From Ensifer adhaerens (lineage in GTDB: Bacteria; Pseudomonadota; Alphaproteobacteria; Rhizobiales; Rhizobiaceae), in contig NZ_JABEKT010000003.1 in the NCBI RefSeq assembly GCF_013283195.1, forward strand, positions 188,604 through 252,603: DNA of 64,000 bases. The letters are read 5' to 3'. Within the stretch, counting starts at the first letter, position 1. Every line of letters starts with the position of its first letter. Below the pieces are notes generated by a model, which searched no databases, was not told where the DNA came from, and saw only the letters and a list, made by a program, of their open reading frames with translations. Positions 1-64,000 of this stretch are shown one piece after another. Both the position numbers and the translations under genes were made by a program.

Positions 1-316
1 GGGGGCGATTTAGCCGTGAAGCAAGCCGTCAATGCGCATGGAAAATCGCGCTTACGATGCAAACTGCCAGCACCTACGTTGTCTGGTCCCTCTTAAAGCT
101 CAACGTTTACAGAAGCGCGATCATGATCGCGATAGTCAACATCGCGAACGCAACCACCCCTATATGAAAAAGATGTGTTCGCCGGCTATTGGTCCTAAAA
201 ATTCGAGCCATGACATCACCTCGCGCACCATTGAAGAGAAACGCTTCTCCTACTTAAAGGTTCTGCAGAGGGAGGCCATGCTGCCAATATGACAAACGCA
301 AGGTCTATAGCAGTTC
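1..316. other. Region without a supported gene
   Basis: No reading frame here resembles a protein I know. The one visible structure is a perfect 16-base palindrome at 116-131 (cgcgatcatgatcgcg). It lies about 190 bases upstream of the first stress-type promoter and is not followed by a T tract, so it is not an obvious terminator; an operator or chance are both possible. Confidence 0.4.
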
Positions 317-341
317 GGAACGAAGGCAGGGTTGCGCCGTT
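317..341 (+). promoter_or_regulatory. EcfG-type (general stress sigma) promoter
   Basis: GGAAC at 317-321 and CGTT at 338-341 are separated by exactly 16 bases. This is a perfect match to the alphaproteobacterial EcfG consensus GGAAC-N16/17-CGTT. It lies 27 bases before the DUF982 start codon, so the leader would be short, and it could also serve yihY 50 bases beyond that gene. Confidence 0.75.
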
Positions 342-367
342 ATCCTTGAAAACACGGGGACCGGACG

Positions 368-613
368 ATGATCGAAACTTGGAAAGAATGTGTCATTATC
401 CAGCTTCCCGATCTCGACGGAGTCCAGATCGTCTGGACGCCGGCACGTGCAGCTAGCCTGCTCGGCGAGAGCTGGCCGGTGGATCACGGCCAAGCATTTA
501 CGGAGGCACTCAACAAATGCACGGACGCGATGCTGGGCACCTACCCTTGGGAGCAAGCGCGCGCCGCATTCATCGAGGCGATAACAGAGGCTAAGATCAG
601 AAAATTCCAATAG
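368..613 (+). CDS. DUF982 domain protein
   Basis: An 81-residue protein of the DUF982 family, small proteins common and multi-copy in rhizobia with no established function. The family signature is visible: an N-terminal beta-rich part with a conserved W (QIVWTP), the AASLLGESWP stretch in the middle, then A..KC..A and the C-terminal ARAAFIEAITEA helix. Its length is typical. It lies directly behind a perfect EcfG-type promoter, and the spacing to the next gene (47 bases, same strand) allows cotranscription with the YihY-type gene. A role in stress adaptation is inferred only from the promoter. Confidence 0.85.
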   Translation: MIETWKECVIIQLPDLDGVQIVWTPARAASLLGESWPVDHGQAFTEALNKCTDAMLGTYPWEQARAAFIEAITEAKIRKFQ

Positions 614-660
614 GAGCAAGAATTCCGCACCGGGTCAACGCTCGGCCGAAGGAGCTTCTA

Positions 661-1755
661 ATGTCAGAAAAGCGAGGGTCAATAGATCCAGCGTCTGCAT
701 TGGCGATTGTCGCAATATCGATGATCGTGGGAGATCTACTGTGCTCCAAACACTTGAGGAGCACATCAAGCGAGATTTCCGCTTTCACCCCCACGCGGGC
801 ACAAGGTGACGAGAAACGGGGACGAACCGCGTCGGTTCCTGAGAAACTGCCCGCGCGGGGCTTGCGTGATGTATTTTGGCGGGTCGTCAACGAAATCAAA
901 GAGGACCGGATAGCGTTCGTGGCGGCAGCGGTGACCTTTTATCTAGTTCTTGCGTTGTTCCCTGCACTAGCCGCTCTGGTGTCCCTCTATGGGCTTGTGG
1001 CAGACGCTGGGATGATTTCGGAACATTTGGAAGACTTGGCAGTCATACTTCCCCCCGGAGCGTTCGAAATCTTCGCCGATCAGCTTCAAGCCCTGATCGT
1101 TCGTCGCGATGCCACCCTTGGGTTCGCGCTTGTTGTAGGGCTGGCGATCGCTTTCTGGAGCACCCGGAACGGCGTCCTTGCGATTTTCGAGGCGATGAAT
1201 GTCGCCTATGAAGAAAAAGAAAAGCGGGGTTTTTTCAAACTGAACTGTGTGGCGCTTGGCTTTAGCGTATGCGCAGTGTTTGCCGCGGTTTTCATGATAG
1301 GCGTTGTCGCATGGATCCCCACATTTTTGCAGTCAGTCTGGCTTGATCCCTGGAAGGAAAGCCTCGTGCTCGTTGCGCGCTGGCCCACCCTTCTCTTGGT
1401 ATCATTTATCGCGATCATTTCGATTTACCGGTTTGGCCCCAGCAGGCATCCTGCCAAACTAAGGTGGCTAACCTGGGGTGCTGCAATTGCGACGGTCGGA
1501 TGGGCAATGATGACGCTGGGCTTTTCATGGTATCTTGAAAATTATGCGAACTACGACGCTACATATGGGGCCCTTGGCAGTCTCGTCGGCTTTCTCATGT
1601 GGATCTGGCTTTCGGTCATTATTCTGGTGGTGGGGGCGGAGGTAAATGCGGAACTGGAGCACCAAACCGCCCGAGACACCACGACTGGCGCACCTCGACC
1701 CATGGGAGAGCGGGGCGCTCAGATGGCCGATACCATTGGAGAAATTCCTCGGTAG
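661..1755 (+). CDS. YihY/BrkB-family inner membrane protein
   Basis: A 364-residue integral membrane protein of the YihY/BrkB family (formerly misnamed ribonuclease BN). Members have about six membrane segments; here they run from roughly residue 85 to 330, starting with AAAVTFYLVLALFPALAAL, the family hallmark (FYL.LALFPA), and ending near GSLVGFLMWIWLSVIILVVGAE, followed by the usual NAEL.H tail. The first 60 residues are hydrophilic with one short hydrophobic stretch (ALAIVAISMIVGDLL), as in rhizobial members. The start is supported by GAAGGAG nine bases upstream. The transported or bound substrate is unknown for the family. Position behind DUF982 and its EcfG-type promoter suggests stress induction. 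Confidence 0.88.
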   Translation: MSEKRGSIDPASALAIVAISMIVGDLLCSKHLRSTSSEISAFTPTRAQGDEKRGRTASVPEKLPARGLRDVFWRVVNEIKEDRIAFVAAAVTFYLVLALFPALAALVSLYGLVADAGMISEHLEDLAVILPPGAFEIFADQLQALIVRRDATLGFALVVGLAIAFWSTRNGVLAIFEAMNVAYEEKEKRGFFKLNCVALGFSVCAVFAAVFMIGVVAWIPTFLQSVWLDPWKESLVLVARWPTLLLVSFIAIISIYRFGPSRHPAKLRWLTWGAAIATVGWAMMTLGFSWYLENYANYDATYGALGSLVGFLMWIWLSVIILVVGAEVNAELEHQTARDTTTGAPRPMGERGAQMADTIGEIPR

Positions 1756-2045
1756 CTTCTGCAACCGCCATACACCTTCGATGCGATTTGTCCTCCGCGA
1801 AATGGGCGCGCAACATCATATCGTGTCTCAAATCCGCTTGCCCTCCTTAATCGGCTGCTTGTGATCCCAACTCACCCTGTTAGGTTCTCTACCGTGGAAA
1901 GCTTCAATGGTCTGCTTGATCGAAAAGCGCTCTGAGTCGGTTCCCGCATGATTCGTTCTTTAGGGATTGCGCGCTCAACCCCTGGAGGCGACTTTCACCA
2001 GGGTGCGCTGATTGCTTGGGCCCGCATTCGCCTACCGGCTCGCCA

Positions 2046-2384
2046 TCACTGTGCGGACAGCAGTCGCGCCGTGGCCGAGGCGACTGCACGCTGAAGAATT
2101 TTTTGGAGAAAATAACTCGTCGTAAGCGCGGCAGCAATGCTCAGCCAAGTGTTTCGTTTACGGCGTGATGGCAAGACATGCTGCAAATTTGCCTCGCGCG
2201 GAACGTCATTCAACCGTGCACGCAGATCCGCAATTTCTCGCCTTAGTGCGGCGATCTGGCTTTCAACAGACGGTCTCCGCTTTGCCATCGCTGTATCGTT
2301 AGCTGAGCGATCATCATCAAGTTCAGCAAGATGCTCCCGCAACTGCGCCGGACTTTCGAAACCTCGTGTCCTGATTCTGGTCAT
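2046..2384 (-). CDS. Small coiled-coil membrane protein, unknown
   Basis: A 112-residue protein of unknown function. Residues about 35-65 form a charged heptad-like helix (SQIAALRREIADLRARL), probably a coiled coil. Residues about 80-108 contain a hydrophobic segment (TWLSIAAALTTSYFLQKIL) that looks like a single membrane anchor near the C-terminus. The start has a purine-rich AAAGGA upstream, and an EcfG-type promoter faces it 40 bases upstream, which argues that the frame is real. It would be a tail-anchored-like stress protein; nothing more can be said. Confidence 0.6.
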   Translation of the reverse strand: MTRIRTRGFESPAQLREHLAELDDDRSANDTAMAKRRPSVESQIAALRREIADLRARLNDVPREANLQHVLPSRRKRNTWLSIAAALTTSYFLQKILQRAVASATARLLSAQ

Positions 2385-2423
2385 CGGTGCGTCCTTTTGC
2401 TTTTCGTTGATTTGCAGCAGGGT

Positions 2424-2448
2424 AACCCGTGTATTCGCTCTAGGTTCC
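2424..2448 (-). promoter_or_regulatory. EcfG-type promoter (leftward)
   Basis: Read on the minus strand, GGAAC (2448-2444), 16 bases, then GGTT (2427-2424). It points at the coiled-coil membrane protein starting at 2384 and lies only 170 bases from another EcfG-type promoter firing the other way, so the two form a divergent pair. Confidence 0.65.
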
Positions 2449-2616
2449 CAATGCCGCCGGCGATCTCCCCAACCTCTGCACCCGAGCGTTCACTATATAC
2501 TGCCGAGCCTGCCGGACCTCCTTTGTCCTGACCCGGTGATGCATCGTAGCCGCCGTATCGTTTGGAGAGCATTCAATGGAATGAAGTTTCACCCGAGCAT
2601 CGTGCCGACCCTCCTC

Positions 2617-2641
2617 GGAACATTTCGCTTTAATGCCGGTT
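2617..2641 (+). promoter_or_regulatory. EcfG-type promoter (rightward)
   Basis: GGAAC at 2617-2621, 16 bases, GGTT at 2638-2641. It lies 40 bases before the first member of the four-copy small-protein family at 2682. Confidence 0.7.
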
Positions 2642-2681
2642 AGGGGCGTAGGCTTTCCTCCGCCAGGCCAGGGACTGGACA

Positions 2682-2936
2682 ATGAATTACGAAAAGATCG
2701 GCCGCGCTCTAGTGATGGTCCGCCTGCCGAGGTATCGGCTTCAGTTGGCCGAATTCAGATCAGCTGAGTTGTGCGATCTCCTAGAGAATTATGGACTCGC
2801 ACTCGTGAGGCGCGACGAGCTTCGATCACAGAATGGTTCAGATGATATGGTCGTCGAATACGAAGAACTGTGTGAATCGTTAGAGGATTACGCTATCAGG
2901 CTCATTTCGCGCGCCACTCCGCGCCTCGTTCTTTAA
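2682..2936 (+). CDS. Four-copy small protein family, copy 1
   Basis: An 84-residue protein I do not recognise by function. It is one of four paralogues in this window (others at 30456, 51539 and 59714). Shared features are the N-terminus M.YEK.GRA..M.RLP..R.QL, a central LLE.YGLA..(K/R)RDELR, then a YE.LC..LED...(K/R)(L/M)I helix and a C-terminal (S/T)PR(L/M)V. It is predicted to be mostly helical and soluble, with no membrane segment or signal peptide. Copy 1 is closest to copy 2. It is the only copy with a full EcfG-type promoter directly in front. The conserved charged surface and repeated retention suggest a real function; a regulator or adaptor role is speculation. Confidence 0.75.
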   Translation: MNYEKIGRALVMVRLPRYRLQLAEFRSAELCDLLENYGLALVRRDELRSQNGSDDMVVEYEELCESLEDYAIRLISRATPRLVL

Positions 2937-3249
2937 GGGGTCTTCGGCGCAGATATGCGTGTCCACTCGGCGCCTCGAATCGCCTGTCTATCTCTACCTG
3001 TAGGCTGAGGAGGCCGGTCTGTCTCATATTCTTCTGCGTCATTAAAGACGTTGCTTATGGAAGTCCAAGGGGGATCGAGCGGGACTGGGTGAGCCGAGTT
3101 GGGGGAACCCTCACCACTGATCGGTCCAAAATGGGCAACGGCCCCAGATTCGGAGATGAACGGGATCCGTGCAACATTCGGGCATATCCCAGATGGAGGC
3201 AAAAGATTTTCGAGCATGGAGCCGGGATCCGCATGAACATTGATCGAGA
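2937..3249. other. Region without a supported gene
   Basis: No recognisable coding sequence, terminator or promoter. Frames here do not look like known proteins, and the right edge leads into the decayed DUF4334 gene. Confidence 0.4.
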
Positions 3250-3670
3250 CGTTCAGCAGGTATCCCCCGGCGCCGCTCTCGCGTTCTTTGCGCGCTCGAC
3301 CCCATCGAGGCTCACACGCTCGTCGGCCTGTGGCGCGGGTCGGGGATTCCTACGGGCATCCACTGGACGGAGTGCTGGAAAACATCGGGCGGTTCGGCAA
3401 GCACTTCCATGCGAACATGCGCGCCGACGCCCTTTTGTTCGAAGCGGGAACCGACACGTTATTCCCCTAAGGTTGGCGGTTCGCCTGGGATTGATCGGCC
3501 GAACGTGGGGCGCGCGCCCTTGGCAAGCGATCCGCGGCGATGATTTATGACAGACAACCGATCACGGACCTGTTTCGCCGAAAAGATTATGACCGAGTAC
3601 TCGCGATGATGAGTTTACAGGGCGATCCGCGGCCTTACTTCTTTCCACTCGCGCCGCGAGCAGAGTTAAG
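3250..3670 (+). pseudogene. Decayed GXWXG/DUF4334 protein gene
   Basis: Pieces of a GXWXG-DUF4334 protein (a small family of unknown function) are found in order but in different frames: VSPGAALAFFAR, then LVGLWRGSGIPTG (the GxWxG motif), then HPLDGVLENIGRFGKHFHANMRADALLF ending at a stop, then IPLRLAVRLGLIG, and finally MIYDRQPITDLFRR...GDPRPYFFPL, the typical C-terminus. At least three frameshifts plus a deletion in the middle separate them, so no functional product can be made. It sits between the small-protein gene and the convergent DUF2188 gene. Confidence 0.7.
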
Positions 3671-3679
3671 TTCTTCCGA

Positions 3680-3967
3680 TCAGTCCTTGCCGCCTTCGGA
3701 CCCCGCACAGTGGTCCACAACTTCGGTTTCGGGTCGGTCCTTGCCATCAGAATGCTCTTGTCGCCAACGCCCCTGTCCGTCCTGATACTCTATCTCAACG
3801 TCATCACCCACACTCTGGTGTTCACGCGCGGCGATCAGAGCAGCTTGAAGGGCGTCGTCGTGCGAGGGAAAAGTCTCGGAATAGCCATCTCCCGATCTAT
3901 AGGCCCATCCACCGTCGTGAGGGACGATCTCATATTTCGTTGCGTTCACAACTCCCTCCAATTCCAC
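3680..3967 (-). CDS. DUF2188 domain protein
   Basis: A 95-residue protein of the DUF2188 family. The conserved core lies at residues 10-50: a beta hairpin with GGWAYRSGD, then an aromatic-containing FPSHDDALQAALIAAREH helix, followed by an acidic second hairpin (VEIEYQDGQGRWRQE). These proteins are frequent in rhizobial and soil-bacterial stress loci, and their function is not established. The C-terminal 20 residues are hydrophilic and variable. No EcfG-type promoter was found upstream of it. Confidence 0.8.
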   Translation of the reverse strand: MELEGVVNATKYEIVPHDGGWAYRSGDGYSETFPSHDDALQAALIAAREHQSVGDDVEIEYQDGQGRWRQEHSDGKDRPETEVVDHCAGSEGGKD

Positions 3968-4145
3968 CGTTGACGGTTTGCCACGCGTGCGCGCGTGTTG
4001 CTTTTCTGCCGCTACCGTACTGATGCAAATAGAGCAGTGAAATCAGTTTGCTATCCGAGTGGCAGATTCGATCGACGAGAAACATGGAAGGTCGCTTAAT
4101 AATCGAGATTCTTGACCGGCAGTGACAAATCGCAACTCTCCTCCA

Positions 4146-4170
4146 GGAACGAAACTGATTTGTCGAGGTT
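4146..4170 (+). promoter_or_regulatory. EcfG-type promoter before a tiny membrane peptide
   Basis: GGAAC at 4146-4150, 16 bases, GGTT at 4167-4170. The next start codon is at 4202, giving a leader of about 25 bases. Confidence 0.65.
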
Positions 4171-4201
4171 CAGAGTATGAAGCCTCAGGGGAACGGAAAA
4201 G

Positions 4202-4288
4202 ATGGAAAAGTCAATCAAGATGGTCGCGGTTGCAGTGTTAATCGCCTCCGCCGGCGTGCTGATCTGGCTGATTGGCCAGATCTACTGA
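4202..4288 (+). CDS. 28-residue single-span membrane peptide
   Basis: A tiny gene starting MEKSIKMVAVAV, with one hydrophobic segment covering residues 7-25 (VAVAVLIASAGVLIWLIG) and a TGA stop. A purine-rich GGGGAACGG lies before the start codon. The case for expression is the EcfG-type promoter at ideal distance rather than homology, which I cannot test. Stress-induced short membrane peptides are common in alphaproteobacteria. Confidence 0.55.
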   Translation: MEKSIKMVAVAVLIASAGVLIWLIGQIY

Positions 4289-4475
4289 GGGGTTTCGTCG
4301 CGAAGTCAGCACCAGCCATCAGTCTTACATGGTCCCCTTGATCGCCGCCCCACTCGTTGTTCCGAGCTCCATGGTAAACAGCGAGCAAAGTGGGATTTCG
4401 TAAGCAGACAGGCCGGCGGCGGAAGTAACCTTCTTCGCGCTAAACGCGCGCCTGATGCGGCACAGACAGGGGACT

Positions 4476-4757
4476 TTAAGCTTCGTCGATGAGATCGCAG
4501 AGCGCACTGATTGCCTCCTTGCGGGCGATATCGCGAGGACGCACGAATGTTGCACTTCGAATGGTAACCAGACCATCGAGCAATATTGCCCATTCCCATT
4601 GTTCGACACCGCGCTCAAAAAACTGCACGGATAATCGCTCCGCCGCATATTTGTTCAAACGCCGCCCCCCAATCGCAACCTTGATCGTCGAGCGAAAAGC
4701 ATTAAGGAGCAAGTCTGCATGCAATGAATTGTGTGTGAACGGTGCGCCGGCGCCCAC
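4476..4757 (-). CDS. Small unknown protein
   Basis: A 93-residue hypothetical protein. The C-terminal two thirds (FERGVEQWEWAILLDGLVTIRSATFVRP...AISALCDLIDEA) has a mixed strand/helix look reminiscent of small rhizobial proteins, but I cannot assign a family. The N-terminus is less convincing and an internal start is possible. It may be cotranscribed with the tiny membrane peptide 10 bases upstream. Confidence 0.5.
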   Translation of the reverse strand: MGAGAPFTHNSLHADLLLNAFRSTIKVAIGGRRLNKYAAERLSVQFFERGVEQWEWAILLDGLVTIRSATFVRPRDIARKEAISALCDLIDEA

Positions 4758-4767
4758 GTGTCACGCT

Positions 4768-4863
4768 TCATTTTTCATCTAACGTCACGGTCAGAGCAGC
4801 CTCCGCCCCGAGACATAGCCAAAAGGCCATGTAGATCGCGACTGTAACCTGCAACAGCGTCAC
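4768..4863 (-). CDS. Possible 31-residue membrane peptide (GTG start)
   Basis: GTG-initiated frame of 31 codons with a hydrophobic core (VTVAIYMAFWLCLGAEAAL), ending 10 bases before the unknown gene at 4757 on the same strand. The ribosome site is weak (GAAATGGGG). It is listed because the two frames would form a tight operon; it could be chance. Confidence 0.3.
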   Translation of the reverse strand: MTLLQVTVAIYMAFWLCLGAEAALTVTLDEK

Positions 4864-5122
4864 CCCATTTCAATAAGCGGTTCATTGCCCGCGCTCGTTC
4901 GGCCGTGCGCACAGGAGAACGCCACGCTCAGCCTGAAGACCGAAACCCTGGATACTGATGTCCACCCGCTCGCCCAGTGTACCCGTCTTGGATTTCCCGC
5001 CGCTCTCGCCCTGGTCCTGTCTCCGTGGACTGCAATGCAGCACCGTTTACGCCTCGATTGAACTTAATTCAGCGTGCCGCATCTCCTCATCGCTTTATTG
5101 GGAACGGCCGCTTCAAAGTTCG

Positions 5123-5922
5123 TTATCTTTGTAAACCATAGAGGAGCCTAGTGGATTGACTCCAACACTTGGAACCCTCTAGCGCGTGCGGCGATGATCT
5201 GGGCGGGTCTGCCCTCCATACGAAAGGCTTGGGGTTTTTGTTGTGCTCGACGACGAACCGATTGATGGCCGCCTGCAAGTCGGTAACGGAGCAGAAGACA
5301 CCATGTTTGAGGCGCCTGCGGGAGAGCTTGGCGAAGACGCCCTCAACGGCATTCAGCCATGAGCTCGACGTCGGGGTGAAGTTGAAGGTCCAGCGTGGAT
5401 GGCGCTGCAGCCAGCGTCGGACCTCGGGTGTCTTGTGAGCCGCGTGGTTGTCGAGGATCGCGTGGACGACCTTTCCGGCCGGGATTTCGCGCGCCAGCGC
5501 GTTGAGGAAGCGGATGAACTCCTGGTGCAGATGGCGCTGCATGTTCCTGCCGAACACGTCGCAACACGGCCCTTCTTTATGGGCAGGCCGGACTGCGTCC
5601 TGTCGAGCGCCTGGATCTGGCTATTTTCGTCGACGCTGAGCACCACCGCATGCCCCGGAGGGCTGACATAGAGCCCCACGATGGCCTGGAGTTTGTCGAT
5701 AAAGGCGGGGTCGTTGGACAGCTTGAAGGCTCGCCAGCGATGCGGTGCCAGGCCGTGGGCCTTCCAGATCTTCTGCACCGTAGCGACGGCGAGCCCCACG
5801 GCCTTGGCCATCGCCCGGGCGGTCAGTGTGTCGCCTCGTGGGGCGGCGGTTCTTGGGTCAGTCGCACGACGTGCGCGACCCGGATATCGGCCACCGGCGC
5901 CGCATGCCGTAGACTCGCATAT
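5123..5922 (-). mobile_element. Broken IS630-family transposase
   Basis: The C-terminal catalytic part is clear: FGRNMQRHLHQEFIRFLN, LDNHAAHKTPEVRRWL, then FTPTSSSWLNAVEGVFAKLSRR, the DDE-type region of IS630. The upstream part reads AMAKAVGLAVATVQKIWKAHGL in another frame, ending at KKGR. About 25 residues that normally join the two (the GTMTHDY...LFAALN stretch of the family) are missing, and a further single-base loss near 5830 turns H-W-T into a stop. The N-terminal domain is cut short near 5920. No terminal repeats were identified. This copy cannot be autonomous. Confidence 0.85.
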
Positions 5923-6091
5923 GCGCAATCAGAACGGAACCCCAAGCCGGGTGGTGTCTCAATTTGGATTTCGAGTTCGGGTCATTCGCTGAATCTCGAC
6001 AGGAATGCTGTCATGCTCCGAAAGCGATGGCATCTCTGCCGAACAGAGGCCGGCCGTTGCTTCTCGTAGACAAACCGCGGAAAGCGGTGCC

Positions 6092-7288
6092 CTATTCCGG
6101 ATAGGCTTCAGCCCCGCTCGGCGTCGCCTGGTTGAACAGAACGAAGGCGATCACATTGCCGGGCTCCGACGTGGCGTCGCTCCGCAGACCGCCAATCTTG
6201 CCATCGACCTGGCTGGTATATTCCGCAACGATCTCACCGAACATGTTGCGCTGGATTGCGATTTTCTGGCCGCGGCTGACCGCGTCCGTCAGCTTCACGA
6301 AATGTTCGACAATGCCGCCTGCGGTTGCAAGAACGGGGAAGAGACTGTTGCCCACGAAAATCCCCGTATCGCGTCCGGTGCGTCCCATCGGCCCCTCGAT
6401 GATGCCGTGCAGCTTGAGCACGTTCATCGTGCCCTCCACGAAGAGAGGGATCATTGTCAGATCAAGGCGCCGGGCATTACCGATCTCGGGCGTGAAGGCC
6501 GGAATACCCACCTGAAAGAGGGCGTCCGTAAGAAGACCGGGATACCCGGCATTGTCGAAGATCTGGTCGATCGGGAAAAGTTCCGCCATGGCCCTGATCT
6601 CTGGCACGTCCATCTTCGCCAAGTGAAACGCCGGGGCATCGATGCCGGTAAAGCCGGTATGAAAATCAAGGACATAGTCCGAGTTCGGACGGATCAGCCG
6701 ATTGAACAGAAGACCGGCATGGCGTGCCGGCGCGCCCGGCCCGTTCTCGTCGCCCGGCCAGACACGGTTGAGGTCTACCAGGTCCGCACCGCGACCGGAG
6801 TTCGGCCAGCGCCGGCCCATGCTTTCGATCGCAGGACGGGACACATCGAAGACCGCCATGACGGTGCCGCTAATCGCTGCCGGGTCGAGCCCGTTGATGA
6901 TGGTCTGGACGGCGTGGATGGAGCTCATCTCGTCGCCGTGGACGCCGCTCACCAGCGTGACGCGCCTGCCCGGTTTCGCTCCCCGAACGACGGCGACCGA
7001 CACCAGCCATGGCTGGCCCGAGGGGCCTTCGACACCGCGAAAGTAGAGGCGATGGAGCTTCCCCCCCTCAAGGTCGGCAACATCGAGCGTGCTGACGACC
7101 CTTTTCCCATCGATTACATCGCCGGCGTAGACCGTTCCTTGGGGTGCACTCTGCGCAGGGGGAGCCGCCGTATCCTGTGCCCTCGCAGCGGCCACATTCG
7201 CCATGATGGCGGCCGACGCGCCAGCCGTGGCAAGCGATGCGATCATAAAATCCCGACGACCCAAACCGTCCTTGGTTTTATCCGACAT
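6092..7288 (-). CDS. Tat-exported succinylglutamate desuccinylase/aspartoacylase-family hydrolase
   Basis: A 398-residue zinc hydrolase of the AstE/AspA (M14-like) family, which deacylates N-acyl amino acids or related amides. The N-terminus has a twin-arginine signal, GRRDFMIASLATAGASAAI, followed by an Ala-rich cleavage region, so it should be folded in the cytoplasm and exported to the periplasm. The zinc site shows as SGVHGDEMSS (HxxE) and the later DFHTGF, with RVWPG between as in the family. I chose ATG 7288 because it gives a compact Tat signal; a start at 7378 would add 30 unlikely residues. The gene stands alone; the substrate cannot be read from sequence. Confidence 0.85.
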   Translation of the reverse strand: MSDKTKDGLGRRDFMIASLATAGASAAIMANVAAARAQDTAAPPAQSAPQGTVYAGDVIDGKRVVSTLDVADLEGGKLHRLYFRGVEGPSGQPWLVSVAVVRGAKPGRRVTLVSGVHGDEMSSIHAVQTIINGLDPAAISGTVMAVFDVSRPAIESMGRRWPNSGRGADLVDLNRVWPGDENGPGAPARHAGLLFNRLIRPNSDYVLDFHTGFTGIDAPAFHLAKMDVPEIRAMAELFPIDQIFDNAGYPGLLTDALFQVGIPAFTPEIGNARRLDLTMIPLFVEGTMNVLKLHGIIEGPMGRTGRDTGIFVGNSLFPVLATAGGIVEHFVKLTDAVSRGQKIAIQRNMFGEIVAEYTSQVDGKIGGLRSDATSEPGNVIAFVLFNQATPSGAEAYPE

Positions 7289-7541
7289 GGTTCGATCCTC
7301 GATTTGGGTACAGGTGTTTACGACTGCTGTATAATCTCGAGAAACTCGTCGACATGTTAGCTTCTCCCTTCGCTCCATCTCCGCGTCGGCGGCTATCGGC
7401 CCAAGGTGCGTGAAGGGCCTAATGTCGAGACTGTCCGAGGTTAGCCCAGGCCGCGCGGTTCCTACGAAAAGCGTTAGGCCAAAAATTTAAACTGAGACAC
7501 TACCCCAAGCCGGACTCTTTTGTCTCGGTCAATTCAGTAGC

Positions 7542-7838
7542 ATGTCTCAAGCAGCAGACTTCCAGCGTCTTACAGAGGAAATCGAAGCGGGATTGGTTAT
7601 GTACATGACCGATCCGCGCGTTTCCAACCGTGCCGTCGCGATCGAGATAATCTTGCGAAACTGGCTTACAGCACACCGCTACATAAAGAAGGTGTCGGAA
7701 CGCACACCCTTCAGGTTGGAGAGTCGCTCAGCACCGCGCTGCACGCTCCAACTCGGTTACCGCTTCGCCGATTTCCCCTTGCGCCTTTTTTTCAAGGCCG
7801 ATGAAACGGTTTTCGGCGTTCGTGCTTGTGAGGATTAA
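7542..7838 (+). CDS. Doubtful small protein, probably truncated
   Basis: The first 55 residues (MSQAADFQRLTEEIEAGLV...EIILRNWLTAHRYIKKV) look like an ordinary helical protein. The last third reads antisense to the iron permease gene and has no protein character. Either the gene lost its true 3' end or the frame is fortuitous. Confidence 0.3.
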   Translation: MSQAADFQRLTEEIEAGLVMYMTDPRVSNRAVAIEIILRNWLTAHRYIKKVSERTPFRLESRSAPRCTLQLGYRFADFPLRLFFKADETVFGVRACED

Positions 7839-8081
7839 TTCATCCAGCTTGGCTTGGATGGCTTCATTGTCGCGGTTCTGGGTATTCTGCAGGATAAATA
7901 CCATTAAGAAAGTGATGATCGTGGTGCCTGTATTGACAACCAGCTGCCATGTCTCCGAGAAACTGAACATCGATCCACTGATGGCCCAAACTACAATTAC
8001 GAAAACGGCCGAAACGAAGACGACAGGCTTTCCAACCCAGTGAGCAATCGTGTTTGCGAACTTCGTAAAGACGGTTTCCAT
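7728..8081 (-). CDS. Low-affinity iron permease family protein
   Basis: A 117-residue member of the low-affinity iron permease (Fet4-like) bacterial family. Two membrane helices are visible, KPVVFVSAVFVIVVWAISG (about residues 17-37) and LVVNTGTTIITFLMVFILQN (about 47-66), joined by SFSETWQLV. The family signature FLMVFILQNTQNRDN follows, and an amphipathic helix with A.QAKLDELI. Rhizobial members have this length. Iron transport itself is not proven for bacterial homologues. An EcfG-type promoter lies 34 bases upstream of the start, in line with stress regulation of this family. Confidence 0.88.
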   Translation of the reverse strand: METVFTKFANTIAHWVGKPVVFVSAVFVIVVWAISGSMFSFSETWQLVVNTGTTIITFLMVFILQNTQNRDNEAIQAKLDELILTSTNAENRFIGLEKKAQGEIGEAVTELERAARC

Positions 8082-8114
8082 GGCGATTCTTCAAAAAGCA
8101 TACATTCCCTCTCC

Positions 8115-8139
8115 AACATCCGCTGGCACCGTTTGTTCC
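8115..8139 (-). promoter_or_regulatory. EcfG-type promoter of the iron permease gene
   Basis: On the minus strand GGAAC (8139-8135), 16 bases, TGTT (8118-8115). The downstream start codon is at 8081. Confidence 0.68.
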
Positions 8140-8565
8140 GGAAGCAGCACGGCTCAATGCATCCCGATGCTGGTGAAGAAGACCGCAGGACGCATTCATG
8201 CAGTTACGCCTCGCGCCGCAGCGCTCAATGCAAGCTACCCCGAGTGCTTTGCCCGCGGGCGGGATACTGGTGTCGGGGGACTGCGCTCGATCATTTGCAG
8301 GGGAACCTAGACTGCCCGCTCGATTTCGCCGGCGATCAGCATGTCAAGACCGCACGGCCGACTCGCTTTTCGCACCAGGCTTGATGGCAAGCTGCTGACT
8401 GACGGCGCCTGTCGCAAGCACGGGCCACGCCTTATCCTACCTGTGGCGGTCGTGGTCGCTGACATCGCCATCGAAATGACCGCCAATGAGCAGGCCCTCG
8501 GCGTAGCGCAGGCACCCAGATCGAGGAGGACCCGAGCACTCGATGCCACAGGCGTCTGCAGATGA
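8140..8565. other. Region without a supported gene
   Basis: Overlapping short frames on both strands but none with recognisable protein character. It separates two EcfG-type promoters pointing away from each other. Confidence 0.4.
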
Positions 8566-8590
8566 GGAACATTTCCCATGAGAGGCAGTT
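8566..8590 (+). promoter_or_regulatory. EcfG-type promoter
   Basis: GGAAC at 8566-8570, 16 bases, AGTT at 8587-8590. It lies about 80 bases before the start codon at 8672. Confidence 0.6.
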
Positions 8591-8671
8591 TGCACGCCAG
8601 TGAGACAAGAAAGCAGGCAGTGGTGCTTTGCTGCACAATCGCTCCTGCTACGCCTAGAAGCGAGGCAAGTC

Positions 8672-9142
8672 ATGACATACATTGCATCTCCCAGGACCCA
8701 AACGGGCACTGCAGAGCGACTCACCGATTGTTACGAGTGCGTTTCGTCCACACTCGCGGTTCACCGCCCGTCGGGCGCGTTCTCAAAATTTGACACGGAG
8801 TTGATTGCTGCGGCGGTTGAGGCGGGGTGGGGTGAAGGCGAAATACGGGAAGCTCTAGATAGTATCCGGTCAGGCAATGCACTCGTAGACCCGGCGAGTA
8901 GCGGGGGGCCCGCACATCATGCGGCGACTCCGCCGTCTTTCGAACCTGACTCGCCTGACGCATCGAACGGTTCACAGGAGGGCCGCGAGTCAGCGCAGGG
9001 ACTACACGAGAGCGCTAAAATGGAAGAGCGACGTGTCGAACGCCAAAAAGGAAGCCCATTGGCCAAGGGAAAAGACCGCTTTGAGGAGCGATCCCGAAGC
9101 TCTGACGGAAGAAGTGCAGCAGAGAAGCAAAATCCAGAATGA
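8672..9142 (+). CDS. Hydrophilic unknown protein
   Basis: A 156-residue protein without a family I recognise. Residues 30-65 form a plausible small helical domain (SKFDTELIAAAVEAGWGEGEIREAL). The remaining C-terminal part is disordered and charged, rich in S, E, K and R. The start (ATGACATACATT) has GAAGCGAGGC upstream. Expression is suggested by the EcfG-type promoter upstream. The low-complexity tail resembles that of stress-related hydrophilins, but this is only an impression. Confidence 0.5.
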   Translation: MTYIASPRTQTGTAERLTDCYECVSSTLAVHRPSGAFSKFDTELIAAAVEAGWGEGEIREALDSIRSGNALVDPASSGGPAHHAATPPSFEPDSPDASNGSQEGRESAQGLHESAKMEERRVERQKGSPLAKGKDRFEERSRSSDGRSAAEKQNPE

Positions 9143-9615
9143 TGAAATATCTTATCTCGACACTCGACACGTCACGACAAGCTTGGGCTAACAATAGTGC
9201 GCATCCGATATCGCTGTCCGCGGGAAACTTCAGCCACTGCCCGCCCTCGGCGAAGGTTGGAATTTGGAGCGAAATACGCCCAGAATCATTCGCAATGTGC
9301 TTTTCGCCAACCAACCTCCGAGCATGGAAGTTCCGTTACCGCCATTGCTGGCAAAAGTGTACACCGCCTCAGGGGCATGTCCCAGCCAAGGTCACGGCTC
9401 AGACGGTCGGCCTCGTCAAGCTGGCGCATGGCGGGCAATAGCTCGCGGCTGACGCGCACCTGGTGATAACGCCTGCCGAGTTATTCCCACATCGGGAAGA
9501 CCCCACGGGATCGCAGCGAATTCAACGGACGACAATGCGGCCGTCGCTCATCAACATGCACCTATCGCGACGTTGCGGTTCGTCGAGACCACCTATATCC
9601 GCGTCTTTGTATATT
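9143..9615. other. Region without a supported gene
   Basis: Minus-strand bases 9340-9470 read SRELLPAMRQLDEADRLSR, which has protein-like composition but no start, and I cannot place it. A GGAAC-N17-GGTT match also lies on the minus strand (9334-9309), with no convincing gene behind it. Confidence 0.35.
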
Positions 9616-10134
9616 TCAAATGAAGCGCGCGAGCATTCGTCGAAGCTGCGCATTCTCCTTTTGCAACCGTTGTGCCAGAAGCCGTTTCAGTTCGCGATTT
9701 TCTTGCTCAAGCATGGCAAGATCGTCCACGGGAATTTTTAGCGGAACATCCGCCTTCGTGCTCCTAGCGCGACGCCCGCGCATTTGCCGCGGCACATTCA
9801 AAACTTGCGGCGCCGTCATCGGCGCAGAGATCGCGTCAACGGGCAAGGCTGAAGCTTCTTCAGCGCAAGCCAAGGGATCACTGGATTGATCCGGGATGTG
9901 CGCGACAATGCTGGGAGCATTGTTCGCCATGCATTCCTCTTGCGCGCGGACGTGGTCCGCTCGACTAAGGACGTCAAACAGATGTGCCGCCTCACTCTCC
10001 GCCTCGCGCGCAAGAGCCTTCAGATCGGTATCGCCCCAGATAGACGCTGGTCGAACTGCTGAACGCCGGCGAGCCGACTTTACTTCGACGATGAACTTTC
10101 GCTGCTGTGGTCTCATCGAAATCCAAATAGTCAT
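9616..10134 (-). CDS. SyrB-like coiled-coil protein, tandem copy 3
   Basis: A 172-residue protein. The N-terminus (MRPQQRKFIVEVKSARRR, with SIWGDTDLKALAREAE following) is basic and distinct from its two neighbours. The central part is of low complexity with RGRRARSTKA. The C-terminus is a leucine/charged heptad helix ending ENRELKRLLAQRLQKENAQL, the same architecture as the next two genes. It follows the second copy by 25 bases, so the three are probably one operon. A start at 10116 (MRPQQ) is also possible. A DNA-binding regulatory role is inferred from the SyrB-like neighbour. Confidence 0.7.
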   Translation of the reverse strand: MTIWISMRPQQRKFIVEVKSARRRSAVRPASIWGDTDLKALAREAESEAAHLFDVLSRADHVRAQEECMANNAPSIVAHIPDQSSDPLACAEEASALPVDAISAPMTAPQVLNVPRQMRGRRARSTKADVPLKIPVDDLAMLEQENRELKRLLAQRLQKENAQLRRMLARFI

Positions 10135-10159
10135 GAGCGGCCGACCATAACCCGGTCTG

Positions 10160-10684
10160 TCAAAACCGCTCGAGCATCTTCTTGAGTTGAGTGTTCTGCA
10201 AAGACAGTTTTGCTGCCAGTTCCCGTCTCAGTCGTCTGATGTCCTCGTCCAGCGCGGCAACCTCATCGGAAAACGTTGAGGGCTGCGCAACTTCGGAGCT
10301 GTCCAGGCCATACTCGACACCGGCTGCGGGCGCAACACTTCCGGGGCGTCTTTTTCTGGGTCGTGTTTTCCGACGGGTTGGCCGACTGTCGGAGGGCAAT
10401 TCGCGTTCAAGACTTACACCAGCAGCCAGATCGGTTGTGGGTCGATTGCCTCGGACGCGTCCCTCGACAACGGACGGTTTTTCAGGGTCACGCGCCCTCC
10501 CGGGCTCTTTCGACGCGAGCGGCTTCGACTCCTCGGCATCATCAGCCGGAACAATTGGCGCTGCGAAAGAGATTCCAGACGAGGGATGCCTCTGCTCGGT
10601 CACAACCTCAGTTGCACCTTCCAGCGGTTCCGTCGCTCTAGCTCGAGACGTCAGATCAAGCAGGTACTTCCATGGCGATTTCAT
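10160..10684 (-). CDS. SyrB-like coiled-coil protein, tandem copy 2
   Basis: A 174-residue protein with a short conserved N-terminus (MKSPWKYLLDLTSR), a long disordered basic middle carrying RRKTRPRKRRPGS, and a C-terminal heptad helix (ALDEDIRRLRRELAAKL, then LQNTQLKKMLERF). The C-terminus aligns with those of the two flanking genes. The AT-hook-like basic patch suggests nucleic-acid binding. It is unknown what it regulates. Confidence 0.7.
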   Translation of the reverse strand: MKSPWKYLLDLTSRARATEPLEGATEVVTEQRHPSSGISFAAPIVPADDAEESKPLASKEPGRARDPEKPSVVEGRVRGNRPTTDLAAGVSLERELPSDSRPTRRKTRPRKRRPGSVAPAAGVEYGLDSSEVAQPSTFSDEVAALDEDIRRLRRELAAKLSLQNTQLKKMLERF

Positions 10685-10774
10685 GATGCCTTGTGACCCT
10701 GTGCATGGCCGGCCATCCTAGAGATGTGATGACGAAGGCCGATCACGGAACACGACCGGCCCATCACCAAATGC

Positions 10775-11191
10775 TCAGGCAATTCCGAGCCGCTTGCGCA
10801 GATCGGCATTTTCCGCGCGCAGTTTCTCACCAAGCGCCTTTCGCAGCCGCGCATTTTCTTCTTCGAGCTGGAGGAGATCCGCGATTTCGTCCGGTATTGA
10901 AACAGGCGCCTCTGTCGACGACTTGGCCGAAGAGCGTGTTTCGGCGGCCTTGGAGGCGCCCTTTGCCCTGGTCTTGGCAGGAGCCATAGACTGCGCCGCA
11001 GCCTTCTGATCGGTCGGATTTTCCTTAGGCTTCCTGCCTCTCTTGAGCTTTGGCGCACTTGCCTCCTGCGAGGCTACCTCTAAGCCACCTTTCTTCGCCC
11101 TCGGGCCGCGTTTCTTAGGCGCGGCTGCTTCTACCGGCGTGGTCACTTCGGCGACGACGGCGCTGTCGTCCGGTTTGATTTCATCTGCCAT
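10775..11191 (-). CDS. SyrB-family regulator, tandem copy 1
   Basis: A 138-residue protein resembling SyrB of Sinorhizobium, reported as a regulator acting on the symbiotic activator SyrM. The features are an acidic start (MADEIKPDD), Lys/Ala-rich segments with KKRGPRAKKG and LKRGRKPKE (AT-hook-like RGRKP), and the closing IADLLQLEEENARLRKALGE coiled coil ending LRKRLG. It is the first gene of three tandem relatives on the minus strand. Naming it syrB itself is not justified without alignment, as several paralogues exist in rhizobia. Confidence 0.78.
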   Translation of the reverse strand: MADEIKPDDSAVVAEVTTPVEAAAPKKRGPRAKKGGLEVASQEASAPKLKRGRKPKENPTDQKAAAQSMAPAKTRAKGASKAAETRSSAKSSTEAPVSIPDEIADLLQLEEENARLRKALGEKLRAENADLRKRLGIA

Positions 11192-12039
11192 GAGTTGTCA
11201 TCCCTCTCTAAGCCTACATTCTTTTCCGATGGGCGAAGCGCAGAGTCAATTGCACTGGCCAACGCCGTCGAGACATCGCCGATATCGGTGCTACATTGCG
11301 TGGCGCTGTAGCACATGAGGAGAGGGGGACAAGAGATGCAGAGTGAGGCTTTCGTGTTTTCATGACGCCAGTGTGCCTGCTCTTGGAAAAAACATGATGT
11401 CGGCTGTCCTCGCCTGCCTAAAGTTTAGACCGGAACGGGCTGCCTCTACGGGGGACGTCTCAAGTGGAGTGAGGCAAACCGGCTCGCCGCCAAGGACGCC
11501 GGCCATCTAGTTTGTAAGAACCCCGTCAAAGGGCCACTTCACGGCGGCTCTTATAGACCATCGGTTCTCTTCCCCAGGAGGAATGCCCACAATCGCCTTG
11601 CGTTGTTAATCGCGTGGACCGTCACGGACGTTGTTGAAATAGGCCCACACAGTCTTCACCCCGCCTTGGTGAATGCGCTCGGCAAATATCCCCAATTCAG
11701 CGTCATTGTTTTCGCGTTCGCAAGCCGTGCTGTTGGAAGCAGCAATTGTTCCGTTCTCAGAGTTCAGATGACAGCCACCCGACACTTCAGTGATTGACGT
11801 CAGCTGAGAAACGTAGGGTTAACGTAGCTGTTAGCCAGTATCGGTGGGAGATCAGGGCACTGCTCGGACGCGCAAGAATTGCGCAACTTCGATGATGTCG
11901 CCTCTCGACGGCAAAGGCTCATGGGCTCAAACAGTTGGCCCGATCTGTCGGTTTATTCCGAACCTAGGGCGGCCGCTCTGACAAGCCCGAAAAAATCAGA
12001 TGTTCAATGGCACATGTGGAATGAAAGGCCTGTCGATGC
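11192..12039. other. Gene-free stretch
   Basis: About 850 bases with only short, unconvincing frames and no recognisable domain, repeat or terminator. The right end carries the EcfG-type promoter of the PRC-barrel gene. Confidence 0.4.
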
Positions 12040-12064
12040 GGAACAGTTGGGGCCTTGACGGGTT
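12040..12064 (+). promoter_or_regulatory. EcfG-type promoter of the PRC-barrel gene
   Basis: GGAAC at 12040-12044, 16 bases, GGTT at 12061-12064. The start codon follows at 12098. Confidence 0.72.
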
Positions 12065-12097
12065 AATTAGTCTCCAACTTGAGAAAAGGATCGACAA

Positions 12098-12400
12098 ATG
12101 GATCATTCCAACCATGTTCGATTGTCCGCCGATCAGCTCACACCCGGTGTGTTGGAAGGCGCGACAGTATACGGTGCAGATGACGACAAAGTGGGCCAAG
12201 TCGATCATGTTCACGCCAGCGGCGCAGGTACCAGCGTCGTTATCGATGTTGGCGGTTTCCTCGGTATCGGCGCAAAACCGGTATCCGTTCCGCTGGATGA
12301 ACTTGAGTTTATGCGGGACGAAGCGGGTGAAGTGCACGCGATCACGCATTGGACGAAAGATCAGCTGAAGGAAATGCCTGAGCACCGCGACCGAGACTGA
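12098..12400 (+). CDS. PRC-barrel domain protein
   Basis: A 100-residue protein made of a single PRC-barrel-like domain. The sequence runs LEGATVYGADDDKVGQVDHV, a second strand pair with VVIDVGGFLGIGAKPVSVPLDELEF, and a final DEAGEVHAITHWTKDQLKEMP, the typical rhizobial arrangement. Such small PRC-barrel proteins are frequent members of the general stress response in alphaproteobacteria and are thought to mediate protein contacts; the molecular role is unknown. The start is preceded by GAAAAGGA. A promoter upstream and a hairpin terminator directly downstream make it a monocistronic unit. Confidence 0.9.
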   Translation: MDHSNHVRLSADQLTPGVLEGATVYGADDDKVGQVDHVHASGAGTSVVIDVGGFLGIGAKPVSVPLDELEFMRDEAGEVHAITHWTKDQLKEMPEHRDRD

Positions 12401-12414
12401 ACAGGCGAATGAAA

Positions 12415-12440
12415 AGCTCGGCGCGAAGCGCCGATCTTTT
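12415..12440 (+). terminator. Rho-independent terminator after the PRC-barrel gene
   Basis: Stem CGGCGC / GCGCCG with a GAA loop (12419-12433) followed by ATCTTTT, 15 bases after the stop codon. Confidence 0.75.
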
Positions 12441-12847
12441 CCATCTTTTCCATGCTGTGGCAGAAAAGAGTTTCCGGCCGGGCTAGCAATAACATGAAAC
12501 TGACACATCCTGGCTTATCAGCAACATGCCATCAAACTTCGATGAAAAGGGCTCCCTCCCTTAGAGCCCCAAAAGAACTCCGGTCCACCAGGCAATTGAT
12601 CCTGTTTCCCCTCGTCGCGCCGTAAGGCCAGTCGTTGCAATTGCGACGACCCAGAACGGGGGCGATAGACACGCGCCAATTGCAGCAATCGCCGCTTCTC
12701 AATGGCCCCGCCCAGGGTGCCCTTTAGCCCATGAAGCCCTATTCCCCGCGTCCATTGGGGTGTATATTCGTTCTATCGCCGGTCTGTATCACGGGCACCG
12801 GTGGCTGGAAGATCATCGCGCTTTCGCCCTCGTTTAAGGAGGCAGCG

Positions 12848-13045
12848 ATGATACTTCACCGCAACGATACAATCCTTCCCGATCAAATGAGATTGCTCGA
12901 CGACGTTTTTGTTGAGCTCCTTCGATCACGCGGCCTGGAGCGATCCAGCAAGGAGGCTGAATTGCTGGCGACGCGATTGATGAGCCTCTACCAAAACGGT
13001 ATCCGGGAAAAAGATGATCTGCGGCAGATGGCCAGCTACCTCTAG
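12848..13045 (+). CDS. Small unknown protein
   Basis: A 65-residue helical protein (MILHRNDTILPDQMRLLDDVFVELL...LYQNGIREKDDLRQM). A strong ribosome site, AAGGAGG, sits six bases before the ATG, which fixes the start. The pattern LPDQ..LLDDVF, A..LATRLM.LYQNG resembles the protein at 33502 (FAPEQIDILQKIF..., AKFLMDEFKVG), so the two may belong to one family of short rhizobial proteins. The function is unknown. The roughly 400 bases upstream of it, after the PRC terminator, hold no other feature. Confidence 0.65.
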   Translation: MILHRNDTILPDQMRLLDDVFVELLRSRGLERSSKEAELLATRLMSLYQNGIREKDDLRQMASYL

Positions 13046-13114
13046 ACGTGCGAACCTGGGGCCGAGCGACGGCCCTTCGATATCCAGCTTTTGACCATTT
13101 AGCTGCCCTTGCGA

Positions 13115-15754
13115 TCACGCTGGGCGGCTCTTTCTTTTTGCTAGTCGCCTGATCGCCTGTTGAAGGGGTCGTTCCGCCTCACCATAGTCCTTCCAGGCGT
13201 CTGTCTTCGCAAGGAGCGCCGGCACCGTGCGCACCGTAAACCGCTTGGGATCGAGGTCGGACTTCACCTGTGTCCAGGTAAGCGGCATCGACACTGTCGC
13301 GCCTGGACGCGCACGCGGCGACAGCGGCGCCACAGCAGTTGCCATGCGATCGTTGCGGAGGTAGTCGAGGAAGATCTTGCCACCGCGAAGGCTCTTGTTC
13401 ATCTTGATGAGGTAGCGGTCGGGATTGTCGCGCGCCATCTGCTGACAGACGTCGTGCGCAAAACCCTTGGCCTCGGCCCATGCGAGAGGCTTACGCTCGT
13501 TGCCGGCGAGCGGAGTGACGACATGCAATCCCTTGCCACCCGTAGTCTTGCAGAAGCTCACAAGACCCAGCTCATTGAGCCTGTCACGCATCTCACGCGC
13601 GGCGGCAACCACCTTCGAAAAAGGCACGTCGGGTCCTGGATCAAGATCGAACACCAGCCGGCCTGGCACTTCCGGCTTGCCGAGTTCGCAATTCCACGGA
13701 TGAAATTCGATGCCACCGATCTGGGCGATCGCCGCGAGCCCTTCAATCCGGTCGATTTGCAGGTAAGGCTTCTTATCGCCGTAGACCTTCACCAGTTCGA
13801 CAAGGTTTGAGGTGCCGGGCATCGCATGGCGCTGGAAAAACTGCTCTCCACCGATACCATCGGGTGCTCGAATGATCGAACACGGCCGACCTTTGATGTG
13901 CTCAATGAGCCAGACGCCGACGGCTTCATGATAGCGGGCAAGGTCTTCTTTTGTGACCGGTCGACCGTCCCCGGCATCGGGCCATAGCGACTTCTCGGGA
14001 CTGGAGATGAGGACGCCCATCACGTCGACTTTCGCGCCTTGGCGACGCGAAGGTTTGTGTTTGGTCACCAAGACAGGTTCCACCGATTTCGCGTTGGTGG
14101 GCGGCGCCGGCTCTTCCGTCTCGACCTCGCTGGCCGGCTTATCTTCGCGCAGGCCTTTGAATGAAGCTTGGCGAACGAGACCGTCCCCGGTCCACCCTTC
14201 GAATTCGATTTCGGCGACGAGCTCGGGCTTCAACCACGCAACGTCGCCCTGCTTTTTCGGAGCGCCGATACCGGTGAACGGTGACTTCGCCGACTCCAGT
14301 GCCTGCAGTTTCGGAAGCAGAATCTCAACTTTCCGGGCGGCATAGCCGGTTCCGACACGACCGACATACACCAAACGATCGGCGCGGTTCACGCCCACCA
14401 GTAAGGACCGGAACTTGCCATTGGTCTTGGCGTAACCGCCGATCACGACTTCGTGGCCCGCACGGCATTTGGATTTCGCCCAGGCGTGGGTGCGGCCCGA
14501 TTGATAGATTGAACCCGCCTGCTTTGAGATAACGCCTTCGAGATGCAACTTACAAGCGGAGCGCAGAACCGCATCACCACCAGATTCGAAATGCTCGACG
14601 TAGCGGATGCGGGGATTATCGCCAGCGTTGGCGAGCAGATTCTGCAACCGCTCTTTACGCTCTAGCAATCGCATCGACCGCAAATCTTGACTGCCGTCGA
14701 ACATCAGGTCGAACGCGAAATAGACGAGGTTGCCTGTCTTCCCTTCCGACAGGGCCGCCTGAAGTGCGGCAAAATCCGGCGCGCCGTTCTCGTCGAGCGC
14801 GCAAATCTCACCATCGATGATACCATCCGGCAGTCCGGACGCTACATCGGCGATCTCCGGATACTTCTCTGTCCAATCGAGACCCTTGCGCGTCTTCAGC
14901 GTCGCCGTTGCCTCGGCAATACGCATCTGGATGCGATAGCCGTCGAACTTGATCTCGTGCAGCCAATCATCGCCGGCAGGTGGTCGGGAAACTTTCTCGC
15001 AAAGCTGGGGATCGATGAAATCGGGGAGGACGGAGGTGGTCAAGGTCGCGAGATCCCCACGCGACCCTTGCTCATGCCGGTCGGCTGCCGCTCCATATTT
15101 GCTGTCCCAGGTCGCATCGGCCTCGGCAGCGACATTCGCCATGATAAATGGCTGCGGCTTTCGGCCCCTGCCCTCGGCGATTTTCTCCATGGTGCGGCCA
15201 GAGGCCACCGAGGTGGCGTTCTGCTCAAGGATAGCATCTCCATGCGCGTCAACGGAGTGAGCGTCATGGTGCTTGATCAACAGCCAATTGGTCCGTTTCC
15301 CCCCATCGCGATCGTTGCGCATGCGGACGAGGACGAAGCTGCCGCACAGGCGCTTACCTTCCAGCGTGAACTTGAAGTCCCCCTTTCTCAGGGCCTCTTC
15401 CGGTGACTTCCTGCCTTCCGGCTCCCAGTAACCCCGATCCCACAACATAACGGTGCCGCCACCATATTGGCCCTTCGGGATCGTACCTTCGAAGTCGCCA
15501 TAGTCGAGCGGGTGGTCTTCGACTTCGACAGCCAGCCGCTTATCGTGTGGATCAAGCGAAGGTCCCTTGGTCACCGCCCAGGATTTGAACACGCCGTCGA
15601 GTTCTAGCCGGAGATCATAGTGGAGCCGGGTAGCGTCGTGCTTCTGTATCACAAAACGTCGACGGTTCGACGGCTTGACATGGGCCTCACCGCTGGGCTC
15701 GTCGGTCTTCTTAAAGTCGCGCTTGGCACGATATTTTTTGAGATTGTTGGTCAT
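13115..15754 (-). CDS. ligD: DNA ligase D (PE-LIG-POL)
   Basis: An 879-residue LigD, the multifunctional enzyme of bacterial non-homologous end joining. Domains in order are a 3'-phosphoesterase at about residues 30-190 ([29 protein letters not shown]), an ATP-dependent ligase at about 230-530 (adenylated lysine in EIKFDGYR, then DGEICALD and [10 protein letters not shown]), and a primase/polymerase at about 590-870 ([26 protein letters not shown] with the metal-binding [14 protein letters not shown]). All catalytic motifs look intact. I chose ATG 15754 over an upstream TTG. The usual partner Ku is not encoded in this window. A second, broken ligD lies at 55 kb. Confidence 0.95.
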
Positions 15755-16314
15755 GGAATTCGTCAACTCCTACCACGCACGAACAACACGTCGGCGCCCG
15801 CGTGCTTTTCAACGGTTTGACAGTTGAACCAGAGGTTCGACGGCGGGATCGGCCGCTTCTCGGGTTTCGAGCGTCGCTCGGACCGTTACGGGTGCTGTCG
15901 TCCGCCATTGCATGTCTCCTGAAGGTTACTCCACAGGATTAGAACGTTCTTCACGGCTTGTTGTTTCGGTGACAGGCCGAGGGTCCACCAAAATGCTTCA
16001 GATGGCGACAAAGCGAGTGCCATACTTGCTTCAACTCGGCGCAGACATCCACCTGTTATTGTTGCACGCGCCTGGTCATCGTCAGCTCGACGGCGGGACG
16101 AGAAAGCCGAAGCGTTCAACCGCGCGCTAGGCAAATGCAACGTGGAGGCCTGCTTCCTTCGAAGGCAAGACCAGACAGTCCCATGGATCCATCAACGCCA
16201 CCCACCGGCCTGAGGTGGACGTGGCATTTGGAAGTCCCCGCTGATCCTCCCGGAGGGCGCCTCTCATCCCCGCAGCAGGCCCAGCCAAACGCGTAACCCC
16301 AAACGTCCATCCGC
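15755..16314. other. Gene-free stretch upstream of ligD
   Basis: No convincing gene on either strand. No EcfG-type promoter was found here for ligD. Confidence 0.4.
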
Positions 16315-17292
16315 CTACCCGTTCGGGTTACGCTGTTCAATTTCCTCGATCAGGCGATCCCTTGTGGCATCGTGCACGTCTGAGGCGACGCTAACGGCAC
16401 TGCTGTAGATATCCGATGCCACCTCCCTGCCTTCATCCAACAGGTCGGAGGATTGCTGTGCGACGTTGGATTTTACCGTATCAGCCGTATCGCCCAGGAG
16501 TTCGTCCTCCACATCCGTATGCGGAAGAGCGGCACCAATTGCGGCACCAACAGCGAATGCAAGCGCCCCTCCCACAAGCGGCTGGTCGCGAAAGTGCGCG
16601 AGAATAGCGTCGTTCAGGCGATCTGAGTGCTCCTTGAGGTTCGACGCCGCCGTTGAAGACGAACCGACTACAGTGTTTGCCGCATTCGACGCCCTTTGGG
16701 CAACGTCATCCGCGGTGTCCTTAACCCTGCTCCAAGTCGTAGCCGCCCACCCGGTTGAAGCGTCCAGAACCGCACCGGCCTCATCTGTGATTTGGGAGAT
16801 CTGTTGACCGGTCGCATCCACGAACCCTCGATATGCCTTGCCTCCGGCATCAAGAAAGTTGCCGGCACGCCGGCCGCTGGCGTCGGTCAGAGCTCGAAAC
16901 CGTCGCCCCGCATCGTCGGCAAAATGACTGTAGTGTTCCTCACCAACCTTTTCAGGCGGGCCGACCCGGCGCACGGAGCCATAGGCAGCATAAAGAGGGT
17001 CCTCATCAACCACGGGGGCATTCGACGTCGTAGCTGAGCCTTGCTGGGCGATCAGCCAAGCAAGGCTCACACCCATTAAGGCGACGGGCACTGGATTTGT
17101 CTTCATGGCACTGCCAAGATTTCCAAGATACTCGGCACCGCCACTACCCTTCGCGTATGCAATCACCTCGTCAACGAGCTGTCCCGGAGACATACGTTCC
17201 TGGATCGCCCCAAGACGTTCTTCGATCCGCTGACGATCCGCCGCGATTTCTTGCTGAAGGTCGGCGGAGGTTCTTTCTGACGATTTATCCAT
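16315..17292 (-). CDS. DUF3618 domain membrane-associated protein
   Basis: A 325-residue protein. The N-terminal 40 residues are the DUF3618 motif (LQQEIAADRQRIEERLGAIQ, then MSPGQLVDEV.AY). A first hydrophobic segment lies around residue 70 (PVALMGVSLAWLI), a long Ala/Asp/Thr-rich amphipathic stretch follows, then a glycine-rich membrane segment (LVGGALAFAVGAAIGAAL) near residue 240. Start ATG 17292 overlaps the stop codon of the previous gene (TGATG) and has AAGGAG eight bases upstream, indicating translational coupling. It is the last gene of a three-gene operon. It probably shields or organises the envelope under stress; that role is inferred from context. Confidence 0.85.
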   Translation of the reverse strand: MDKSSERTSADLQQEIAADRQRIEERLGAIQERMSPGQLVDEVIAYAKGSGGAEYLGNLGSAMKTNPVPVALMGVSLAWLIAQQGSATTSNAPVVDEDPLYAAYGSVRRVGPPEKVGEEHYSHFADDAGRRFRALTDASGRRAGNFLDAGGKAYRGFVDATGQQISQITDEAGAVLDASTGWAATTWSRVKDTADDVAQRASNAANTVVGSSSTAASNLKEHSDRLNDAILAHFRDQPLVGGALAFAVGAAIGAALPHTDVEDELLGDTADTVKSNVAQQSSDLLDEGREVASDIYSSAVSVASDVHDATRDRLIEEIEQRNPNG

Positions 17293-17708
17293 CACATTTT
17301 CTCCTTAACGACGTCAACATCGCGACGAAGCGATGCGGTTGTGCGGTCAAGCTTAAGATTGGCGCCCCGCAATGTAGCGAGACCTTTGGAAACGAGAGCC
17401 CATGCAATCAGTCCAACCACGAGACCTACGACCAGGCCCGACATGGCATTGGCAGTCACGTCTGCCATTCCGTTGCTGACCAGCACGGCCGCCAGCCCTC
17501 CGACCAAGGCGCCTAGCAGGACCGCTACGGCACCGATGGCAAAAATCAGCCCAATAACGAGAACCTCAACTCCGCTTAGAGCGCCAGCGACTTTTTCAGA
17601 AGCCTCGGTCTTTGCGAGATCTATCTCTTTTCTCAGGAGGCCGGAGACATCTGAAACAAGCCCACCCACAAGTTCGGACAGTGGAATCTGATCGGTTGCC
17701 TTAGCCAT
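17292..17708 (-). CDS. Holin-like (DUF1469) membrane protein
   Basis: A 138-residue protein of the Actinobacterial Holin-X/DUF1469 superfamily, annotated as phage holin in many rhizobia although there is no phage context here. An N-terminal helix with LLRKEIDLAKTEASEK precedes two long hydrophobic segments (GVEVLVIGLIFAIGAVAVLL and MSGLVVGLVVGLIAWALVS), and the C-terminal helix is basic. It overlaps the upstream gene by 8 bases and the downstream gene by one, so all three are made together. Most likely a membrane-homeostasis protein of the stress response, not a lysis protein. Confidence 0.88.
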   Translation of the reverse strand: MAKATDQIPLSELVGGLVSDVSGLLRKEIDLAKTEASEKVAGALSGVEVLVIGLIFAIGAVAVLLGALVGGLAAVLVSNGMADVTANAMSGLVVGLVVGLIAWALVSKGLATLRGANLKLDRTTASLRRDVDVVKEKM

Positions 17709-18285
17709 TGTGTTTTCCTCCTGCAGCGGTCTGGCTCAGGCCAGCAGGCGTCGTTTTATCATTGTCATTGTCATCCGTTCCCCTGACATCGCGATTGGGT
17801 GCGCGCCTTGCGGAAGCTGCAAGAAACCTGCTCGCTGCCACTCCCGCCAGCGCAGCCAACCCCAGAAACGCGACCGGCTGCTTGCGCCCAAAGTCCTCCG
17901 CCATCCCGGCAATTTCGCTGAGGTTTCGCCCTTCCATTTTTCGTGCCGCCGCTTCCACGCCCTTGCCGATCTGACTTGCATAGCGACCAATTTCGGGCTG
18001 ATCGGTGCTTTCCATTTCCTCACCCACCTTCTTCAAGGCGCTTGCAATTGCTCCCGCTTGACGGGCCGCAAACGTCGTGTGCTCGGAAATGGTCTCCTGC
18101 ACCTTGTCGAGCGCAACGTTCGCACCGTCCTTCACGGCATCCGAAGCAGAAATCAGGTCTTCACTCACGCGTGCCTTCAGGTCACCGAGGCTGGTTGGAT
18201 TTTGTGCGTGTGCAGTGCTTTCCACAGTCGTGTCTTCGCCAACCGGCACGACGCGGGTTTGGATCTGGTTGGTCGGGTCTGGCAT
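17701..18285 (-). CDS. Stress-type protein ('nutrient deprivation-induced' family)
   Basis: A 194-residue protein whose rhizobial relatives carry the name nutrient deprivation-induced protein; I recall the label rather than a mechanism. Residues 35-120 form a long amphipathic Ala-rich helix region (LGDLKARVSEDLISASDAVK...AARQAGAIASALKKVGEEM). A hydrophobic GFLGLAALAGVAASRFLAA-type segment near residue 150 suggests a membrane anchor, and the tail is hydrophilic with a short Asp/Asn repeat. ATG 18285 has GGGAGGAA upstream. It leads the operon, with an EcfG-type promoter 50 bases upstream. Confidence 0.8.
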   Translation of the reverse strand: MPDPTNQIQTRVVPVGEDTTVESTAHAQNPTSLGDLKARVSEDLISASDAVKDGANVALDKVQETISEHTTFAARQAGAIASALKKVGEEMESTDQPEIGRYASQIGKGVEAAARKMEGRNLSEIAGMAEDFGRKQPVAFLGLAALAGVAASRFLAASARRAPNRDVRGTDDNDNDKTTPAGLSQTAAGGKHNG

Positions 18286-18334
18286 GGATTCCTCCCATGG
18301 AATTTCGAGCAGCAACCGCTGCACTTTGATTTCC

Positions 18335-18359
18335 AACTGCAAGGGATTGCCTTTGTTCC
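18335..18359 (-). promoter_or_regulatory. EcfG-type promoter of the membrane-stress operon
   Basis: On the minus strand GGAAC (18359-18355), 16 bases, AGTT (18338-18335). It precedes the three overlapping genes 18285-16315. Confidence 0.7.
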
Positions 18360-19144
18360 GCCAGCACTGTGGTGGCCGTGCCACTTCGCTTTTTGGCTCG
18401 AACGCCCCGGGGGATCGAGGCAGATACCTTCCGGTCCGGGCCACACTACTTACTCGTAATCCGCCGCAGTGCTGACTAAATCCGGCGAACGGATTTGGTT
18501 TGCTGCGGGTCGTGAATAGGCCGCCGGCATAAAACTCCGGGGAAGTGTCGTCGATTTCAATGCGCCGACCAAAATGAGCGGGACCGGGCGGCGGCGGCAC
18601 CGCTGCCAGAGCCGGTTATCGCGAACGGTAGCGGCTCCCGATTTGGTCGCCGCCTCCGGAGATGTTGTTCTTACGACCAATACACCACGGCGGAGCCGCG
18701 CGCGCTCCGCATCGATCTGCACAGCCTTTCGGCCCGAGGCGGATGACCAGGACGGCTGCAGCCGCGATACAGACCATGTGCCACATCCAGCCGGCTGAAA
18801 ACCCTCCCGTCACATCGTGCAGGCTTGACCGGATCAACGGTGGGCAGGCGCTTGCAAAAATGACGCTTTTTGCCACGCGCGCCGACAGGCTTGCGCGCGA
18901 TAGCGGGGCTAACGAACTCGCCATGTGTGGTGAAGTTCCCTAATGGGACTTCAGTCTGACTCGTCTTGGCAAAGGTCTGAAGTCGATTGTTACGCCGTCG
19001 CGCTACGCTAATTTCTTCCTGAGCCCATGCCAAATGAAGACCCGAGAAGAAACATGGGCGGTACCGGCCCAGAGCCGTGCGATCGTCCCTGCGAGCGGCT
19101 CTGGTGTCCTTCCCCGATTATCGGTCACCATGGGAGATATCGTT
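18360..19144. other. Gene-free stretch
   Basis: Nearly 800 bases with only overlapping short frames; no protein family, terminator or repeat recognised. Confidence 0.4.
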
Positions 19145-19324
19145 ATGTACAAAATCCATGAGCAACCAGAGAGCGACCCGGCAACCGGGCTGCCGATCGC
19201 AGTCATGCTTCTATCGGTAGCGGCGATAGCCATTTACCTGGTCGTTGGAGCCGAAATTCTGAGCGACAAGGGTGGCCAGGGAACCGTGTACCTTCCCAAG
19301 TTAGAGGCGGAAAGCTCTTCCTAG
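19145..19324 (+). CDS. Small single-span membrane protein
   Basis: A 59-residue protein with a hydrophilic N-terminus (MYKIHEQPESDPATG), one membrane helix (LPIAVMLLSVAAIAIYLVVG) and a short hydrophilic tail. GGGAG lies eight bases before this ATG, which is why I prefer it over the upstream in-frame ATG. The function is unknown. Confidence 0.6.
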   Translation: MYKIHEQPESDPATGLPIAVMLLSVAAIAIYLVVGAEILSDKGGQGTVYLPKLEAESSS

Positions 19325-19475
19325 GCAAGGGAGGCGCAAGATGAGTTTGGTCACGCCAGGGCACGCTTGGAGTGGCCGCTACCGCGCCATCGTGTGTGTT
19401 TGCTCACGGCCAACGCCCGCGATTGGACGACCTGTTTTCCTGCTTCGCTCTGGCGTGACCGGCGCTAAATAATCT

Positions 19476-20057
19476 TCAGGTCCTTGTTAGAAAAGCTTCT
19501 GTCGACACCAGCTCAAGCTGCACGGAAAAGCGGCCACCAAAGATCTTCAATGCCGCCTCATGAGTTTCATCCGCGCTGCCGCATATCGCGTCATCGAGCA
19601 CCACGGTGTGGTAGCCAAGGTCGATCGCACCCAGCATGGTCGCCAACACGCAGACGTCCGTTTCCCCTCCCGAGATAACCAGCGACGTTACCCCATCTTC
19701 TCGAAGGGTTGCATTCAAACCTCCGTCCAGCCAGGGAGAATAGCGAGGCTTGTCGAAGATGCGAGCGGGCGGAACAAGCTGGCGGAGCTCGGGAAGGATA
19801 TCGACCAGGTTTTCGGGCAAATGCTCCCGCGTCATCATCCACCATTTCTCATAGTAAGGCTTCCAGGCACCATCCACGTCTTCGGCTCGCAAAGGAGGAA
19901 TGAAGCGCGTGAAGATCGTTTTCGCGGCGTGCCGGCTGGAGACCTCGACGACCTGATCCTTTACCCCATCCATCCATGGGACGTGCCACGGCGTGTCTTC
20001 CGCGAACATGCGTTGCATGTCCACGCAGATATGCCGCCAGTTGGTCGCCCCATTCAT
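19476..20057 (-). CDS. Isochorismatase-family cysteine hydrolase
   Basis: A 193-residue member of the isochorismatase/nicotinamidase-like superfamily, which hydrolyse amides or enol ethers using a Cys-Asp-Lys triad. The triad is visible as Asp in HICVDMQRMF near residue 13, Lys in FDKPRYSPW near residue 100, and Cys in SGGETDVCVLATMLGA near residue 135, all in the expected order. ATG 20057 overlaps the stop of the upstream gene (ATGA), so the gene is the last of a four-gene operon. The NadE-derived fragment just upstream hints at an ancestral link with nicotinamide/NAD metabolism, but the substrate cannot be deduced. Confidence 0.88.
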   Translation of the reverse strand: MNGATNWRHICVDMQRMFAEDTPWHVPWMDGVKDQVVEVSSRHAAKTIFTRFIPPLRAEDVDGAWKPYYEKWWMMTREHLPENLVDILPELRQLVPPARIFDKPRYSPWLDGGLNATLREDGVTSLVISGGETDVCVLATMLGAIDLGYHTVVLDDAICGSADETHEAALKIFGGRFSVQLELVSTEAFLTRT

Positions 20058-20545
20058 AGCGTCGAACCGGCGCCGGAAGCAGGGAGCGCGCACTCATGTT
20101 CCCTCGCCGCGTAAGCTGCGAATATGCGCTGTGCAGCCACGGGATCATATGGACTGCCTTCCAGGAAGTGGTTGATCTGATCGCAGCTGACGCCATAGAC
20201 CACTTCGCCCGGACGCCGCGGGGCACCGGTATCCAAACCGGCTGTCGGCACCTTCCAGAGGTCCTGATCGAGAAAGGCCCTTCCACGCCCTCTGCCGGCG
20301 TTTGCAGGCAGGTTATCCAAGGGTTGGCCCTTATCGGCAATGACCTTGGCATACTCTGCCGCGCATTGCATCGCGTGGACCGCAATGCCGCTGGACCTAA
20401 GTTGGTGGGCTACCGGTTCATTGGCGGGCTCATCGGTCACAATGATCAGATCATACCCTTCCGCGGCTGCAACCCTTGCGAGCTCCAGGCCTATCTCAGA
20501 CGACGCTTCGGGGGTGACGGCCGGGTCACTCGGTCTGTTGCCCAT
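20054..20545 (-). pseudogene. Chimeric gene: SDR N-terminal part fused to NadE C-terminal part
   Basis: A continuous 163-codon frame joining two unrelated genes. Residues 1-95 match the N-terminal half of a short-chain dehydrogenase (SEIGLELARVAAAEGYDLII, then LDNLPANAGRGRGRAFLDQD, the NAG motif region). From about residue 97 (LWKVPTAGL onward) it matches the C-terminus of ammonia-dependent NAD+ synthetase (VVYGVSCDQINHFLEGSP...AAREHECALPAS). The SDR Rossmann motif is damaged (PEASSEIG instead of TGASSGIG), and neither active site is present. ATG 20545 has GGGAGGCAG upstream and the frame is intact, so a protein could still be made. Confidence 0.7.
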
Positions 20546-20562
20546 TGATCTGCCTCCCGTTC

Positions 20563-21732
20563 TTAGGGTTTCAGGACGACCTTGACGCAGCCATCCTTCT
20601 TTTCGAGGAACGTCTTGTAGAGACCCGGACCGTCTTTGAGGGATCCAGTATGGGTAATAACGAAGGATGGGTCGATTTCGCCCTTCTGGATGCGCTCCAT
20701 CAGGATCGGCAGGTAATGCTGGACGGGTGTCTGGGCCATCTTGAATGTAAGGCCACGGTTGATTGCCGACCCCATCGGGATCTTGTCGAGGAAGCCGCCG
20801 TAAACCCCGACGATGGAGACCGTGCCGAAGTTGCGGCAACAATGGATCGCCTGGCGCACAACATGCGGACGATCCGTGCCCATGAACGTTGCCACCTTGA
20901 TCCGGTCAATGCGGGCATCCCAGCTGGCTGCGGGATCGGACTCGGTCCCGACCGCGTCGATGCAGGCGTCCGCACCGCGGCCGTTGGTCAGTTCCATGAT
21001 CCGGTCATAGATGTCCTTATCCATGTAATCGAGTGTAATGGCGCCTGATGCTTCGGCCAGAGCGAGCCGTTCGGGTACCGTGTCGATGGCGATGACGCGC
21101 TCGGCCCCGAGTATGAAGGCCGACTTGATCGCCATCTGGCCGACCGGCCCGCAGCCCCAGATGGCGATGGTGTCGCCTGGCTGGATGTTGCAGAAATCAG
21201 CCGCCATATACCCGGTCGGGAAGATGTCCGACAAAAACAGCACCTGCTCATCGCTCAAGCCGTCCGGGACCTTGATCGGCCCGACATCGGCGTAGGGTAC
21301 GCGAAGGTATTCCGCCTGCCCGCCGCTGAAACCTCCAAGCAGGTGCGTATAACCCAAAAGGCCAGCGGGAGAATTTCCCCACATCTTTGTGACCTTTTCC
21401 GGCTTCGGATTGGAGCGCTCGCAACCCGAAAAGAAGCCGCGCGTGCAGAAGAAGCATTCGCCGCAAGCGATGGTGAACGGCACGACGACCCTGTCGCCCA
21501 CCCTCAGCTTCTTGTTGTCCTTGCCGACCTCGACGACTTCGCCCATGGTTTCGTGACCCATGATATCGCCGCTGTGCATATCCGGCATTATGCCGTTGTA
21601 CAGGTGCAGGTCCGACCCGCAAATCGCGCAGGCGGTGACTTTGATGATCGCGTCCCGGGCGTCCTCGATGCGAGGATCGGGTACGCTGTCGCAACGGATG
21701 TCATGCTTTCCGTGCCAGGCCAGGGCTTTCAT
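20563..21732 (-). CDS. Zinc-dependent alcohol dehydrogenase (formaldehyde-dehydrogenase-like)
   Basis: A 389-residue medium-chain dehydrogenase. Catalytic zinc ligands are seen in [13 protein letters not shown] and [12 protein letters not shown]; structural zinc cysteines in [15 protein letters not shown]; the NAD-binding motif in [13 protein letters not shown] near residue 195, followed by the acidic ribose-binding residue in [10 protein letters not shown]. The two-domain layout and length fit the glutathione-independent formaldehyde dehydrogenase-like branch, which oxidises aldehydes or alcohols with NAD. It lies 46 bases after the SDR gene and 17 bases before the chimeric gene, in one operon. 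Confidence 0.92.
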
Positions 21733-21778
21733 GTGTCGATCCTTTCAAGGGGCGGGGCGGGCATGGTGTCGTTGCGCG

Positions 21779-22654
21779 TCACGGATGACCGCCACCCCCT
21801 GCTGCCCCGTAAATCTGTCCGGTCGCGAAGCTCGCGTCGTTGTCCGCAAGCTGGACATAAATCGAGGCCAGTTCTGCGGGATGCCCCGGTCGACCTAGAG
21901 GCGTGTCACCCCCGAACTCAACCAGTTTTTCCATCGTCTGGCCACCGCACACCTGCAACGGCGTCCAGACGGGCCCCGGCGCAACGCCGTTAACGCGGAT
22001 GCCTTTTGGTCCCAACTGCTTGGCCATGGACTTGGTGAAGCTCAATCCTGCGGCCTTCGTGATCGCATAGTCGACCAGGTTTTCGGAAGGATCGTAGGCC
22101 TGAACTGAAGTCGTCTGGATGATCACCGAACCCGGTTGGAGGTGTTTGACCGCCGCCTTGGTAAGCCAGAACATCGCATAGATGTTGGTTTTCATCGTTG
22201 CGTCGAAAGCTTCGCTCGTGAGCTCCGAAATCGAGCCAACCTGTTGCTGTCGGCCGGCATTGTTGACGAGGATATCGAGCCCACCGAGTGCCTTGACGGC
22301 ATCTTCGACAAGCTTTTCGCAAAACGCTTCGTCGCGCAGGTCACCAGGAAGCGCGATGCCTTTGCGCCCCTCCTCCTCGATGAGAGCGATGACTTGCCTT
22401 GCGTCCGGCTCTTCGTCCGGCAGATAGTTGATCGCGACGTCCGCGCCTTCTCGAGCGTAGGCAATGGCAGCGGCGCGGCCCATCCCTGAATCGCCGCCTG
22501 TGATCAGAGCCTTGCGACCTGCCAAACGTCCGGAGCCCTTATAGGAAATCTCCCCGTGGTCGGGTCTGGGCTTCATCTCGGCGGCGAGGCCCGGGAACGG
22601 CTGGACCTGTTCCTCGAATGGAGGCTTTGGGAACTTGTTTGTCGGGTCTTGCAT
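21779..22654 (-). CDS. SDR-family oxidoreductase (general-stress type)
   Basis: A 291-residue short-chain dehydrogenase of the long-N-terminus type (YdaD/GSP39-like), which begins with a hydrophilic MQDPTNKFPKPPFEEQVQPFP leader. The cofactor motif ALITGGDSGMGRAAA is near residue 50, NNAGRQQQ near 135, and the catalytic S-Y-K in TTSVQAY...YAITKAAG near 185-205. Family members are stress-induced NAD(P)-dependent oxidoreductases with uncertain substrates. It is the first gene of the operon, and an EcfG-type promoter is found 130 bases upstream. Confidence 0.92.
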   Translation of the reverse strand: MQDPTNKFPKPPFEEQVQPFPGLAAEMKPRPDHGEISYKGSGRLAGRKALITGGDSGMGRAAAIAYAREGADVAINYLPDEEPDARQVIALIEEEGRKGIALPGDLRDEAFCEKLVEDAVKALGGLDILVNNAGRQQQVGSISELTSEAFDATMKTNIYAMFWLTKAAVKHLQPGSVIIQTTSVQAYDPSENLVDYAITKAAGLSFTKSMAKQLGPKGIRVNGVAPGPVWTPLQVCGGQTMEKLVEFGGDTPLGRPGHPAELASIYVQLADNDASFATGQIYGAAGGGGHP

Positions 22655-22783
22655 GGAGTATTCCTTTGTTTATTCTTCGGGAATTACCGAAATGCCTTTG
22701 CTGCCGCCGGTCATGTCTTGGCGGTCGTCGGCAAGCAAGGTTCGCTGCGGTGGGCGCGAATGGTTTAGACCGCCCGGAAGAAG

Positions 22784-22808
22784 AACTCGTCGCTTCGGCA
22801 ACTGTTCC
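22784..22808 (-). promoter_or_regulatory. EcfG-type promoter of the oxidoreductase operon
   Basis: On the minus strand GGAAC (22808-22804), 16 bases, AGTT (22787-22784). The SDR start is at 22654, so the leader would be about 120 bases. Confidence 0.62.
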
Positions 22809-23131
22809 CGTCTGGCGCGCATCGAAGCTTTTGGGGGGCGAAGTAACTCCGCAGGAGCGACAGCTTCCTGTGCTAGCTGGAGCGAGATCGAATGACGAGG
22901 AAGAAACGTGCGCCTGGAGAAGCTCGGGATTTGGGAGCGCCGGCGGGGTTGGCGTGGCCGTAGCCGCAAGGCAAGCCGCGTCAATGCATCGGATCTTGTT
23001 CAGGTCGATCTCATTGTTTCAGGTAGATTTGAGGGCCGAAAAGGCGCGGCCCATTGGCAATGTCGACTTAATGTGTCGGCTGCACGTTCGTATCAGTTGC
23101 CTCCGTACCCTGTGCCCCCGGCAACACAGAC
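22809..23131. other. Region without a supported gene
   Basis: No recognisable gene. The region ends in the hairpin at 23132. Confidence 0.4.
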
Positions 23132-23165
23132 CCGCAATCCAGATCTCCGGATTGCGGTTCTTTCT
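23132..23165 (+). terminator. Terminator-like hairpin
   Basis: Perfect 9-bp inverted repeat CCGCAATCC (23132-23140) / GGATTGCGG (23149-23157), followed by TTCTTTCT. No gene that it would serve is evident on the plus strand, and it sits 16 bases ahead of the small gene at 23181, so attenuation or an RNA 3' end are possible. Confidence 0.55.
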
Positions 23166-23180
23166 AGCGACGGAGAATCC

Positions 23181-23303
23181 ATGGGCTACGACTGGAATGG
23201 CGCTCGTTGGCGCCGGATGAAGGTGGCGAGATTTGGAACCGCCGTCGCACTGGCGGGTCTCCTGGTCGCCGTAGCGACACACGTCGTGACGAGAGCGCTT
23301 TAA
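23181..23303 (+). CDS. Small membrane protein with YDWNGARW motif, copy 1
   Basis: A 40-residue protein: a short N-terminus with YDWNGARWRRMK, then one membrane helix (GTAVALAGLLVAVATHVVT). A paralogue with the same plan (YDWAGARWHRIK plus helix) is at 30712. The motif followed by a single span is shared, so both are likely real. GGAGAATCC before the ATG serves as ribosome site. The function is unknown. Confidence 0.65.
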   Translation: MGYDWNGARWRRMKVARFGTAVALAGLLVAVATHVVTRAL

Positions 23304-23415
23304 ACGGAAGCCTCAGGCCAACTGCACGCCGAAAACAAGGACATTTGCGAGACGGTGACATCCATACATTCGTCTTTGCCGACGAGGTACGTTGCGATTC
23401 AAGGATCCGAACACG

Positions 23416-26400
23416 TCACGTCTCCAGGTTGGATGTCTCCGACACTGGGAGCGCGATCGTGCAACGAATGCCATCCTGCCCCAGTTCATAATTAACCAGC
23501 GCGTTCAACTGATAAGGTAGAGCTCGCTCGATAAGCTGCCTACCCTGCCCGCCACCGCGGGGGCTATCCGATGGTGACATCGCAACCCCACTCTCGTGCC
23601 AGTCGATATGCAGCATCGGATTGTCGCCAATGACAGCTGCCTCAAAGGACCACGTCACGCTGAGGTGTGCGTTGTCCTGCCCCAACGCGCCATATTTGAC
23701 GGCGTTGGTCGCAAGTTCATGAAGCGCCATCGCGAGTGTCTGGACGGTCGACGAGCGCAGCCGAACGCCTCTTGGCCCGGATAGTGTCGCGCGACCTGAT
23801 TGTGCGTGCATCGCGCTCAGTTCGGAGCGGATCAAATCATCGAAATCGACGCGGTCATGTTCGTTCAGCCTGGAGAGCAGACCCTGCACTCGCGCGAGCG
23901 CATCCACTCGATCTCTGAACCTTTCCTGGAAATCCGCAAGGTTCGAACTCGACCGAGCCGTCATGTCCGCCACTGAGCGGACAACGCTCATCAGGTTGCG
24001 CGTCCGATGCTGGAGCTCTGCAACCAGGACGGCCTGGCGATCTTCCCATTCCCGCCGCTCGGTGACGTCCATCATTGCCCCGATCATTCGGACCGCAGGA
24101 CCGCCGTTGGCATAGTAGAAGCGACCGCGGCCGTACAACCAGTGAACAGAACCGTCGGGATGGACCACCCGGAACTCGTGCACGTACTCCTGGCGTCTAT
24201 CCATCGCCCGACGAAGGCACCCTTCGGTCTCCGCGCGGTCCGCCGGATGAACGCGGTCAAACCAAGCCTGATAGCTCGGCGTGACCTCCCCGGGAACATA
24301 GCCCTCCATTCTATAATGTTCGTCGGACCAGTGGACCTCGCCCGTCTCGACGTTCCAGTCCCACAATCCGAGGCGCCCGACCTCCGTCGCACTCTTAAGA
24401 CGCTCCTCGCTCTCGCGGACCGCGTCTTCGGCAATCTTGCGGTCATGGATGTCGAGGTTCATCCCGACCCATTTCTCCACCGCGCCGTCGTCTCCCAGAA
24501 GCGGAACCGCGCGGATGTTGGTCCAGCGCCAGCTATTCGTGGCTGCGTGTCGCAACCGGAACTCCGCATTGACCATCCGCCGCACCGATACGGCGTCCCG
24601 CCATTGTCGTTCGGCATATTGGCGGTCACCGGGGTGGATGGCGTCGAGCCAACCATGGTCTTTCCATTCGTCAAACGACTGCCCGGTATAGCTTCGCCAT
24701 GACGGACTGTCGGCAACGACCCTCCCATCGGCGTCCGCTTCCCAAAAGGCTTGCGCGAGTCCTTCGATGAGACCCTGCGACCTGGCTTCACTCTCCCGGA
24801 GTTTGGCATCGACGACCTGGCGTTCGAGACGGGCGACTTTCGCCTGCGCCTCCTTCCAATGGCTGATTTCCTTGGTGGTGGTCGCAATACCGTCACCGAG
24901 CTTTACGACGGACTGATAAAACCACCCGTCGAATTGCTCATGGACATAATGGTGTTCGGCCTGCTCCGGGACCCCGGTCTCGGTCACCCGCTTGAACGCC
25001 TCGAAGATGCCTTCAACGACAACGCCGGGATTACGCTGCAGCAGGCTTTGTCCCAGTATTGGGCCATAGAGCCTCTCGGACGTGTGGTTGTTCAACACCC
25101 AATGGAAATCGACAATCTCACCCGATGGATCTCGGACGGCATTAAAAACCTGGATCATGTCCTGTGAACAGTCCAGGATTGCCTTAAGGTGGTCGCGACT
25201 GGCCTGGAGTTGCTCGGTCCGCTTCCGTACCTGCTGTTCCAGCGAGGCCCGGTAGTCATGCTCGCTTTGGCGAAGTTTCTCCAGAGCTTCCCGGCGTTCT
25301 GTGACAACCGTGCGCGCTCCGAACCACTCGATAATCTCGCCGTTGGCATCCAATAAAGGGACCGCGCGCGACACGACCCACCCTATGCTGCCGTTCGCCA
25401 CCCAGACACGATGCTCGAGTTCAAAAACGGACCTGGTGCGGATAGCAACATCGATGGCGGCGACCACGACGTCACGATCTTCAACGGGGATGTATTTGTC
25501 GACCCAATTCTCTATAGGCTCGGACGTGTCGGTAAGCGTGCCGCCGTCAAGCTGGAACATGAACTTCCAGTCCGGACTCATCCGATAGACGGAATATGTT
25601 CCTGCAGTGACAAGCGCCCGGAAATACTGCTCGCTCTTGCGAAGAGCGATTTCGGCACGAGCACGCTCGACGGCGGCCCACGTGCGCTCGGCGACGTCGC
25701 GCTGCAGTTCCTTCTCCGCGTCTGTCCAACGCCGCGGTTCGGGGTGCGCGGTGGAAAACCCCGCTAACAGACGCCCTTCGCGAAGAAGAGGCACGAACGA
25801 GCCTGACCTCGTTCCGAGGGCACGAGACGCATTCGCATCAGCGGGCGGCCGGTTGTCGTGATCATCGAAGAAGACGGGCTCTCCCCGTCGAAACAGCTCT
25901 CTCCGTTCCGGGCCGTGGTCGGATATCCTGCCAGGCTGACGGGCAAACCGGTCTGGCATTTGCCCGTCGCTGTATCCTGCGACGACATCAAAACTTTCCT
26001 GATCAGGGTTGAATAGAAGATAGTGCGCAACAGCCACGCCGATATGCTTGGCAAACAGCTCCGCCGCGATTGACATCGCGTCGACGGGATCCTCGGTGGT
26101 TCTCAAGCTATCGCTGAGTGTCAGCAGGAACGCTTGCCGCTCCTGGCTCTCACGGAGCACAGCCTCGGCCCGTTTTCTGTCCGACGTGTCGCGAACGAAA
26201 ATGGAGAGCTCGTCCTCGCCGCTCCGATAGATGCTGAATTCGAACCATCGTCCGGTGGATTCTATGTAATGCTCGCCGATCACGGGCGTTCCTGTGTCCG
26301 CCACACTGGTGTGGAGCGGCATCCAGCGCTCGAAGTCGCGCTTTTCCGAAACTTTGGACAATCGGCGGCCGACGAAGCCCTCGCGACCGACACCTGTCTG

Positions 26401-27528
26401 CCGTTCGACGGCATCGTTACCGTCCAGGTAAACCAGGTCCTCCACGCGCCCAGCGTCATCGCGAATGACCGCACACACAGTCAACCCCTCGGCCATGTTG
26501 TCAAACAGCGAACGATACTTCGCCTCGCTTTGGCGCAGCGCGGTGTCGGCGCGGGCGCGTTCGACAGCATCCCATGTGCGTTCGGCGGTCGCAGTGATCA
26601 GCTCGACCTCTGCCTTCGTCCAGTCGCGCGGCATATTCTGGTGGACATTCAGATGAGCGACCACGCGGCCCTGCTTGACGAGCGGGCTTCCCACGATCGC
26701 GGCAACTCCGATCGCTCCATAGGACGACCGCTCGTGTTCGTTCAGAATGTCCGAGGTATGAATATCTGCCACCACGAGCGGCAGCCCTAAGCGCAGTCGG
26801 GCGAGCAATCTCTCCCCGAAATCGGACATCCTGAGGCGGCCAGTGAGTGGCGCGACCCCAGTCGCGGTATAGTTCTCGGAAATGTCGACCTGGACGTCAT
26901 CGGCACGAACGATAGCGTAGACCACTCTGTCCGCTTTAAGGTGCTCCCCGAGCACCTCGCATGCCGTCCGCTGGACGTCGGCTGGATCATTCAACGGCCT
27001 CAACGCATCGCTGAGTTTTAAAAGAAAGGCCTGTCGCTCCTCACTCTCAAGCAATCGTTGTTGCGCTTCATGGACTGCGGTGGTTTCAAATATCGAGGCG
27101 GTGAAGCCGCAGACCCCGCCAGCATCATCGGTTACCGGCACGAGGCTGAAACTGAACCACCCCGAGGGACTTTCTTCTCGCCATCGTGTCGAAATTCTCG
27201 TGCTCTCGACGACCTGTGGGGTTCCGGACAGGACATCGGCGAAAAGCTGGTCGAGTTCCGTCCAGATGTCCGAGAAAACTTCGCGCATCGGAGCGCCGAA
27301 GGCTTCCGGGTGCCGATTTCCAATGATTGGGTGGTAGGCATCGTTGTAGATGATACGTAGATCCGGACCTAGAGCGATATACATCGGTTGCCGTGACCGA
27401 AGGACCATTTGGACCTGCCCTAGTATTCGCGGCGACCAAGTCTCGACGGTCCCGAGAGAGGTCGACTCCCAGTCAAAGTCGTCCAATAGATTTCCGGCAG
27501 TACCTGAGCCATCCGGCCATTTCGGCAT
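23416..27528 (-). CDS. Multi-PAS/GAF HWE-family sensor histidine kinase
   Basis: A 1370-residue soluble kinase. The N-terminus begins with a PAS domain (about 30-160, LRIIYNDAYHPIIGNRHPEA), followed by a GAF (175-330), PAS (345-450), GAF (465-630), PAS (640-760), a coiled coil (RKRTEQLQASRDHLKAIL), then three more PAS domains to about 1165 (each ending in a W/R...D.T(E/D)R motif). The C-terminus is an HWE-type kinase: phospho-acceptor His in AELQHRTRNLMSVVRSVADM near residue 1172 and ATP-binding ALHELATNAVKYGAL. No membrane segment is seen. HWE kinases often feed the general stress or light responses. I chose ATG 27528 because the upstream start is TTG. It has no partner regulator adjacent. 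Confidence 0.93.
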   Translation of the reverse strand: MPKWPDGSGTAGNLLDDFDWESTSLGTVETWSPRILGQVQMVLRSRQPMYIALGPDLRIIYNDAYHPIIGNRHPEAFGAPMREVFSDIWTELDQLFADVLSGTPQVVESTRISTRWREESPSGWFSFSLVPVTDDAGGVCGFTASIFETTAVHEAQQRLLESEERQAFLLKLSDALRPLNDPADVQRTACEVLGEHLKADRVVYAIVRADDVQVDISENYTATGVAPLTGRLRMSDFGERLLARLRLGLPLVVADIHTSDILNEHERSSYGAIGVAAIVGSPLVKQGRVVAHLNVHQNMPRDWTKAEVELITATAERTWDAVERARADTALRQSEAKYRSLFDNMAEGLTVCAVIRDDAGRVEDLVYLDGNDAVERQTGVGREGFVGRRLSKVSEKRDFERWMPLHTSVADTGTPVIGEHYIESTGRWFEFSIYRSGEDELSIFVRDTSDRKRAEAVLRESQERQAFLLTLSDSLRTTEDPVDAMSIAAELFAKHIGVAVAHYLLFNPDQESFDVVAGYSDGQMPDRFARQPGRISDHGPERRELFRRGEPVFFDDHDNRPPADANASRALGTRSGSFVPLLREGRLLAGFSTAHPEPRRWTDAEKELQRDVAERTWAAVERARAEIALRKSEQYFRALVTAGTYSVYRMSPDWKFMFQLDGGTLTDTSEPIENWVDKYIPVEDRDVVVAAIDVAIRTRSVFELEHRVWVANGSIGWVVSRAVPLLDANGEIIEWFGARTVVTERREALEKLRQSEHDYRASLEQQVRKRTEQLQASRDHLKAILDCSQDMIQVFNAVRDPSGEIVDFHWVLNNHTSERLYGPILGQSLLQRNPGVVVEGIFEAFKRVTETGVPEQAEHHYVHEQFDGWFYQSVVKLGDGIATTTKEISHWKEAQAKVARLERQVVDAKLRESEARSQGLIEGLAQAFWEADADGRVVADSPSWRSYTGQSFDEWKDHGWLDAIHPGDRQYAERQWRDAVSVRRMVNAEFRLRHAATNSWRWTNIRAVPLLGDDGAVEKWVGMNLDIHDRKIAEDAVRESEERLKSATEVGRLGLWDWNVETGEVHWSDEHYRMEGYVPGEVTPSYQAWFDRVHPADRAETEGCLRRAMDRRQEYVHEFRVVHPDGSVHWLYGRGRFYYANGGPAVRMIGAMMDVTERREWEDRQAVLVAELQHRTRNLMSVVRSVADMTARSSSNLADFQERFRDRVDALARVQGLLSRLNEHDRVDFDDLIRSELSAMHAQSGRATLSGPRGVRLRSSTVQTLAMALHELATNAVKYGALGQDNAHLSVTWSFEAAVIGDNPMLHIDWHESGVAMSPSDSPRGGGQGRQLIERALPYQLNALVNYELGQDGIRCTIALPVSETSNLET

Positions 27529-27744
27529 ACAAATGCTCCACCCTTTGATCCTCACGACATTTAGGACATACCCCGGATAATCCAACGGCTGGCCGAGGCC
27601 AAAACGTTGTTATTTCCATTGGGCGAGGCACGCATGGCTGAGTTCCAGACACGAACCCCCTGACCGCCCACGGTCGCAGCCACCGCCGCTCGGGACGGAG
27701 AGTTGCGGGGTTTCCAGCCTTTTTCCCCCGAGCGCCGGCAGTAT

Positions 27745-27935
27745 CCGTCATCTTCCTTCGTTGCTCCGGGCGCGACGGCGGCCAGCGGCGAGAACAGGTA
27801 TTCGAGAATGCGACGATGGCCGGACTTGACCTCAATGGTTACGGTCATGCCCCGCGCCAGCGGACGGCTTTGCCATCAACCGAATTATTGATTTCAATCG
27901 GCTCGATGATGACAGATAGACAAGGTTCTGGACAC
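27745..27935 (-). pseudogene. HlyD-type secretion adaptor, C-terminal remnant
   Basis: Minus-strand frames give IIEPIEINNSVDGKAV and, after a frameshift near 27848, RGMTVTIEVKSGHRRILEYLFSPL, the very C-terminus of HlyD-family type I secretion periplasmic adaptors. The rest of the gene is missing and the sequence turns into unrelated frames after SPL. Confidence 0.7.
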
Positions 27936-27949
27936 GCTCGGCATTGCTT

Positions 27950-28462
27950 GCGGGAACGGTGCTGATCATCCAAATCCTCACTGACATGGCGCGCGACCCG
28001 GTCACCCCTACCTGGCCCGTGCTCTACCTTCTCGGCACGTCCGCCGCTCTCGGCCATCTCGCCCCGATCGCGCGCGCCATGGGCCTTATAACCAGCCAGG
28101 CGTCCAGCTCTGGCCGGTCCTCCAGGACACCCACGAGCTGCGCGCCACCTATGGTCGCCGATCGGAAACTCTCCTGTCGCATGCCGCCGTCCTTCAGGTC
28201 TTTGGCGTCGGTGACATCGAAACCGCCGAGCGGGCTGCACGCGCGGCAAGACCCACGCGCAATACATCACCCGGTCCTGGAGCGAGGGCAAAAACACATC
28301 ATCGATAACATCTCGGCGCACGACCTCATCAATGCCGATGAAATCATGCGTCTGCCGGAAGACAGGCTGATCCTGCTAAGTCAACGACAGCGGCAAGCAT
28401 TTGACCAGGAGCTTCGATATTGTGCCGATCCGCGGTTCAACGGCGCCTTCGATCCGGCATGA
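27950..28462 (+). pseudogene. TraG/VirD4-type coupling protein, C-terminal remnant
   Basis: Pieces of a conjugative coupling ATPase: LTDMARDPVTPTWPVLYLL followed by LGHLAPIARAMGL, then in another frame VQLWPVLQDTHELRATYGRR, SETLLSHAAVLQVFGVGDI and ETAER, then back to LINADEIMRLPEDRLILLSQ and ELRYCADPRFNGAFDPA at the stop. The aspartate of the DEFAALGHL motif is replaced (GTSAALGHL). There are at least two frameshifts and only about the last third of the gene remains. It points to an old conjugative or type IV secretion locus. Confidence 0.75.
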
Positions 28463-28581
28463 GTGACGTGGCGTACACCAATCGGGAACCGTGGCCCTAC
28501 CTTCAGATGAAACGTTCTCAACCGTGACATCGCCCTGATCCGTTGCTACAGGTCCAAAAAGGCATAGGTGGGAAACCTTCC

Positions 28582-29067
28582 ATGAGCAAATCGTCGAGAG
28601 AGAAATCTGGCCCGGTTGCAGCACGCGAGACCGATGTATCGAAAGCCCAGGCGATCAATGCGATCCTCACCCGGCCGATCGCGATCCTGCCTGCGAAAGC
28701 TGGTGATGCAATCCGTCCATTTGCGCTCGGGCTCTGGAATGAAATCAGGCCGCTTTTGAAGCCCGAGATCAGCGTCTCGACACTACGCCGCGCGACAGGA
28801 GCCTATCTCCACACAAAACGGTATCATCTGGCGGTCGCAAAGACAGGCTCCGCCCGCCACGACATCAACGGCGTTCCCGTCGAACCGGTATCGGACGCCG
28901 ACAGGTTGGCGGCCGAGGAGAAGATCGAAAGCCTCAAAATGCGCGATGATGCCCGCAAAGCGCCTTCGGAGGCGTGTGATGTTGCCCGATCAATCTCGCC
29001 TTCAAAGGCCGATGCGATCCGGGCTTCCCTGCTCGATTGGAACAAACCGCCTCGTCAAGGCAGGTGA
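28582..29067 (+). CDS. ProQ/FinO-domain RNA-binding protein
   Basis: A 161-residue protein with a ProQ/FinO fold at about residues 20-105: INAILTRPIAILPAKAGDAI, then PFALGLWNEIRPLLKPEIS, VSTLRRATGAYLHTKRYHLAV and SARHDINGVPVEPVSDADR, the classic FinO helical core with the C-terminal basic/hydrophobic hairpin. These proteins are RNA chaperones that bind small RNAs and mRNA 3' ends or control plasmid transfer. ATG 28582 has a GGTGGGAAA upstream; an upstream in-frame TTG is less likely. Located next to conjugation remnants, it may be a FinO-type leftover from a plasmid; it appears intact. Confidence 0.85.
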   Translation: MSKSSREKSGPVAARETDVSKAQAINAILTRPIAILPAKAGDAIRPFALGLWNEIRPLLKPEISVSTLRRATGAYLHTKRYHLAVAKTGSARHDINGVPVEPVSDADRLAAEEKIESLKMRDDARKAPSEACDVARSISPSKADAIRASLLDWNKPPRQGR

Positions 29068-29246
29068 GCGGCATTGTTTAGTTGGAGGAATGCGCGCTGT
29101 TTGACATTGCATATGCCATGGCCACCGCTCCCGCCCGACAAGCCACCAAGCCAGTCTGCTTGGGGGCGTCAGAAGGACAAGAGCGTACCAGGCGCCGGCA
29201 GCCTCGCCGCCAGAGCCAGTTCGCGCGCGGTTTGACCGGTTAAAAG

Positions 29247-29320
29247 CCTCGTCTCGGAGGATCAGCATCGCGACGGCCAAGGGCCGGGATCCGGGAAGCC
29301 TGGGCCCGGCAAGCCGCTCC
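29247..29320. repeat. Dispersed repeat (partner at 51344-51418)
   Basis: About 75 bases starting aaaagcctcgtctcggagg and containing ggccgggatccgggaag match 51344-51418 with scattered differences. It lies in a gene-free stretch between proQ and the ABC remnant, and its partner lies upstream of a small-protein gene. The origin is unknown. Confidence 0.6.
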
Positions 29321-29469
29321 GTTTGGTCGCGAGTTATTGTCGGTGTCCTTCGCGATGTATCGGCCCGCAGCCCAGCTGCGTGCCGCAATTTTTCGGGGAT
29401 GCCGAGTTTCATCGCCTGCCTCATCTGGGATGGCACCGATGGCGATGGGGCAGCGCCGACTGCAGATCA

Positions 29470-30151
29470 TGCAGGTAGATATGATCTTTATCCGCACGAG
29501 GTTTCGGGCGGCATGGGGCGGCGCATCATGATCTCGATGATGCTAATTGCCTCTCCATCGCTGATCATAGCCGACGAGCCGACTTCAGCGCTCGACGTCA
29601 CCGTGCGCCAGCAGGTGCTATCGATCCTCGACGAACTCGTCATCGAACGGAACATCGGCCTGATCTTCATTTCGCACGATCTCAATCTCGTCCGTAGCTT
29701 CTGTGACCGCGTCCTGATCATGTATGCCGGTCGCATCGTAGAAACGATCGCCGCCAAGGATCTGCACAACGCCAAACCCCTGAATTTCCGCTACGGCTAC
29801 CCGCACCAGCTTTCGGGGGGACAACGCCAGAGTGTCGCGATAGCGCGCACGCTCATCCTGGAGCCGCGCATCCTTTTGCTCGACGAGGCGACTTCAGCAC
29901 TCGACGTGTCAATCCAGGCCGAGATACTCAACCTTTTGACGGATCTCAGAGAGCGCGAAGGCCTGACCTACATCCTCGTCAGTCACGATCTCGCCGTCGT
30001 CGCCCATCTTTGCGACCGCGTCGCTGTCATGCAGGAAGGCGGGTTCGTCGAAGTTGCGACGAAGCAGCAATTGCTCGACGTCACTCATTCCTACACGCGG
30101 GTGCTGATGGACGGCACCCGTGGGTATGTCACGGCAGGCAAAAATCGTTAG
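29470..30151 (+). pseudogene. Fused, truncated peptide-type ABC ATPase (both Walker A motifs missing)
   Basis: The frame contains the signature and Walker B of a first ABC domain (LYPHEVSGGMGRRIMISMML, LIIADEPTSALDVT) plus its switch His (FISHD), then jumps at NAKPLNFRYGYPHQLSGGQRQ straight into signature, Walker B and switch of a second domain (ILLLDEATSALDVS, LVSHDLAVV). Both Walker A regions are absent, one by 5' truncation and one by internal deletion. The parent is a double-domain peptide/nickel importer ATPase of the YejF/DppDF kind. No ATP binding is possible. Confidence 0.85.
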
Positions 30152-30455
30152 GCCGACATCAACGATTAGCAGGAGGCAGAGTTGGCTTGGACAGTCCCGG
30201 CGTTTTGCTCTGCAAATTTTCACCGTCCTGGCGCATACGATACCGGCACCGCGCGTCATAGGTGTGGACATAGCCGATACCTTGCTCGGCGACGTACGGG
30301 TAGGCCCTCATATTCACGCTTGCCCACAAGAGTCGGCGCCAGGCACGCCAACTCGCGGTGTGTTGTTGGAACCTTTTCCATTGGTGTTGATTGGGGCCGC
30401 TGCGGGCGTTTCCGAAGATACAGGGGATCGAGCCAGCCTGGGGAATGGGGTGAAC

Positions 30456-30710
30456 ATGGATTATGAGAAAATCGGTCGCGCTCGCATGATGGTCCGGCTG
30501 CCCAAACATCGGCTCCAACTGGCAGAGCTTAGAACTGCTGCGATCTGCGAACTACTGGAGAATTATGGGCTCGCACTGACAAAACGTGATGATCTGCGCG
30601 TCCAGGGAGGTCCGCCGCACCTTATCGCGCAATATGAAGAACTATGTCAGGCCTTAGAGGATAATGCTGTCAAGCTTATCGGGCGTGCGACTCCGCGGCT
30701 CGTTCGCTGA
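30456..30710 (+). CDS. Four-copy small protein family, copy 2
   Basis: An 84-residue paralogue of the proteins at 2682, 51539 and 59714: MDYEKIGRARMMVRLPKHR, then LLENYGLALTKRDDLR, YEELCQALEDNAVKLI and TPRLV. It is closest to copy 1. Its stop codon lies one base before the small membrane-protein gene at 30712, so the two are cotranscribed; copy 1 lacks that neighbour. GGAAC at 30368 followed by GATT at 16 bases is a weaker EcfG-like match. The 300 bases upstream (30152-30455) hold nothing else recognised. Confidence 0.78.
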   Translation: MDYEKIGRARMMVRLPKHRLQLAELRTAAICELLENYGLALTKRDDLRVQGGPPHLIAQYEELCQALEDNAVKLIGRATPRLVR

Positions 30711-30711
30711 T

Positions 30712-30852
30712 ATGCAAGGCCGCCGTAAAAGCTACGACTGGGCGGGAGCGCGATGGCACCGGATTAAGCTCGCTGTGCGAGTTGGAACCGCGCTCGCCGT
30801 GATTGGCCTGCTTATCGCGGTCGCCACGCTGGTCGTAGCGAGCTCGCCTTAG
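30712..30852 (+). CDS. Small membrane protein with YDWAGARW motif, copy 2
   Basis: A 46-residue protein: MQGRRKS, then YDWAGARWHRIKLAVR and a single membrane helix (TALAVIGLLIAVATLVV). A paralogue of the 40-residue protein at 23181. It directly follows copy 2 of the small-protein family with one base between stop and start, so the partners are probably translated together. Confidence 0.7.
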   Translation: MQGRRKSYDWAGARWHRIKLAVRVGTALAVIGLLIAVATLVVASSP

Positions 30853-30968
30853 ATTGTCGAAGATCGGGCAAACGCAGGAAAACCTGCGATGAACACTTTC
30901 ACGATCGCCGCTCACGTTCGCAGGTCTGAGCCTCACTCGGCGCAATCGAGCACAACAAGCATGCGGTC

Positions 30969-31532
30969 ATGGTCAACGTCGAAGCCGATGTGATGGTTGG
31001 GCCAATCCTCGCCGAAAAGGCCCGTGCCAAGGGCCTGATCTATTCCATGGCGTACGGTGACCAGCCGGCGCTCATCTGCGAACTGGTCGATTGGGCCAGA
31101 GCCACGGGCTTCGAAAGCACATCTGCCAGAGGGCATGAATTTCGAGCCACACTACCGCTATTCCACGCCGGATACAGTCTGGGGTCTGTTGGCTGGACCG
31201 AAGAACAGGTCGCTGCCGACAATCTCAGTCCGAAGCTCTATAACTCATTCACCGATAGCACCAAGGCTGCGATCGAGATGGCGGCGGTTGCCAATGGTAC
31301 CGGGCTGGATTGCGCAGATGACATTGGCACCAGGTTGCAACACACGTTCAACACCCTCACCAACGTGAGGCCTGACGGCTTTAGCGACCGCGATCTCGGC
31401 GACCGGTACGAAAGACTGTTTGCGCGGTTGACCGACAAGGAGGCAGAGACTGAGGAAGACGGTGCGACCACATTGACGCTTCCCGCAATGTCAGAGCAGG
31501 AAGCGGCAGACGCCGCCCACGAGATCGTCTAA
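30969..31532 (+). pseudogene. SAF-domain oxidoreductase fragment fused to unknown sequence
   Basis: Residues 1-55 (VEADVMVGPILAEKARAKGL, IYSMAYGDQPALICELVDWA) and about 85-115 (LSPKLYNSFTDSTKAAIEMA, AVANGTGL) match internal parts of the NAD(P)-homoserine-dehydrogenase-like/SAF-domain protein family. Between them the expected HYRYSTPDTVWG piece is in a different frame (around 31145), so two compensating frameshifts occur. After about residue 120 the match stops and an unrelated helical, acidic tail follows (GDRYERLFARLTDKEAETEE). Neither the NAD-binding N-terminus nor the C-terminal SAF domain is present. Confidence 0.65.
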
Positions 31533-31849
31533 ATCTATCTGCTCCTGCTCTTGCAAGCGAAGTCCGATTTATTCGATTGAGAATTACGTCCGGAGGTGAG
31601 CCACCTCAACGGCCCGAAGTCGATGGCTCTCTGGAAAGCTGGACACTCAAGGTCGCCCGCCAACTGGGCGAGCTCGGAATGCGGGGCGGCATGGCAGCCG
31701 GGATAGCGAGCGCGAACAGGCTGCAGCAGTCTCGTCTTATCAGCATGGTGACGGCCGGGATCCGGCTAGCCCCTCCGCATGACTTTCGGGCGCGCCGGAA
31801 ACCATCAGACCACGTGGACTCCTCACCTGCCCACCCTGACCAGTGGCCG

Positions 31850-31945
31850 CCCGCCCGATATTGATGATATAGTCGCGGGCCGCCGCCCGACCGAGGTGCG
31901 GCTCGTCGGCAACCGCCACGAGGCGAGCTGGCGAAGTTCCATTTG
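31850..31945 (-). pseudogene. LysR remnant: start and end of the gene joined
   Basis: On the minus strand this reads like the first about 20 codons of the LysR gene at 52874 (ME.RQL, then GRAA in a shifted frame) directly joined to the last about 15 codons of the same gene (AARDYIINIGRA, compare AARDDIIDIARS). All the middle is gone. It lies in the same relation to an XRE start (31986) as in the intact locus, so it is a decayed copy of that locus. The 300 bases to the left (31533-31849) hold nothing recognised. Confidence 0.7.
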
Positions 31946-31985
31946 GGTTGCCTTACACTTTCAATGCGGCATCGCCTCGCAACGC

Positions 31986-32090
31986 ATGACACCGCGTGAA
32001 CTTTTGGCTTGGGACGTTCGGGAAACTGAGGGTCAAGCGTGGCCTCTCACAAGAACGTCTTGCGCCCGAGGCTCAACTTGAACGAGTGGC
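31986..32090 (+). pseudogene. XRE regulator remnant (N-terminus)
   Basis: Starts MTPRELLAWDVRETEGQAWP, nearly the same DNA as the XRE gene at 53027. The frame is lost after the first 15 codons, and the helix-turn-helix sequence continues in another frame (RLNLNE) before similarity stops near 32090. Confidence 0.75.
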
Positions 32091-32152
32091 GATATACCGG
32101 AATAGGAGTGGCAACTCGATTAAGGTTCACAAGCCGAAACGATGACGTTCGC

Positions 32153-32177
32153 GGAACAATGACTGTGCCAACGAGTT
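32153..32177 (+). promoter_or_regulatory. EcfG-type promoter of candidate small RNA, copy A
   Basis: GGAAC at 32153-32157, 16 bases, AGTT at 32174-32177. No protein start follows; a terminator hairpin comes about 40 bases later. The same promoter occurs in the related copy at 54870. Confidence 0.65.
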
Positions 32178-32183
32178 ATCAGT

Positions 32184-32242
32184 AATCATCAATGTCTCCC
32201 AAACACTCTCGCATGGCCCCTTCCCACAGGGGCCTATTTTTT
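32184..32242 (+). ncRNA. Candidate stress-induced small RNA, copy A
   Basis: A transcript of about 60 bases is predicted from the EcfG-type promoter to a hairpin GGCCCC (32215-32220) / GGGGCC (32229-32234) followed by TATTTTTT. Between them is an unstructured stretch with a ctccc motif, the kind of C-rich seed seen in stress small RNAs of the group (for example GsrN of Caulobacter). The copy at 54901 differs in loop length and internal bases but retains promoter, ctccc and terminator. The strands overlap the 3' end of a toxin remnant. No expression evidence can be given. Confidence 0.45.
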
Positions 32243-32524
32243 CAGCTTGAATACATCGACATTATCAGCCAGTTGACCTGGCATACTGCGCCGAAAACGG
32301 CCAGGTGCTTCCGGCTGCTTCATCGCTCCGGAAGCGAGTGCGCAACAGGCGATGACGCGGTTTTCTTCACACACGACGAATGTTCGCGAGGCGCCCCCTA
32401 TCTGATTGGTACGCGCCCGACGGCGCAGCCAGTCGTCCAGTTCGGGCACGCCGGAATTGAAGTCGTCCAGGCCGTGATGGTCGGCCAGTGGCGTCGGCGC
32501 ACTTAGAGTGACGCCTCGTCCCAC
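32234..32524 (-). pseudogene. GNAT toxin (TacT-like) truncated and fused to a ligD tail
   Basis: Residues 1-80 are the N-terminal half of a TacT-type GNAT acetyltransferase toxin (LSAPTPLADHHGLDDFNSG, LDDWLRRRARTNQIGGASRT, FVVCEENRVIACCALASGA). After RFRRSMPG it passes in frame into QLADNVDVFKLKK, which is the C-terminus of a DNA ligase D (compare the ligD remnant ending near 54962). The acetyl-CoA binding motif (QxxGxG/A) and the catalytic half are absent, so it cannot acetylate. It overlaps the antitoxin gene by 22 bases. Confidence 0.8.
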
Positions 32525-32784
32525 GGCGCTTTGGTCGACATGGTACGCTTCAGACGCTCGTTGGGTTGCGCGGGCGCATCGAGCCGAGCAAGGTACTCGG
32601 CATGGATTTCTGGGCTGACCGGCACTTCTTCGACGCGGCGCTCGGAAGCCTCAAGCATGAAATCCGCGCGCGTCTTGCCGAGCAACTCTGCGGCGCGGTC
32701 GATCAAGTTGCGTGTCGCGGGCTTGATACGCATATTTAGCGGCACGCTTATGTCCGGACTTTTGCGTGTGTGAGAGGTGGGCAT
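32503..32784 (-). CDS. DUF1778 (TacA-like) antitoxin
   Basis: A 93-residue ribbon-helix-helix antitoxin of the DUF1778 family. The N-terminal DNA-binding part is intact (NMRIKPATRNLIDRAAELLG, then KTRADFMLEASERR). About a dozen residues seem missing between SERR and VSPEIHAEYLARLDAP. The C-terminal toxin-neutralising tail (PNERLKRTMSTKAPWDEA) is normal. The GNAT toxin that follows is truncated, so this is an orphan antitoxin that may still autoregulate or neutralise other TacT-type toxins. Confidence 0.82.
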   Translation of the reverse strand: MPTSHTRKSPDISVPLNMRIKPATRNLIDRAAELLGKTRADFMLEASERRVEEVPVSPEIHAEYLARLDAPAQPNERLKRTMSTKAPWDEASL

Positions 32785-33501
32785 GAAAGACTCCTATCTG
32801 TCCCAATAAATAGCCTAACGACCTCGAATCTGGAGCGATCATGCCGCTTTCGCGGCTCAAAGATGCCTCCATACGTTTGCGAGCGCGGACGTCACGCTTA
32901 TGGGTTTCAACGGCTTCGCAATGTTCAAATCGTCGGCAGGGCCAACATTGCGACTTGTTCTACCCCCCCAGTCCCATCTGGGGTATCGAAGTACGAGTAG
33001 CGGCGAGCCTTCATTGTGACCGGCGTAAACCTGTCTTCCGGGGGAAGTGGGGCGGACCATATAGCTTCGAGCGATCGCTGGCCGATCTAAGCCAGCATGG
33101 TCTGATATATGGGGTCGATTTGTTTCATCGGCGGGGACTCTTGTTGGTTTCCTTGATCCCTGCTTCTCGAGGTCGGAGCAGGACAGGCACAACCGCTCGC
33201 CGCTGAGTGGGTGGGTTTGATCGGACGCCGCGACTTGGATTCCGGCCTTCAGTACGGTCTCGGCTTCTTTGTCGCCCGTTTGCAAATGCACATACCGAGA
33301 TCTCCGTCGGTCATAATCGTCCCGGAAAAGGATATAACTTGGATCGAAGGGGCGGGCATTGCGCAGCATGGGCATTGCATCGCAGCCACAATCTTCAGTT
33401 ACAGCCATAAAAGATTCAACTTTTCCTAACTTGGAGGCAAGAAAAGGAACCGCTATCTTTCTTCATCCGGTGAAGGCGGTAGCTTCGAAGAGGAGGTCTT
33501 A
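32785..33501. other. Gene-free stretch
   Basis: About 700 bases. Several frames up to 180 codons are open on both strands, but none resembles a known protein or has a good ribosome site. Toward the right end GGAAC near 33444 lacks a matching -10. Confidence 0.4.
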
Positions 33502-33777
33502 ATGGCTATTCACTTTGACCAGACAGGCTTTGAATTTGCACCCGAGCAGATCGATATCCTCCAAAAGATATTCGATCGCATCTGCTTCGAAACGAGGATT
33601 CCGCGCCATGACGTCCGCGCTGACCGCCTCGCAAAATTCCTGATGGATGAGTTCAAGGTCGGCAACACGGATGAGATGGCGTTGACCGAATGTGGACGCT
33701 GGTTTTGCAAGAGAGCGAGCACGAGGCAAAGCGATGCGAGCCATGAGCAGCATTCTCAGAGGCAGACGCGTCACTGA
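33502..33777 (+). CDS. Small unknown protein
   Basis: A 91-residue protein starting MAIHFDQTGFEFAPEQID, preceded by GAGGAGG eight bases before the ATG. The helical core (LQKIFDRICFE...LAKFLMDEFKVGNTDEMAL) resembles the 65-residue protein at 12848. The last 20 residues (charged, Arg/Gln/His) look like read-through after loss of the original stop. The function is unknown. Confidence 0.6.
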   Translation: MAIHFDQTGFEFAPEQIDILQKIFDRICFETRIPRHDVRADRLAKFLMDEFKVGNTDEMALTECGRWFCKRASTRQSDASHEQHSQRQTRH

Positions 33778-34013
33778 AGCTCGCAACGTTCTCCGCCCCT
33801 TTTCGCAGGGGCACCCTCAGACCTTGCCAATGGTCACGAACACGCTCGCGCGGTTGGCCGCCGCAAAGCTGCCGCCAAGCGCGTGCCCGGAGGCACACCT
33901 TCACGATTGTGTTGTGGAGATCGTGAGTATTTCGGCCACGTTCACTGGGACCCCAGATGACAAAGGGATCTCGTCGGACGACTATTCCCATGTCATCAAG
34001 AGGGGAAAAAACA

Positions 34014-34292
34014 ATGACGACGACCAATGAGATTGCAGAAAAGATCGCTACCGAACATGGCTTGACGAAAGTCCAGAGCAAAGCGGTTGTCGAGGCGGTC
34101 TTCGCCGCCGTAACCGCCGCGGCCACATCAGGCGCCGAAACATCGATCCCGGGCTTTGGCAAATTCAAGGTCAAGGACACGCCAGAGCGCGAAGCCCGCA
34201 ATCCCGCTACCGGTGCGACCATCAAGGTTGCCGCTGCGAAAAAGTTGTCCTTCGCACCGGCCAAAGCGCTCAAGGACGCGCTGAACGGCTGA
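34014..34292 (+). CDS. HU-family DNA-binding protein
   Basis: A 92-residue HU/IHF-type nucleoid protein. The helical N-terminus (TTNEIAEKIATEHGLTKVQS, AVVEAVFAAVTAA) and the family signature SIPGFGKFKVKDTPEREARN followed by P.TG..IKVAA.KKLSFAPAKALKDAL are all present, with the arm tip RNPATG and the KKLSF stretch intact. It is a bit shorter in the first helix than canonical HupB and is probably an accessory HU paralogue. It bends and compacts DNA as a dimer. ATG 34014 follows AGAGGGGA. It is transcribed alone. Confidence 0.93.
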   Translation: MTTTNEIAEKIATEHGLTKVQSKAVVEAVFAAVTAAATSGAETSIPGFGKFKVKDTPEREARNPATGATIKVAAAKKLSFAPAKALKDALNG

Positions 34293-34465
34293 AGCGAATA
34301 AGGTCCGGATCGACCAGGGAGCGTGCCATCCTGGAAAGAGGTGGCCGTTTTCGTTCGGATCGGACCTCCATTCCCTGGTCAGTAGCACAAAACGCCAAAA
34401 CGTAGCGGTCCGCGGCGATGTCATGCTTTCAGCGAAAACTCACCCAACCTAGTCACCGCGTGCGG

Positions 34466-34792
34466 CTATGCTGCCGGTGGACGGTAGCGAATGGACTTCG
34501 CCTTTCCCAGGGCCTCCATTGTATCCTCGACGGTGAGGAGGACGGTGGTCTCAATAGAGTTGAGCGCACCTCCAGCGCCAATAGCGAGCACGACTGCCGC
34601 CATCGAAACGTTATCTGGCGCCTCCCACAGATTCCAACCGTCATGCTCGCCAAAAGCGTACCAGAAACCATGGAGGTTCCCGCCGACGGATTCAATATAA
34701 GCTCGTGCCGCCTCGCGGCGATCCTCGGGGTTCTCGATCATGCGCGCCCATGTCTCGGGCGTGTAGTTGAAGCGCGTTAGATACATCGCCAT
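34466..34792 (-). CDS. GYD-domain protein
   Basis: A 108-residue ferredoxin-like-fold protein of the GYD family. Seen are MYLTRFNYTPETWARMI at the start, AARAYIESVGG, FWYAFGEHDGWNL at the position of the GYD motif, then NVSMAAVVLAIGAGGALNSI and ETTVLLTVEDTMEALGKA. The start is well supported (AAAGGAGG six bases upstream). The family role is not firmly established; the fold suggests small-molecule binding or oxygenase-like activity. Confidence 0.88.
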   Translation of the reverse strand: MAMYLTRFNYTPETWARMIENPEDRREAARAYIESVGGNLHGFWYAFGEHDGWNLWEAPDNVSMAAVVLAIGAGGALNSIETTVLLTVEDTMEALGKAKSIRYRPPAA

Positions 34793-35761
34793 GGTCTGCC
34801 TCCTTTGCACAGTGCGGTTGGACACAACTCGCAAGCAGCGCGGCCAATCTTGCTGCGCGCCGCAAACACCCCGGCCAGCGAGCGCTCGCAGCTCATGCTC
34901 GAACAACGCGAGAACGCTCAGCAAACCCAACATGATTGATCGCTAATCTTCGCGTAGTTTGGCTGCAGTGGCAACAAGGCGCCCATCTCCTGCTATCGCT
35001 GCTGGTGGCGAGCGTTCCCCTCGCCGTGGCCGGCGAGGGAAGCTTCAACGCAATCTCCCATTGTCGATCTCGCAGCCGCAATCGCCACCGCGCTGGAAGC
35101 CGGACCCATACGGCCATTCATCACGGAGGGTAAAACCACTGTGTCTGCACCCAGATTTTTGCGAAAACGACAATCCCGGCGACCTGCCGCAATGGACCCG
35201 TGGGGCGACGCGCGCCTTCGCAGCACTCGCGCCGCCATGGCTTTCCCAGCTTGCCCTGCACTTCGCACTCGCCTTTTCTTCTCCGACCGACATGAGCAAG
35301 TCGGAGGGCGGTCCCGCTTTCAGCCCGGAGCCCAGTGGCCTCTGCCAGGCGGTCCCTACCCGCACCCGGCTCCAGCCGTGATGGCCTCCGCGGCCGGCTC
35401 GGGGGGAATTGTTCTCCCCACTCCCACTATGCCTGTCTTCGGCCTGCGACGCGTTCTGCAGCCCTTGGCCTGCCGGTGATGACGGACTGTTATGCAGCTG
35501 ACCGTGCCCGACCGCTGACCCATCCACGTTACCTGGGCTGCCATGGAGCTCGCTTTGATGGCCTCGGGCTCCGGCAGGCGGTCGCTCGCTTGACATGCTG
35601 TGCGCCTTGAGTGGTTGATCCCGCAAGCACTGAAACGGACTGCGGTGCCCACCATGAAAGAACGTCCGCCGCACTGGCGCAGGACGAACGGCTTTGCGGC
35701 TGCGCAGATGTCAGCCTTCCGCCGCGCAGATCAAACAGGCACTGAACGGACGAATAGCGCA
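34793..35761. other. Gene-free stretch
   Basis: Nearly 1 kb of GC-rich sequence with many overlapping frames and no recognised protein. It may hold degraded genes: plus-strand 35063-35130 reads LAAAIATALEAGPIRPF, which has coding character but no start or extension. Confidence 0.4.
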
Positions 35762-37435
35762 TCACGCCGCCATGCCCTGATGTGCTAACGCGCGAGCTAT
35801 TGTGACCTTAAGTTCTTCCTGAGTGAAGGGCTTGACCATGCGTAAAAGCAACTCGAGCCCATCGCACTCGGGCAGTTCCGAATATCCCGAAGCGAGGATG
35901 ACGGGCAGCCCCGGATACGACGAGAAAATGAGCCGGGCGAGCTCGGCGCCTGTCATACCGGGCATGGCCTGGTCGGTAATAACAAGGTCGAACACTTGCC
36001 CTGATTCGAGTATTTCTAAAGCGCTGGCGGCGGAAGGTGCCTCGACGGTCGAATGTCCAAGGTCTTCCAACATCGCTGATGTACCCATGCTCACGAGGAA
36101 ATCGTCATCAACTACAAGCACCTTCAGCGGATGCTCGACATCGGGAACGTCGGGCTCGATGGAATGGGGCATCGAGCTTTCCACCGCGGCCTCTGGCGCG
36201 ACAGGCAACCAGAGCGCGACTGTTGTACCTTCTCCCACGGCGCTGGATAAGCTCATGGTGCCGCCGGATTGCGCGGCAAGTCCATGGACCATGGACAATC
36301 CCAGCCCCGTTCCCTTGCCCTGCCCTTTTGTCGTGAAGAATGGCTCGGCCGCCCTAGCCGCCGTGGCCACATCCATCCCCTCACCGTTGTCCGAAACCGA
36401 TATCTGCACGTAGCGACCGGGCTTCAGGCTTCCGGGCAGTTCGCCCTCCGCCGCTTGCCCGGCCAGAACCAATGTGCCGCCTCCAACCATGGCATCGCGC
36501 GCATTCACAAAGAGGTTAAGCAGGGCAAGCTCGAGCTGATTGCGATCGACAAGCACTTTCGGCAGGGATGCCTGTATCTGCTTGCGGATATCGACGCCAG
36601 GACCAAGCGCCCTGCTCAGGAGTTGTTCAATGCTCTGATAGAGTTCCAGGAAGTCAACGGCCTGTGGCTTCAGCTCCTGACGTCGGGCAAAGGCAAGCAG
36701 CCTCTGCGTGAGCGCAGCACCCCTCTCCGCAGCCTGTATGGCATTTTCAACCAAACGCTCGCTCTTGCCGTCCTCCGGTAAGCGCTTTTTCAGAATGTTC
36801 AAACTACCGAGGATGGCCATCAGCAAATTGTTGAAATCGTGCGCCACGCCGCCCGTCAACTGGCCGATCGTGTCAAGCTTTTGCGCCTCGAACAACTGCG
36901 CGAGTGCTGTTTCGCGCTCGCGCGTCCTTTCCTCAATACGCTCCTCCAGCTCCTCGTTGAGCCTTCGGAGCTCAGCTGCAGAAGCCTCCAACTCCATCGT
37001 TCGTTCTCGCACGCGAATTTCCAGATCGGTGTTTAATCGCTCGAGTTCTCTGGCATTGCGATAGAGGTCCGCAAACACCTTGACCTTGGCACGCAAGACA
37101 TCAGGAACGATCGGAACTGATACATAGTCGACAGCCCCGGCCGCGTAGCCTCGCAATCGGTCTGGTTCGGCCATCATGACGGCTGATACAAAGATGATTG
37201 CGATGTTTTTGTACCGGGGATGCTCGCGGATCATGCTGACGAGTTCGAAGCCATCCTGTTCTGGCATGCACACATCGACCAGAATGACCGCAATCTCACT
37301 TCGAAGAAGATGCTCGAGAGCTTCACGAGCCGAATGCGCCTTGAGTAGCTTCTCCCCTAGCCCCCCGAGGATTACCTCGTAACTCAGCAATTTCGCCGGC
37401 TGGTCGTCGACCATAAGGATGTTGACAGGAAGCAT
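35762..37435 (-). CDS. Hybrid histidine kinase REC-HisKA-HATPase-REC
   Basis: A 557-residue soluble two-component protein. An N-terminal receiver (residues 4-125, phospho-acceptor Asp in VILVDVCMPEQDG, Lys replaced by VP in the YVSVPIVP region) precedes a coiled coil (RERTMELEASAAELRRLNEE). Then comes a HisKA with His in GGVAHDFNNLLMAILG near residue 210, an HATPase (NLFVNARDAM, DNGEGMD, GKGTGLGLSMV) and a C-terminal receiver (435-550, Asp in LVITDQAMPGMTG, Lys in MVKPFTQEEL). Only 10 bases separate it from the giant HAMP kinase upstream, so they form one operon and are probably partners in a phosphorelay. Confidence 0.93.
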   Translation of the reverse strand: MLPVNILMVDDQPAKLLSYEVILGGLGEKLLKAHSAREALEHLLRSEIAVILVDVCMPEQDGFELVSMIREHPRYKNIAIIFVSAVMMAEPDRLRGYAAGAVDYVSVPIVPDVLRAKVKVFADLYRNARELERLNTDLEIRVRERTMELEASAAELRRLNEELEERIEERTRERETALAQLFEAQKLDTIGQLTGGVAHDFNNLLMAILGSLNILKKRLPEDGKSERLVENAIQAAERGAALTQRLLAFARRQELKPQAVDFLELYQSIEQLLSRALGPGVDIRKQIQASLPKVLVDRNQLELALLNLFVNARDAMVGGGTLVLAGQAAEGELPGSLKPGRYVQISVSDNGEGMDVATAARAAEPFFTTKGQGKGTGLGLSMVHGLAAQSGGTMSLSSAVGEGTTVALWLPVAPEAAVESSMPHSIEPDVPDVEHPLKVLVVDDDFLVSMGTSAMLEDLGHSTVEAPSAASALEILESGQVFDLVITDQAMPGMTGAELARLIFSSYPGLPVILASGYSELPECDGLELLLRMVKPFTQEELKVTIARALAHQGMAA

Positions 37436-37445
37436 GGCCAGATCC

Positions 37446-40400
37446 TCAACGATGCAGCCACATGCGTAGGGCTGCGAGCAACTGTTCGGTATTGACCGGT
37501 TTCGCGAGGTAGTCTGACGCACCCGCTTCCAGGCACTTCTCACGGTCCCCCTTCATCGCCTTGGCCGTCAGCGCCAGGATCGGAAGGCGCCGGAACTTGG
37601 CGTCAGATCGGATGACCTGCATCGTTTCATAACCGTCCATTCCGGGCATCATAATGTCCATGAGGACGATTGCGACGGCAGGTTCATTTTGCAGGACTTC
37701 AATAGCTTCGCTGCCGGTCGTTGCCGTGAGCACCCGCATGCCCCGCCGCTCGAGCACGCTGCTGAGCGCGAAGATGTTGCGCGCGTCGTCATCGACGAGC
37801 AGAACGATTTCCCCGAACAAGTCCTCATCGGAGCTGTGCAACTCCTCAAGCATCTTCTGCTTGGCGGTCGGCATGTCCGCAACAACCCGGTGGAGGAAGA
37901 GGGCTGTCTCGTCCAGAAGCCGTTCCGGCGATTCTACACCCTTAACGACAACACTTCGCGCCATCGTATGGAGCTGTGCGTCTTCCTCGGGCGACAATTC
38001 CCGGCCCGTAAAGACGACGACGGGAACTTCAATGGCGCTGTCGTCGTCTCGAATCTTTTCCAGAACCTCAAAGCCGGACATATCGGGAAGTGTCAAATCG
38101 AGAACAACACAATCGGCGGGCTCGCTCTTGAGAGCAGCGAGCGCCTCCGCACCGGATGCCACGCTGGTTATGTCGATGTCGTGATCGCCAAGAAGTTCGG
38201 TCACCCCCATGCGTTCCGCTTCATTGTCCTCAACGAGAAGAAGGCGTTTACGACGGCGTTCAGCATAGGCCCTTAGCCGGGAAAACGCCTGTCCAACACA
38301 CTCTGTCGTCGCGGGTTTGGTGACAAAACCGTAAGCGCCCCGCGTGAGACCATGCTGGCGATCTTCGTCGAGGCTGATGATTTGCACAGGGATATGTCGT
38401 GTTTCGGCGTTTTGCTTCAAATGGCTAAGGACTGTCCATCCCAGCATGTCCGGCAAAAAAATGTCGAGCGTTATGGCTGTGGGCTTGAACTCATGAGCGA
38501 GTTTTAATGCCTCGCTGCCGCGAATGGCGACCAGAACCTTGAAATCGTTGTCTCGCGCCAAATCGGCGAGAACCCGAGCGTAGTGCACGTCGTCTTCGAC
38601 GATGAGGAGCACTGCGTCACCGGGCCGTACCTCGCCGCGATCGTCATCTATTTGTTCAGGCGCCCTGTCGGCGCGCCTTGCTGCAGTTGCCTGAGCCAAC
38701 TGCACGACATTGCTTGGAGAAGGAGCAGATTTCAGCGCGGCCGACGCACCGACATACGTCAAGGGAAGGAAGAGGGTAAAGGTGCTGCCGACCCCCGTCG
38801 TGCTGCGCAACTGGATTTCGCCACCAAGCAGGTTTGCAAGCTCTCGGCTAATCGCGAGGCCAAGCCCGGTACCGCCGTACTTGCGGCTGGTCGAAGCATC
38901 GGCCTGTTGAAAAGCCTCGAAGATGATGCGCTGCTTTTCCGGTAGAATGCCGATGCCGGTATCGGAGACTTCGAAGGCGATTACCGAGGGGGCATGCTGA
39001 AGAGAGGCATGATCTGGCGTCCAGCCTTCGGTGGGCGAGGTAACCTTTAGCGTTACGCCACCTTTCGCGGTAAACTTGAACGCGTTTGACAACAGGTTCT
39101 TGAGGATCTGCTGCACGCGCTTCGAGTCCGTGATGAAGCTTCTCGGCAAGACGTCGCCAATCTCTACAAGGTAGGACAGACCACGGGTCTCGGCTTCGTG
39201 CCGGAACGGCCGCGACAGCATATCCAACAGATTGGCGATGGAAATTTCCTCCGCATCGACCGAGACCGTTCCGGATTCGATCTTCGAGAGGTCGAGGATG
39301 TCGCTAATGAGGTTGAGTAGATCAGTACCCGCGCCGTGTATCGTTTTCGCGAACTCCACCTGTTTACCTGACAGGTTTCCATCGGGATTGTCGCCCAATT
39401 GTTGGCCCAAGATGAGGATGGAGTTGAGCGGCGTACGCAGCTCATGAGACATGTTGGCGAGGAACTCAGACTTGTATTTCGATGTTAGCGCAAGTTCGGT
39501 AGCCTTTTCTTCCAAGGCCCGACGTGCCTGTTCGATTTCCTGGTTCTTTCCCTCGACCTCGACGTTTCGCTCTTCAAGCTGTTGTGCCTTTTGTTCAAGC
39601 TGCTCGTTGGTCTGCTGCAGCTCTTTCTGTTGCATCTGAAGCTCGGTCGCCAGCTGCTGCGATTGCTTCAACAGACCGTCGGTCTGCATCGTCGCTTCGA
39701 TCGAGTTGAGCACGATACCGATAGACGTGGTCAACTGATCCAGGAAGGACAATTGCAGTTCTGTAAAGTCGCCGGCAGAAGCAAGCTCTATCACCGCTTT
39801 GACCTGGCCTTCGAAGTGAACCGGCAGAACGATAGCGCTTTGGGGAAGGACAGAGAAAACGCCCGAACTGATGGGAACAACGTTCTCCGGCAGATTGGTG
39901 ATCAGTATACGGCGGGCGTCAACCGCACATTGCCCAATCAGGCCTTGGCCAAGGTCAAGGCGGTCTGGATTTGTCGCCTCAAAACCGCCAGCATAGGACG
40001 CCAACAGCGAAAGCTTCGGCTCACGCTCGTCGCTGTCGACCTGATAGATTACGCCTTGATGCGCGCCGACAAGCGGTGCGAGTTCGGAAAGCAGCATTTT
40101 CCCGACTAAAGTCAGGTCACGCTGACCCTGCAGCATATTGGTGAACCGGGCGAGGTTCGTCTTCAACCAGTCCTGCTCGGTGTTGCGCTCGGTCGTCAGG
40201 CGCAGGTTGTCGATCATCGTGTTGATATTGTCCTTAAGCTCGGCGACCTCCCCGCGAGCCTCAACCTGAATGGATCGCGTCAAATCGCCTTTTGTGACCG
40301 CCGTCGCCACCTCGGCAATCGCTCTCACCTGCGTGGTCAGATTGGCGGCCAGCAAGTTGACGTTGCCGGTTAGGTCCTTCCAGGTGCCGGCGGCGCCTGG

Positions 40401-43400
40401 AACGTTGGCCTGCCCGCCGAGCCGGCCTTCCACGCCCACCTCGCGGGCGACGCTGGTAACCTGCTCCGCAAAAGTCGCCAGCGTATCGGTCATATTGTTG
40501 ATGGTTTCGGCAAGCGCGGCGACCTCTCCCTTGGATGCAACCGTGAGGTTCTTTTTCAGATCCCCGTTTGCAACGGCCGTTACGACCTTGACGATGCCTC
40601 GAACCTGTTCGGTGAGATTGGCAGCCATGACGTTCACGGTGTCTGTCAGGTCCTTCCAGGTTCCAGCCACACCCGGCACCTGCGCCTGGCCGCCGAGCTT
40701 GCCTTCCGTCCCCACTTCACGGGCAACGCGCGTCACTTCGCCGGCGAAGGCGTTAAGCTGGTCTACCATGGTGTTGATGGTGTTCTTGAGTTCGAGGATT
40801 TCCCCTTTGACGTCGACCGTGATTTTTCGCGACAGGTCGCCGCGCGCGACTGCCGTCGTGACTTCCGCTATGTTGCGAACCTGGGTGGTGAGATTGGCGG
40901 CAAGAAGATTGACGTTGTCGGTCAGGTCTTTCCAGGTTCCGGCAACACCCGGAACCACTGCCTGCCCGCCAAGGCGCCCGTCTGTGCCGACCTCTCTGGC
41001 CACGCGCGTCACCTCGCCAGCGAAGGATCGCAGCTGATCCACCATCGTGTTGAGCGTGTCCTTGAGGAGCAGAATTTCGCCGCGGACATCGACGGTGATC
41101 TTGCGCGAAAGGTCGCCATTGGCAATTGCTGTCGCAACCTCGGCAATGTTACGGACCTGCGCGGTCAGATTGCCTGCCATGGAATTAACGCTATCTGTCA
41201 GGTCCTTCCAGGTGCCGGCAACGCCCGAGACCTGTGCCTGACCACCAAGCTTTCCTTCCGTGCCGACCTCTCGAGCAACGCGCGTCACCTCGCCGGCAAA
41301 GGCATTGAGCTGATCGACCATCGTGTTGATGGTATTCTTGAGTTCAAGGATTTCGCCCTTCACGTCGACCGTGATCTTGCGCGATAGATCGCCGCGCGCC
41401 ACGGCCGTGGTGACTTCGGCAATGTTCCTGACCTGGCCCGTCAGGTTGGACGCCATGAAGTTGACGTTCTCGGTGAGATCCTTCCAGGTCCCGGCAACGC
41501 CGGGAACCTGCGCTTGCCCGCCGAGTTTACCTTCGGTTCCGACCTCACGGGCCACACGGGTGACTTCGGATGCGAACCTGTTCAACTGGTCCACCATCGT
41601 GTTGAGCGTTTCCTTCAGTTGAAGGATTTCGCCCTTCACGTCGACCGTGATCTTGCGCGAAAGGTCGCCGTTTGCGATGGCAGTCGAAACCTCGGCGATG
41701 TTGCGAACCTGCGCCGTCAGGTTTCCGGCCATCGAATTCACGCTATCGGTCAGGTCCTTCCATGTGCCTGCCACGCCGCGGACGTTTGCCTGGCCGCCGA
41801 GCCGCCCCTCCGTGCCGACCTCCCGTGCAACGCGCGTCACCTCCCCGGCAAACCCGTTTAACTGGTCGACCATGGTGTTGATGGTTTCCTTGAGCTCCAG
41901 GATTTCGCCGGACACTGAAACCGTGATCTTCTTCGACAAGTCGCCCTGCGCGACGGCCGTTGCGACCTCCGCGATGTTTCGAACCTGAGCGGTCAGGTTC
42001 GATGCCATGGAATTGACCGAGTCCGTCAGGTCCTTCCACGTCCCTGCGACACCTCGCACGTTCGCCTGTCCGCCAAGGCGGCCTTCCGTGCCGACTTCTC
42101 TGGCCACCCGCGTCACTTCAGAAGCAAAGGCGTTCAGGCGGTCCACCATCGTGTTGATGGTTTCCTTGAGCTCAAGGATCTCGCCCTTTACGTCGACGGT
42201 GATCTTCTTGGAAAGGTCGCCGTTAGCGATGGCCGTCGACACTTCCGCAATGTTGCGCACCTGCGCGGTCAGATTGCCCCCCATCGAGTTGACGTTTTCG
42301 GTCAGATCCTTCCACGTGCCAGCCACACCACGCACATCCGCCTGGCCTCCGAGCCGCCCCTCTGTTCCGACCTCACGCGCCACACGCGTTACTTCGGATG
42401 CAAACGCATTCAGCTGGTCGACCATCGTGTTGATGGTTTCCTTGAGCTCCAGGATTTCTCCCGAAACCGTGACCGTGATCTTCTTGGACAGGTCGCCGTT
42501 GGCGATGGCGGTGGACACTTCGGCGATGTTGCGCACCTGTGCTGTCAGATTGGAAGCCATGGAGTTGACGTTATCGGTGAGGTCCTTCCAGGTTCCGGCC
42601 ACGCCTGGCACCTGGGCCTGGCCTCCGAGACGGCCTTCGGTTCCGACTTCGCGAGCTACGCGCGTCACCTCCCCGGCAAACCCGTTCAGCTGATCGACCA
42701 TCGTGTTGATGGTTTCCTTGAGCTCCAGGATTTCTCCCGATACGTCAACTGTGATCTTGCGAGAAAGGTCGCCTCTGGCTACGGCTGTCGTCACCTGCGC
42801 AATGTTTCGAACCTGGGCTGTCAGGTTGCCGCACATGGCGTTGACAGAATCGGTCAGGTCCTTCCAGGTTCCGGCAACGCCAGGGACAAGCGCCTGTCCC
42901 CCGAGTTTTCCCTCCGTCCCGACTTCACGCGCAACGCGGGTGACCTCCGATGCGAAAGAACGAAGCTGGTCGACCATTGTGTTGATGGCCTCCTTCAGCT
43001 GGAGGATTTCGCCGCGGACATCGACAGTGATTTTTTTCGAAAGGTCGCCGTTAGCAACTGCGATCGTAACTTCCGCGAGGTTGCGAACCTGGGCCGTCAA
43101 ATTCGAAGCCATGGAATTGACGCTTTCGGTGAGGTCCTTCCACACGCCGGTGACCTCGGGAACCTGGGCCTGGCCGCCGAGCTTGCCATCGGTCCCAACT
43201 TCGCGGGCAACGCGGGTAACTTCCGAGGTAAATACGCTGAGCTGCTTGATCATTGTGTTGACGATGTCAGCCGAACGCAGAAACTCACCTTTCAAAGGCC
43301 GACCATCGACATCGACGGGCACGGTCTGAAGGAGATCGCCTTTTGCAATGGCGGTAATCGTGCGCGTGACCGCCGCTGTGGGCCAGACAAGGTCGTCGAT

Positions 43401-43697
43401 CAACGTGTTGAGCGAGCCTTCCATTTCCGACCAGGACCCATCGGAAAGGCCGAACCTGACACGCGTGCTTGTGCGGCCGTCGCGGCCGACGACCTGGCCC
43501 ACGTGCTTGAGTTGCTGAGCCATCTTCTGATTGGCAGCGACAATATCGTTGAAGGTATCGGCGATCTTTCCGTTGACGCCATCCAGATCGGATCGCATCC
43601 TCACTGAGAAATCTCCGTGCTTCATGGCGAGCAATGCTGAAAGCAGATCAGGAGCATTGCTTTGCGCCGACGTTTCCACGTCGAGAGAACCGTGCAT
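37446..43697 (-). CDS. Giant HAMP-repeat hybrid histidine kinase (11 HAMP units, GAF, HisKA, HATPase, 3 REC)
   Basis: A 2083-residue cytoplasmic kinase. After an N-terminal HAMP-like part (residues 1-155), eleven tandem units of 92 residues follow (to about 1170), each with [52 protein letters not shown] and NTMVDQL. Then a GAF domain (about 1195-1335), a Gln/Glu-rich coiled coil, HisKA with [15 protein letters not shown] near 1420, HATPase ([23 protein letters not shown]), and three receivers with Asp in [18 protein letters not shown] and [10 protein letters not shown]. No membrane helix is present. The layout recalls fungal group III (Nik1/Os-1) osmosensing kinases. Confidence 0.95.
40200..43225 (-). 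repeat. Eleven tandem 276-bp coding repeats (HAMP units)
   Basis: The repeated 92-codon unit is conserved at the DNA level enough for long stretches to be near identical among neighbours, for example around the segments encoding NTMVDQLN and [10 protein letters not shown]. The outer units (first and last two) are most diverged and the central ones most alike, a pattern expected from unequal crossing-over or gene conversion. This array also produces long meaningless frames on the plus strand. Confidence 0.9.
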
Positions 43698-44360
43698 TTC
43701 AGTGTGGTCACGCCGAGTACTGCCGCTTTGCCTACCCACTTGAGCGTTCTCCGTTGAATGCGTGGATATCTAGGGCTGGCGTTGCGGATTGCCATGGTGG
43801 ACAACGCGTCGTTATCTGCAACGCACTCGGCCGGCCGTGCCACAAGGTGTGCATATACGCCGATGCGGTAAAGACCCGCTTGGGCATCATCAAGTTGGAG
43901 CGCAGTAGCCACTTCGCGAAGGGCAAATCCTCCACAATAGGAGGCGGGAAATGGCAGCTGACGTGCTCGCTCTTTCGTGTGTCCGTTGGCTCTGTCCGGT
44001 TTGCGATCGGCCTTGCCCTGATGTGACCACGCGGTCCGCGTCGCCTTCGGCCGTTTCGATGACGGCGCGACAGGTGACCTCCTCTCCCGCCATTTCACCG
44101 AGCGGACGGCCCACTGCCCGCGCAAGCGGCTCCTAGACGGGATCGCGGATATCATCAGCACAGCGGTTCGCGAGTATTGGCTGGCGCTCAAGGTGCGTCC
44201 GCTCGCCGCGAAGTTGCCGAGATCCGCGCCCGCTGTGGCGGAGCCGGTGCTGCGCCTCACGCCGCGACCGGGGTTCCAGCCATGACAACGGCGTCAGATG
44301 CGGGGCTAGGTGCTGAGATCCGTCTTCAATAGGGCGGACTCTCATCCATTCTGGAGAAAA
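43698..44360. other. Gene-free stretch left of the IS66 element
   Basis: No convincing gene. Plus strand 44060-44283 reads an open frame with DLLSRHFTERTAHCPRKR and LDGIADIISTAVREYW, which could be the end of a decayed gene; I cannot name it. The right edge carries TTCTCAGG (44361-44368), the left copy of the IS66 target duplication. Confidence 0.4.
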
Positions 44361-44396
44361 TTCTCAGGGTAAGCGCTGTTGTCACCGCACGTTGTG

Positions 44397-45041
44397 ATGT
44401 ATTCTATTGCTGAACTCGGCCGCTTCATTGACGCCGTTTGGGAAGCAGTCCAAGTATGCACGATGTTCGAAATTGATCCCTCTGCCAAAACCGATTTGAA
44501 GCCTGGAACTCTCTATGCAATTGCTGGGGAAGAGGGATGGATTTATTATGGCCGAGTGGCTGCGGATAAGGTGATCGAGTTTTTCCATCGGCGCGACCGC
44601 GAGGTTGCGGCTGTTGATGATGTGGTTGCCGAGCCTGTTATGACGGCAGTGGCCGTAGTCCATCCGTCGATAGGGCGGGCCCTTCGCGGGGGCCTATGGA
44701 AAAAACTTGGGCGAGCGCCCCTTGCCACGTCGATCAATCCCCGGATGGCCGTTCAGTGGCCAGTTGGCACGCTCAAAGTTTCCGTCTGGCGAGGTGATAC
44801 ACCTAGCCACGAAACTATGGTGCATGACCCGGCGATCCAAAACTTGGAAATCATCGCTGGCTGGGACGCAGAGCATCACATTCCGAAACGGTTGACAGCA
44901 GACTTCGGGGTTGAGCCTGCAGAATGGCATATTGGAGGGCCGATCTGGAGGGAGCGGAGAATCAAGGAAGAAATGGCCAGACGATTTCCCGAACAGCCTT
45001 GGCACAGATTGCCCCTGGACTGGGTTTCCACAAACGATTGA
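44397..45041 (+). CDS. Unknown passenger protein inside the IS66 element
   Basis: A 214-residue protein lying between the left terminal repeat and the 3' end of tnpC, convergent with it. It begins MYSIAELGRFIDAVWEAVQ and has a beta-rich core with LKPGTLYAIAGEEGWIYYGRV and KVIEFFHRR, which weakly recalls the Imm26-type polymorphic-toxin immunity fold; the second half has WPVGTLKVSVWRGD and HIPKRLTADF. No transposase motif, signal peptide or membrane segment is seen. The start is 28 bases from the IS end, so expression may depend on a promoter in the terminal repeat or outside. Not a normal IS66 gene. Confidence 0.75.
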   Translation: MYSIAELGRFIDAVWEAVQVCTMFEIDPSAKTDLKPGTLYAIAGEEGWIYYGRVAADKVIEFFHRRDREVAAVDDVVAEPVMTAVAVVHPSIGRALRGGLWKKLGRAPLATSINPRMAVQWPVGTLKVSVWRGDTPSHETMVHDPAIQNLEIIAGWDAEHHIPKRLTADFGVEPAEWHIGGPIWRERRIKEEMARRFPEQPWHRLPLDWVSTND

Positions 45042-45105
45042 GAGAAGGCTTGCGGTCCTTCGAGTTATTCTACGTGGAATAAAATCTGCCTAATCGGGCC
45101 GCTGG

Positions 45106-46638
45106 TCACTGGTTGATATTCCACGGTAGTAGCTCGCCGATCCTGTTCTGCTTGTGCCCGTTGATGATGGCGGTGAGCGTGGCTGTCAGGTAAGCGAACG
45201 GATCAACGGAGTTGAGCTTGCAGGTCTCGATCAACGAAGCGATGGTCGCCCAATTCTCGGCTCCCGCGTCATGTCCAGCGAAGAAAGCATTCTTGCGATT
45301 GAGGGCAATCGGCCGGATGGTCCGCTCGACAGCGTTGTTGTCGATCTCGACGCGTCCGTCATCCAGGAAGCGGCAGAGGCCCTCCCAGTATTTTGCGATG
45401 TAGGCGAGCGCTTCGCCGAGCGGCGACTTGCCAGCGACGCGGGCACGATGCTGCGTGAGCCAAGTTCCCATGTCCGCAATCAATGGCTCTGATCGTTCCT
45501 GCCGCCCAGCCAAGCGAGCGTCGGCCGGAAATCCGCGTAGCCCCGCTTCGATCCGATAAAGTTCGCCGATCCGCCTTAGGCCTTCCTCGGCAATCGGTGC
45601 TGAGCCGTTGCGCGTGATCTCGACCAGCTTGCGACGGGCATGGGCCCAACAATAGGCAAGCTGAATGTCCGATCCAACGCGATCCGATGCGATCAGCCGG
45701 TTGTATCCGGCATATCCGTCCACCTGAAGGATGCCCGTGAAGCCCTGCACTATCCGTTCGGCATGTAACCCGCCGCGACCGGGGGCATCGGTGAAGGCGA
45801 CCCCAGGCGGGGCTCCACCGCCCCACGGTCGGTCATCACGGGCCAGCGCCCAGAAGTATCCGGTCTTGGTCTTGCGGGAGCCAGGATCGAGGACTGGCGC
45901 ACGGGTCTCGTCCATGAACAGCTTTGTGGACCGCTTCAGGTCTGCGTTCAGAGCGTCGAAGACCGGGCGCAGTTCAAACGCTGCCAGACCGACCCAGTCG
46001 GCGAGAGTGGATCGGTCGAGATCGATGCCCTGTCGGCTTATGATCTGGGCTTGGCGATAGAGAGGCAGATGATCTGCATATTTGGATACCAGCACATGCG
46101 CGATGGTGGCCTCGGTCGGCAATCCAGCTTTGATCAGTCGGGCAGGTGCTGGTGCCTGTGATACGCCGTCGGTGCGGGCGCGGCAGGCATATTTGGGACG
46201 ACGCGTGACAATGACACGGAACTGCGCCGGGATGACATCCAGCCGCTCGGATACGTCCTCGCCGATGCAATGTAGGCCACCGCCACAGTTGCAGATCAGG
46301 CTTTCCGGCTCGATGGTCTCCTCGACACGAGGAAGGTGGGCGGGAAGAGAGCCGCGATTGACGGCGCGTGGTCTGTGCTGCGGCTTACCCGGAGCGCTGT
46401 CGGCCTCGTCCTCCGCATGGACGGCGGCGATGGCCGTTTCCAGGTCCTCCAGCGCGAGATCGAATTGCTCGGGATCGGCTTTCTCGGATTTGCGGCCAAA
46501 GGCTGCCTGCTTGAAAGCAGCGACAAGCTTCTCCAGCCGTTCGATACGATCATCCTTGCGGACTTCGCGCGCCTGCGCCGCGACCAGCATCGCCTTTAGG
46601 GCAGCAATATCGTCAGGCAGATCGACGGCGTCCAACAT
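45106..46638 (-). CDS. tnpC: IS66 transposase TnpC
   Basis: A 510-residue IS66 transposase. It begins with a Leu-rich coiled coil, has a zinc-finger-like segment (LICNCGGGLHCIGEDVSERL, then PKYACR), the HTH_29-like and DDE catalytic parts (LFMDETRAPVLDPG, LQVDGYAGYNRL, and VEIDNNAVERTIRPIALNRK near the C-terminus) and the usual SLIETCKLN..DP..YL end. All acidic catalytic positions look present. It is the last gene of the three-gene transposition operon and appears intact. Confidence 0.95.
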   Translation of the reverse strand: MLDAVDLPDDIAALKAMLVAAQAREVRKDDRIERLEKLVAAFKQAAFGRKSEKADPEQFDLALEDLETAIAAVHAEDEADSAPGKPQHRPRAVNRGSLPAHLPRVEETIEPESLICNCGGGLHCIGEDVSERLDVIPAQFRVIVTRRPKYACRARTDGVSQAPAPARLIKAGLPTEATIAHVLVSKYADHLPLYRQAQIISRQGIDLDRSTLADWVGLAAFELRPVFDALNADLKRSTKLFMDETRAPVLDPGSRKTKTGYFWALARDDRPWGGGAPPGVAFTDAPGRGGLHAERIVQGFTGILQVDGYAGYNRLIASDRVGSDIQLAYCWAHARRKLVEITRNGSAPIAEEGLRRIGELYRIEAGLRGFPADARLAGRQERSEPLIADMGTWLTQHRARVAGKSPLGEALAYIAKYWEGLCRFLDDGRVEIDNNAVERTIRPIALNRKNAFFAGHDAGAENWATIASLIETCKLNSVDPFAYLTATLTAIINGHKQNRIGELLPWNINQ

Positions 46639-46706
46639 GGTGGAAGTTTATCAAGTTCTGCTTCGTGTCGCCGTCGGATTTTGCCAGCCGAGTCATCGTG
46701 TCGCAC

Positions 46707-47060
46707 CTATTCGATGGCACCTGGAGCCTTCGCCTCTACTGAGCTGACACGACGCCAGTCGAGCCCTGCAAACAGCGCCTCGGACTGGGCATGTCCCAAG
46801 CTCATCAGGCCGTCCCGGATGTCTGGCCAGGTGAACGTGTGCTCCTCCAGCCGCTTGTAGGCCATCACCAGACCGCTCCCGTCCCAGTAAATCAGCTTCA
46901 AGCGATCCGCCTTGCGTGACCGGAATACGAAGACTGTCCCTGTGAACGGGTCCTTGTGCAGCTCGTTCTTTATCAGCGCTGCCAATCCATCGTGGCCTTT
47001 GCGAAAGTCGACTGGTCTGGTCGCCACCATGATTCGAACCCGGTTCGATGGAAAGATCAT
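46707..47060 (-). CDS. tnpB: IS66 accessory protein TnpB
   Basis: A 117-residue TnpB (IS66 Orf2) with the family motifs VATRPVDFRKGHDGLAALI, TGTVFVFRSRKADRLKLIYW and DGSGLVMAYKRLE. Its start ATG overlaps the tnpA stop (ATGA), pointing to translational coupling. TnpB is required for IS66 transposition in the elements studied; its activity is unknown. Confidence 0.95.
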   Translation of the reverse strand: MIFPSNRVRIMVATRPVDFRKGHDGLAALIKNELHKDPFTGTVFVFRSRKADRLKLIYWDGSGLVMAYKRLEEHTFTWPDIRDGLMSLGHAQSEALFAGLDWRRVSSVEAKAPGAIE

Positions 47061-47443
47061 GCCGGGCTCGCGCAAGCACGGGCGACGGCGGCGATCCGGT
47101 CCGCAGACGCGCCTTCTTCCAGGCGGATGGTGACGGCCCCGACGATGATCTCGGGACGGCTGGCTTTCTTGACCGGTGGCTCTGAAACAGGTGGGGCGAC
47201 AATCACCGCTGCTAACTCCACCGCATCTTCGGGTGCAGGCAGAACCAGCTTACCCTGCCGCGCCATCGTTCTCCAGGTCGACAAGTGGTTCGGCTTCAAG
47301 CCGTGACGCTCTGCGACCTCATTGACCATTGCGCCTGGCCGAAGGCTCTCCGACACGATCTGCGCCTTAACGTCGTCCGGCCAATGCCGGTGCACCTCAC
47401 GTCCAGACTTGCTGGTCGTGAGAAGCTCCAATGTAGTGTCCAT
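47057..47443 (-). CDS. tnpA: IS66 accessory protein TnpA
   Basis: A 128-residue TnpA (IS66 Orf1), a helix-turn-helix protein: HWPDDVKAQIVSESLRPGA, VNEVAERHGLKPNHLSTWR, then a Pro-rich linker and IIVGAVTIRLEEGASADRIA. ATG 47443 has GGAGTTTC upstream. It is the first gene of the operon, 83 bases from the right end of the element. Confidence 0.93.
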   Translation of the reverse strand: MDTTLELLTTSKSGREVHRHWPDDVKAQIVSESLRPGAMVNEVAERHGLKPNHLSTWRTMARQGKLVLPAPEDAVELAAVIVAPPVSEPPVKKASRPEIIVGAVTIRLEEGASADRIAAVARACASPA

Positions 47444-47643
47444 GGAGAAACTCCTGTTGCTCGTCCATGGATAGTCGATCACAAATAAGGGCGGCGAGGA
47501 CAATGTGGGAGCGGAACATCGGTTACTTCTCAGGGGCAGCTCGCCTAGGAGAATTTGCAGCAATTATGGCCCATAGACCCACCGAAACACCGGGCGAGAT
47601 CATTGCGGAAACGGGTGAGCTGATCTGGCAGATCACACTACGC

Positions 47644-48675
47644 CTATTGCAAGCCGAGTTCATACCCGAGACGCGATTCAATGGAGTTCAATGTGCCCAG
47701 CGTGTGTTCGTTGAAGCAATCGAAGAACTCATTCGCCTCTGCGACATACGCGCGGATCGCCGGGTTGCGAATACCTTCCTTTAGCGCTTTGCGGCGAAGG
47801 ATCTGCAGCGCGCCATACTTTTCAATGATAGTGTCCTGAAGGGCTTCGTCAGTCGAGAAACCTCCGGATCGCCTGCAAGCGCAGGTCTTTCTCAGGTAGA
47901 ACTTTTTAAGCTCAAGACAGCTGATCTCTTCCCATATGGGGGCGTAGTTCGTGTATGTCTTGCAGCACAACAGATTGCCCGCAAGCTTTCTAAGACGTGA
48001 GGCACAACTTCCCACCTCGACTTGAGGGCCTTCCCCCCACGTCGGGCTGGAGTTGTGGAGCTTCGCAATCGCTGTGTCGATTCCCTCGACAACATGGGCG
48101 GTGTCCTGCGTACATGCCTTGCCTTCCTCCCCTTCAGGCGGAACTTTCAGGAATGGATTGCGTGTCATGTCCAGGTCGGGAAACGCGCTTCTTTCGGCTG
48201 AGGGGCTTGCGAGCTGTCCCAGGAATTCCCCATAAGCACTTTCACTCTTCGAACCACCAAATCCATTGGCTCTGCCAAGAATTTCAGTGACTGCGTCCGT
48301 CGTGCCTTCGCTCGCCACCGGCGGACTAACGTCCTCCAGCGCGGGCGTATGCGAAGGGGTGCTCTGCGGTTCCACGGTTTGCGAGGGTTCCGTCCTTCCT
48401 GAGACGGGGCCGAGATTGCTGCACATGTAGAACGAAACTTCGTCGAACTCAGACGTCAGATCGATGAGTTTGTTGAAGGCTTTCTGCGTGTGGTGATACT
48501 CTTTTTTGGTGTAGGGCCCGCAACTGCACTCCGCGCCGGAAGAAATGAGGTAGGAGGGCGCAGTGTACTCGTGGAAGCACATTTCCCCACTCGCTGCATT
48601 TGCCACAGAATGCGTTCCCAAAATGAATAGAAGAGCACGTGTGACACGGCTGCAGAGGGTGACTGGATCCGTCAT
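47644..48675 (-). CDS. Exported Cys-containing unknown protein
   Basis: A 343-residue protein with a signal peptide (RVTRALLFILGTHSVANAAS), so probably periplasmic. Cys residues are clustered: C in EMCFHEY, ECSCGP, SFYMCSN near the N-terminus, and GSCASRL, LLCCKTY, ISCLELK, KTCACRRS, FDCFNE in the second half; they likely form disulfides. The middle (residues 95-180) is Ser/Pro-rich. It overlaps the upstream gene by 4 bases (ATGA). I recognise no family. The last of three cotranscribed genes; the IS66 element sits just beyond its 3' end. Confidence 0.7.
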   Translation of the reverse strand: MTDPVTLCSRVTRALLFILGTHSVANAASGEMCFHEYTAPSYLISSGAECSCGPYTKKEYHHTQKAFNKLIDLTSEFDEVSFYMCSNLGPVSGRTEPSQTVEPQSTPSHTPALEDVSPPVASEGTTDAVTEILGRANGFGGSKSESAYGEFLGQLASPSAERSAFPDLDMTRNPFLKVPPEGEEGKACTQDTAHVVEGIDTAIAKLHNSSPTWGEGPQVEVGSCASRLRKLAGNLLCCKTYTNYAPIWEEISCLELKKFYLRKTCACRRSGGFSTDEALQDTIIEKYGALQILRRKALKEGIRNPAIRAYVAEANEFFDCFNEHTLGTLNSIESRLGYELGLQ

Positions 48676-49388
48676 GTCCCCAATTGCTCCTCGGCGATCG
48701 ACTGCAATTCGGGTGGCAATCCGATCTCAATCGCTAGCTTATACCAGCTTCGCTCGGTGACCACATCGACCTCCCGCGTCTCAGCGAGGTAAAACCACGC
48801 GAGCGGCGATGTTGGATCGAGAGCAAGACCATGTTCGAACAACAGGCCTGCTGTCGACGCTTTGCCTTTCTGCATCGCGGCAAACGCCGCCCCGAAGATT
48901 AGTTTTGCTTTGTCTATCCGCTCTTGCCGGGCGCAGGGCGCCACGGAATCAAACCAGCTCGTTAAGCTGTGTAGCGAATTGAAAGGATCGCTTTCACACA
49001 CGTCTCGACAGAAGCGAACAGCCCAAAGTGTTGCGCGCGGAATAGGCACACTCGCGTATTCTCCGTCTACATAAACGGTTGCGACGAGCCCATCTACGGC
49101 CGCGGCCACCGACTTTAGCGCAAAAGACGTCGGCTGCCGAACCACGATATCCTGCAGGGGAGACCGCACTGAGAACAAGGGGGCGTCAAGGTATAAGAAC
49201 TTCGTTTCGCCGGTAGGGAAACAGGGTCGGTCCTCCGCGCCAAAGATCGGCTCTTCCGCGGATGCTGCGATTGAATCTTGCGATGGAGGGTCCACCTCCC
49301 TACTGAACAAGTGGGACACCGCTGCCCCGGCGGTTGCGCTCATCGCAATCACCAAAACCAGCTTAAACAGAAGCCTCAATCGTGTCAC
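48672..49388 (-). CDS. Exported or anchored unknown protein with TPR-like end
   Basis: A 238-residue protein with an N-terminal hydrophobic segment (LLFKLVLVIAMSATAGAAVS). The C-terminal third has a helical-repeat look (AKLIFGAAFAAMQKGKASTA, LLFEHGLALDPTSPLAWFYLAETREV, like a tetratricopeptide or Sel1 unit). Paired cysteines occur in VRFCRDVCESD. It overlaps both neighbours by 4 bases. The function is unknown; the context suggests an envelope complex with its neighbour. Confidence 0.7.
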   Translation of the reverse strand: MTRLRLLFKLVLVIAMSATAGAAVSHLFSREVDPPSQDSIAASAEEPIFGAEDRPCFPTGETKFLYLDAPLFSVRSPLQDIVVRQPTSFALKSVAAAVDGLVATVYVDGEYASVPIPRATLWAVRFCRDVCESDPFNSLHSLTSWFDSVAPCARQERIDKAKLIFGAAFAAMQKGKASTAGLLFEHGLALDPTSPLAWFYLAETREVDVVTERSWYKLAIEIGLPPELQSIAEEQLGT

Positions 49389-49576
49389 CTCGAGGGCAAG
49401 CTCTTTTCTTCTGAGCGATCGTCAAATGTCGGCGTTTCAGTTTTTCCTTCGGTTTCGTCGCCCTCCGTTTTTTGACGACGATGCGGGTACAGATCCTTGA
49501 ATTCATCCGATTGTAGCAAAAGCTCCCGGTGTCTTTTCTCCGCTTCTGTCAGCGGTTGAACAAGAACAGTGACCAC
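49385..49576 (-). CDS. Small hydrophilic protein, first of the exported-protein operon
   Basis: A 63-residue protein (MVTVLVQPLTEAEKRHRELL, then ...DEFKDLYPHRRQKTEGDET) that is highly charged and probably disordered in its second half. GGAGG lies seven bases upstream of the start (GAGGCAATCGTGG...). Its stop overlaps the next start, making a compact three-gene operon. Confidence 0.6.
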   Translation of the reverse strand: MVTVLVQPLTEAEKRHRELLLQSDEFKDLYPHRRQKTEGDETEGKTETPTFDDRSEEKSLPSR

Positions 49577-49824
49577 GATTGCCTCCTATGCTTTCTGTCG
49601 CGAAGCTTATCCAGTAGACTCTTCAGATAATGGCATGCGGCCAAGCGTAGTCAATCGTTCGCAGCTTGTCGCACGTCCGTCGAGAGCCGGGGCCGACGGA
49701 TAAACCCTCGCCTTGAAGAGATCAAATAGCTACCTCCAAGGACGTACCCAGGCGAGGTTGTCAGACCTCCGTTGTGCCGCCACGATGAACTCAATCAGCT
49801 GAATCCTGGTACGAGCCGATCGGG

Positions 49825-51165
49825 ATGGCAATGTGTCCGAAAGTCCTAGTAGCTGGATGGCTGTCGGCTAACACCGTGATGGGAGATATGCGAGGGATTA
49901 TTGCGATTGGCGTATTTATCTTCGGCGTCCTTCTGCCGTTCAACCTTGACGTGGTAAAATTCGCCATCGTCCAGGTTCTCTCGTCACCCTGCCGTCTGCC
50001 GGAGGGTGCGTCGGCTTCCATCGGGGGGATTGTCTCGTTGGATCTACGTCATGTCGGATCTGGCACGGCCTTTATAACCGCGACGCCACAGGAGTGGCTG
50101 ACCACAAACTCAAAGATGCTTGCGCCGCTACGAGCCGGGCCAAGCGATTTGATTATCTATGTTCATGGCTTCCGAACCAGCATGGGCGACGCAACGTGCG
50201 CCGCGAAGGCGGTGGCCATGGATCTGTCCAAACGAAGGCATTCGGCAAACAGCCCGCGTCCCGATGTGCTGGTCTTCGGATGGCCGGGGCAAACCGAGGC
50301 ACGACACTTTTCGCGAGCCCAGGCCTCTGCCACACACGCGGCGAAATATCTCGCCGAGTTGCTGCGGCAGTTGCGACACAGGAAGGTCATCCTTATTGGC
50401 CACAGCCTCGGAGCCGAAGTCGTTATGGGTGCAATGTCACGGCTGCCGCAAACGGTGGAGCAAGCTAACACCTTCCGCGCTGTCATTCTTATTCAAGGGG
50501 CTATCCCGATCGCCAGTCTTCGCACCTGGTCTTATGAGATTAGCGTGCGCTATCCGGCGGCGGAGGTACACGATCGATTGGCGGGGAGAGAGCCACCGCC
50601 TCCACACATTGACAAAGGAACAGGTTCTGGCTGCTATGTCGGGGCGGCGCTGATGGCACGAGAGCTGATAGTAACTCACTCCTCAGACGATATAACCCTC
50701 AGCCGCATGTATGCCACCGATGAGATTTTCCTTCCCGGACTGTGCCAGGGGCCGTACCTCTTTCCTGTTGAAGGAAAATCAGTCCGCAGCCTGTCACAAA
50801 CCGTCGCGATTGGGTTGGGTTTGGCTCGAGCGCAAATGCTGAGTATTCATCGCGTACCAGTGCCGGAGAACCCAACCGAGCTTGCCGGCCGGTTTAGCGA
50901 ACACGCGGATCCTGACAAGCCTATCCAGGCTCTACGGCCCCTTGACGATTCGCAAGTGCAGCTGGAGCGAACGGAGGTGTACAATTTCGAGATTGCCCAT
51001 CCCTCGTACCACGAAATTGACCTGCATCGCCTGTCGGGTTGGCGACCATTTTTCGACTGGCATTCTCCACTTAATTACCCGACGATGCGCGCGGATCTGC
51101 TCGAGCGGATCTGGCGTATTCTGGAGCAGCGTGACCAAATCAGTGACTCTCTTCCGACGAAGTAG
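49825..51165 (+). CDS. Membrane-anchored alpha/beta hydrolase (DUF900-like)
   Basis: A 446-residue protein with an N-terminal membrane segment (GIIAIGVFIFGVLLPFNLDVV, residues about 24-45) and an alpha/beta hydrolase domain of the DUF900 type in residues 100-260. Seen are LIIYVHGFRTS (oxyanion-type HG), DVLVFGWPGQTEARHFSRAQ, and the nucleophile elbow VILIGHSLGAEVVMGAM with the Ser of GHSLGAE. A second, later part (ELAGRFSEHAD... FFDWHSPLNY) may supply the catalytic His. It is divergent from the exported-protein operon, so the two may share a function in the envelope. An internal start at ATG 49891 is possible. Confidence 0.82.
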   Translation: MAMCPKVLVAGWLSANTVMGDMRGIIAIGVFIFGVLLPFNLDVVKFAIVQVLSSPCRLPEGASASIGGIVSLDLRHVGSGTAFITATPQEWLTTNSKMLAPLRAGPSDLIIYVHGFRTSMGDATCAAKAVAMDLSKRRHSANSPRPDVLVFGWPGQTEARHFSRAQASATHAAKYLAELLRQLRHRKVILIGHSLGAEVVMGAMSRLPQTVEQANTFRAVILIQGAIPIASLRTWSYEISVRYPAAEVHDRLAGREPPPPHIDKGTGSGCYVGAALMARELIVTHSSDDITLSRMYATDEIFLPGLCQGPYLFPVEGKSVRSLSQTVAIGLGLARAQMLSIHRVPVPENPTELAGRFSEHADPDKPIQALRPLDDSQVQLERTEVYNFEIAHPSYHEIDLHRLSGWRPFFDWHSPLNYPTMRADLLERIWRILEQRDQISDSLPTK

Positions 51166-51379
51166 GGAGGTTCAACTGTCGGTATCCCAACCATTTGCCT
51201 GGCCGCGCTAGCAGATCCGGTAAGTCGCGGAACTGGCCTCAACCCGCAGACCATTGAGGCTATTCCTATCCAGGGTGTCTCCAAAGCGCAACGCGACCAA
51301 ACACCCATCTGCTCGATACATTAAGCGATCTCAAACACAAAAGCCTCGTCTCGGAGGGTCAGCATGGCGACGGTCAACG

Positions 51380-52060
51380 GCCGGGATCCGGGAAGTTTAG
51401 GCCGGCAAGTTGCTCCGCTTCCCAAGCTTTGGGCGTGACGAGCGCGAGTTCCGCAATATTGGTCCGCCGGTTCAAGGACTTGTTGCTACTTTCGTTTTGG
51501 TGGAGGACAATCTGGTCCGAGGGAGTGAGGAGCGGGCGATGGATATCGAAAAGGTCGGACGGGCCCGCCTGATGATGAGGCTGCCGAGGCACCGGAAGCA
51601 GCTCTCTGACGCAAATTTCTTGGCGATTACCGATTTGCTGGAAGCCTACGGCCTGGCCGCAATAAAGCGCGACGAGTTACGTGAGCAACCGACGCCAGAC
51701 CCTTCGATCTTGGCCGAGTATGAGGATCTCTGTCAGAAGCTGGAAGACGACGTCATTAAGATGATCGCCTCCGTGAGCCCCCGTATGGTCCGCTAGGTCA
51801 GCACTCCCCTGGATGCATTGAAAATCTAGCAGGCGGTCCCAATGGGCTCGTGCCGGTTGCCATCACTCCCCATCGCCGTATCCGATCTCCAGAATTTGGC
51901 CTCGGCAGTGTCTGCCAGGGCCCGGCAGACCGCGGCGTCTGCTTGCGGGATCGCATACAACGAGGTGTTCGGGACCTCGCCCCTCACCTCCCCGCCCTTA
52001 CCAGTGACCGCGCAATATCGATGATATCGTCGCGAGCGGCCGTTGGATCGTCCTTCGACC
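51380..52060. repeat. Duplicated segment, copy 1 (partner 59549-60228)
   Basis: About 680 bases comprising the leader, the small-protein gene at 51539 and the 3' end of the LysR gene match 59549-60228 with about 10-15 per cent differences by eye. In copy 2 the match ends inside the LysR tail, where a broken IS256 begins. Confidence 0.85.
51539..51796 (+). CDS. Four-copy small protein family, copy 3
   Basis: An 85-residue paralogue: [51 protein letters not shown] and SPRMV. It differs from copy 4 in only 8 positions and from copies 1 and 2 in about half. GAGGAG lies eight bases before the ATG. No EcfG-type promoter is seen ahead of it, unlike copy 1. It is followed on the opposite strand by the LysR gene. 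Confidence 0.8.
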   Translation: MDIEKVGRARLMMRLPRHRKQLSDANFLAITDLLEAYGLAAIKRDELREQPTPDPSILAEYEDLCQKLEDDVIKMIASVSPRMVR

Positions 52061-52874
52061 ATGCGACCCCAAGCCCGATCCTGAAGTCCACTCCCCTCAC
52101 CTTGCGAAGCTCGAAATTGCGGTTGGGCAGATCCAGCGTCCACTCCGGTGCAAAGCCGATGCCAAGACCGGCCGACACCAGTGACACCAGGGAGAAGGTG
52201 TCGTCGCAGATATAGGCAACGCTCTTCGACAGATCGTGCTCCTCAAACTTTTCAGCAAAATATCGCTCGGTGCAGGAGAGGTTCTGCCGTGAAAACGAGA
52301 TGATCTTCTCGCCCTGCAAGTCTTCGATGCCGATCTCACTTCGCGAAAGCAGTGCATTGCTCTTCTCCACCGCCAGCAGGTAGCGCTCATGCGCGATCGA
52401 GAAGAACCGGAGCGATCCGATGTTTTCGACCGGTCGGATGAAGCCGAGATTGATCTGGCCGTTTTCCAGGCCGCGGATGATGTCGTTGGTGGAGCCGCTG
52501 GAGATGTGCAGCTCTATATCGGGATATTTCCGGCCGATGCGAGAAAGGAATGCCGGCAGCAGGCCGATCGTTGCCGGATAGACGGTCCCAATCCTGATCT
52601 TGCGCCTCGCCTTGCCGGCGACCGACCGCACCATTTCGGCCGACAAATCGACATCGCCAAGGATCCTGACGCAGCGATCGTAGTAGACCTCCCCTGCCCT
52701 TGTCAGTTCCACTCGCCGCGTCGAGCGCTCCAGCAGACGAACGCCAAGTTCCTTCTCCAGCGACTGGATCTGACAGCTCAAGGCCGGCTGGGCGATATGC
52801 ACCCTTGCTGCCGCCCGACCGAAATGCAGCTCCTCGGCAACCGCCACGAAGTAGGAGAGTTGGCGAAATTCCAT
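51984..52874 (-). CDS. LysR-family transcriptional regulator
   Basis: A 296-residue LysR-type regulator. The N-terminal winged helix is typical: MEFRQLSYFVAVAEELHFG, AAARVHIAQPALSCQIQSLE, LGVRLLERSTRRVELTRAG. The effector-binding domain spans about 90-290 (IRIGTVYPATIGLLPAFLSR, LSCTERYF, ICDDTFSLVSLVSAGLGIGF). The last 15 codons are in the segment duplicated at 60 kb, and both ends recur in the remnant at 31.9 kb. It is divergent from an XRE regulator 152 bases away; the effector is unknown. Confidence 0.93.
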   Translation of the reverse strand: MEFRQLSYFVAVAEELHFGRAAARVHIAQPALSCQIQSLEKELGVRLLERSTRRVELTRAGEVYYDRCVRILGDVDLSAEMVRSVAGKARRKIRIGTVYPATIGLLPAFLSRIGRKYPDIELHISSGSTNDIIRGLENGQINLGFIRPVENIGSLRFFSIAHERYLLAVEKSNALLSRSEIGIEDLQGEKIISFSRQNLSCTERYFAEKFEEHDLSKSVAYICDDTFSLVSLVSAGLGIGFAPEWTLDLPNRNFELRKVRGVDFRIGLGVAWSKDDPTAARDDIIDIARSLVRAGR

Positions 52875-53026
52875 AGAGGACCTCTCACGGTGTCAAGGCA
52901 ATCTCGCCAGACCACACCGCTGATGCGCGTTGGGGGCGAGTGAAAAATCGCCTAATGCAACTTTTAACATCTTTTCGTATAGAATAGCCAGTTATTTAAT
53001 TCCAAGCGCAATGGTCATGTGGCGCC

Positions 53027-53284
53027 ATGACACCGCGCGAGCTATTGGCCTGGAATGTTCGGAAATTGAGGGTCAAGCGTGGCCTCTCACAAGAACGTCT
53101 TGCGCTCGAGGCTCAGCTTGAGCGAGTGTCGATATCCCAACTTGAGCGCAAGCAGGTAAATCTCGGCGTCGACTCTCTCGGAAAGATCGCCACGGTCCTC
53201 GGATGTGAGGTTTTCGAACTATTCCATTTGCCGACAGAGGGTGAGGAAGAACCTTCAAATCTACCTCGCGGGCGCAAGGGATAG
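53027..53284 (+). CDS. XRE-family transcriptional regulator
   Basis: An 85-residue Cro/CI-type regulator made of one HTH domain: TPRELLAWNVRKLRVKRGLS, QERLALEAQLERVSISQLER, LGVDSLGKIATVLGCEVFEL. It lacks any sensor domain, and the short tail is hydrophilic. It is divergent from LysR and was duplicated with it, as a fragment at 31986 shows. It may act as a small repressor; targets are unknown. Confidence 0.9.
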   Translation: MTPRELLAWNVRKLRVKRGLSQERLALEAQLERVSISQLERKQVNLGVDSLGKIATVLGCEVFELFHLPTEGEEEPSNLPRGRKG

Positions 53285-53853
53285 GATGCCAGGAGCAGGC
53301 GATCATTCCTGTCGATATTTTATGCGATCGCGGGCGCTCATCCGATCCGTGCCGATGAACACTCGACAGGCCACCGCCGGTTTATGCGTGGGAAATGATC
53401 CTAGGGGCGTGATTTCATGGCGTCGTTACAGTTAGGTACTTGAACCCTCCGTCAAACGCGCTTCGGCTAGCGCCGCCGTGTCGGCCTTGCACGCCGCCCA
53501 CCCCGGCCGGCTCGGCGGCGGCATTGAAAGAACGGCCGAGGATGCGCGTGCTGCGGCTCCTCCTGCCGCATTCCGCTCCCGCTGGCGGGAGGATCCAACC
53601 TGTCCCCATGCCGGCCTTAGATTGACGCCCGCCGCCAGCCGAACGGGCAGCAATTAGCGCCGTGGGGACGATTGCTTAGATTGCATCGTCGATGATCCGG
53701 AGTTCTCGGTGTTGAAAAGGAACTGGGAGCAAATGGGAGCCTCTGACACTAAGCTCTCGTCCCCTCGACAACCGTGGCTCCACCCGGCCCCCGCAAAGGG
53801 CCTCACTTTTTGCTTAAACGATCATCTTTGTTATGGACGCTATCAGGCGCGCG
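53285..53853. other. Gene-free stretch
   Basis: A GC-rich region with short frames only. No gene, terminator or repeat recognised. Confidence 0.4.
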
Positions 53854-53878
53854 GGAACCTTTTATTCCCAAACCGATT
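53854..53878 (+). promoter_or_regulatory. Weak EcfG-like promoter
   Basis: GGAAC at 53854-53858, 16 bases, GATT at 53875-53878. The -10 element deviates from the GTT core, so this is a candidate only. A small gene starts at 53934. Confidence 0.35.
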
Positions 53879-53933
53879 GGGGGGCCGAGCAGCCGTCGAC
53901 ACGCTGCAGCACAACGACATCGGGATAACCGCC

Positions 53934-54137
53934 ATGTACCACCAAACCACAAGAGAGCATCACAGCAAGGCGGCGCGCGACTGGAACACACGATACGATC
54001 TTGACGAGTTCATTCGCGCACACGGGCTGCAGCCAATGGCCGCGCGCGCGCTCTTCATGAAATTCGGGCCGTACAAAATAGACCTAGATCGAAAGGTTGC
54101 GGAGCTGCGATCAGGGCAATCGTCCGTCAAGCATTGA
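53934..54137 (+). CDS. Small unknown protein (DUF3606-like)
   Basis: A 67-residue protein starting MYHQTTREHHSKAARDW. The core (NTRYDLDEFIRAHGLQPMAA, RALFMKFGPYKIDLDRKVAE) resembles short rhizobial proteins related to DUF3606, with a helix-turn-helix-like middle. An upstream in-frame start at 53709 would give 142 residues with an unconvincing N-terminus. The ribosome site is weak. Confidence 0.5.
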   Translation: MYHQTTREHHSKAARDWNTRYDLDEFIRAHGLQPMAARALFMKFGPYKIDLDRKVAELRSGQSSVKH

Positions 54138-54339
54138 TCATCCGCGGAAAGACAGTTCGATCGGCTTGTTGCTATGCAAGCATGGTCCAGCGGTAGTCGC
54201 TGCGGGCAGACGTCGGATTTGCCAGGGCCGCTGAATGAAGTATCCTTTGTCTTGCGCGGCTTACGGGGCGTTGCCCTGCAGCGGGGGCGAAAGGGTGCAT
54301 ACTGGGGCATGACGACAGCGACTTCAGTTGCTCAATCAC

Positions 54340-54660
54340 CAGTTCGCACAAGGGCGGATGGCGCATGAGCTTACGCAAGTATCGTCGACACATTTTCAGG
54401 ATGTCGTCAGGATGCCGCTTTCCCCAGAAAAGATCGCGGGCCACATGCTCGACGATGGCGTGAGCCCCGTGCGGGTCTGCACCGAGACGATCTGTCGTTT
54501 CATCTATGGCAGGAAAAGCAGGCGCTGGAACTTTATCGGCATCTGAGGGCAGGCCGCCGCAAACGCCGCCCCCGCGGCTCGAGGAAACCGCGCGACGGCA
54601 CTGTTCCTGCGGCCCGGAGGATATGGCAACGTCCTGGTTTCATTGGTGATCGTTCGCAGC
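54340..54660 (+). mobile_element. IS30-family transposase remnant
   Basis: Plus-strand frames read VVRMPLSPEKIAGHMLDDG, then TETICRFIYGRKSR, and after a frameshift LELYRHLRAGRRKRRPRGSR, typical of the middle of IS30 transposases (SPEQIAG, ETIYR..Y, LRRRRKKR). Both the HTH start and the DDE domain are missing. Confidence 0.7.
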
Positions 54661-54869
54661 TCGGGCAGCGTGACCTGAGCAACGCCAACGTAACAACGCT
54701 GATGGTTGCGAGCTATTCTCTCACAGCAAGCGCTGCGGCCGGGATCGTCACCTTGATCGGCACGCGCTTGCGCGTCGGTCCTCGCGCTTGCGGCGAATGC
54801 GATTCAAAGGATGCAGGAGTAGGAGTGGCAACGCTACGACGGTTCACAAGCAGAAACGGTGACGTACGC

Positions 54870-54894
54870 GGAACAATGACTGTCCCAGCGAGTT
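54870..54894 (+). promoter_or_regulatory. EcfG-type promoter of candidate small RNA, copy B
   Basis: GGAAC at 54870-54874, 16 bases, AGTT at 54891-54894. Same context as the site at 32153. Confidence 0.65.
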
Positions 54895-54900
54895 ATCAGT

Positions 54901-54961
54901 TATCATCGATGGCTCCCAATCCTCTGGCATACTCGGCCCCTTCCGCAGGGGCCTCTTTTTT
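54901..54961 (+). ncRNA. Candidate stress-induced small RNA, copy B
   Basis: About 60 bases from the promoter to the hairpin GGCCCC (54935-54940) / GGGGCC (54948-54953) with TCTTTTTT. It contains ggctcccaat at the position of the ctccc motif in copy A. The hairpin stem is unchanged while the loop length differs, which argues for selection on structure. On the opposite strand it overlaps the very end of the ligD remnant. Confidence 0.45.
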
Positions 54962-55590
54962 CAGCTCGAATACATCGACATTATCAGCCGGTTCGCGCAG
55001 GCCCTTGAACGACGCGTGGCGCAGCTTTCCGTCTCTGGTCAGCTTGGTATAGGTGATCTCGGTGACGTAGGCCGGTCACAGAACACCGCATTCTTGCACA
55101 TGAGTGCCACCGGCGGCGATTTCATCCTGTCGGTGAAGCCCGGCCCAACCCCACCCACATAGACCAGGCCGGTCGCCCCGCCGCGCCGCCAGCAAAAGCC
55201 GTGAGATCGCACTGGGCACGTTCGTAGACGGTTCAAACCCGACAACGACAAAGCTGTCGCTTGAGCACACTTCAATTTCAGCCAGTCACCCTTCCGTCCC
55301 GAGCGATAAGGAGCACACTGGTTGTTGGCGATGACACCTTCAAGCCAAGCTTGCAGGCTTGCGCCACGATAGCCGCACCCTGCCCTTCGATCGCCTCCGA
55401 AAGCCAGATCCTCGCATTTGCGCCGCCGATCGCCTCCTCAAGCATATTCGTCGCTCTTGCTGCTCTATGCCGCGCAAATCGTGACCATCGAAGTAGAGCA
55501 GATCGAACGCGAAAAACCGCGCCTCCGCGGCAACACGCTTGCGCTTGAACCATAACGCGGCTGTCCGGGTCAGGAAGGTCTTCACTCATC
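54962..55590 (-). pseudogene. Second ligD: decayed ligase-domain remnant
   Basis: Minus-strand frames give, from the 5' side, FAFDLLYFDGHDLRGIEQQE, then IRLSEAIEG-like (WLSEAIEGQGAAIVAQACKLG), FVVVGFEPST, SRLLLAARRGD, LVYVGGVGPGFTDRM, and finally [23 protein letters not shown]. These are the C-terminal half of the ligase domain of a LigD but scattered over three frames with at least four frameshifts. Its last codons recur fused to the toxin remnant at 32234. The intact ligD at 13115 is a different, longer type (with polymerase). Confidence 0.8.
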
Positions 55591-55966
55591 ATGAACCAGC
55601 CGTAAGCATAACGGGACAGGAAAGCGGGCGCGGGCCAAGGCCAGTTGGGTGAACCCCGTTCGCCGGCCGCAACGGCGAACGTGTCAGCCGATACAGGCTG
55701 CACGGCCCCGTCTTTGATGTAGGATTGCGGCGTTGATCTTGTTGCCGGTCTCGTTGGGAAGGACTTCGGCAAACCTCTGCGTACAATCGTCAACTTTCCG
55801 GGACGCAATCCTTTGGGGGCTATCCTTACCGGCACAGGGCTGCATGCGAGAACAATGGAGAATTGCGAAGTTCGTCCGGAATCAAACGCATTTGGCCTCG
55901 CCGCCTTTTTGCGGCTGTATAAATGGTCGCAGAGCGCTACATTCATCCTCAATCGTACCTAAGTGA
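55591..55966. other. Region without a supported gene
   Basis: A minus-strand frame to 55952 is open but its sequence resembles no family; it probably continues the decayed ligD region. The leader of the CheB-CheR gene is at the right end. Confidence 0.4.
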
Positions 55967-58900
55967 ATGAGCGTGATGTCGAAGAATTCTCAGTTCCCAA
56001 TCGCCGGGGTAGGCGCCTCAGCAGGTGGTGTGCCGGCGTTGGAGGACTTCCTCAAGCCGTTTCCTGCCGATCCGGGCATGGCCTTCGTGATCGTCACCCA
56101 TCTCAATCCGGAGCGCGAAAGCCGCCTGCACGAAGTGCTCGAGCACTACACCTCGATGCCTGTCGTTGTTGCCGAGCACGACATGGCGATCGAGAAAGAC
56201 CATGTCTACGTCATGCCGTCCGACTCGATCCTGACCATCGACGGTGGCCGCCTCCAGTCGAAGCAGGTCGACCTCGCACACCGCGAGCGAAAGCCCATTG
56301 ACGTCTTTCTCGCATCCCTGGCGCAGGATTACGGCGAGTATTCGGTCGCGGTCGTGCTCTCGGGCGGCGATGGAGACGGTACGCTCGGATCAAAGGCGGT
56401 AAAGGAAGGCGGCGGATTGACGCTCGCCCAGACCTCCGACGGCGACGGGCCGCGCAACCCCGACATGCCGCGCAGCGCCATAGCCAGCGGCGTCGTCGAC
56501 ATTGCTGTGCCGGTCGATCAGATGGCAGAGCGCTTGATGGAATTTGTCCGCAGCTTCGACGTGCTTGACGGGGTGACCCAGCACTCTGGAACGCAAGACG
56601 AAATTGACCAGGAAACGGCCCGGCGCGAGATTTGTGCCGTATTGACCGCCCATTCAGGCCATGATTTTTCAGGCTACAAGACCAAGACCTTCTTCCGCCG
56701 CGTCCGCCGCCGGATGCAAGTTCGGCAATTGCATTCGCTTGCTGGCTATCTGGAATTGATCCGAGCCGAGCCCGACGAAGTATCCAATCTCTTCAAGGAT
56801 CTGTTGATCAACGTCACCAATTTCTTCCGTGACCAGGATGCGTTCCGCCTGCTCGAAGAAGACATCATCCCCAAATTGTTCGAGGGCAAGGCTGCCAATG
56901 ATTCCGTCCGCATTTGGGTTCCGGGCTGTGCTACCGGAGAGGAAGTCTATTCGATAGCCATCCAGATCAGAGAACGTCTGGACAAGATGAGCGCCGCCCC
57001 GAAGGTGCAGATCTTCGCAACAGATATCGATGAGCCCGCGCTTGCGGTCGCGCGTGCAGCGCGCTATCCCGCGCCCCTCCTCGACGGCCTGTCGGCTGAA
57101 CGCCGCCGGCGTTTCTTCAAGCCGGATGGTGCAAGTTACGTCATCAGCACGAGGTGCGCGAGCTCTGTATCTTTTCCCCACATAGCCTCATCCGCGACCC
57201 GCCGTTCTCGCGCATGGATATGGTTTCATGCCGCAACCTCCTGATCTATCTTGGGCCTGATGTTCAGCGACAGGTGATACCGATATTCCACTATTCGTTG
57301 CGATCAGGGGGCTATCTGTTTCTCGGAAGCTCCGAGAGCATCGGACAATACGGTGAGTTGTTCTCGACCCTCGACAAGAAGCACCGGGTCTTTCAGGCCC
57401 GCGATCTCCCGGTAAAGATGCCGCGCCTTCCTTCCCTCTTCGGGCGGGAACGATCCGCTTCCTTCGATGAGAAATTGAGCGTCGCACCCCGCGAAAGCGG
57501 TCGTTCACTCAGGCAATCGGTCGAAGCCCGGATCCTCGAGCGCCACGCCCCGACGCATGTAGTCGTCAATGCAGAAGCCGAAATTGTCTACTACTCCACA
57601 GGCACGGGCCGGTTTCTGGAGCCGCCGCAAGGTGTGCCCAGTCGCCATTTGCTGACGCTCGCCCGCAAGGGACTGCGTCTCGATCTGCGTTCTGCGCTGC
57701 GCGAATGCATCACGTCGCATAAACCGGTCAGCCGATTGAACGTCGTGGTCGATCCCGATGGAGATCCCTTGCACTATGCCGGCATCACCATCGAACCGAT
57801 CGATGGCGGTCGTGAAAAGCTCTACATCGTGATTTTCCGGTCGGATGGAACCTCCGAGACGAAGGCCGACGGCACATCGGCGCGCGACAACGTGGAAGGC
57901 GGCCATGAGCTTGAACGGGAGCTGCGCGATACCAAGGAGCGCCTACAGTCGACGATCGAAGAATACGAGACAGCGCTGGAGGAACTGAAATCCTCCAACG
58001 AGGAACTGATGTCCGTCAACGAAGAGGTACAGTCCAGCAACGAGGAACTGGAAGCCTCAAAGGAGGAAACTCAGTCCCTGAACGAAGAACTCAATACGAT
58101 CAATGCCGAACTGAACGCAAGATCGAGGAACTGGACCACGCCAACGGCGACCTTAGAAACCTGTTTGACAGTACCCAGATCGCCACCATTTTCCTCGATC
58201 GGCAACTGGTCATCCGCACCTACACCCCCACCGCCGCAGCGTTCTTCAACCTGCGGCCCTCCGATGTCGGACGGCCGCTGACGGAGCTTTCGAGCCGCCT
58301 TGAGTACCCGAGCTTCAAGGCGGATATCCGAGGTGTGTTCGACACAGGTGAGCCACTTCATCACCAACTCGCGCGCGACGGTGACGGCAAACACTATCTT
58401 GTGCGGATAATCCCCTACCGCTCCGCGGGCGAAGACATCGACGGGGTTGTCGTGACGATGGTGGATGTGACGCAACTTGCCGAGGCGGAGGCCCACAAGC
58501 AGGTTCTGATCTCGGAGCTCAACCATCGCGTCAAGAACATACTCCTTGTGGTAACCGCGATCGTGAAGCGAACGATGCAGCGCACCTCGTCGACCGAGGC
58601 CTTCCAATCGGCGTTCGACGGCCGCATGGGCGCACTCGGTCGCGCTTATGGTCTTTTGTCGGACGAAGTGTGGAAGGAGGTATCGATCCGGGAGATCTTC
58701 GCCGGCGAATTGAAGCCCTTTGGGCCCGAGACCTTCAAGCTTGAGGGCGAGGACCTCTACCTGAAACCGCAATTGGGCCTTTCCTTTGCAATGGTCGCAC
58801 ACGAACTGGCCACCAATGCGACAAAGTACGGCGCGCTTTCAAAGGAACACGGCACAATCGACGTCAGTTGGCGGAGCGAAGGTAACCGGTTGCTTGTGGA

Positions 58901-59063
58901 GTGGCGCGAGCGCGGCGGTCCGAGCGTGAGTGAGCCGACATCGTCCGGCTTCGGTCTGGAACTGCTACGCGGCGAAATCGAGTACCGCCTACAAGGGAAA
59001 CTAGAAACAAAATTCGATCCGGCGGGTTTGGTCGTTTCGTTCAGCATTCCGTTCGAGAGGTAG
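55967..59063 (+). pseudogene. CheB-CheR-PAS-HWE kinase with two single-base frameshifts
   Basis: One gene of about 1030 codons in three frames. First part: CheB methylesterase (VGASAGGVPALEDFL with catalytic Ser, VTHLNPE, LSGGDGDGT) and CheR methyltransferase (LINVTNFFRDQDAF, WVPGCATGEEVYSIA, FATDIDEPAL). A base is lost near 57150 and the frame resumes with MDMVSCRNLLIYLGPDVQ, continuing through a coiled coil (SSNEELMSVNEEVQSSNEE). A second base is lost near 58113, before IEELDHANGDLRNLFDS and a PAS domain. The end is an intact HWE kinase (SELNHRVKNILLVV, HELATNATKYGAL). If the shifts are sequencing errors this is a functional sensor kinase. Confidence 0.85.
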
Positions 59064-59066
59064 CTT

Positions 59067-59432
59067 GTGGCGCCCCGCCCCCGCATTCTGATCGTCGAAG
59101 ACGAGTTCCTCCTGGCAATGGATCTCGTCCAGGCACTACAAGCTGCGGGCTACGAGGTTGCCGGCCCGGCCCCCTCCGTCCGCCTCGCTCTCGAAACGAT
59201 CGCGGGCGTCAATCCGGACGCTGCAGTGCTCGACATTCAACTGACCGATGGCACGAGTTTCCCCGTGGCACGCAGACTGGTCGAACTCGGCTTGCCGTTC
59301 ATCTTCTTCACCAGCTTTACCAGGACCGCAATACCTGAGGATCTTGCTCAAGTGCCCCATGTTTCAAAACTCGAACCCCACAGCGAAGTGCTTGAGGCGT
59401 TGAGCTGCGCCCTCGGCGAAAAGGCTCCCTGA
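59067..59432 (+). CDS. Single-domain response regulator
   Basis: A 121-residue receiver: ILIVEDEFLLAMDLVQALQA at the start with the acidic pair, phospho-acceptor Asp in DAAVLDIQLTDGTSFPVA near residue 52, Thr/Ser switch in FIFFTSFTR, and a Lys in VSKLEPHSE. GTG start, 3 bases after the stop of the HWE-kinase gene, so it is its cognate partner. Receivers of this FixJ-less type are usually intermediates in HWE-kinase phosphorelays. Confidence 0.9.
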   Translation: MAPRPRILIVEDEFLLAMDLVQALQAAGYEVAGPAPSVRLALETIAGVNPDAAVLDIQLTDGTSFPVARRLVELGLPFIFFTSFTRTAIPEDLAQVPHVSKLEPHSEVLEALSCALGEKAP

Positions 59433-59548
59433 AATCTCTAAAGCATCCGGCGCAAACACCGTAGCCGGGCGCCAGACAAAACCGAAGCGGGAACTAGGAG
59501 CGAGCTCTGACGATCTGACCTGCCCTGAAATCCCATTCGGCAGTAATT

Positions 59549-60228
59549 AGAGCCGGGATCCGTGTTGTTTAGGCCCCGCAATTTGCTCCTCTTCCCCCCA
59601 GCTTTCGTCCTGACGAGCGCGAGTTCCGCAATATTGTTTCGCCGGCTCAAGGTCTTGTTGCTACTTTCGTTTTGGTAAAGGACAATCTGGTCCGAGGGAG
59701 TGAGGAGCGGGCGATGGATTTCGAAAAGGTCGGGCGGGCCCGCCTGATGATGAGGCTGCCAAACCACCGGAAGCAGATCTCTGATGCCAACTTCTTGGCG
59801 ATTACCGATTTGCTGGAAGCCTACGGTCTGGCAGTCATAAAGCGCGACGAGCTACGTGAACAACCGATATCAGACCCTTCGATCTTGGCCGAGTATGAGG
59901 ATCTCTGTCAGAAGCTGGAGGACGACGTCATCAAGACGATCGCCTGCGTGAGCCCCCGTATGGTCCGCTAGGTCACCACTCCCATGATTGCAATGAAAAT
60001 CTAGCAGGCTGTCCCAATGGGCTCGTGCCGGTTGCCAGAACGCCCCATCAGTTTCCGTTCTTCAGAATTTGGCCCCGGCAGTGTCTGCCAGGGCCCGGCA
60101 AGCCGCGGCGTCTGCTTGAGGGACCGCATACAACGAGGTGTTCGGGACCTTGCCCCTACCTGCCCGGCCTCACCAGCGACTTGGCGATATCGATGATGTC
60201 GCACCCGAGCAGTCGTCGGATCATCGAA
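59549..60228. repeat. Duplicated segment, copy 2 (partner 51380-52060)
   Basis: Contains the leader, small-protein copy 4 and the 3' end of a LysR gene (ending near 60228). Beyond that the LysR sequence is lost and IS256 begins, so this copy was truncated by the insertion or by a deletion next to it. Confidence 0.85.
59714..59971 (+). CDS. Four-copy small protein family, copy 4
   Basis: An 85-residue paralogue ([56 protein letters not shown]), almost the same as copy 3. Leader and ribosome site (GAGGAG) are those of copy 3. The reading frame is intact although the neighbouring LysR copy is not, which suggests selection on the small protein itself. Confidence 0.8.
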
Positions 60229-60243
60229 CCGCAGACGAGTGAG

Positions 60244-61451
60244 ATGCGCGGCGCGATCACTCTTACTCAAAAGCGAAGGGCCAAATCTGAGCACCATCCA
60301 AAATATTTGTTGCGCGAGATGATCGGCTTTGCCGCTGAACGGCTGATGGAGCTGGAGGTCGGCTCAGCTACGGGTGCAGGGTTCGGGGAGAAGAACCCGA
60401 TGCGGCTTGCACAGCGCAACGGCTACCGTGACCGCGATTGGGAGACGCGAGCTGGCACGGTCGAGCTTCGCATTCCGAAGCTGCGCAAGGGCAGCTACTT
60501 TCCGAGCTTCCTCGAACCGCGCCGCATGGCAGAGAAGGCTCTGACGGCTGTTATCCAGGAGGCGTATATCCAAGGAATATCGACGCGGTCGGTCGATGAT
60601 CTGGTCAAAGCCATGGGGATGAGCGGCATCTCCAAAAGCCAGGTGTCGCGGCTGTGCGAGGAGATCGACGTCAAGGTGAAGGCGTTCCTTGACCGCCCCA
60701 TTGAAGGCGAATGGCCATATGTTTGGGTCGACGCGACCTACCTCAAGGTCCGGCGTGGCGGCCGGATCGTCTCGGTCGCCGTCATCATCGCGGTCGGCGT
60801 CAACAGCGACGGTCGGCGCGAAGTCCTGGGTATGGAAGTCGGCACATCGGAAGCTGAGCCAATCTGGACGGAGTTTTTGCGTCGGCTGACACGCCGAGGT
60901 CTACGCGGGGTGAAGCTGGTTGTCTCCGATGCGCATGAGGGCATCAAAGCTGCCGTTTCCAAGGTTCTCAACGCCACATGGCAGCGGTGCCGCGTTCACT
61001 TCATGAGGAATGTGCTGGCACATGCCGGAAAGAGCGGGAGGCGAGTTGTCTCCGCCTTCATCGCTACAGCCTTTGCCCAGGAGACGCCGGAGGCGGCCAG
61101 CGCTCACAATGGCGCAGCGTCGCCGACCAGATCAGACCAAAAGTGCCGAAGCTCGCCATGATCATGGATGACGCTGAAGGCGATGTGCTCGCCTACATGA
61201 CCTTTCCGAAAGAGCACCGGGCGAAGTTACACTCGACGAATCCGATTGAGCGTCTCAACGGCGAAATCAAACGCCGCACCGAGGTCGTCGGCATCTTTCC
61301 CAACGATGAAGCCATCGTCCGTCTCGTCGGCGCATTGCTCATGGAGGCGAACGATGAGTGGACCGTCCAGCGAGGCAGATACCTGACCCTTGAGACCATG
61401 GCTCAAATGAGCGATGATCCCCAAATCAGTTTGCCCGCTGTGGCCCGCTGA
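60244..61451 (+). mobile_element. IS256-family transposase with a frameshift
   Basis: A transposase of about 400 residues in two frames. First frame: [57 protein letters not shown] (first catalytic Asp), [16 protein letters not shown] (second Asp) and [11 protein letters not shown]. Near 61100 (SAH...) the frame changes and continues [33 protein letters not shown] (catalytic Glu), VVGIFPNDEAIVRLVGA to the stop. Terminal repeats were not identified. The frameshift probably inactivates it. Confidence 0.88.
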
Positions 61452-61709
61452 TAATCGCTCCGACCTGGGGCGGAAAGCACGGCAATCAGCCGCCAGCTAC
61501 ACCACCTACGTGGACACGATCCTGCCGGCTCGTCTGCAAGTTTCCGAAACTGTTCAAATGCGGAATACTGATCGCGCCTGTCTCTAGGCGAACCGTGTTC
61601 GAATTAGGTTCGCCGCTTGTTATTCTCGCCCTAGTTTGCGGTTTGACACAGCCGTCAGCTACCAAGGCCCGCAGCCTCAACTTTTGCGACTGCTACCGCT
61701 GGCGCCTCC

Positions 61710-61847
61710 CTAGTCACCTCCAGAACCGCTCTTGCCGCCACCGCTATCCTTGCTGGTGGATTCGCGCTTGTCATCGTTCTTGTGGCTTTGCTCGCTGGCC
61801 TTGCGATGTTGTTCGCTGCTGCCGCCTTGGCCGCCTTAATTGGGCAT
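61710..61847 (-). pseudogene. Small Gly/Ser/Lys-rich hydrophilin-like gene with early stop
   Basis: Minus-strand ATG 61847, with AAGGAG upstream, reads M-P-N and then a TAA; the same frame continues GGQGGSSEQHRKASEQSHKN, DDKRESTSKDSGGGKSGSGG to a TAG. The composition (KGG/EHRxAS pattern) is that of small stress-related hydrophilic proteins. Either the gene was broken by this stop or the third/fourth codon is misread. Confidence 0.5.
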
Positions 61848-61897
61848 CTTCGTTCTCCTTGAGTTGCATCAGGCCGTGGATCGGTCGGCGCACTCCA

Positions 61898-61921
61898 AAC
61901 GACGGAAGCCCACAATGTTCC
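61898..61921 (-). promoter_or_regulatory. Weak EcfG-type promoter (15-base spacing)
   Basis: On the minus strand GGAAC (61921-61917), 15 bases, CGTT (61901-61898). The elements are perfect but the spacing is one below the consensus. It precedes the hydrophilin-like gene at 61847. Confidence 0.4.
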
Positions 61922-62044
61922 CGGCGTAAAGAAGAAGGATGTGAAATTGGGTCTTCCAACGCATCCAACGTGTCGTGCTGGGAGCCGCACTGGAACATCA
62001 ATACGCCGCGAGAGTAGGGAGAGAATTGATCCCAACCGATCAAG

Positions 62045-62545
62045 TCAGAAAGGCCTTCGTCGCCAGTCTTCGCAGTGCCCAAGCAATGAAGAACCAGACG
62101 CTCAGCACGATGAAGCCGCAAGATTGAACGTATCGAGACCCATCCCGAAGTGGCAACCGGGCTGCAGCAGCACATTTCGGAAACGGGGGTTCAGAGCCGG
62201 CGGCTCGAAGATGTGCTTGCCACCCTGAACGAACACCTTTCCCAAATGAAGGATATTGCTCTCTCGTTCACTGGGGTGATGGCCGCCTTCTCACACGGTT
62301 CCAGACGACAAAATGCTGAAAAACTTATTCGCCAACTTTGCCTTCGAGACTTCGAAATCGCCGCCTACCGGTTTCGGCTGACGATCGCCGAAGCCGGCGG
62401 CTACACCGCAGGGGTGTTGGTGCTCCAGACCAATCTCGCTGAGGAGCCGGCGATGGCGGGCTGGCTTGAAGATAATCTCATCGGCGTGGCGACTAGCATT
62501 TTATCCCTCCGCGAAGTCGGTGGAAAGCAAAGGTGTTACGATCGA
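62045..62545 (+). pseudogene. DUF892 (YciE-like) ferritin-like protein, decayed
   Basis: Pieces in order: AQAMKNQTLSTMKPQ then, in another frame, IERIETHPEVATGLQQHISE, RRLEDVLATLNEH, MKDIALSFTGVMAAFSH, and FEIAAYRFRLTIAEAGGYT, VLQTNLAEEPAMAGWLEDNL. Between FSH and FEIAAY the expected HTVPDDKMLKNLFANFAF is encoded in the +1 frame (around 62295-62345), so two opposite frameshifts flank it. The N-terminus is lost, and after SLREVGGK the protein continues with unrelated sequence. The family binds metals and is stress-associated. Confidence 0.75.
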
Positions 62546-62872
62546 GCCGTTCCCATAAGAAGACGAGTTTCATGCCGCCTCGGATTTAATGATGTGTCTG
62601 AAGGAAGTTGGTGCGCGTTTGCTGTGACCGGTTTCGCATTTGAAGCATGCGATGGAGATTTCCTGTAGTCTGGCAGATCTTCCCCCAATACAGGCCTTGC
62701 CCTTCTTCGAAAACCCATCGACAAGGAAGCCTCGATCGCGCCGTCAGCGACACTGACCCGCTAGGTCCAGGAACAGAGCTTCGACATAAACCCACACCGG
62801 AACGGAATCCCGACCCCTGCCACCTCGATCGATCGTAGAGGTGGGGAGGCATTGGCGGCGCCAACAGTTTAG
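62546..62872. other. Region without a supported gene
   Basis: Short frames on both strands, none recognised. Confidence 0.4.
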
Positions 62873-63127
62873 CTATCCCATTGACCGAACGGACCGCGCC
62901 CGGACAGCAGTTAATATGGCCGCAAGTTCGTGGCTGAGTGCGTTTTGAACCGCAAAGGCAGAGCTTGGGACCACACCTGGATCCTCCTCATGGTCCTGCA
63001 CGACCAAGTCGTCTTCCATGCCAGAAACAAGGTCGTCCCAATCCTGAGGCCGGGTGCGACGTAAAATGCATAGAATGGCGATTAAAAGCTCCCTGTGCGC
63101 CGAGATCTGAAATTCCATTCTTTCCAT
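62873..63127 (-). CDS. Small stress-type unknown protein
   Basis: An 84-residue protein (MEFQISAHRELLIAILCILR, DWDDLVSGMEDDLVVQDHEE, SAFAVQNALSHELAAILTAV), acidic and helical. ATGs at 63139, 63127 and 63118 are in frame; I chose 63127 because GGATGGAG lies six bases before it and the promoter leaves a short leader. I recall similar rhizobial hypotheticals but no function. An EcfG-type promoter lies 34 bases upstream. Confidence 0.65.
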   Translation of the reverse strand: MERMEFQISAHRELLIAILCILRRTRPQDWDDLVSGMEDDLVVQDHEEDPGVVPSSAFAVQNALSHELAAILTAVRARSVRSMG

Positions 63128-63160
63128 GGGGCGCTCCATCCGTGATAAATGCTTCAGTAG

Positions 63161-63185
63161 AACTCCCTTGAAACGGCCTGGTTCC
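63161..63185 (-). promoter_or_regulatory. EcfG-type promoter (leftward)
   Basis: On the minus strand GGAAC (63185-63181), 16 bases, AGTT (63164-63161). It drives the gene starting at 63127. Confidence 0.68.
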
Positions 63186-63463
63186 CCTAAGACGACCGGC
63201 GACCGGATGGGTCGCGATCATCCAGCCAGCGCTATTCTGGGAGAGTTCTTTCAAATGTCTGTCGCATGGACAGGACGACCTGGTGCGATTTCGCCACGAG
63301 GAGAAATCACAACCCGCTAAGGGCATCCCGGCACATCAGTTCGGATGAAGGGTTATGAAAGAACAGCGCCGCAGCGCCGCCGATTAGGCCGCGAGATGGC
63401 AATGCAGGACGTTCGATAGGTTCTGATGCATGACGAAACATCGACGTCCTCATGTCCGAGGAA

Positions 63464-63676
63464 CTGACGCTGCGCGAGTAAAGCCGCATCAAGACCGCCC
63501 TGCGAATGGGCAGGCCTGCAACGATCAAGGCCCTGGCCGGCTCCGACTTTACATTCCAACCCTCGCTCGACCGAGATCGCATCTTCACTCTGGCGCAGCT
63601 TGGCTTCGTCGACCGCCACGAAGCAGTTCATTTCCTCGGTCCGCCGGGAACGGGAAAGAGCGTGGGCTTGCCGTGA
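63464..63676 (+). mobile_element. IS21-family IstB remnant
   Basis: The frame reads LTLRE, a TAA in place of Q, then RIKTALRMGRPATIKALAGS, DFTFQPSLDRDRIFTLAQLG and VHFLGPPGTGKS, the Walker A region of an IstB-type helper ATPase. After GKS it changes to VGLP and stops, so Walker B and the rest are gone. The start of the gene and istA are missing. Confidence 0.8.
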
Positions 63677-63771
63677 CGGGTAACGGCTGAGATCTTCTCG
63701 GTGACGCGCATGCGGACGGAGTCAGGCCCTTCTTGGTCGTCGTTCGCGGATGCTGCATATGGAGTGCCTTC

Positions 63772-63796
63772 GGAACTTTACCGGCGCCAACAGGTT
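63772..63796 (+). promoter_or_regulatory. EcfG-type promoter before the last gene
   Basis: GGAAC at 63772-63776, 16 bases, GGTT at 63793-63796. The start codon follows at 63824. Confidence 0.68.
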
Positions 63797-63823
63797 CACC
63801 TTCACGTGGAAAGGAGACAGATG

Positions 63824-64000
63824 ATGAGCGACCCGAAGGACGAGAAAACCACAGATCCGATTCTGGAACCGATCTCGCAGCCCCGCCCACCCGAAATGGA
63901 TCTCGAACCAATTCCACTGCCAGACCTATCCGGGGCTGCCACTGACGAGGTGGATGAACTTCCCGCCGAAACTGGACGCGTGCCACCGGTTCCGAGCCGC
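63824..64000 (+). CDS. Partial gene, Pro/Glu-rich N-terminus, runs off the window
   Basis: 59 codons are visible: MSDPKDEKTTDPILEPISQP, then LEPIPLPDLSG, ATDEVDELPAETG. The segment is disordered, Pro- and acid-rich and may precede a domain or membrane segment outside the window. An AAGGAG lies seven bases before ATG 63824; the adjacent ATG 63821 is also possible. EcfG-type promoter directly upstream. Confidence 0.65.
   Translation, partial: MSDPKDEKTTDPILEPISQPRPPEMDLEPIPLPDLSGAATDEVDELPAETGRVPPVPSR

Follow-up and report, generated by a model that had tools for sequence, protein, structure and literature searches.

Probable EcfG-type promoters cluster on a plasmid-like contig of an Ensifer adhaerens-group genome

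The DNA analyzed here, a 64-kb stretch termed the window, sits on C14, a plasmid-like contig of 743 kb in a genome of the Ensifer adhaerens group. A sequence-only reading had listed 13 copies of a GGAAC-N16-xGTT motif in the window and assigned them to the stress sigma factor EcfG. We scored the exact pattern GGAAC-N17-GTT, i.e., GGAAC-N16-xGTT, where x is the first base of the four-base -10 box. All 13 listed sites were exact matches (Table 1), and 16 were found in total on both strands, with the three additional ones at 839(-), 18939(-) and 41503(+). Our gene calls place 14 of the 16 between genes, all 13 listed sites among them; 839(-) and 41503(+) are intragenic. The GGAAC of the -35 box and the GTT that ends the -10 box were present in 13/13 listed sites by construction of the search, and the spacer to the four-base -10 box was 16 bases in 13/13. 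At x, 6 sites had A, 5 had G, 1 had T and 1 had C, so that 12 of the 13 lack the C that is canonical for EcfG1.

Table 1. Coordinates of motif matches and candidate small RNAs in the window (x, first base of the -10 box).
Feature	Position	Strand	x	Context
Putative EcfG-type promoter	317..341	+	C	before DUF982 gene 368-613 (Pfam DUF982 1.7e-22)
Putative EcfG-type promoter	2424..2448	-	G	before ORF 2384-2046; ATG 39 bases away; no Pfam family
Putative EcfG-type promoter	2617..2641	+	G	before 84-codon gene 2682-2936
Putative EcfG-type promoter	4146..4170	+	G	before 28-codon ORF 4202-4288
Putative EcfG-type promoter	8115..8139	-	T	before low-affinity iron permease 8081-7728, 33 bases (Pfam Iron_permease 5.3e-45)
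Putative EcfG-type promoter	8566..8590	+	A	before ORF 8672-9142; ATG 81 bases away
Putative EcfG-type promoter	12040..12064	+	G	before PRC-barrel gene 12098-12400 (Pfam PRC 8.3e-7)
Putative EcfG-type promoter	18335..18359	-	A	before gene run 18285-16315 (unknown, holin_3_6-like, DUF3618; Pfam)
Putative EcfG-type promoter	22784..22808	-	A	before SDR oxidoreductase 22654-21779 (Pfam adh_short_C2 3e-53)
Putative EcfG-type promoter	32153..32177	+	A	before candidate small RNA
Putative EcfG-type promoter	54870..54894	+	A	second copy of small-RNA element
Putative EcfG-type promoter	63161..63185	-	A	before ORF 63127-62873; ATG 33 bases away; no Pfam family
Putative EcfG-type promoter	63772..63796	+	G	before gene starting at 63824
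Further exact match	18915..18939	-	A	intergenic, no good gene behind
Candidate small RNA, copy 1	32185..32243	+		start inferred; ends in a hairpin (-14.6 kcal/mol, z -3.4) and a T run
Candidate small RNA, copy 2	54902..54966	+		start inferred; same hairpin stem, z only -0.7

As had been proposed, 11 of the 13 sites precede a plausible start codon in the right orientation, at 26 to 129 bases from GTT to start (27-150 in the earlier account). A ribosome-site-like stretch was found by a simple test at 10 of these 11 starts, the iron permease start at 8081 being the exception. The 84-codon gene at 2682 belongs to a family present in 16 plasmid records (15 from Ensifer, 1 from Sinorhizobium), and it is the only one of four paralogues of 84 or 85 codons in the window that carries the motif; the other three (30456, 51539 and 59714) lack it. 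Of the tiny genes to which the promoters had been said to lend independent support, the one at 63824 is backed by relatives that have the same promoter. For the 28-codon ORF at 4202, tblastn against the plasmid collection returned no relative; the ORF at 8672, with 156 codons, is hardly tiny.

The two promoters that precede no gene (32153 and 54870) each lead into a hairpin and then a T run, in agreement with the terminator-ended transcript suggested earlier. The two copies of this element are 87% identical over 131 bases. Copy 1 converges on the 3′ end of ORF 32524-32234, itself located behind a TacA1-like antitoxin gene (32784-32503; TacA1 9.5e-14). The promoter part of the element had no match in 15 further genomes of the genus, 2 of which matched the last 46-56 bases only, and Rfam gave no match in the window at gathering scores.

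The density of the exact motif outside C14 predicts 1.84 matches per 64 kb, so the earlier estimate of about two by chance was accurate; the Poisson probability of at least 16 matches in the window at that density is 1.5e-10. The window has 19 matches when spacings 16 and 17 are pooled, whereas dinucleotide shuffles averaged 3.2 and none of 100 attained the observed count. Enrichment was confined to spacing 17 (16 matches, with 0-5 at each of 15 other spacings). About 2 of the 16 window matches are expected to be random, and two or three single sites may be chance occurrences.

Over the whole genome 263 matches were found, 81 of them on C14, where the window and the interval 463-587 kb are the most densely populated. 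A uniform genome-wide excess was ruled out, since the reversed pattern gave 264 matches and the excess lies on C14; outside this contig the overall density (28.8 per Mb) is that of the controls (28.3 per Mb for other C14 spacings), and the one excess visible on C1 is a CGTT enrichment in intergenic DNA. On C14, spacing 17 gave 81 matches vs 11-29 at other spacings, 59 of the 81 being intergenic vs 2-10, and 29 vs 0-5 being correctly oriented and no more than 250 bases ahead of a gene called with confidence. The highest control values in the latter two counts (10 and 5) both belong to spacing 18, which is likewise permitted by published EcfG consensuses. The regulon had been described as scattered; over the genome, its sites are instead concentrated on C14.

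Relatives of four window genes also have the motif upstream, at 22 of 31 loci counted. For the permease, gene 18285 and the SDR oxidoreductase it was present at 18 of 27 other loci and absent from 9, whereas the 15 other spacings gave 2 matches in total; two of the 18 lie far upstream (-360 and -396, the latter in a distant relative with 33% identity), and four distant SDR paralogues, all without the motif, were left out of the 27. The permease had the motif at 5 of 9 other loci examined (x is C in 3, G in 2, and T in the window), and gene 18285 in all 7 other genomes having the gene, with G at x in 7/7 and A in the window. At the SDR gene it was found at 6 of 11 other loci counted (5/5 at ≥60% identity), with A in all 6. 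All four relatives of gene 63824 examined have the motif 52-53 bases upstream, with G in each.

Chance matches in AT-richer intergenic DNA (the window, at 58% G+C, is below several other parts of C14) are exceedingly improbable as an account of the sites, given that 1 of 16 spacings is enriched and the sites recur across species, and a random origin of the whole set is ruled out by the controls for spacing, placement and conservation.

The sites have a fixed spacing, lie between genes, cluster on C14 and recur in other species; together with the sigma and regulator genes described below, this indicates that most of the 13 sites are genuine ECF15 (EcfG-type) promoters and form one arm of the general stress response on C14 (probability ∼0.88). 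If the known pathway operates here, stress would activate PhyR, active PhyR would draw NepR off the EcfG sigma factor, and RNA polymerase carrying the sigma factor would start transcription a few bases past NGTT. The predicted targets in the window include the iron permease, the PRC-barrel protein, the SDR oxidoreductase, the DUF982 protein, several small proteins and the two small-RNA copies; one PRC-barrel and one SDR gene are reported among the genes raised by RpoE2 in Sinorhizobium meliloti (PMC6180224). Transcription from the sites is predicted to depend on stress, and the acting ECF15 sigma factor may be the NepR-linked EcfG on C17, an RpoE5-type sigma on C14 or both.

NepR (two loci), PhyR and EcfG-type sigma genes were all found in the genome. 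The EcfG adjoining NepR is on C17, and an RpoE5/EcfG2-type paralogue lies on C14 (504443-504955). The latter is 71.7% identical to S. meliloti RpoE5 (pSymB 1405336-1405833, located via the published rpoE5 promoter, whose sequence lies 93 bases before it) and clusters with EcfG2 in the tree (support 91/97); by identity and tree it is orthologous to RpoE5. The NepR-like neighbor known from the S. meliloti arrangement was not found, with no NepR match on C14 and none recognized by eye among the ORFs around 504 kb. The assignment to EcfG made from the sequence is well supported as to promoter type, through spacing, intergenic placement, orientation, recurrence and the PhyR, NepR and EcfG genes. 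The C of CGTT, though, occurs in 1 of 13 listed sites, and as more than one candidate sigma factor is encoded in the genome, the sites cannot simply be ascribed to a single stress sigma factor.

The chromosome and C14 differ at x. C was first in the -10 box at 24 of 34 intergenic chromosomal sites vs 14 of 59 on C14 (Fisher 2e-5): chromosomal intergenic sites are mostly CGTT, and C14 sites have any base before GTT, a distinction newly seen here. Since the C14 switches differ slightly from the chromosomal ones, a second stress regulator may read them. There is about an even chance that both classes are served by the canonical, RpoE2-type EcfG, with the first -10 base under weaker constraint on the plasmid. 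The ECF15 consensus described for Methylobacterium permits C or G before GTT (PMC4814048), an S. meliloti RpoE2 site is quoted with lower-case cg (PMC6011840), RpoE2 is reported to activate many genes and rpoE5 itself (PMC6180224), and the base varies at one promoter, that of the permease. Against a single reader, chromosomal sites of the same genome prefer C, and x is constant among the relatives of the SDR gene (A 6/6), 63824 (G 4/4) and 18285 (G 7/7, though A in the window), which looks like retention, although shared ancestry would give the same pattern.

It is also possible, if somewhat doubtful, that the RpoE5/EcfG2-type sigma of C14 mainly reads NGTT while the canonical EcfG reads chromosomal CGTT. 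The presence of two promoter classes in one genome is consistent with such parallel regulons, and relaxed sites surround sigma genes of this type elsewhere: around orthologues at 7/7 Ensifer loci examined (6 genomes; 4-13 intergenic sites each), on E. canadensis pT173c (18 sites, C in 5), and around EcfG2 on Rhizobium etli p42f (13 sites in 50 kb, C in 2). In E. canadensis a 17-base spacer is raised too (9 sites), and DUF982 and SDR genes adjoin the sigma gene. R. etli EcfG1 and EcfG2 are reported each to favor their own promoter, with the CGTT motif in only 1 of 19 EcfG2-dependent units and no EcfG2 motif found (PMC3892343). Two of the three targets tested occur mostly in genomes with the sigma orthologue, which 11 of the 16 genomes compared within the genus, this one included, carry at ≥61% identity. 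The SDR gene (≥46% identity, a limit picked after the table was viewed; one match, in G011, adjoins the sigma gene) was present in 10/10 genomes with the sigma vs 1/5 without (P = 0.004), and gene 18285 in 7/10 vs 0/5 (P = 0.026), P values that ignore the relatedness of the genomes.

Several observations tell against parallel regulons. Permease co-occurrence is unclear (6/10 vs 1/5, P = 0.28), genome G015 has no RpoE5 orthologue, yet a GGTT site lies upstream of its permease gene, and co-occurrence with the sigma may merely reflect a common plasmid. An N17 site lies at most 1.6 kb upstream of the RpoE5-type sigma at 4 of 10 loci only (one of the four had 741 bases available), which also rules out a general autoregulated SDR-rpoE5 operon. 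Overexpression of RpoE5 in S. meliloti is reported to have raised one putative target (PMC6180224), and both R. etli sigmas are said to recognize the phyR promoter (PMC3892343). The EcfG2-activated ecfG2 promoter and EcfG2-dependent katG have no exact N17 motif on their strand, so neither serves as an NGTT example, and the two sites upstream of R. etli ecfG2 point the opposite way.

Judged from the motif, another ECF sigma factor that reads a GGAAC -35 box may also be compatible with the sites. A reader from another group such as ECF26 (S. meliloti RpoE6) is improbable: of 40 genes raised by RpoE6, 27 are reported to belong to the RpoE2 regulon as well, and a resemblance between the RpoE6 and ECF15 motifs is stated, but the ECF26 -35 consensus is GGAATA, not GGAAC (PMC6180224). 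There would be room for such a reader among the 21 loci of this genome above the sigma70-ECF model cut-off, some of which are non-ECF sigmas.

Wherever the replicon is known here, RpoE5/EcfG2-type sigma genes are plasmid-borne. We tentatively raise the rather uncertain proposal that these sigmas of Rhizobiaceae have a promoter class of their own, GGAAC-N16-NGTT, and move together with a set of targets the size of a replicon. In that case, (i) the general stress response would have a mobile second arm beside the chromosomal CGTT arm; and (ii) there would be an explanation for the lack of an EcfG2 motif in R. etli. At least two EcfG-like sigma genes are reported in half of completed alphaproteobacterial genomes (PMC3892343). 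For the plasmid-borne ones, the dense, recurring NGTT class supplies a specific candidate motif and yields target lists for several species, two laboratory organisms included. The class also suggests that one accessory replicon can carry much of a stress regulon, which a single event could then add or remove. No such cluster was recognized among the listed papers on EcfG promoters on islands or plasmids, judged by titles and abstract openings, with subscription papers mostly outside.

The putative C14 promoters resemble the EcfG1/RpoE2 (ECF15) regulon of R. etli and S. meliloti in GGAAC, the 16-base spacer, the PhyR-NepR-EcfG genes and similar targets, but differ in that the C of CGTT is mostly missing, one spacing prevails and the sites gather on one contig. 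The candidate element here would be, like ReC64, a small RNA of R. etli reported to be driven by EcfG1 (PMC3892343), a short RNA behind an EcfG-type promoter; ReC64 adjoins phyR, whereas the present element is duplicated, located elsewhere and without an Rfam match. The C14 sigma is orthologous to RpoE5 of S. meliloti pSymB and groups with EcfG2 of R. etli p42f, around which similar NGTT sites lie. EcfG2 is reported without an assigned motif (PMC3892343) and RpoE5 with one putative target (PMC6180224), whereas NGTT is proposed here as a candidate motif. Methylobacterium extorquens, too, has several EcfG copies, and its consensus allows C or G before GTT; its paralogues are said to recognize similar promoters (PMC4814048), whereas here the promoters are split between the chromosome and C14.

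All 13 candidate EcfG-type promoters (GGAAC-N16-xGTT, x being the first base of the -10 box) that the sequence-only reading had listed were recovered as exact matches. When the whole 64 kb was scanned at spacings 10 to 25, spacing 17 (GGAAC-N17-GTT) gave 16 matches, including three absent from that list (see table), and the other 15 spacings gave 0-5 each. The estimate of about two chance matches stands: the density outside C14, the 743-kb contig that holds the window (C14:188604-252603), predicts 1.84 in 64 kb, which makes 16 or more very improbable (Poisson P = 1.5e-10). Eleven of the 13 sites do precede a start codon, although at 26-129 bases and not at the 27-150 claimed; one of these 11 starts, that of the permease, lacks a visible ribosome-site-like stretch.

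In the whole genome (7.07 Mb, 20 contigs) the motif and its reversed control were about equally frequent (263 vs. 264 matches). C14 carried 81 matches at spacing 17 vs. 11-29 at 15 other spacings, and 21.4 were expected from the rest of the genome (P = 6.5e-23). The density outside C14 (28.8 per Mb) was level with that of other spacings on C14 (28.3). The sites are therefore concentrated on one contig, and the even scatter implied by a "scattered" regulon was not borne out. On C14 they cluster in the window and at ~463-587 kb; 59 of the 81 are intergenic, where other spacings give 2-10, and 29 have a confidently called gene no more than 250 bases downstream, where other spacings give 0-5; both counts inherit the errors of our purpose-written gene-calling script. 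The relatives of its proteins suggest that the genome belongs to the Ensifer adhaerens group. C14 appears plasmid-like, its first 20 kb matching an E. adhaerens plasmid at 94% across 87% of the length.

Coordinates of the features analyzed (without prefix, window positions)
Feature	Position	Strand	Remarks
Additional exact match	839	-	intragenic
Additional exact match	41503	+	intragenic
Additional exact match	18939	-	intergenic, no good gene behind
84/85-codon paralogue	2682-2936		promoter motif
84/85-codon paralogue	30456-30710		
84/85-codon paralogue	51539-51796		
84/85-codon paralogue	59714-59971		
Fifth 84/85-codon paralogue	C14:294218		
Sigma gene	C14:504443-504955	-	71.7% identity to S. 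meliloti pSymB protein 1405336-1405833
92-93-codon protein (L057)	C14:564547-564825	+	only PhyR_sigma2, 5.8e-7, above Pfam cut-off
92-93-codon protein (L055)	C14:526234-526515	-	only PhyR_sigma2, 5.3e-5, below Pfam cut-off
202-codon protein (L053)	C14:496125-496733	+	receiver-like, then PhyR_sigma2-like domain

Sixteen genomes of the genus were searched for relatives of the SDR gene, gene 18285 and the iron permease gene, and the upstream DNA was scanned. The motif was present at 18 of 27 other loci: 6/11 for the SDR gene (5/5 at ≥60% identity, 1/6 at 46-51%; four distant paralogues of 35-40% identity, with the motif in 0/4, are left out), 7/7 for gene 18285 and 5/9 for the permease, where two of the five matches lie far upstream (-360 and -396, the latter in a distant relative). 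The 15 other spacings together gave two matches, one overlapping a counted site. Upstream of gene 63824 the motif was found at 52-53 bases in 4/4 relatives, taken from 37 tblastn-matching records. At conserved sites the boxes are kept and the spacers vary. One gene-63824 relative lies on E. adhaerens plasmid p1 (236-276 kb) in a stress and DNA-repair gene neighbourhood with ligD, another ATP-dependent DNA ligase, alkB, hsp20, groESL and DUF982 genes; a ligD-like gene is also present in the window (13115-15754). Among the paralogous 84/85-codon proteins, only one of the four in the window has the motif; the one paralogue searched had no Pfam match, and the family occurs in 15 Ensifer plasmid records and one from Sinorhizobium.

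The base before GTT separates a canonical (CGTT) from a relaxed (NGTT) class. On the chromosome contig, C1, C was found at 24 of 34 intergenic and 19 of 66 intragenic sites among the 100 listed, which reach to 19 kb short of the contig end. Intergenic sites on C14 had C in 14/59 (G 23, A 12, T 10; Fisher P = 2e-5 vs. C1, overlapping opposite-strand sites being separate entries), and the 13 listed window sites in 1/13. On C17, the contig with PhyR-NepR-EcfG, and in the 200 kb of C1 that surround its PhyR-NepR locus, the intergenic sites together had C in 6/6. At spacing 18, permitted in published EcfG consensuses, the intergenic counts were 7/10 in 780 kb of C1 plus C17 and 5/10 on C14. Upstream of relatives in other genomes, x was A at 6/6 SDR sites (window A), G at 7/7 gene 18285 sites (window A), G at 4/4 gene 63824 sites (window G) and variable for the permease (C 3, G 2; window T). 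Among the literature matches listed, including passages of PMC3892343, PMC6180224, PMC3616915, PMC3188799, PMC4814048 and PMC6011840, neither this chromosome/plasmid split in the -10 base nor clustering of the C14 type was encountered.

NepR is encoded at C17:123109 and C1:1156600; PhyR-like genes adjoin both loci, and an EcfG sigma gene adjoins the former. C14 encodes a further sigma factor, whose pSymB relative is identified as RpoE5 because the published rpoE5 promoter (PMC6180224) was found 93 bases upstream. In a tree, R. etli EcfG2, on a long branch, grouped with the C14 sigma and RpoE5 (support 91/97), apart from the C17 EcfG.

Canonical EcfG might read both classes: the Methylobacterium consensus already permits G before GTT (PMC4814048) and the S. 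meliloti site is quoted with lower-case cg (PMC6011840). Alternatively, the plasmid RpoE5/EcfG2-type sigma would have its own, relaxed class. Seven Ensifer loci of its orthologue (six genomes; those at ≥60% identity among 80 matches listed) hold 4-13 intergenic sites each, 55 in total with C in 13, and other spacings average 0.3-1.2 per locus. Comparable regions were found on E. canadensis pT173c (18 intergenic sites in 40 kb, C in 5; spacing 18 likewise raised, with 8), S. meliloti pSymB (7 in 40 kb, C in 2) and R. etli p42f. On p42f the 50 kb that carry EcfG2 hold 13 intergenic sites, two of them with C, and spacings 12-16 and 18-23 yield 0-2; the flanks are sparse (0 in 30 kb, 2 in 50 kb). 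Matches vs. reversed pattern in whole records were 118 vs. 41 (pT173c), 108 vs. 52 (pSymB), 113 vs. 28 (E. adhaerens p1) and 52 vs. 37 (pCTYH.Ch1_2). Ten of the 15 other genomes from the genus carry this sigma; an SDR relative at ≥46% identity, a limit set after the table was inspected, occurs in 10/10 genomes with it vs. 1/5 without, gene 18285 in 7/10 vs. 0/5, and the permease in 6/10 vs. 1/5 (P = 0.28). The relaxed class thus accompanies RpoE5/EcfG2-type sigma loci. However, RpoE5 overexpression in S. meliloti reportedly raised a single putative target (PMC6180224), and in R. etli the phyR promoter is recognised by EcfG1 as well as by EcfG2 (PMC3892343). EcfG2 activates the ecfG2 promoter, and katG is lowered in the EcfG2 mutant (PMC3892343), but the exact motif was not found on the gene strand upstream of R. 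etli ecfG2 or katG. In one genome that lacks this sigma, a GGTT site nevertheless lies upstream of the permease gene. We therefore rank recognition of both classes by canonical EcfG above a class proper to the plasmid sigma; both sigmas acting is possible.

The two sites with no gene behind them, 32153 and 54870, sit in a duplicated 131-base element (87% identity), a candidate small RNA on sequence grounds. Both copies share a hairpin stem, starting 35-40 bases on, and a T run; the first folds better than shuffles (z -3.4), the second does not (z -0.7). A third, partial match lies at C14:722072, and in other genomes only the last 46-56 bases match (2 of 15). Convergent with the first copy, 32234-32784(-) holds a TacA1-like antitoxin gene and then an ORF without a Pfam match; ~40 bases of the 3′ end of this ORF belong to the duplication at 54870. 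In two Ensifer relatives (L121, 16630(+); L124, 12163(+)) a strong terminator-like hairpin comes no more than 25 bases after an N17 site, an arrangement that resembles the layout of the two window elements.

The L057 and L055 proteins match a PhyR/EcfG-like sigma2 domain alone, and an N17 site lies just upstream of the former (C14:564488); they might act as NepR decoys. In the L053 protein the receiver-like domain, which scores under the Pfam cut-off, comes first. In contrast, S. meliloti RsiB1 and RsiB2, as described in PMC3616915, have the opposite order, with a C-terminal receiver.
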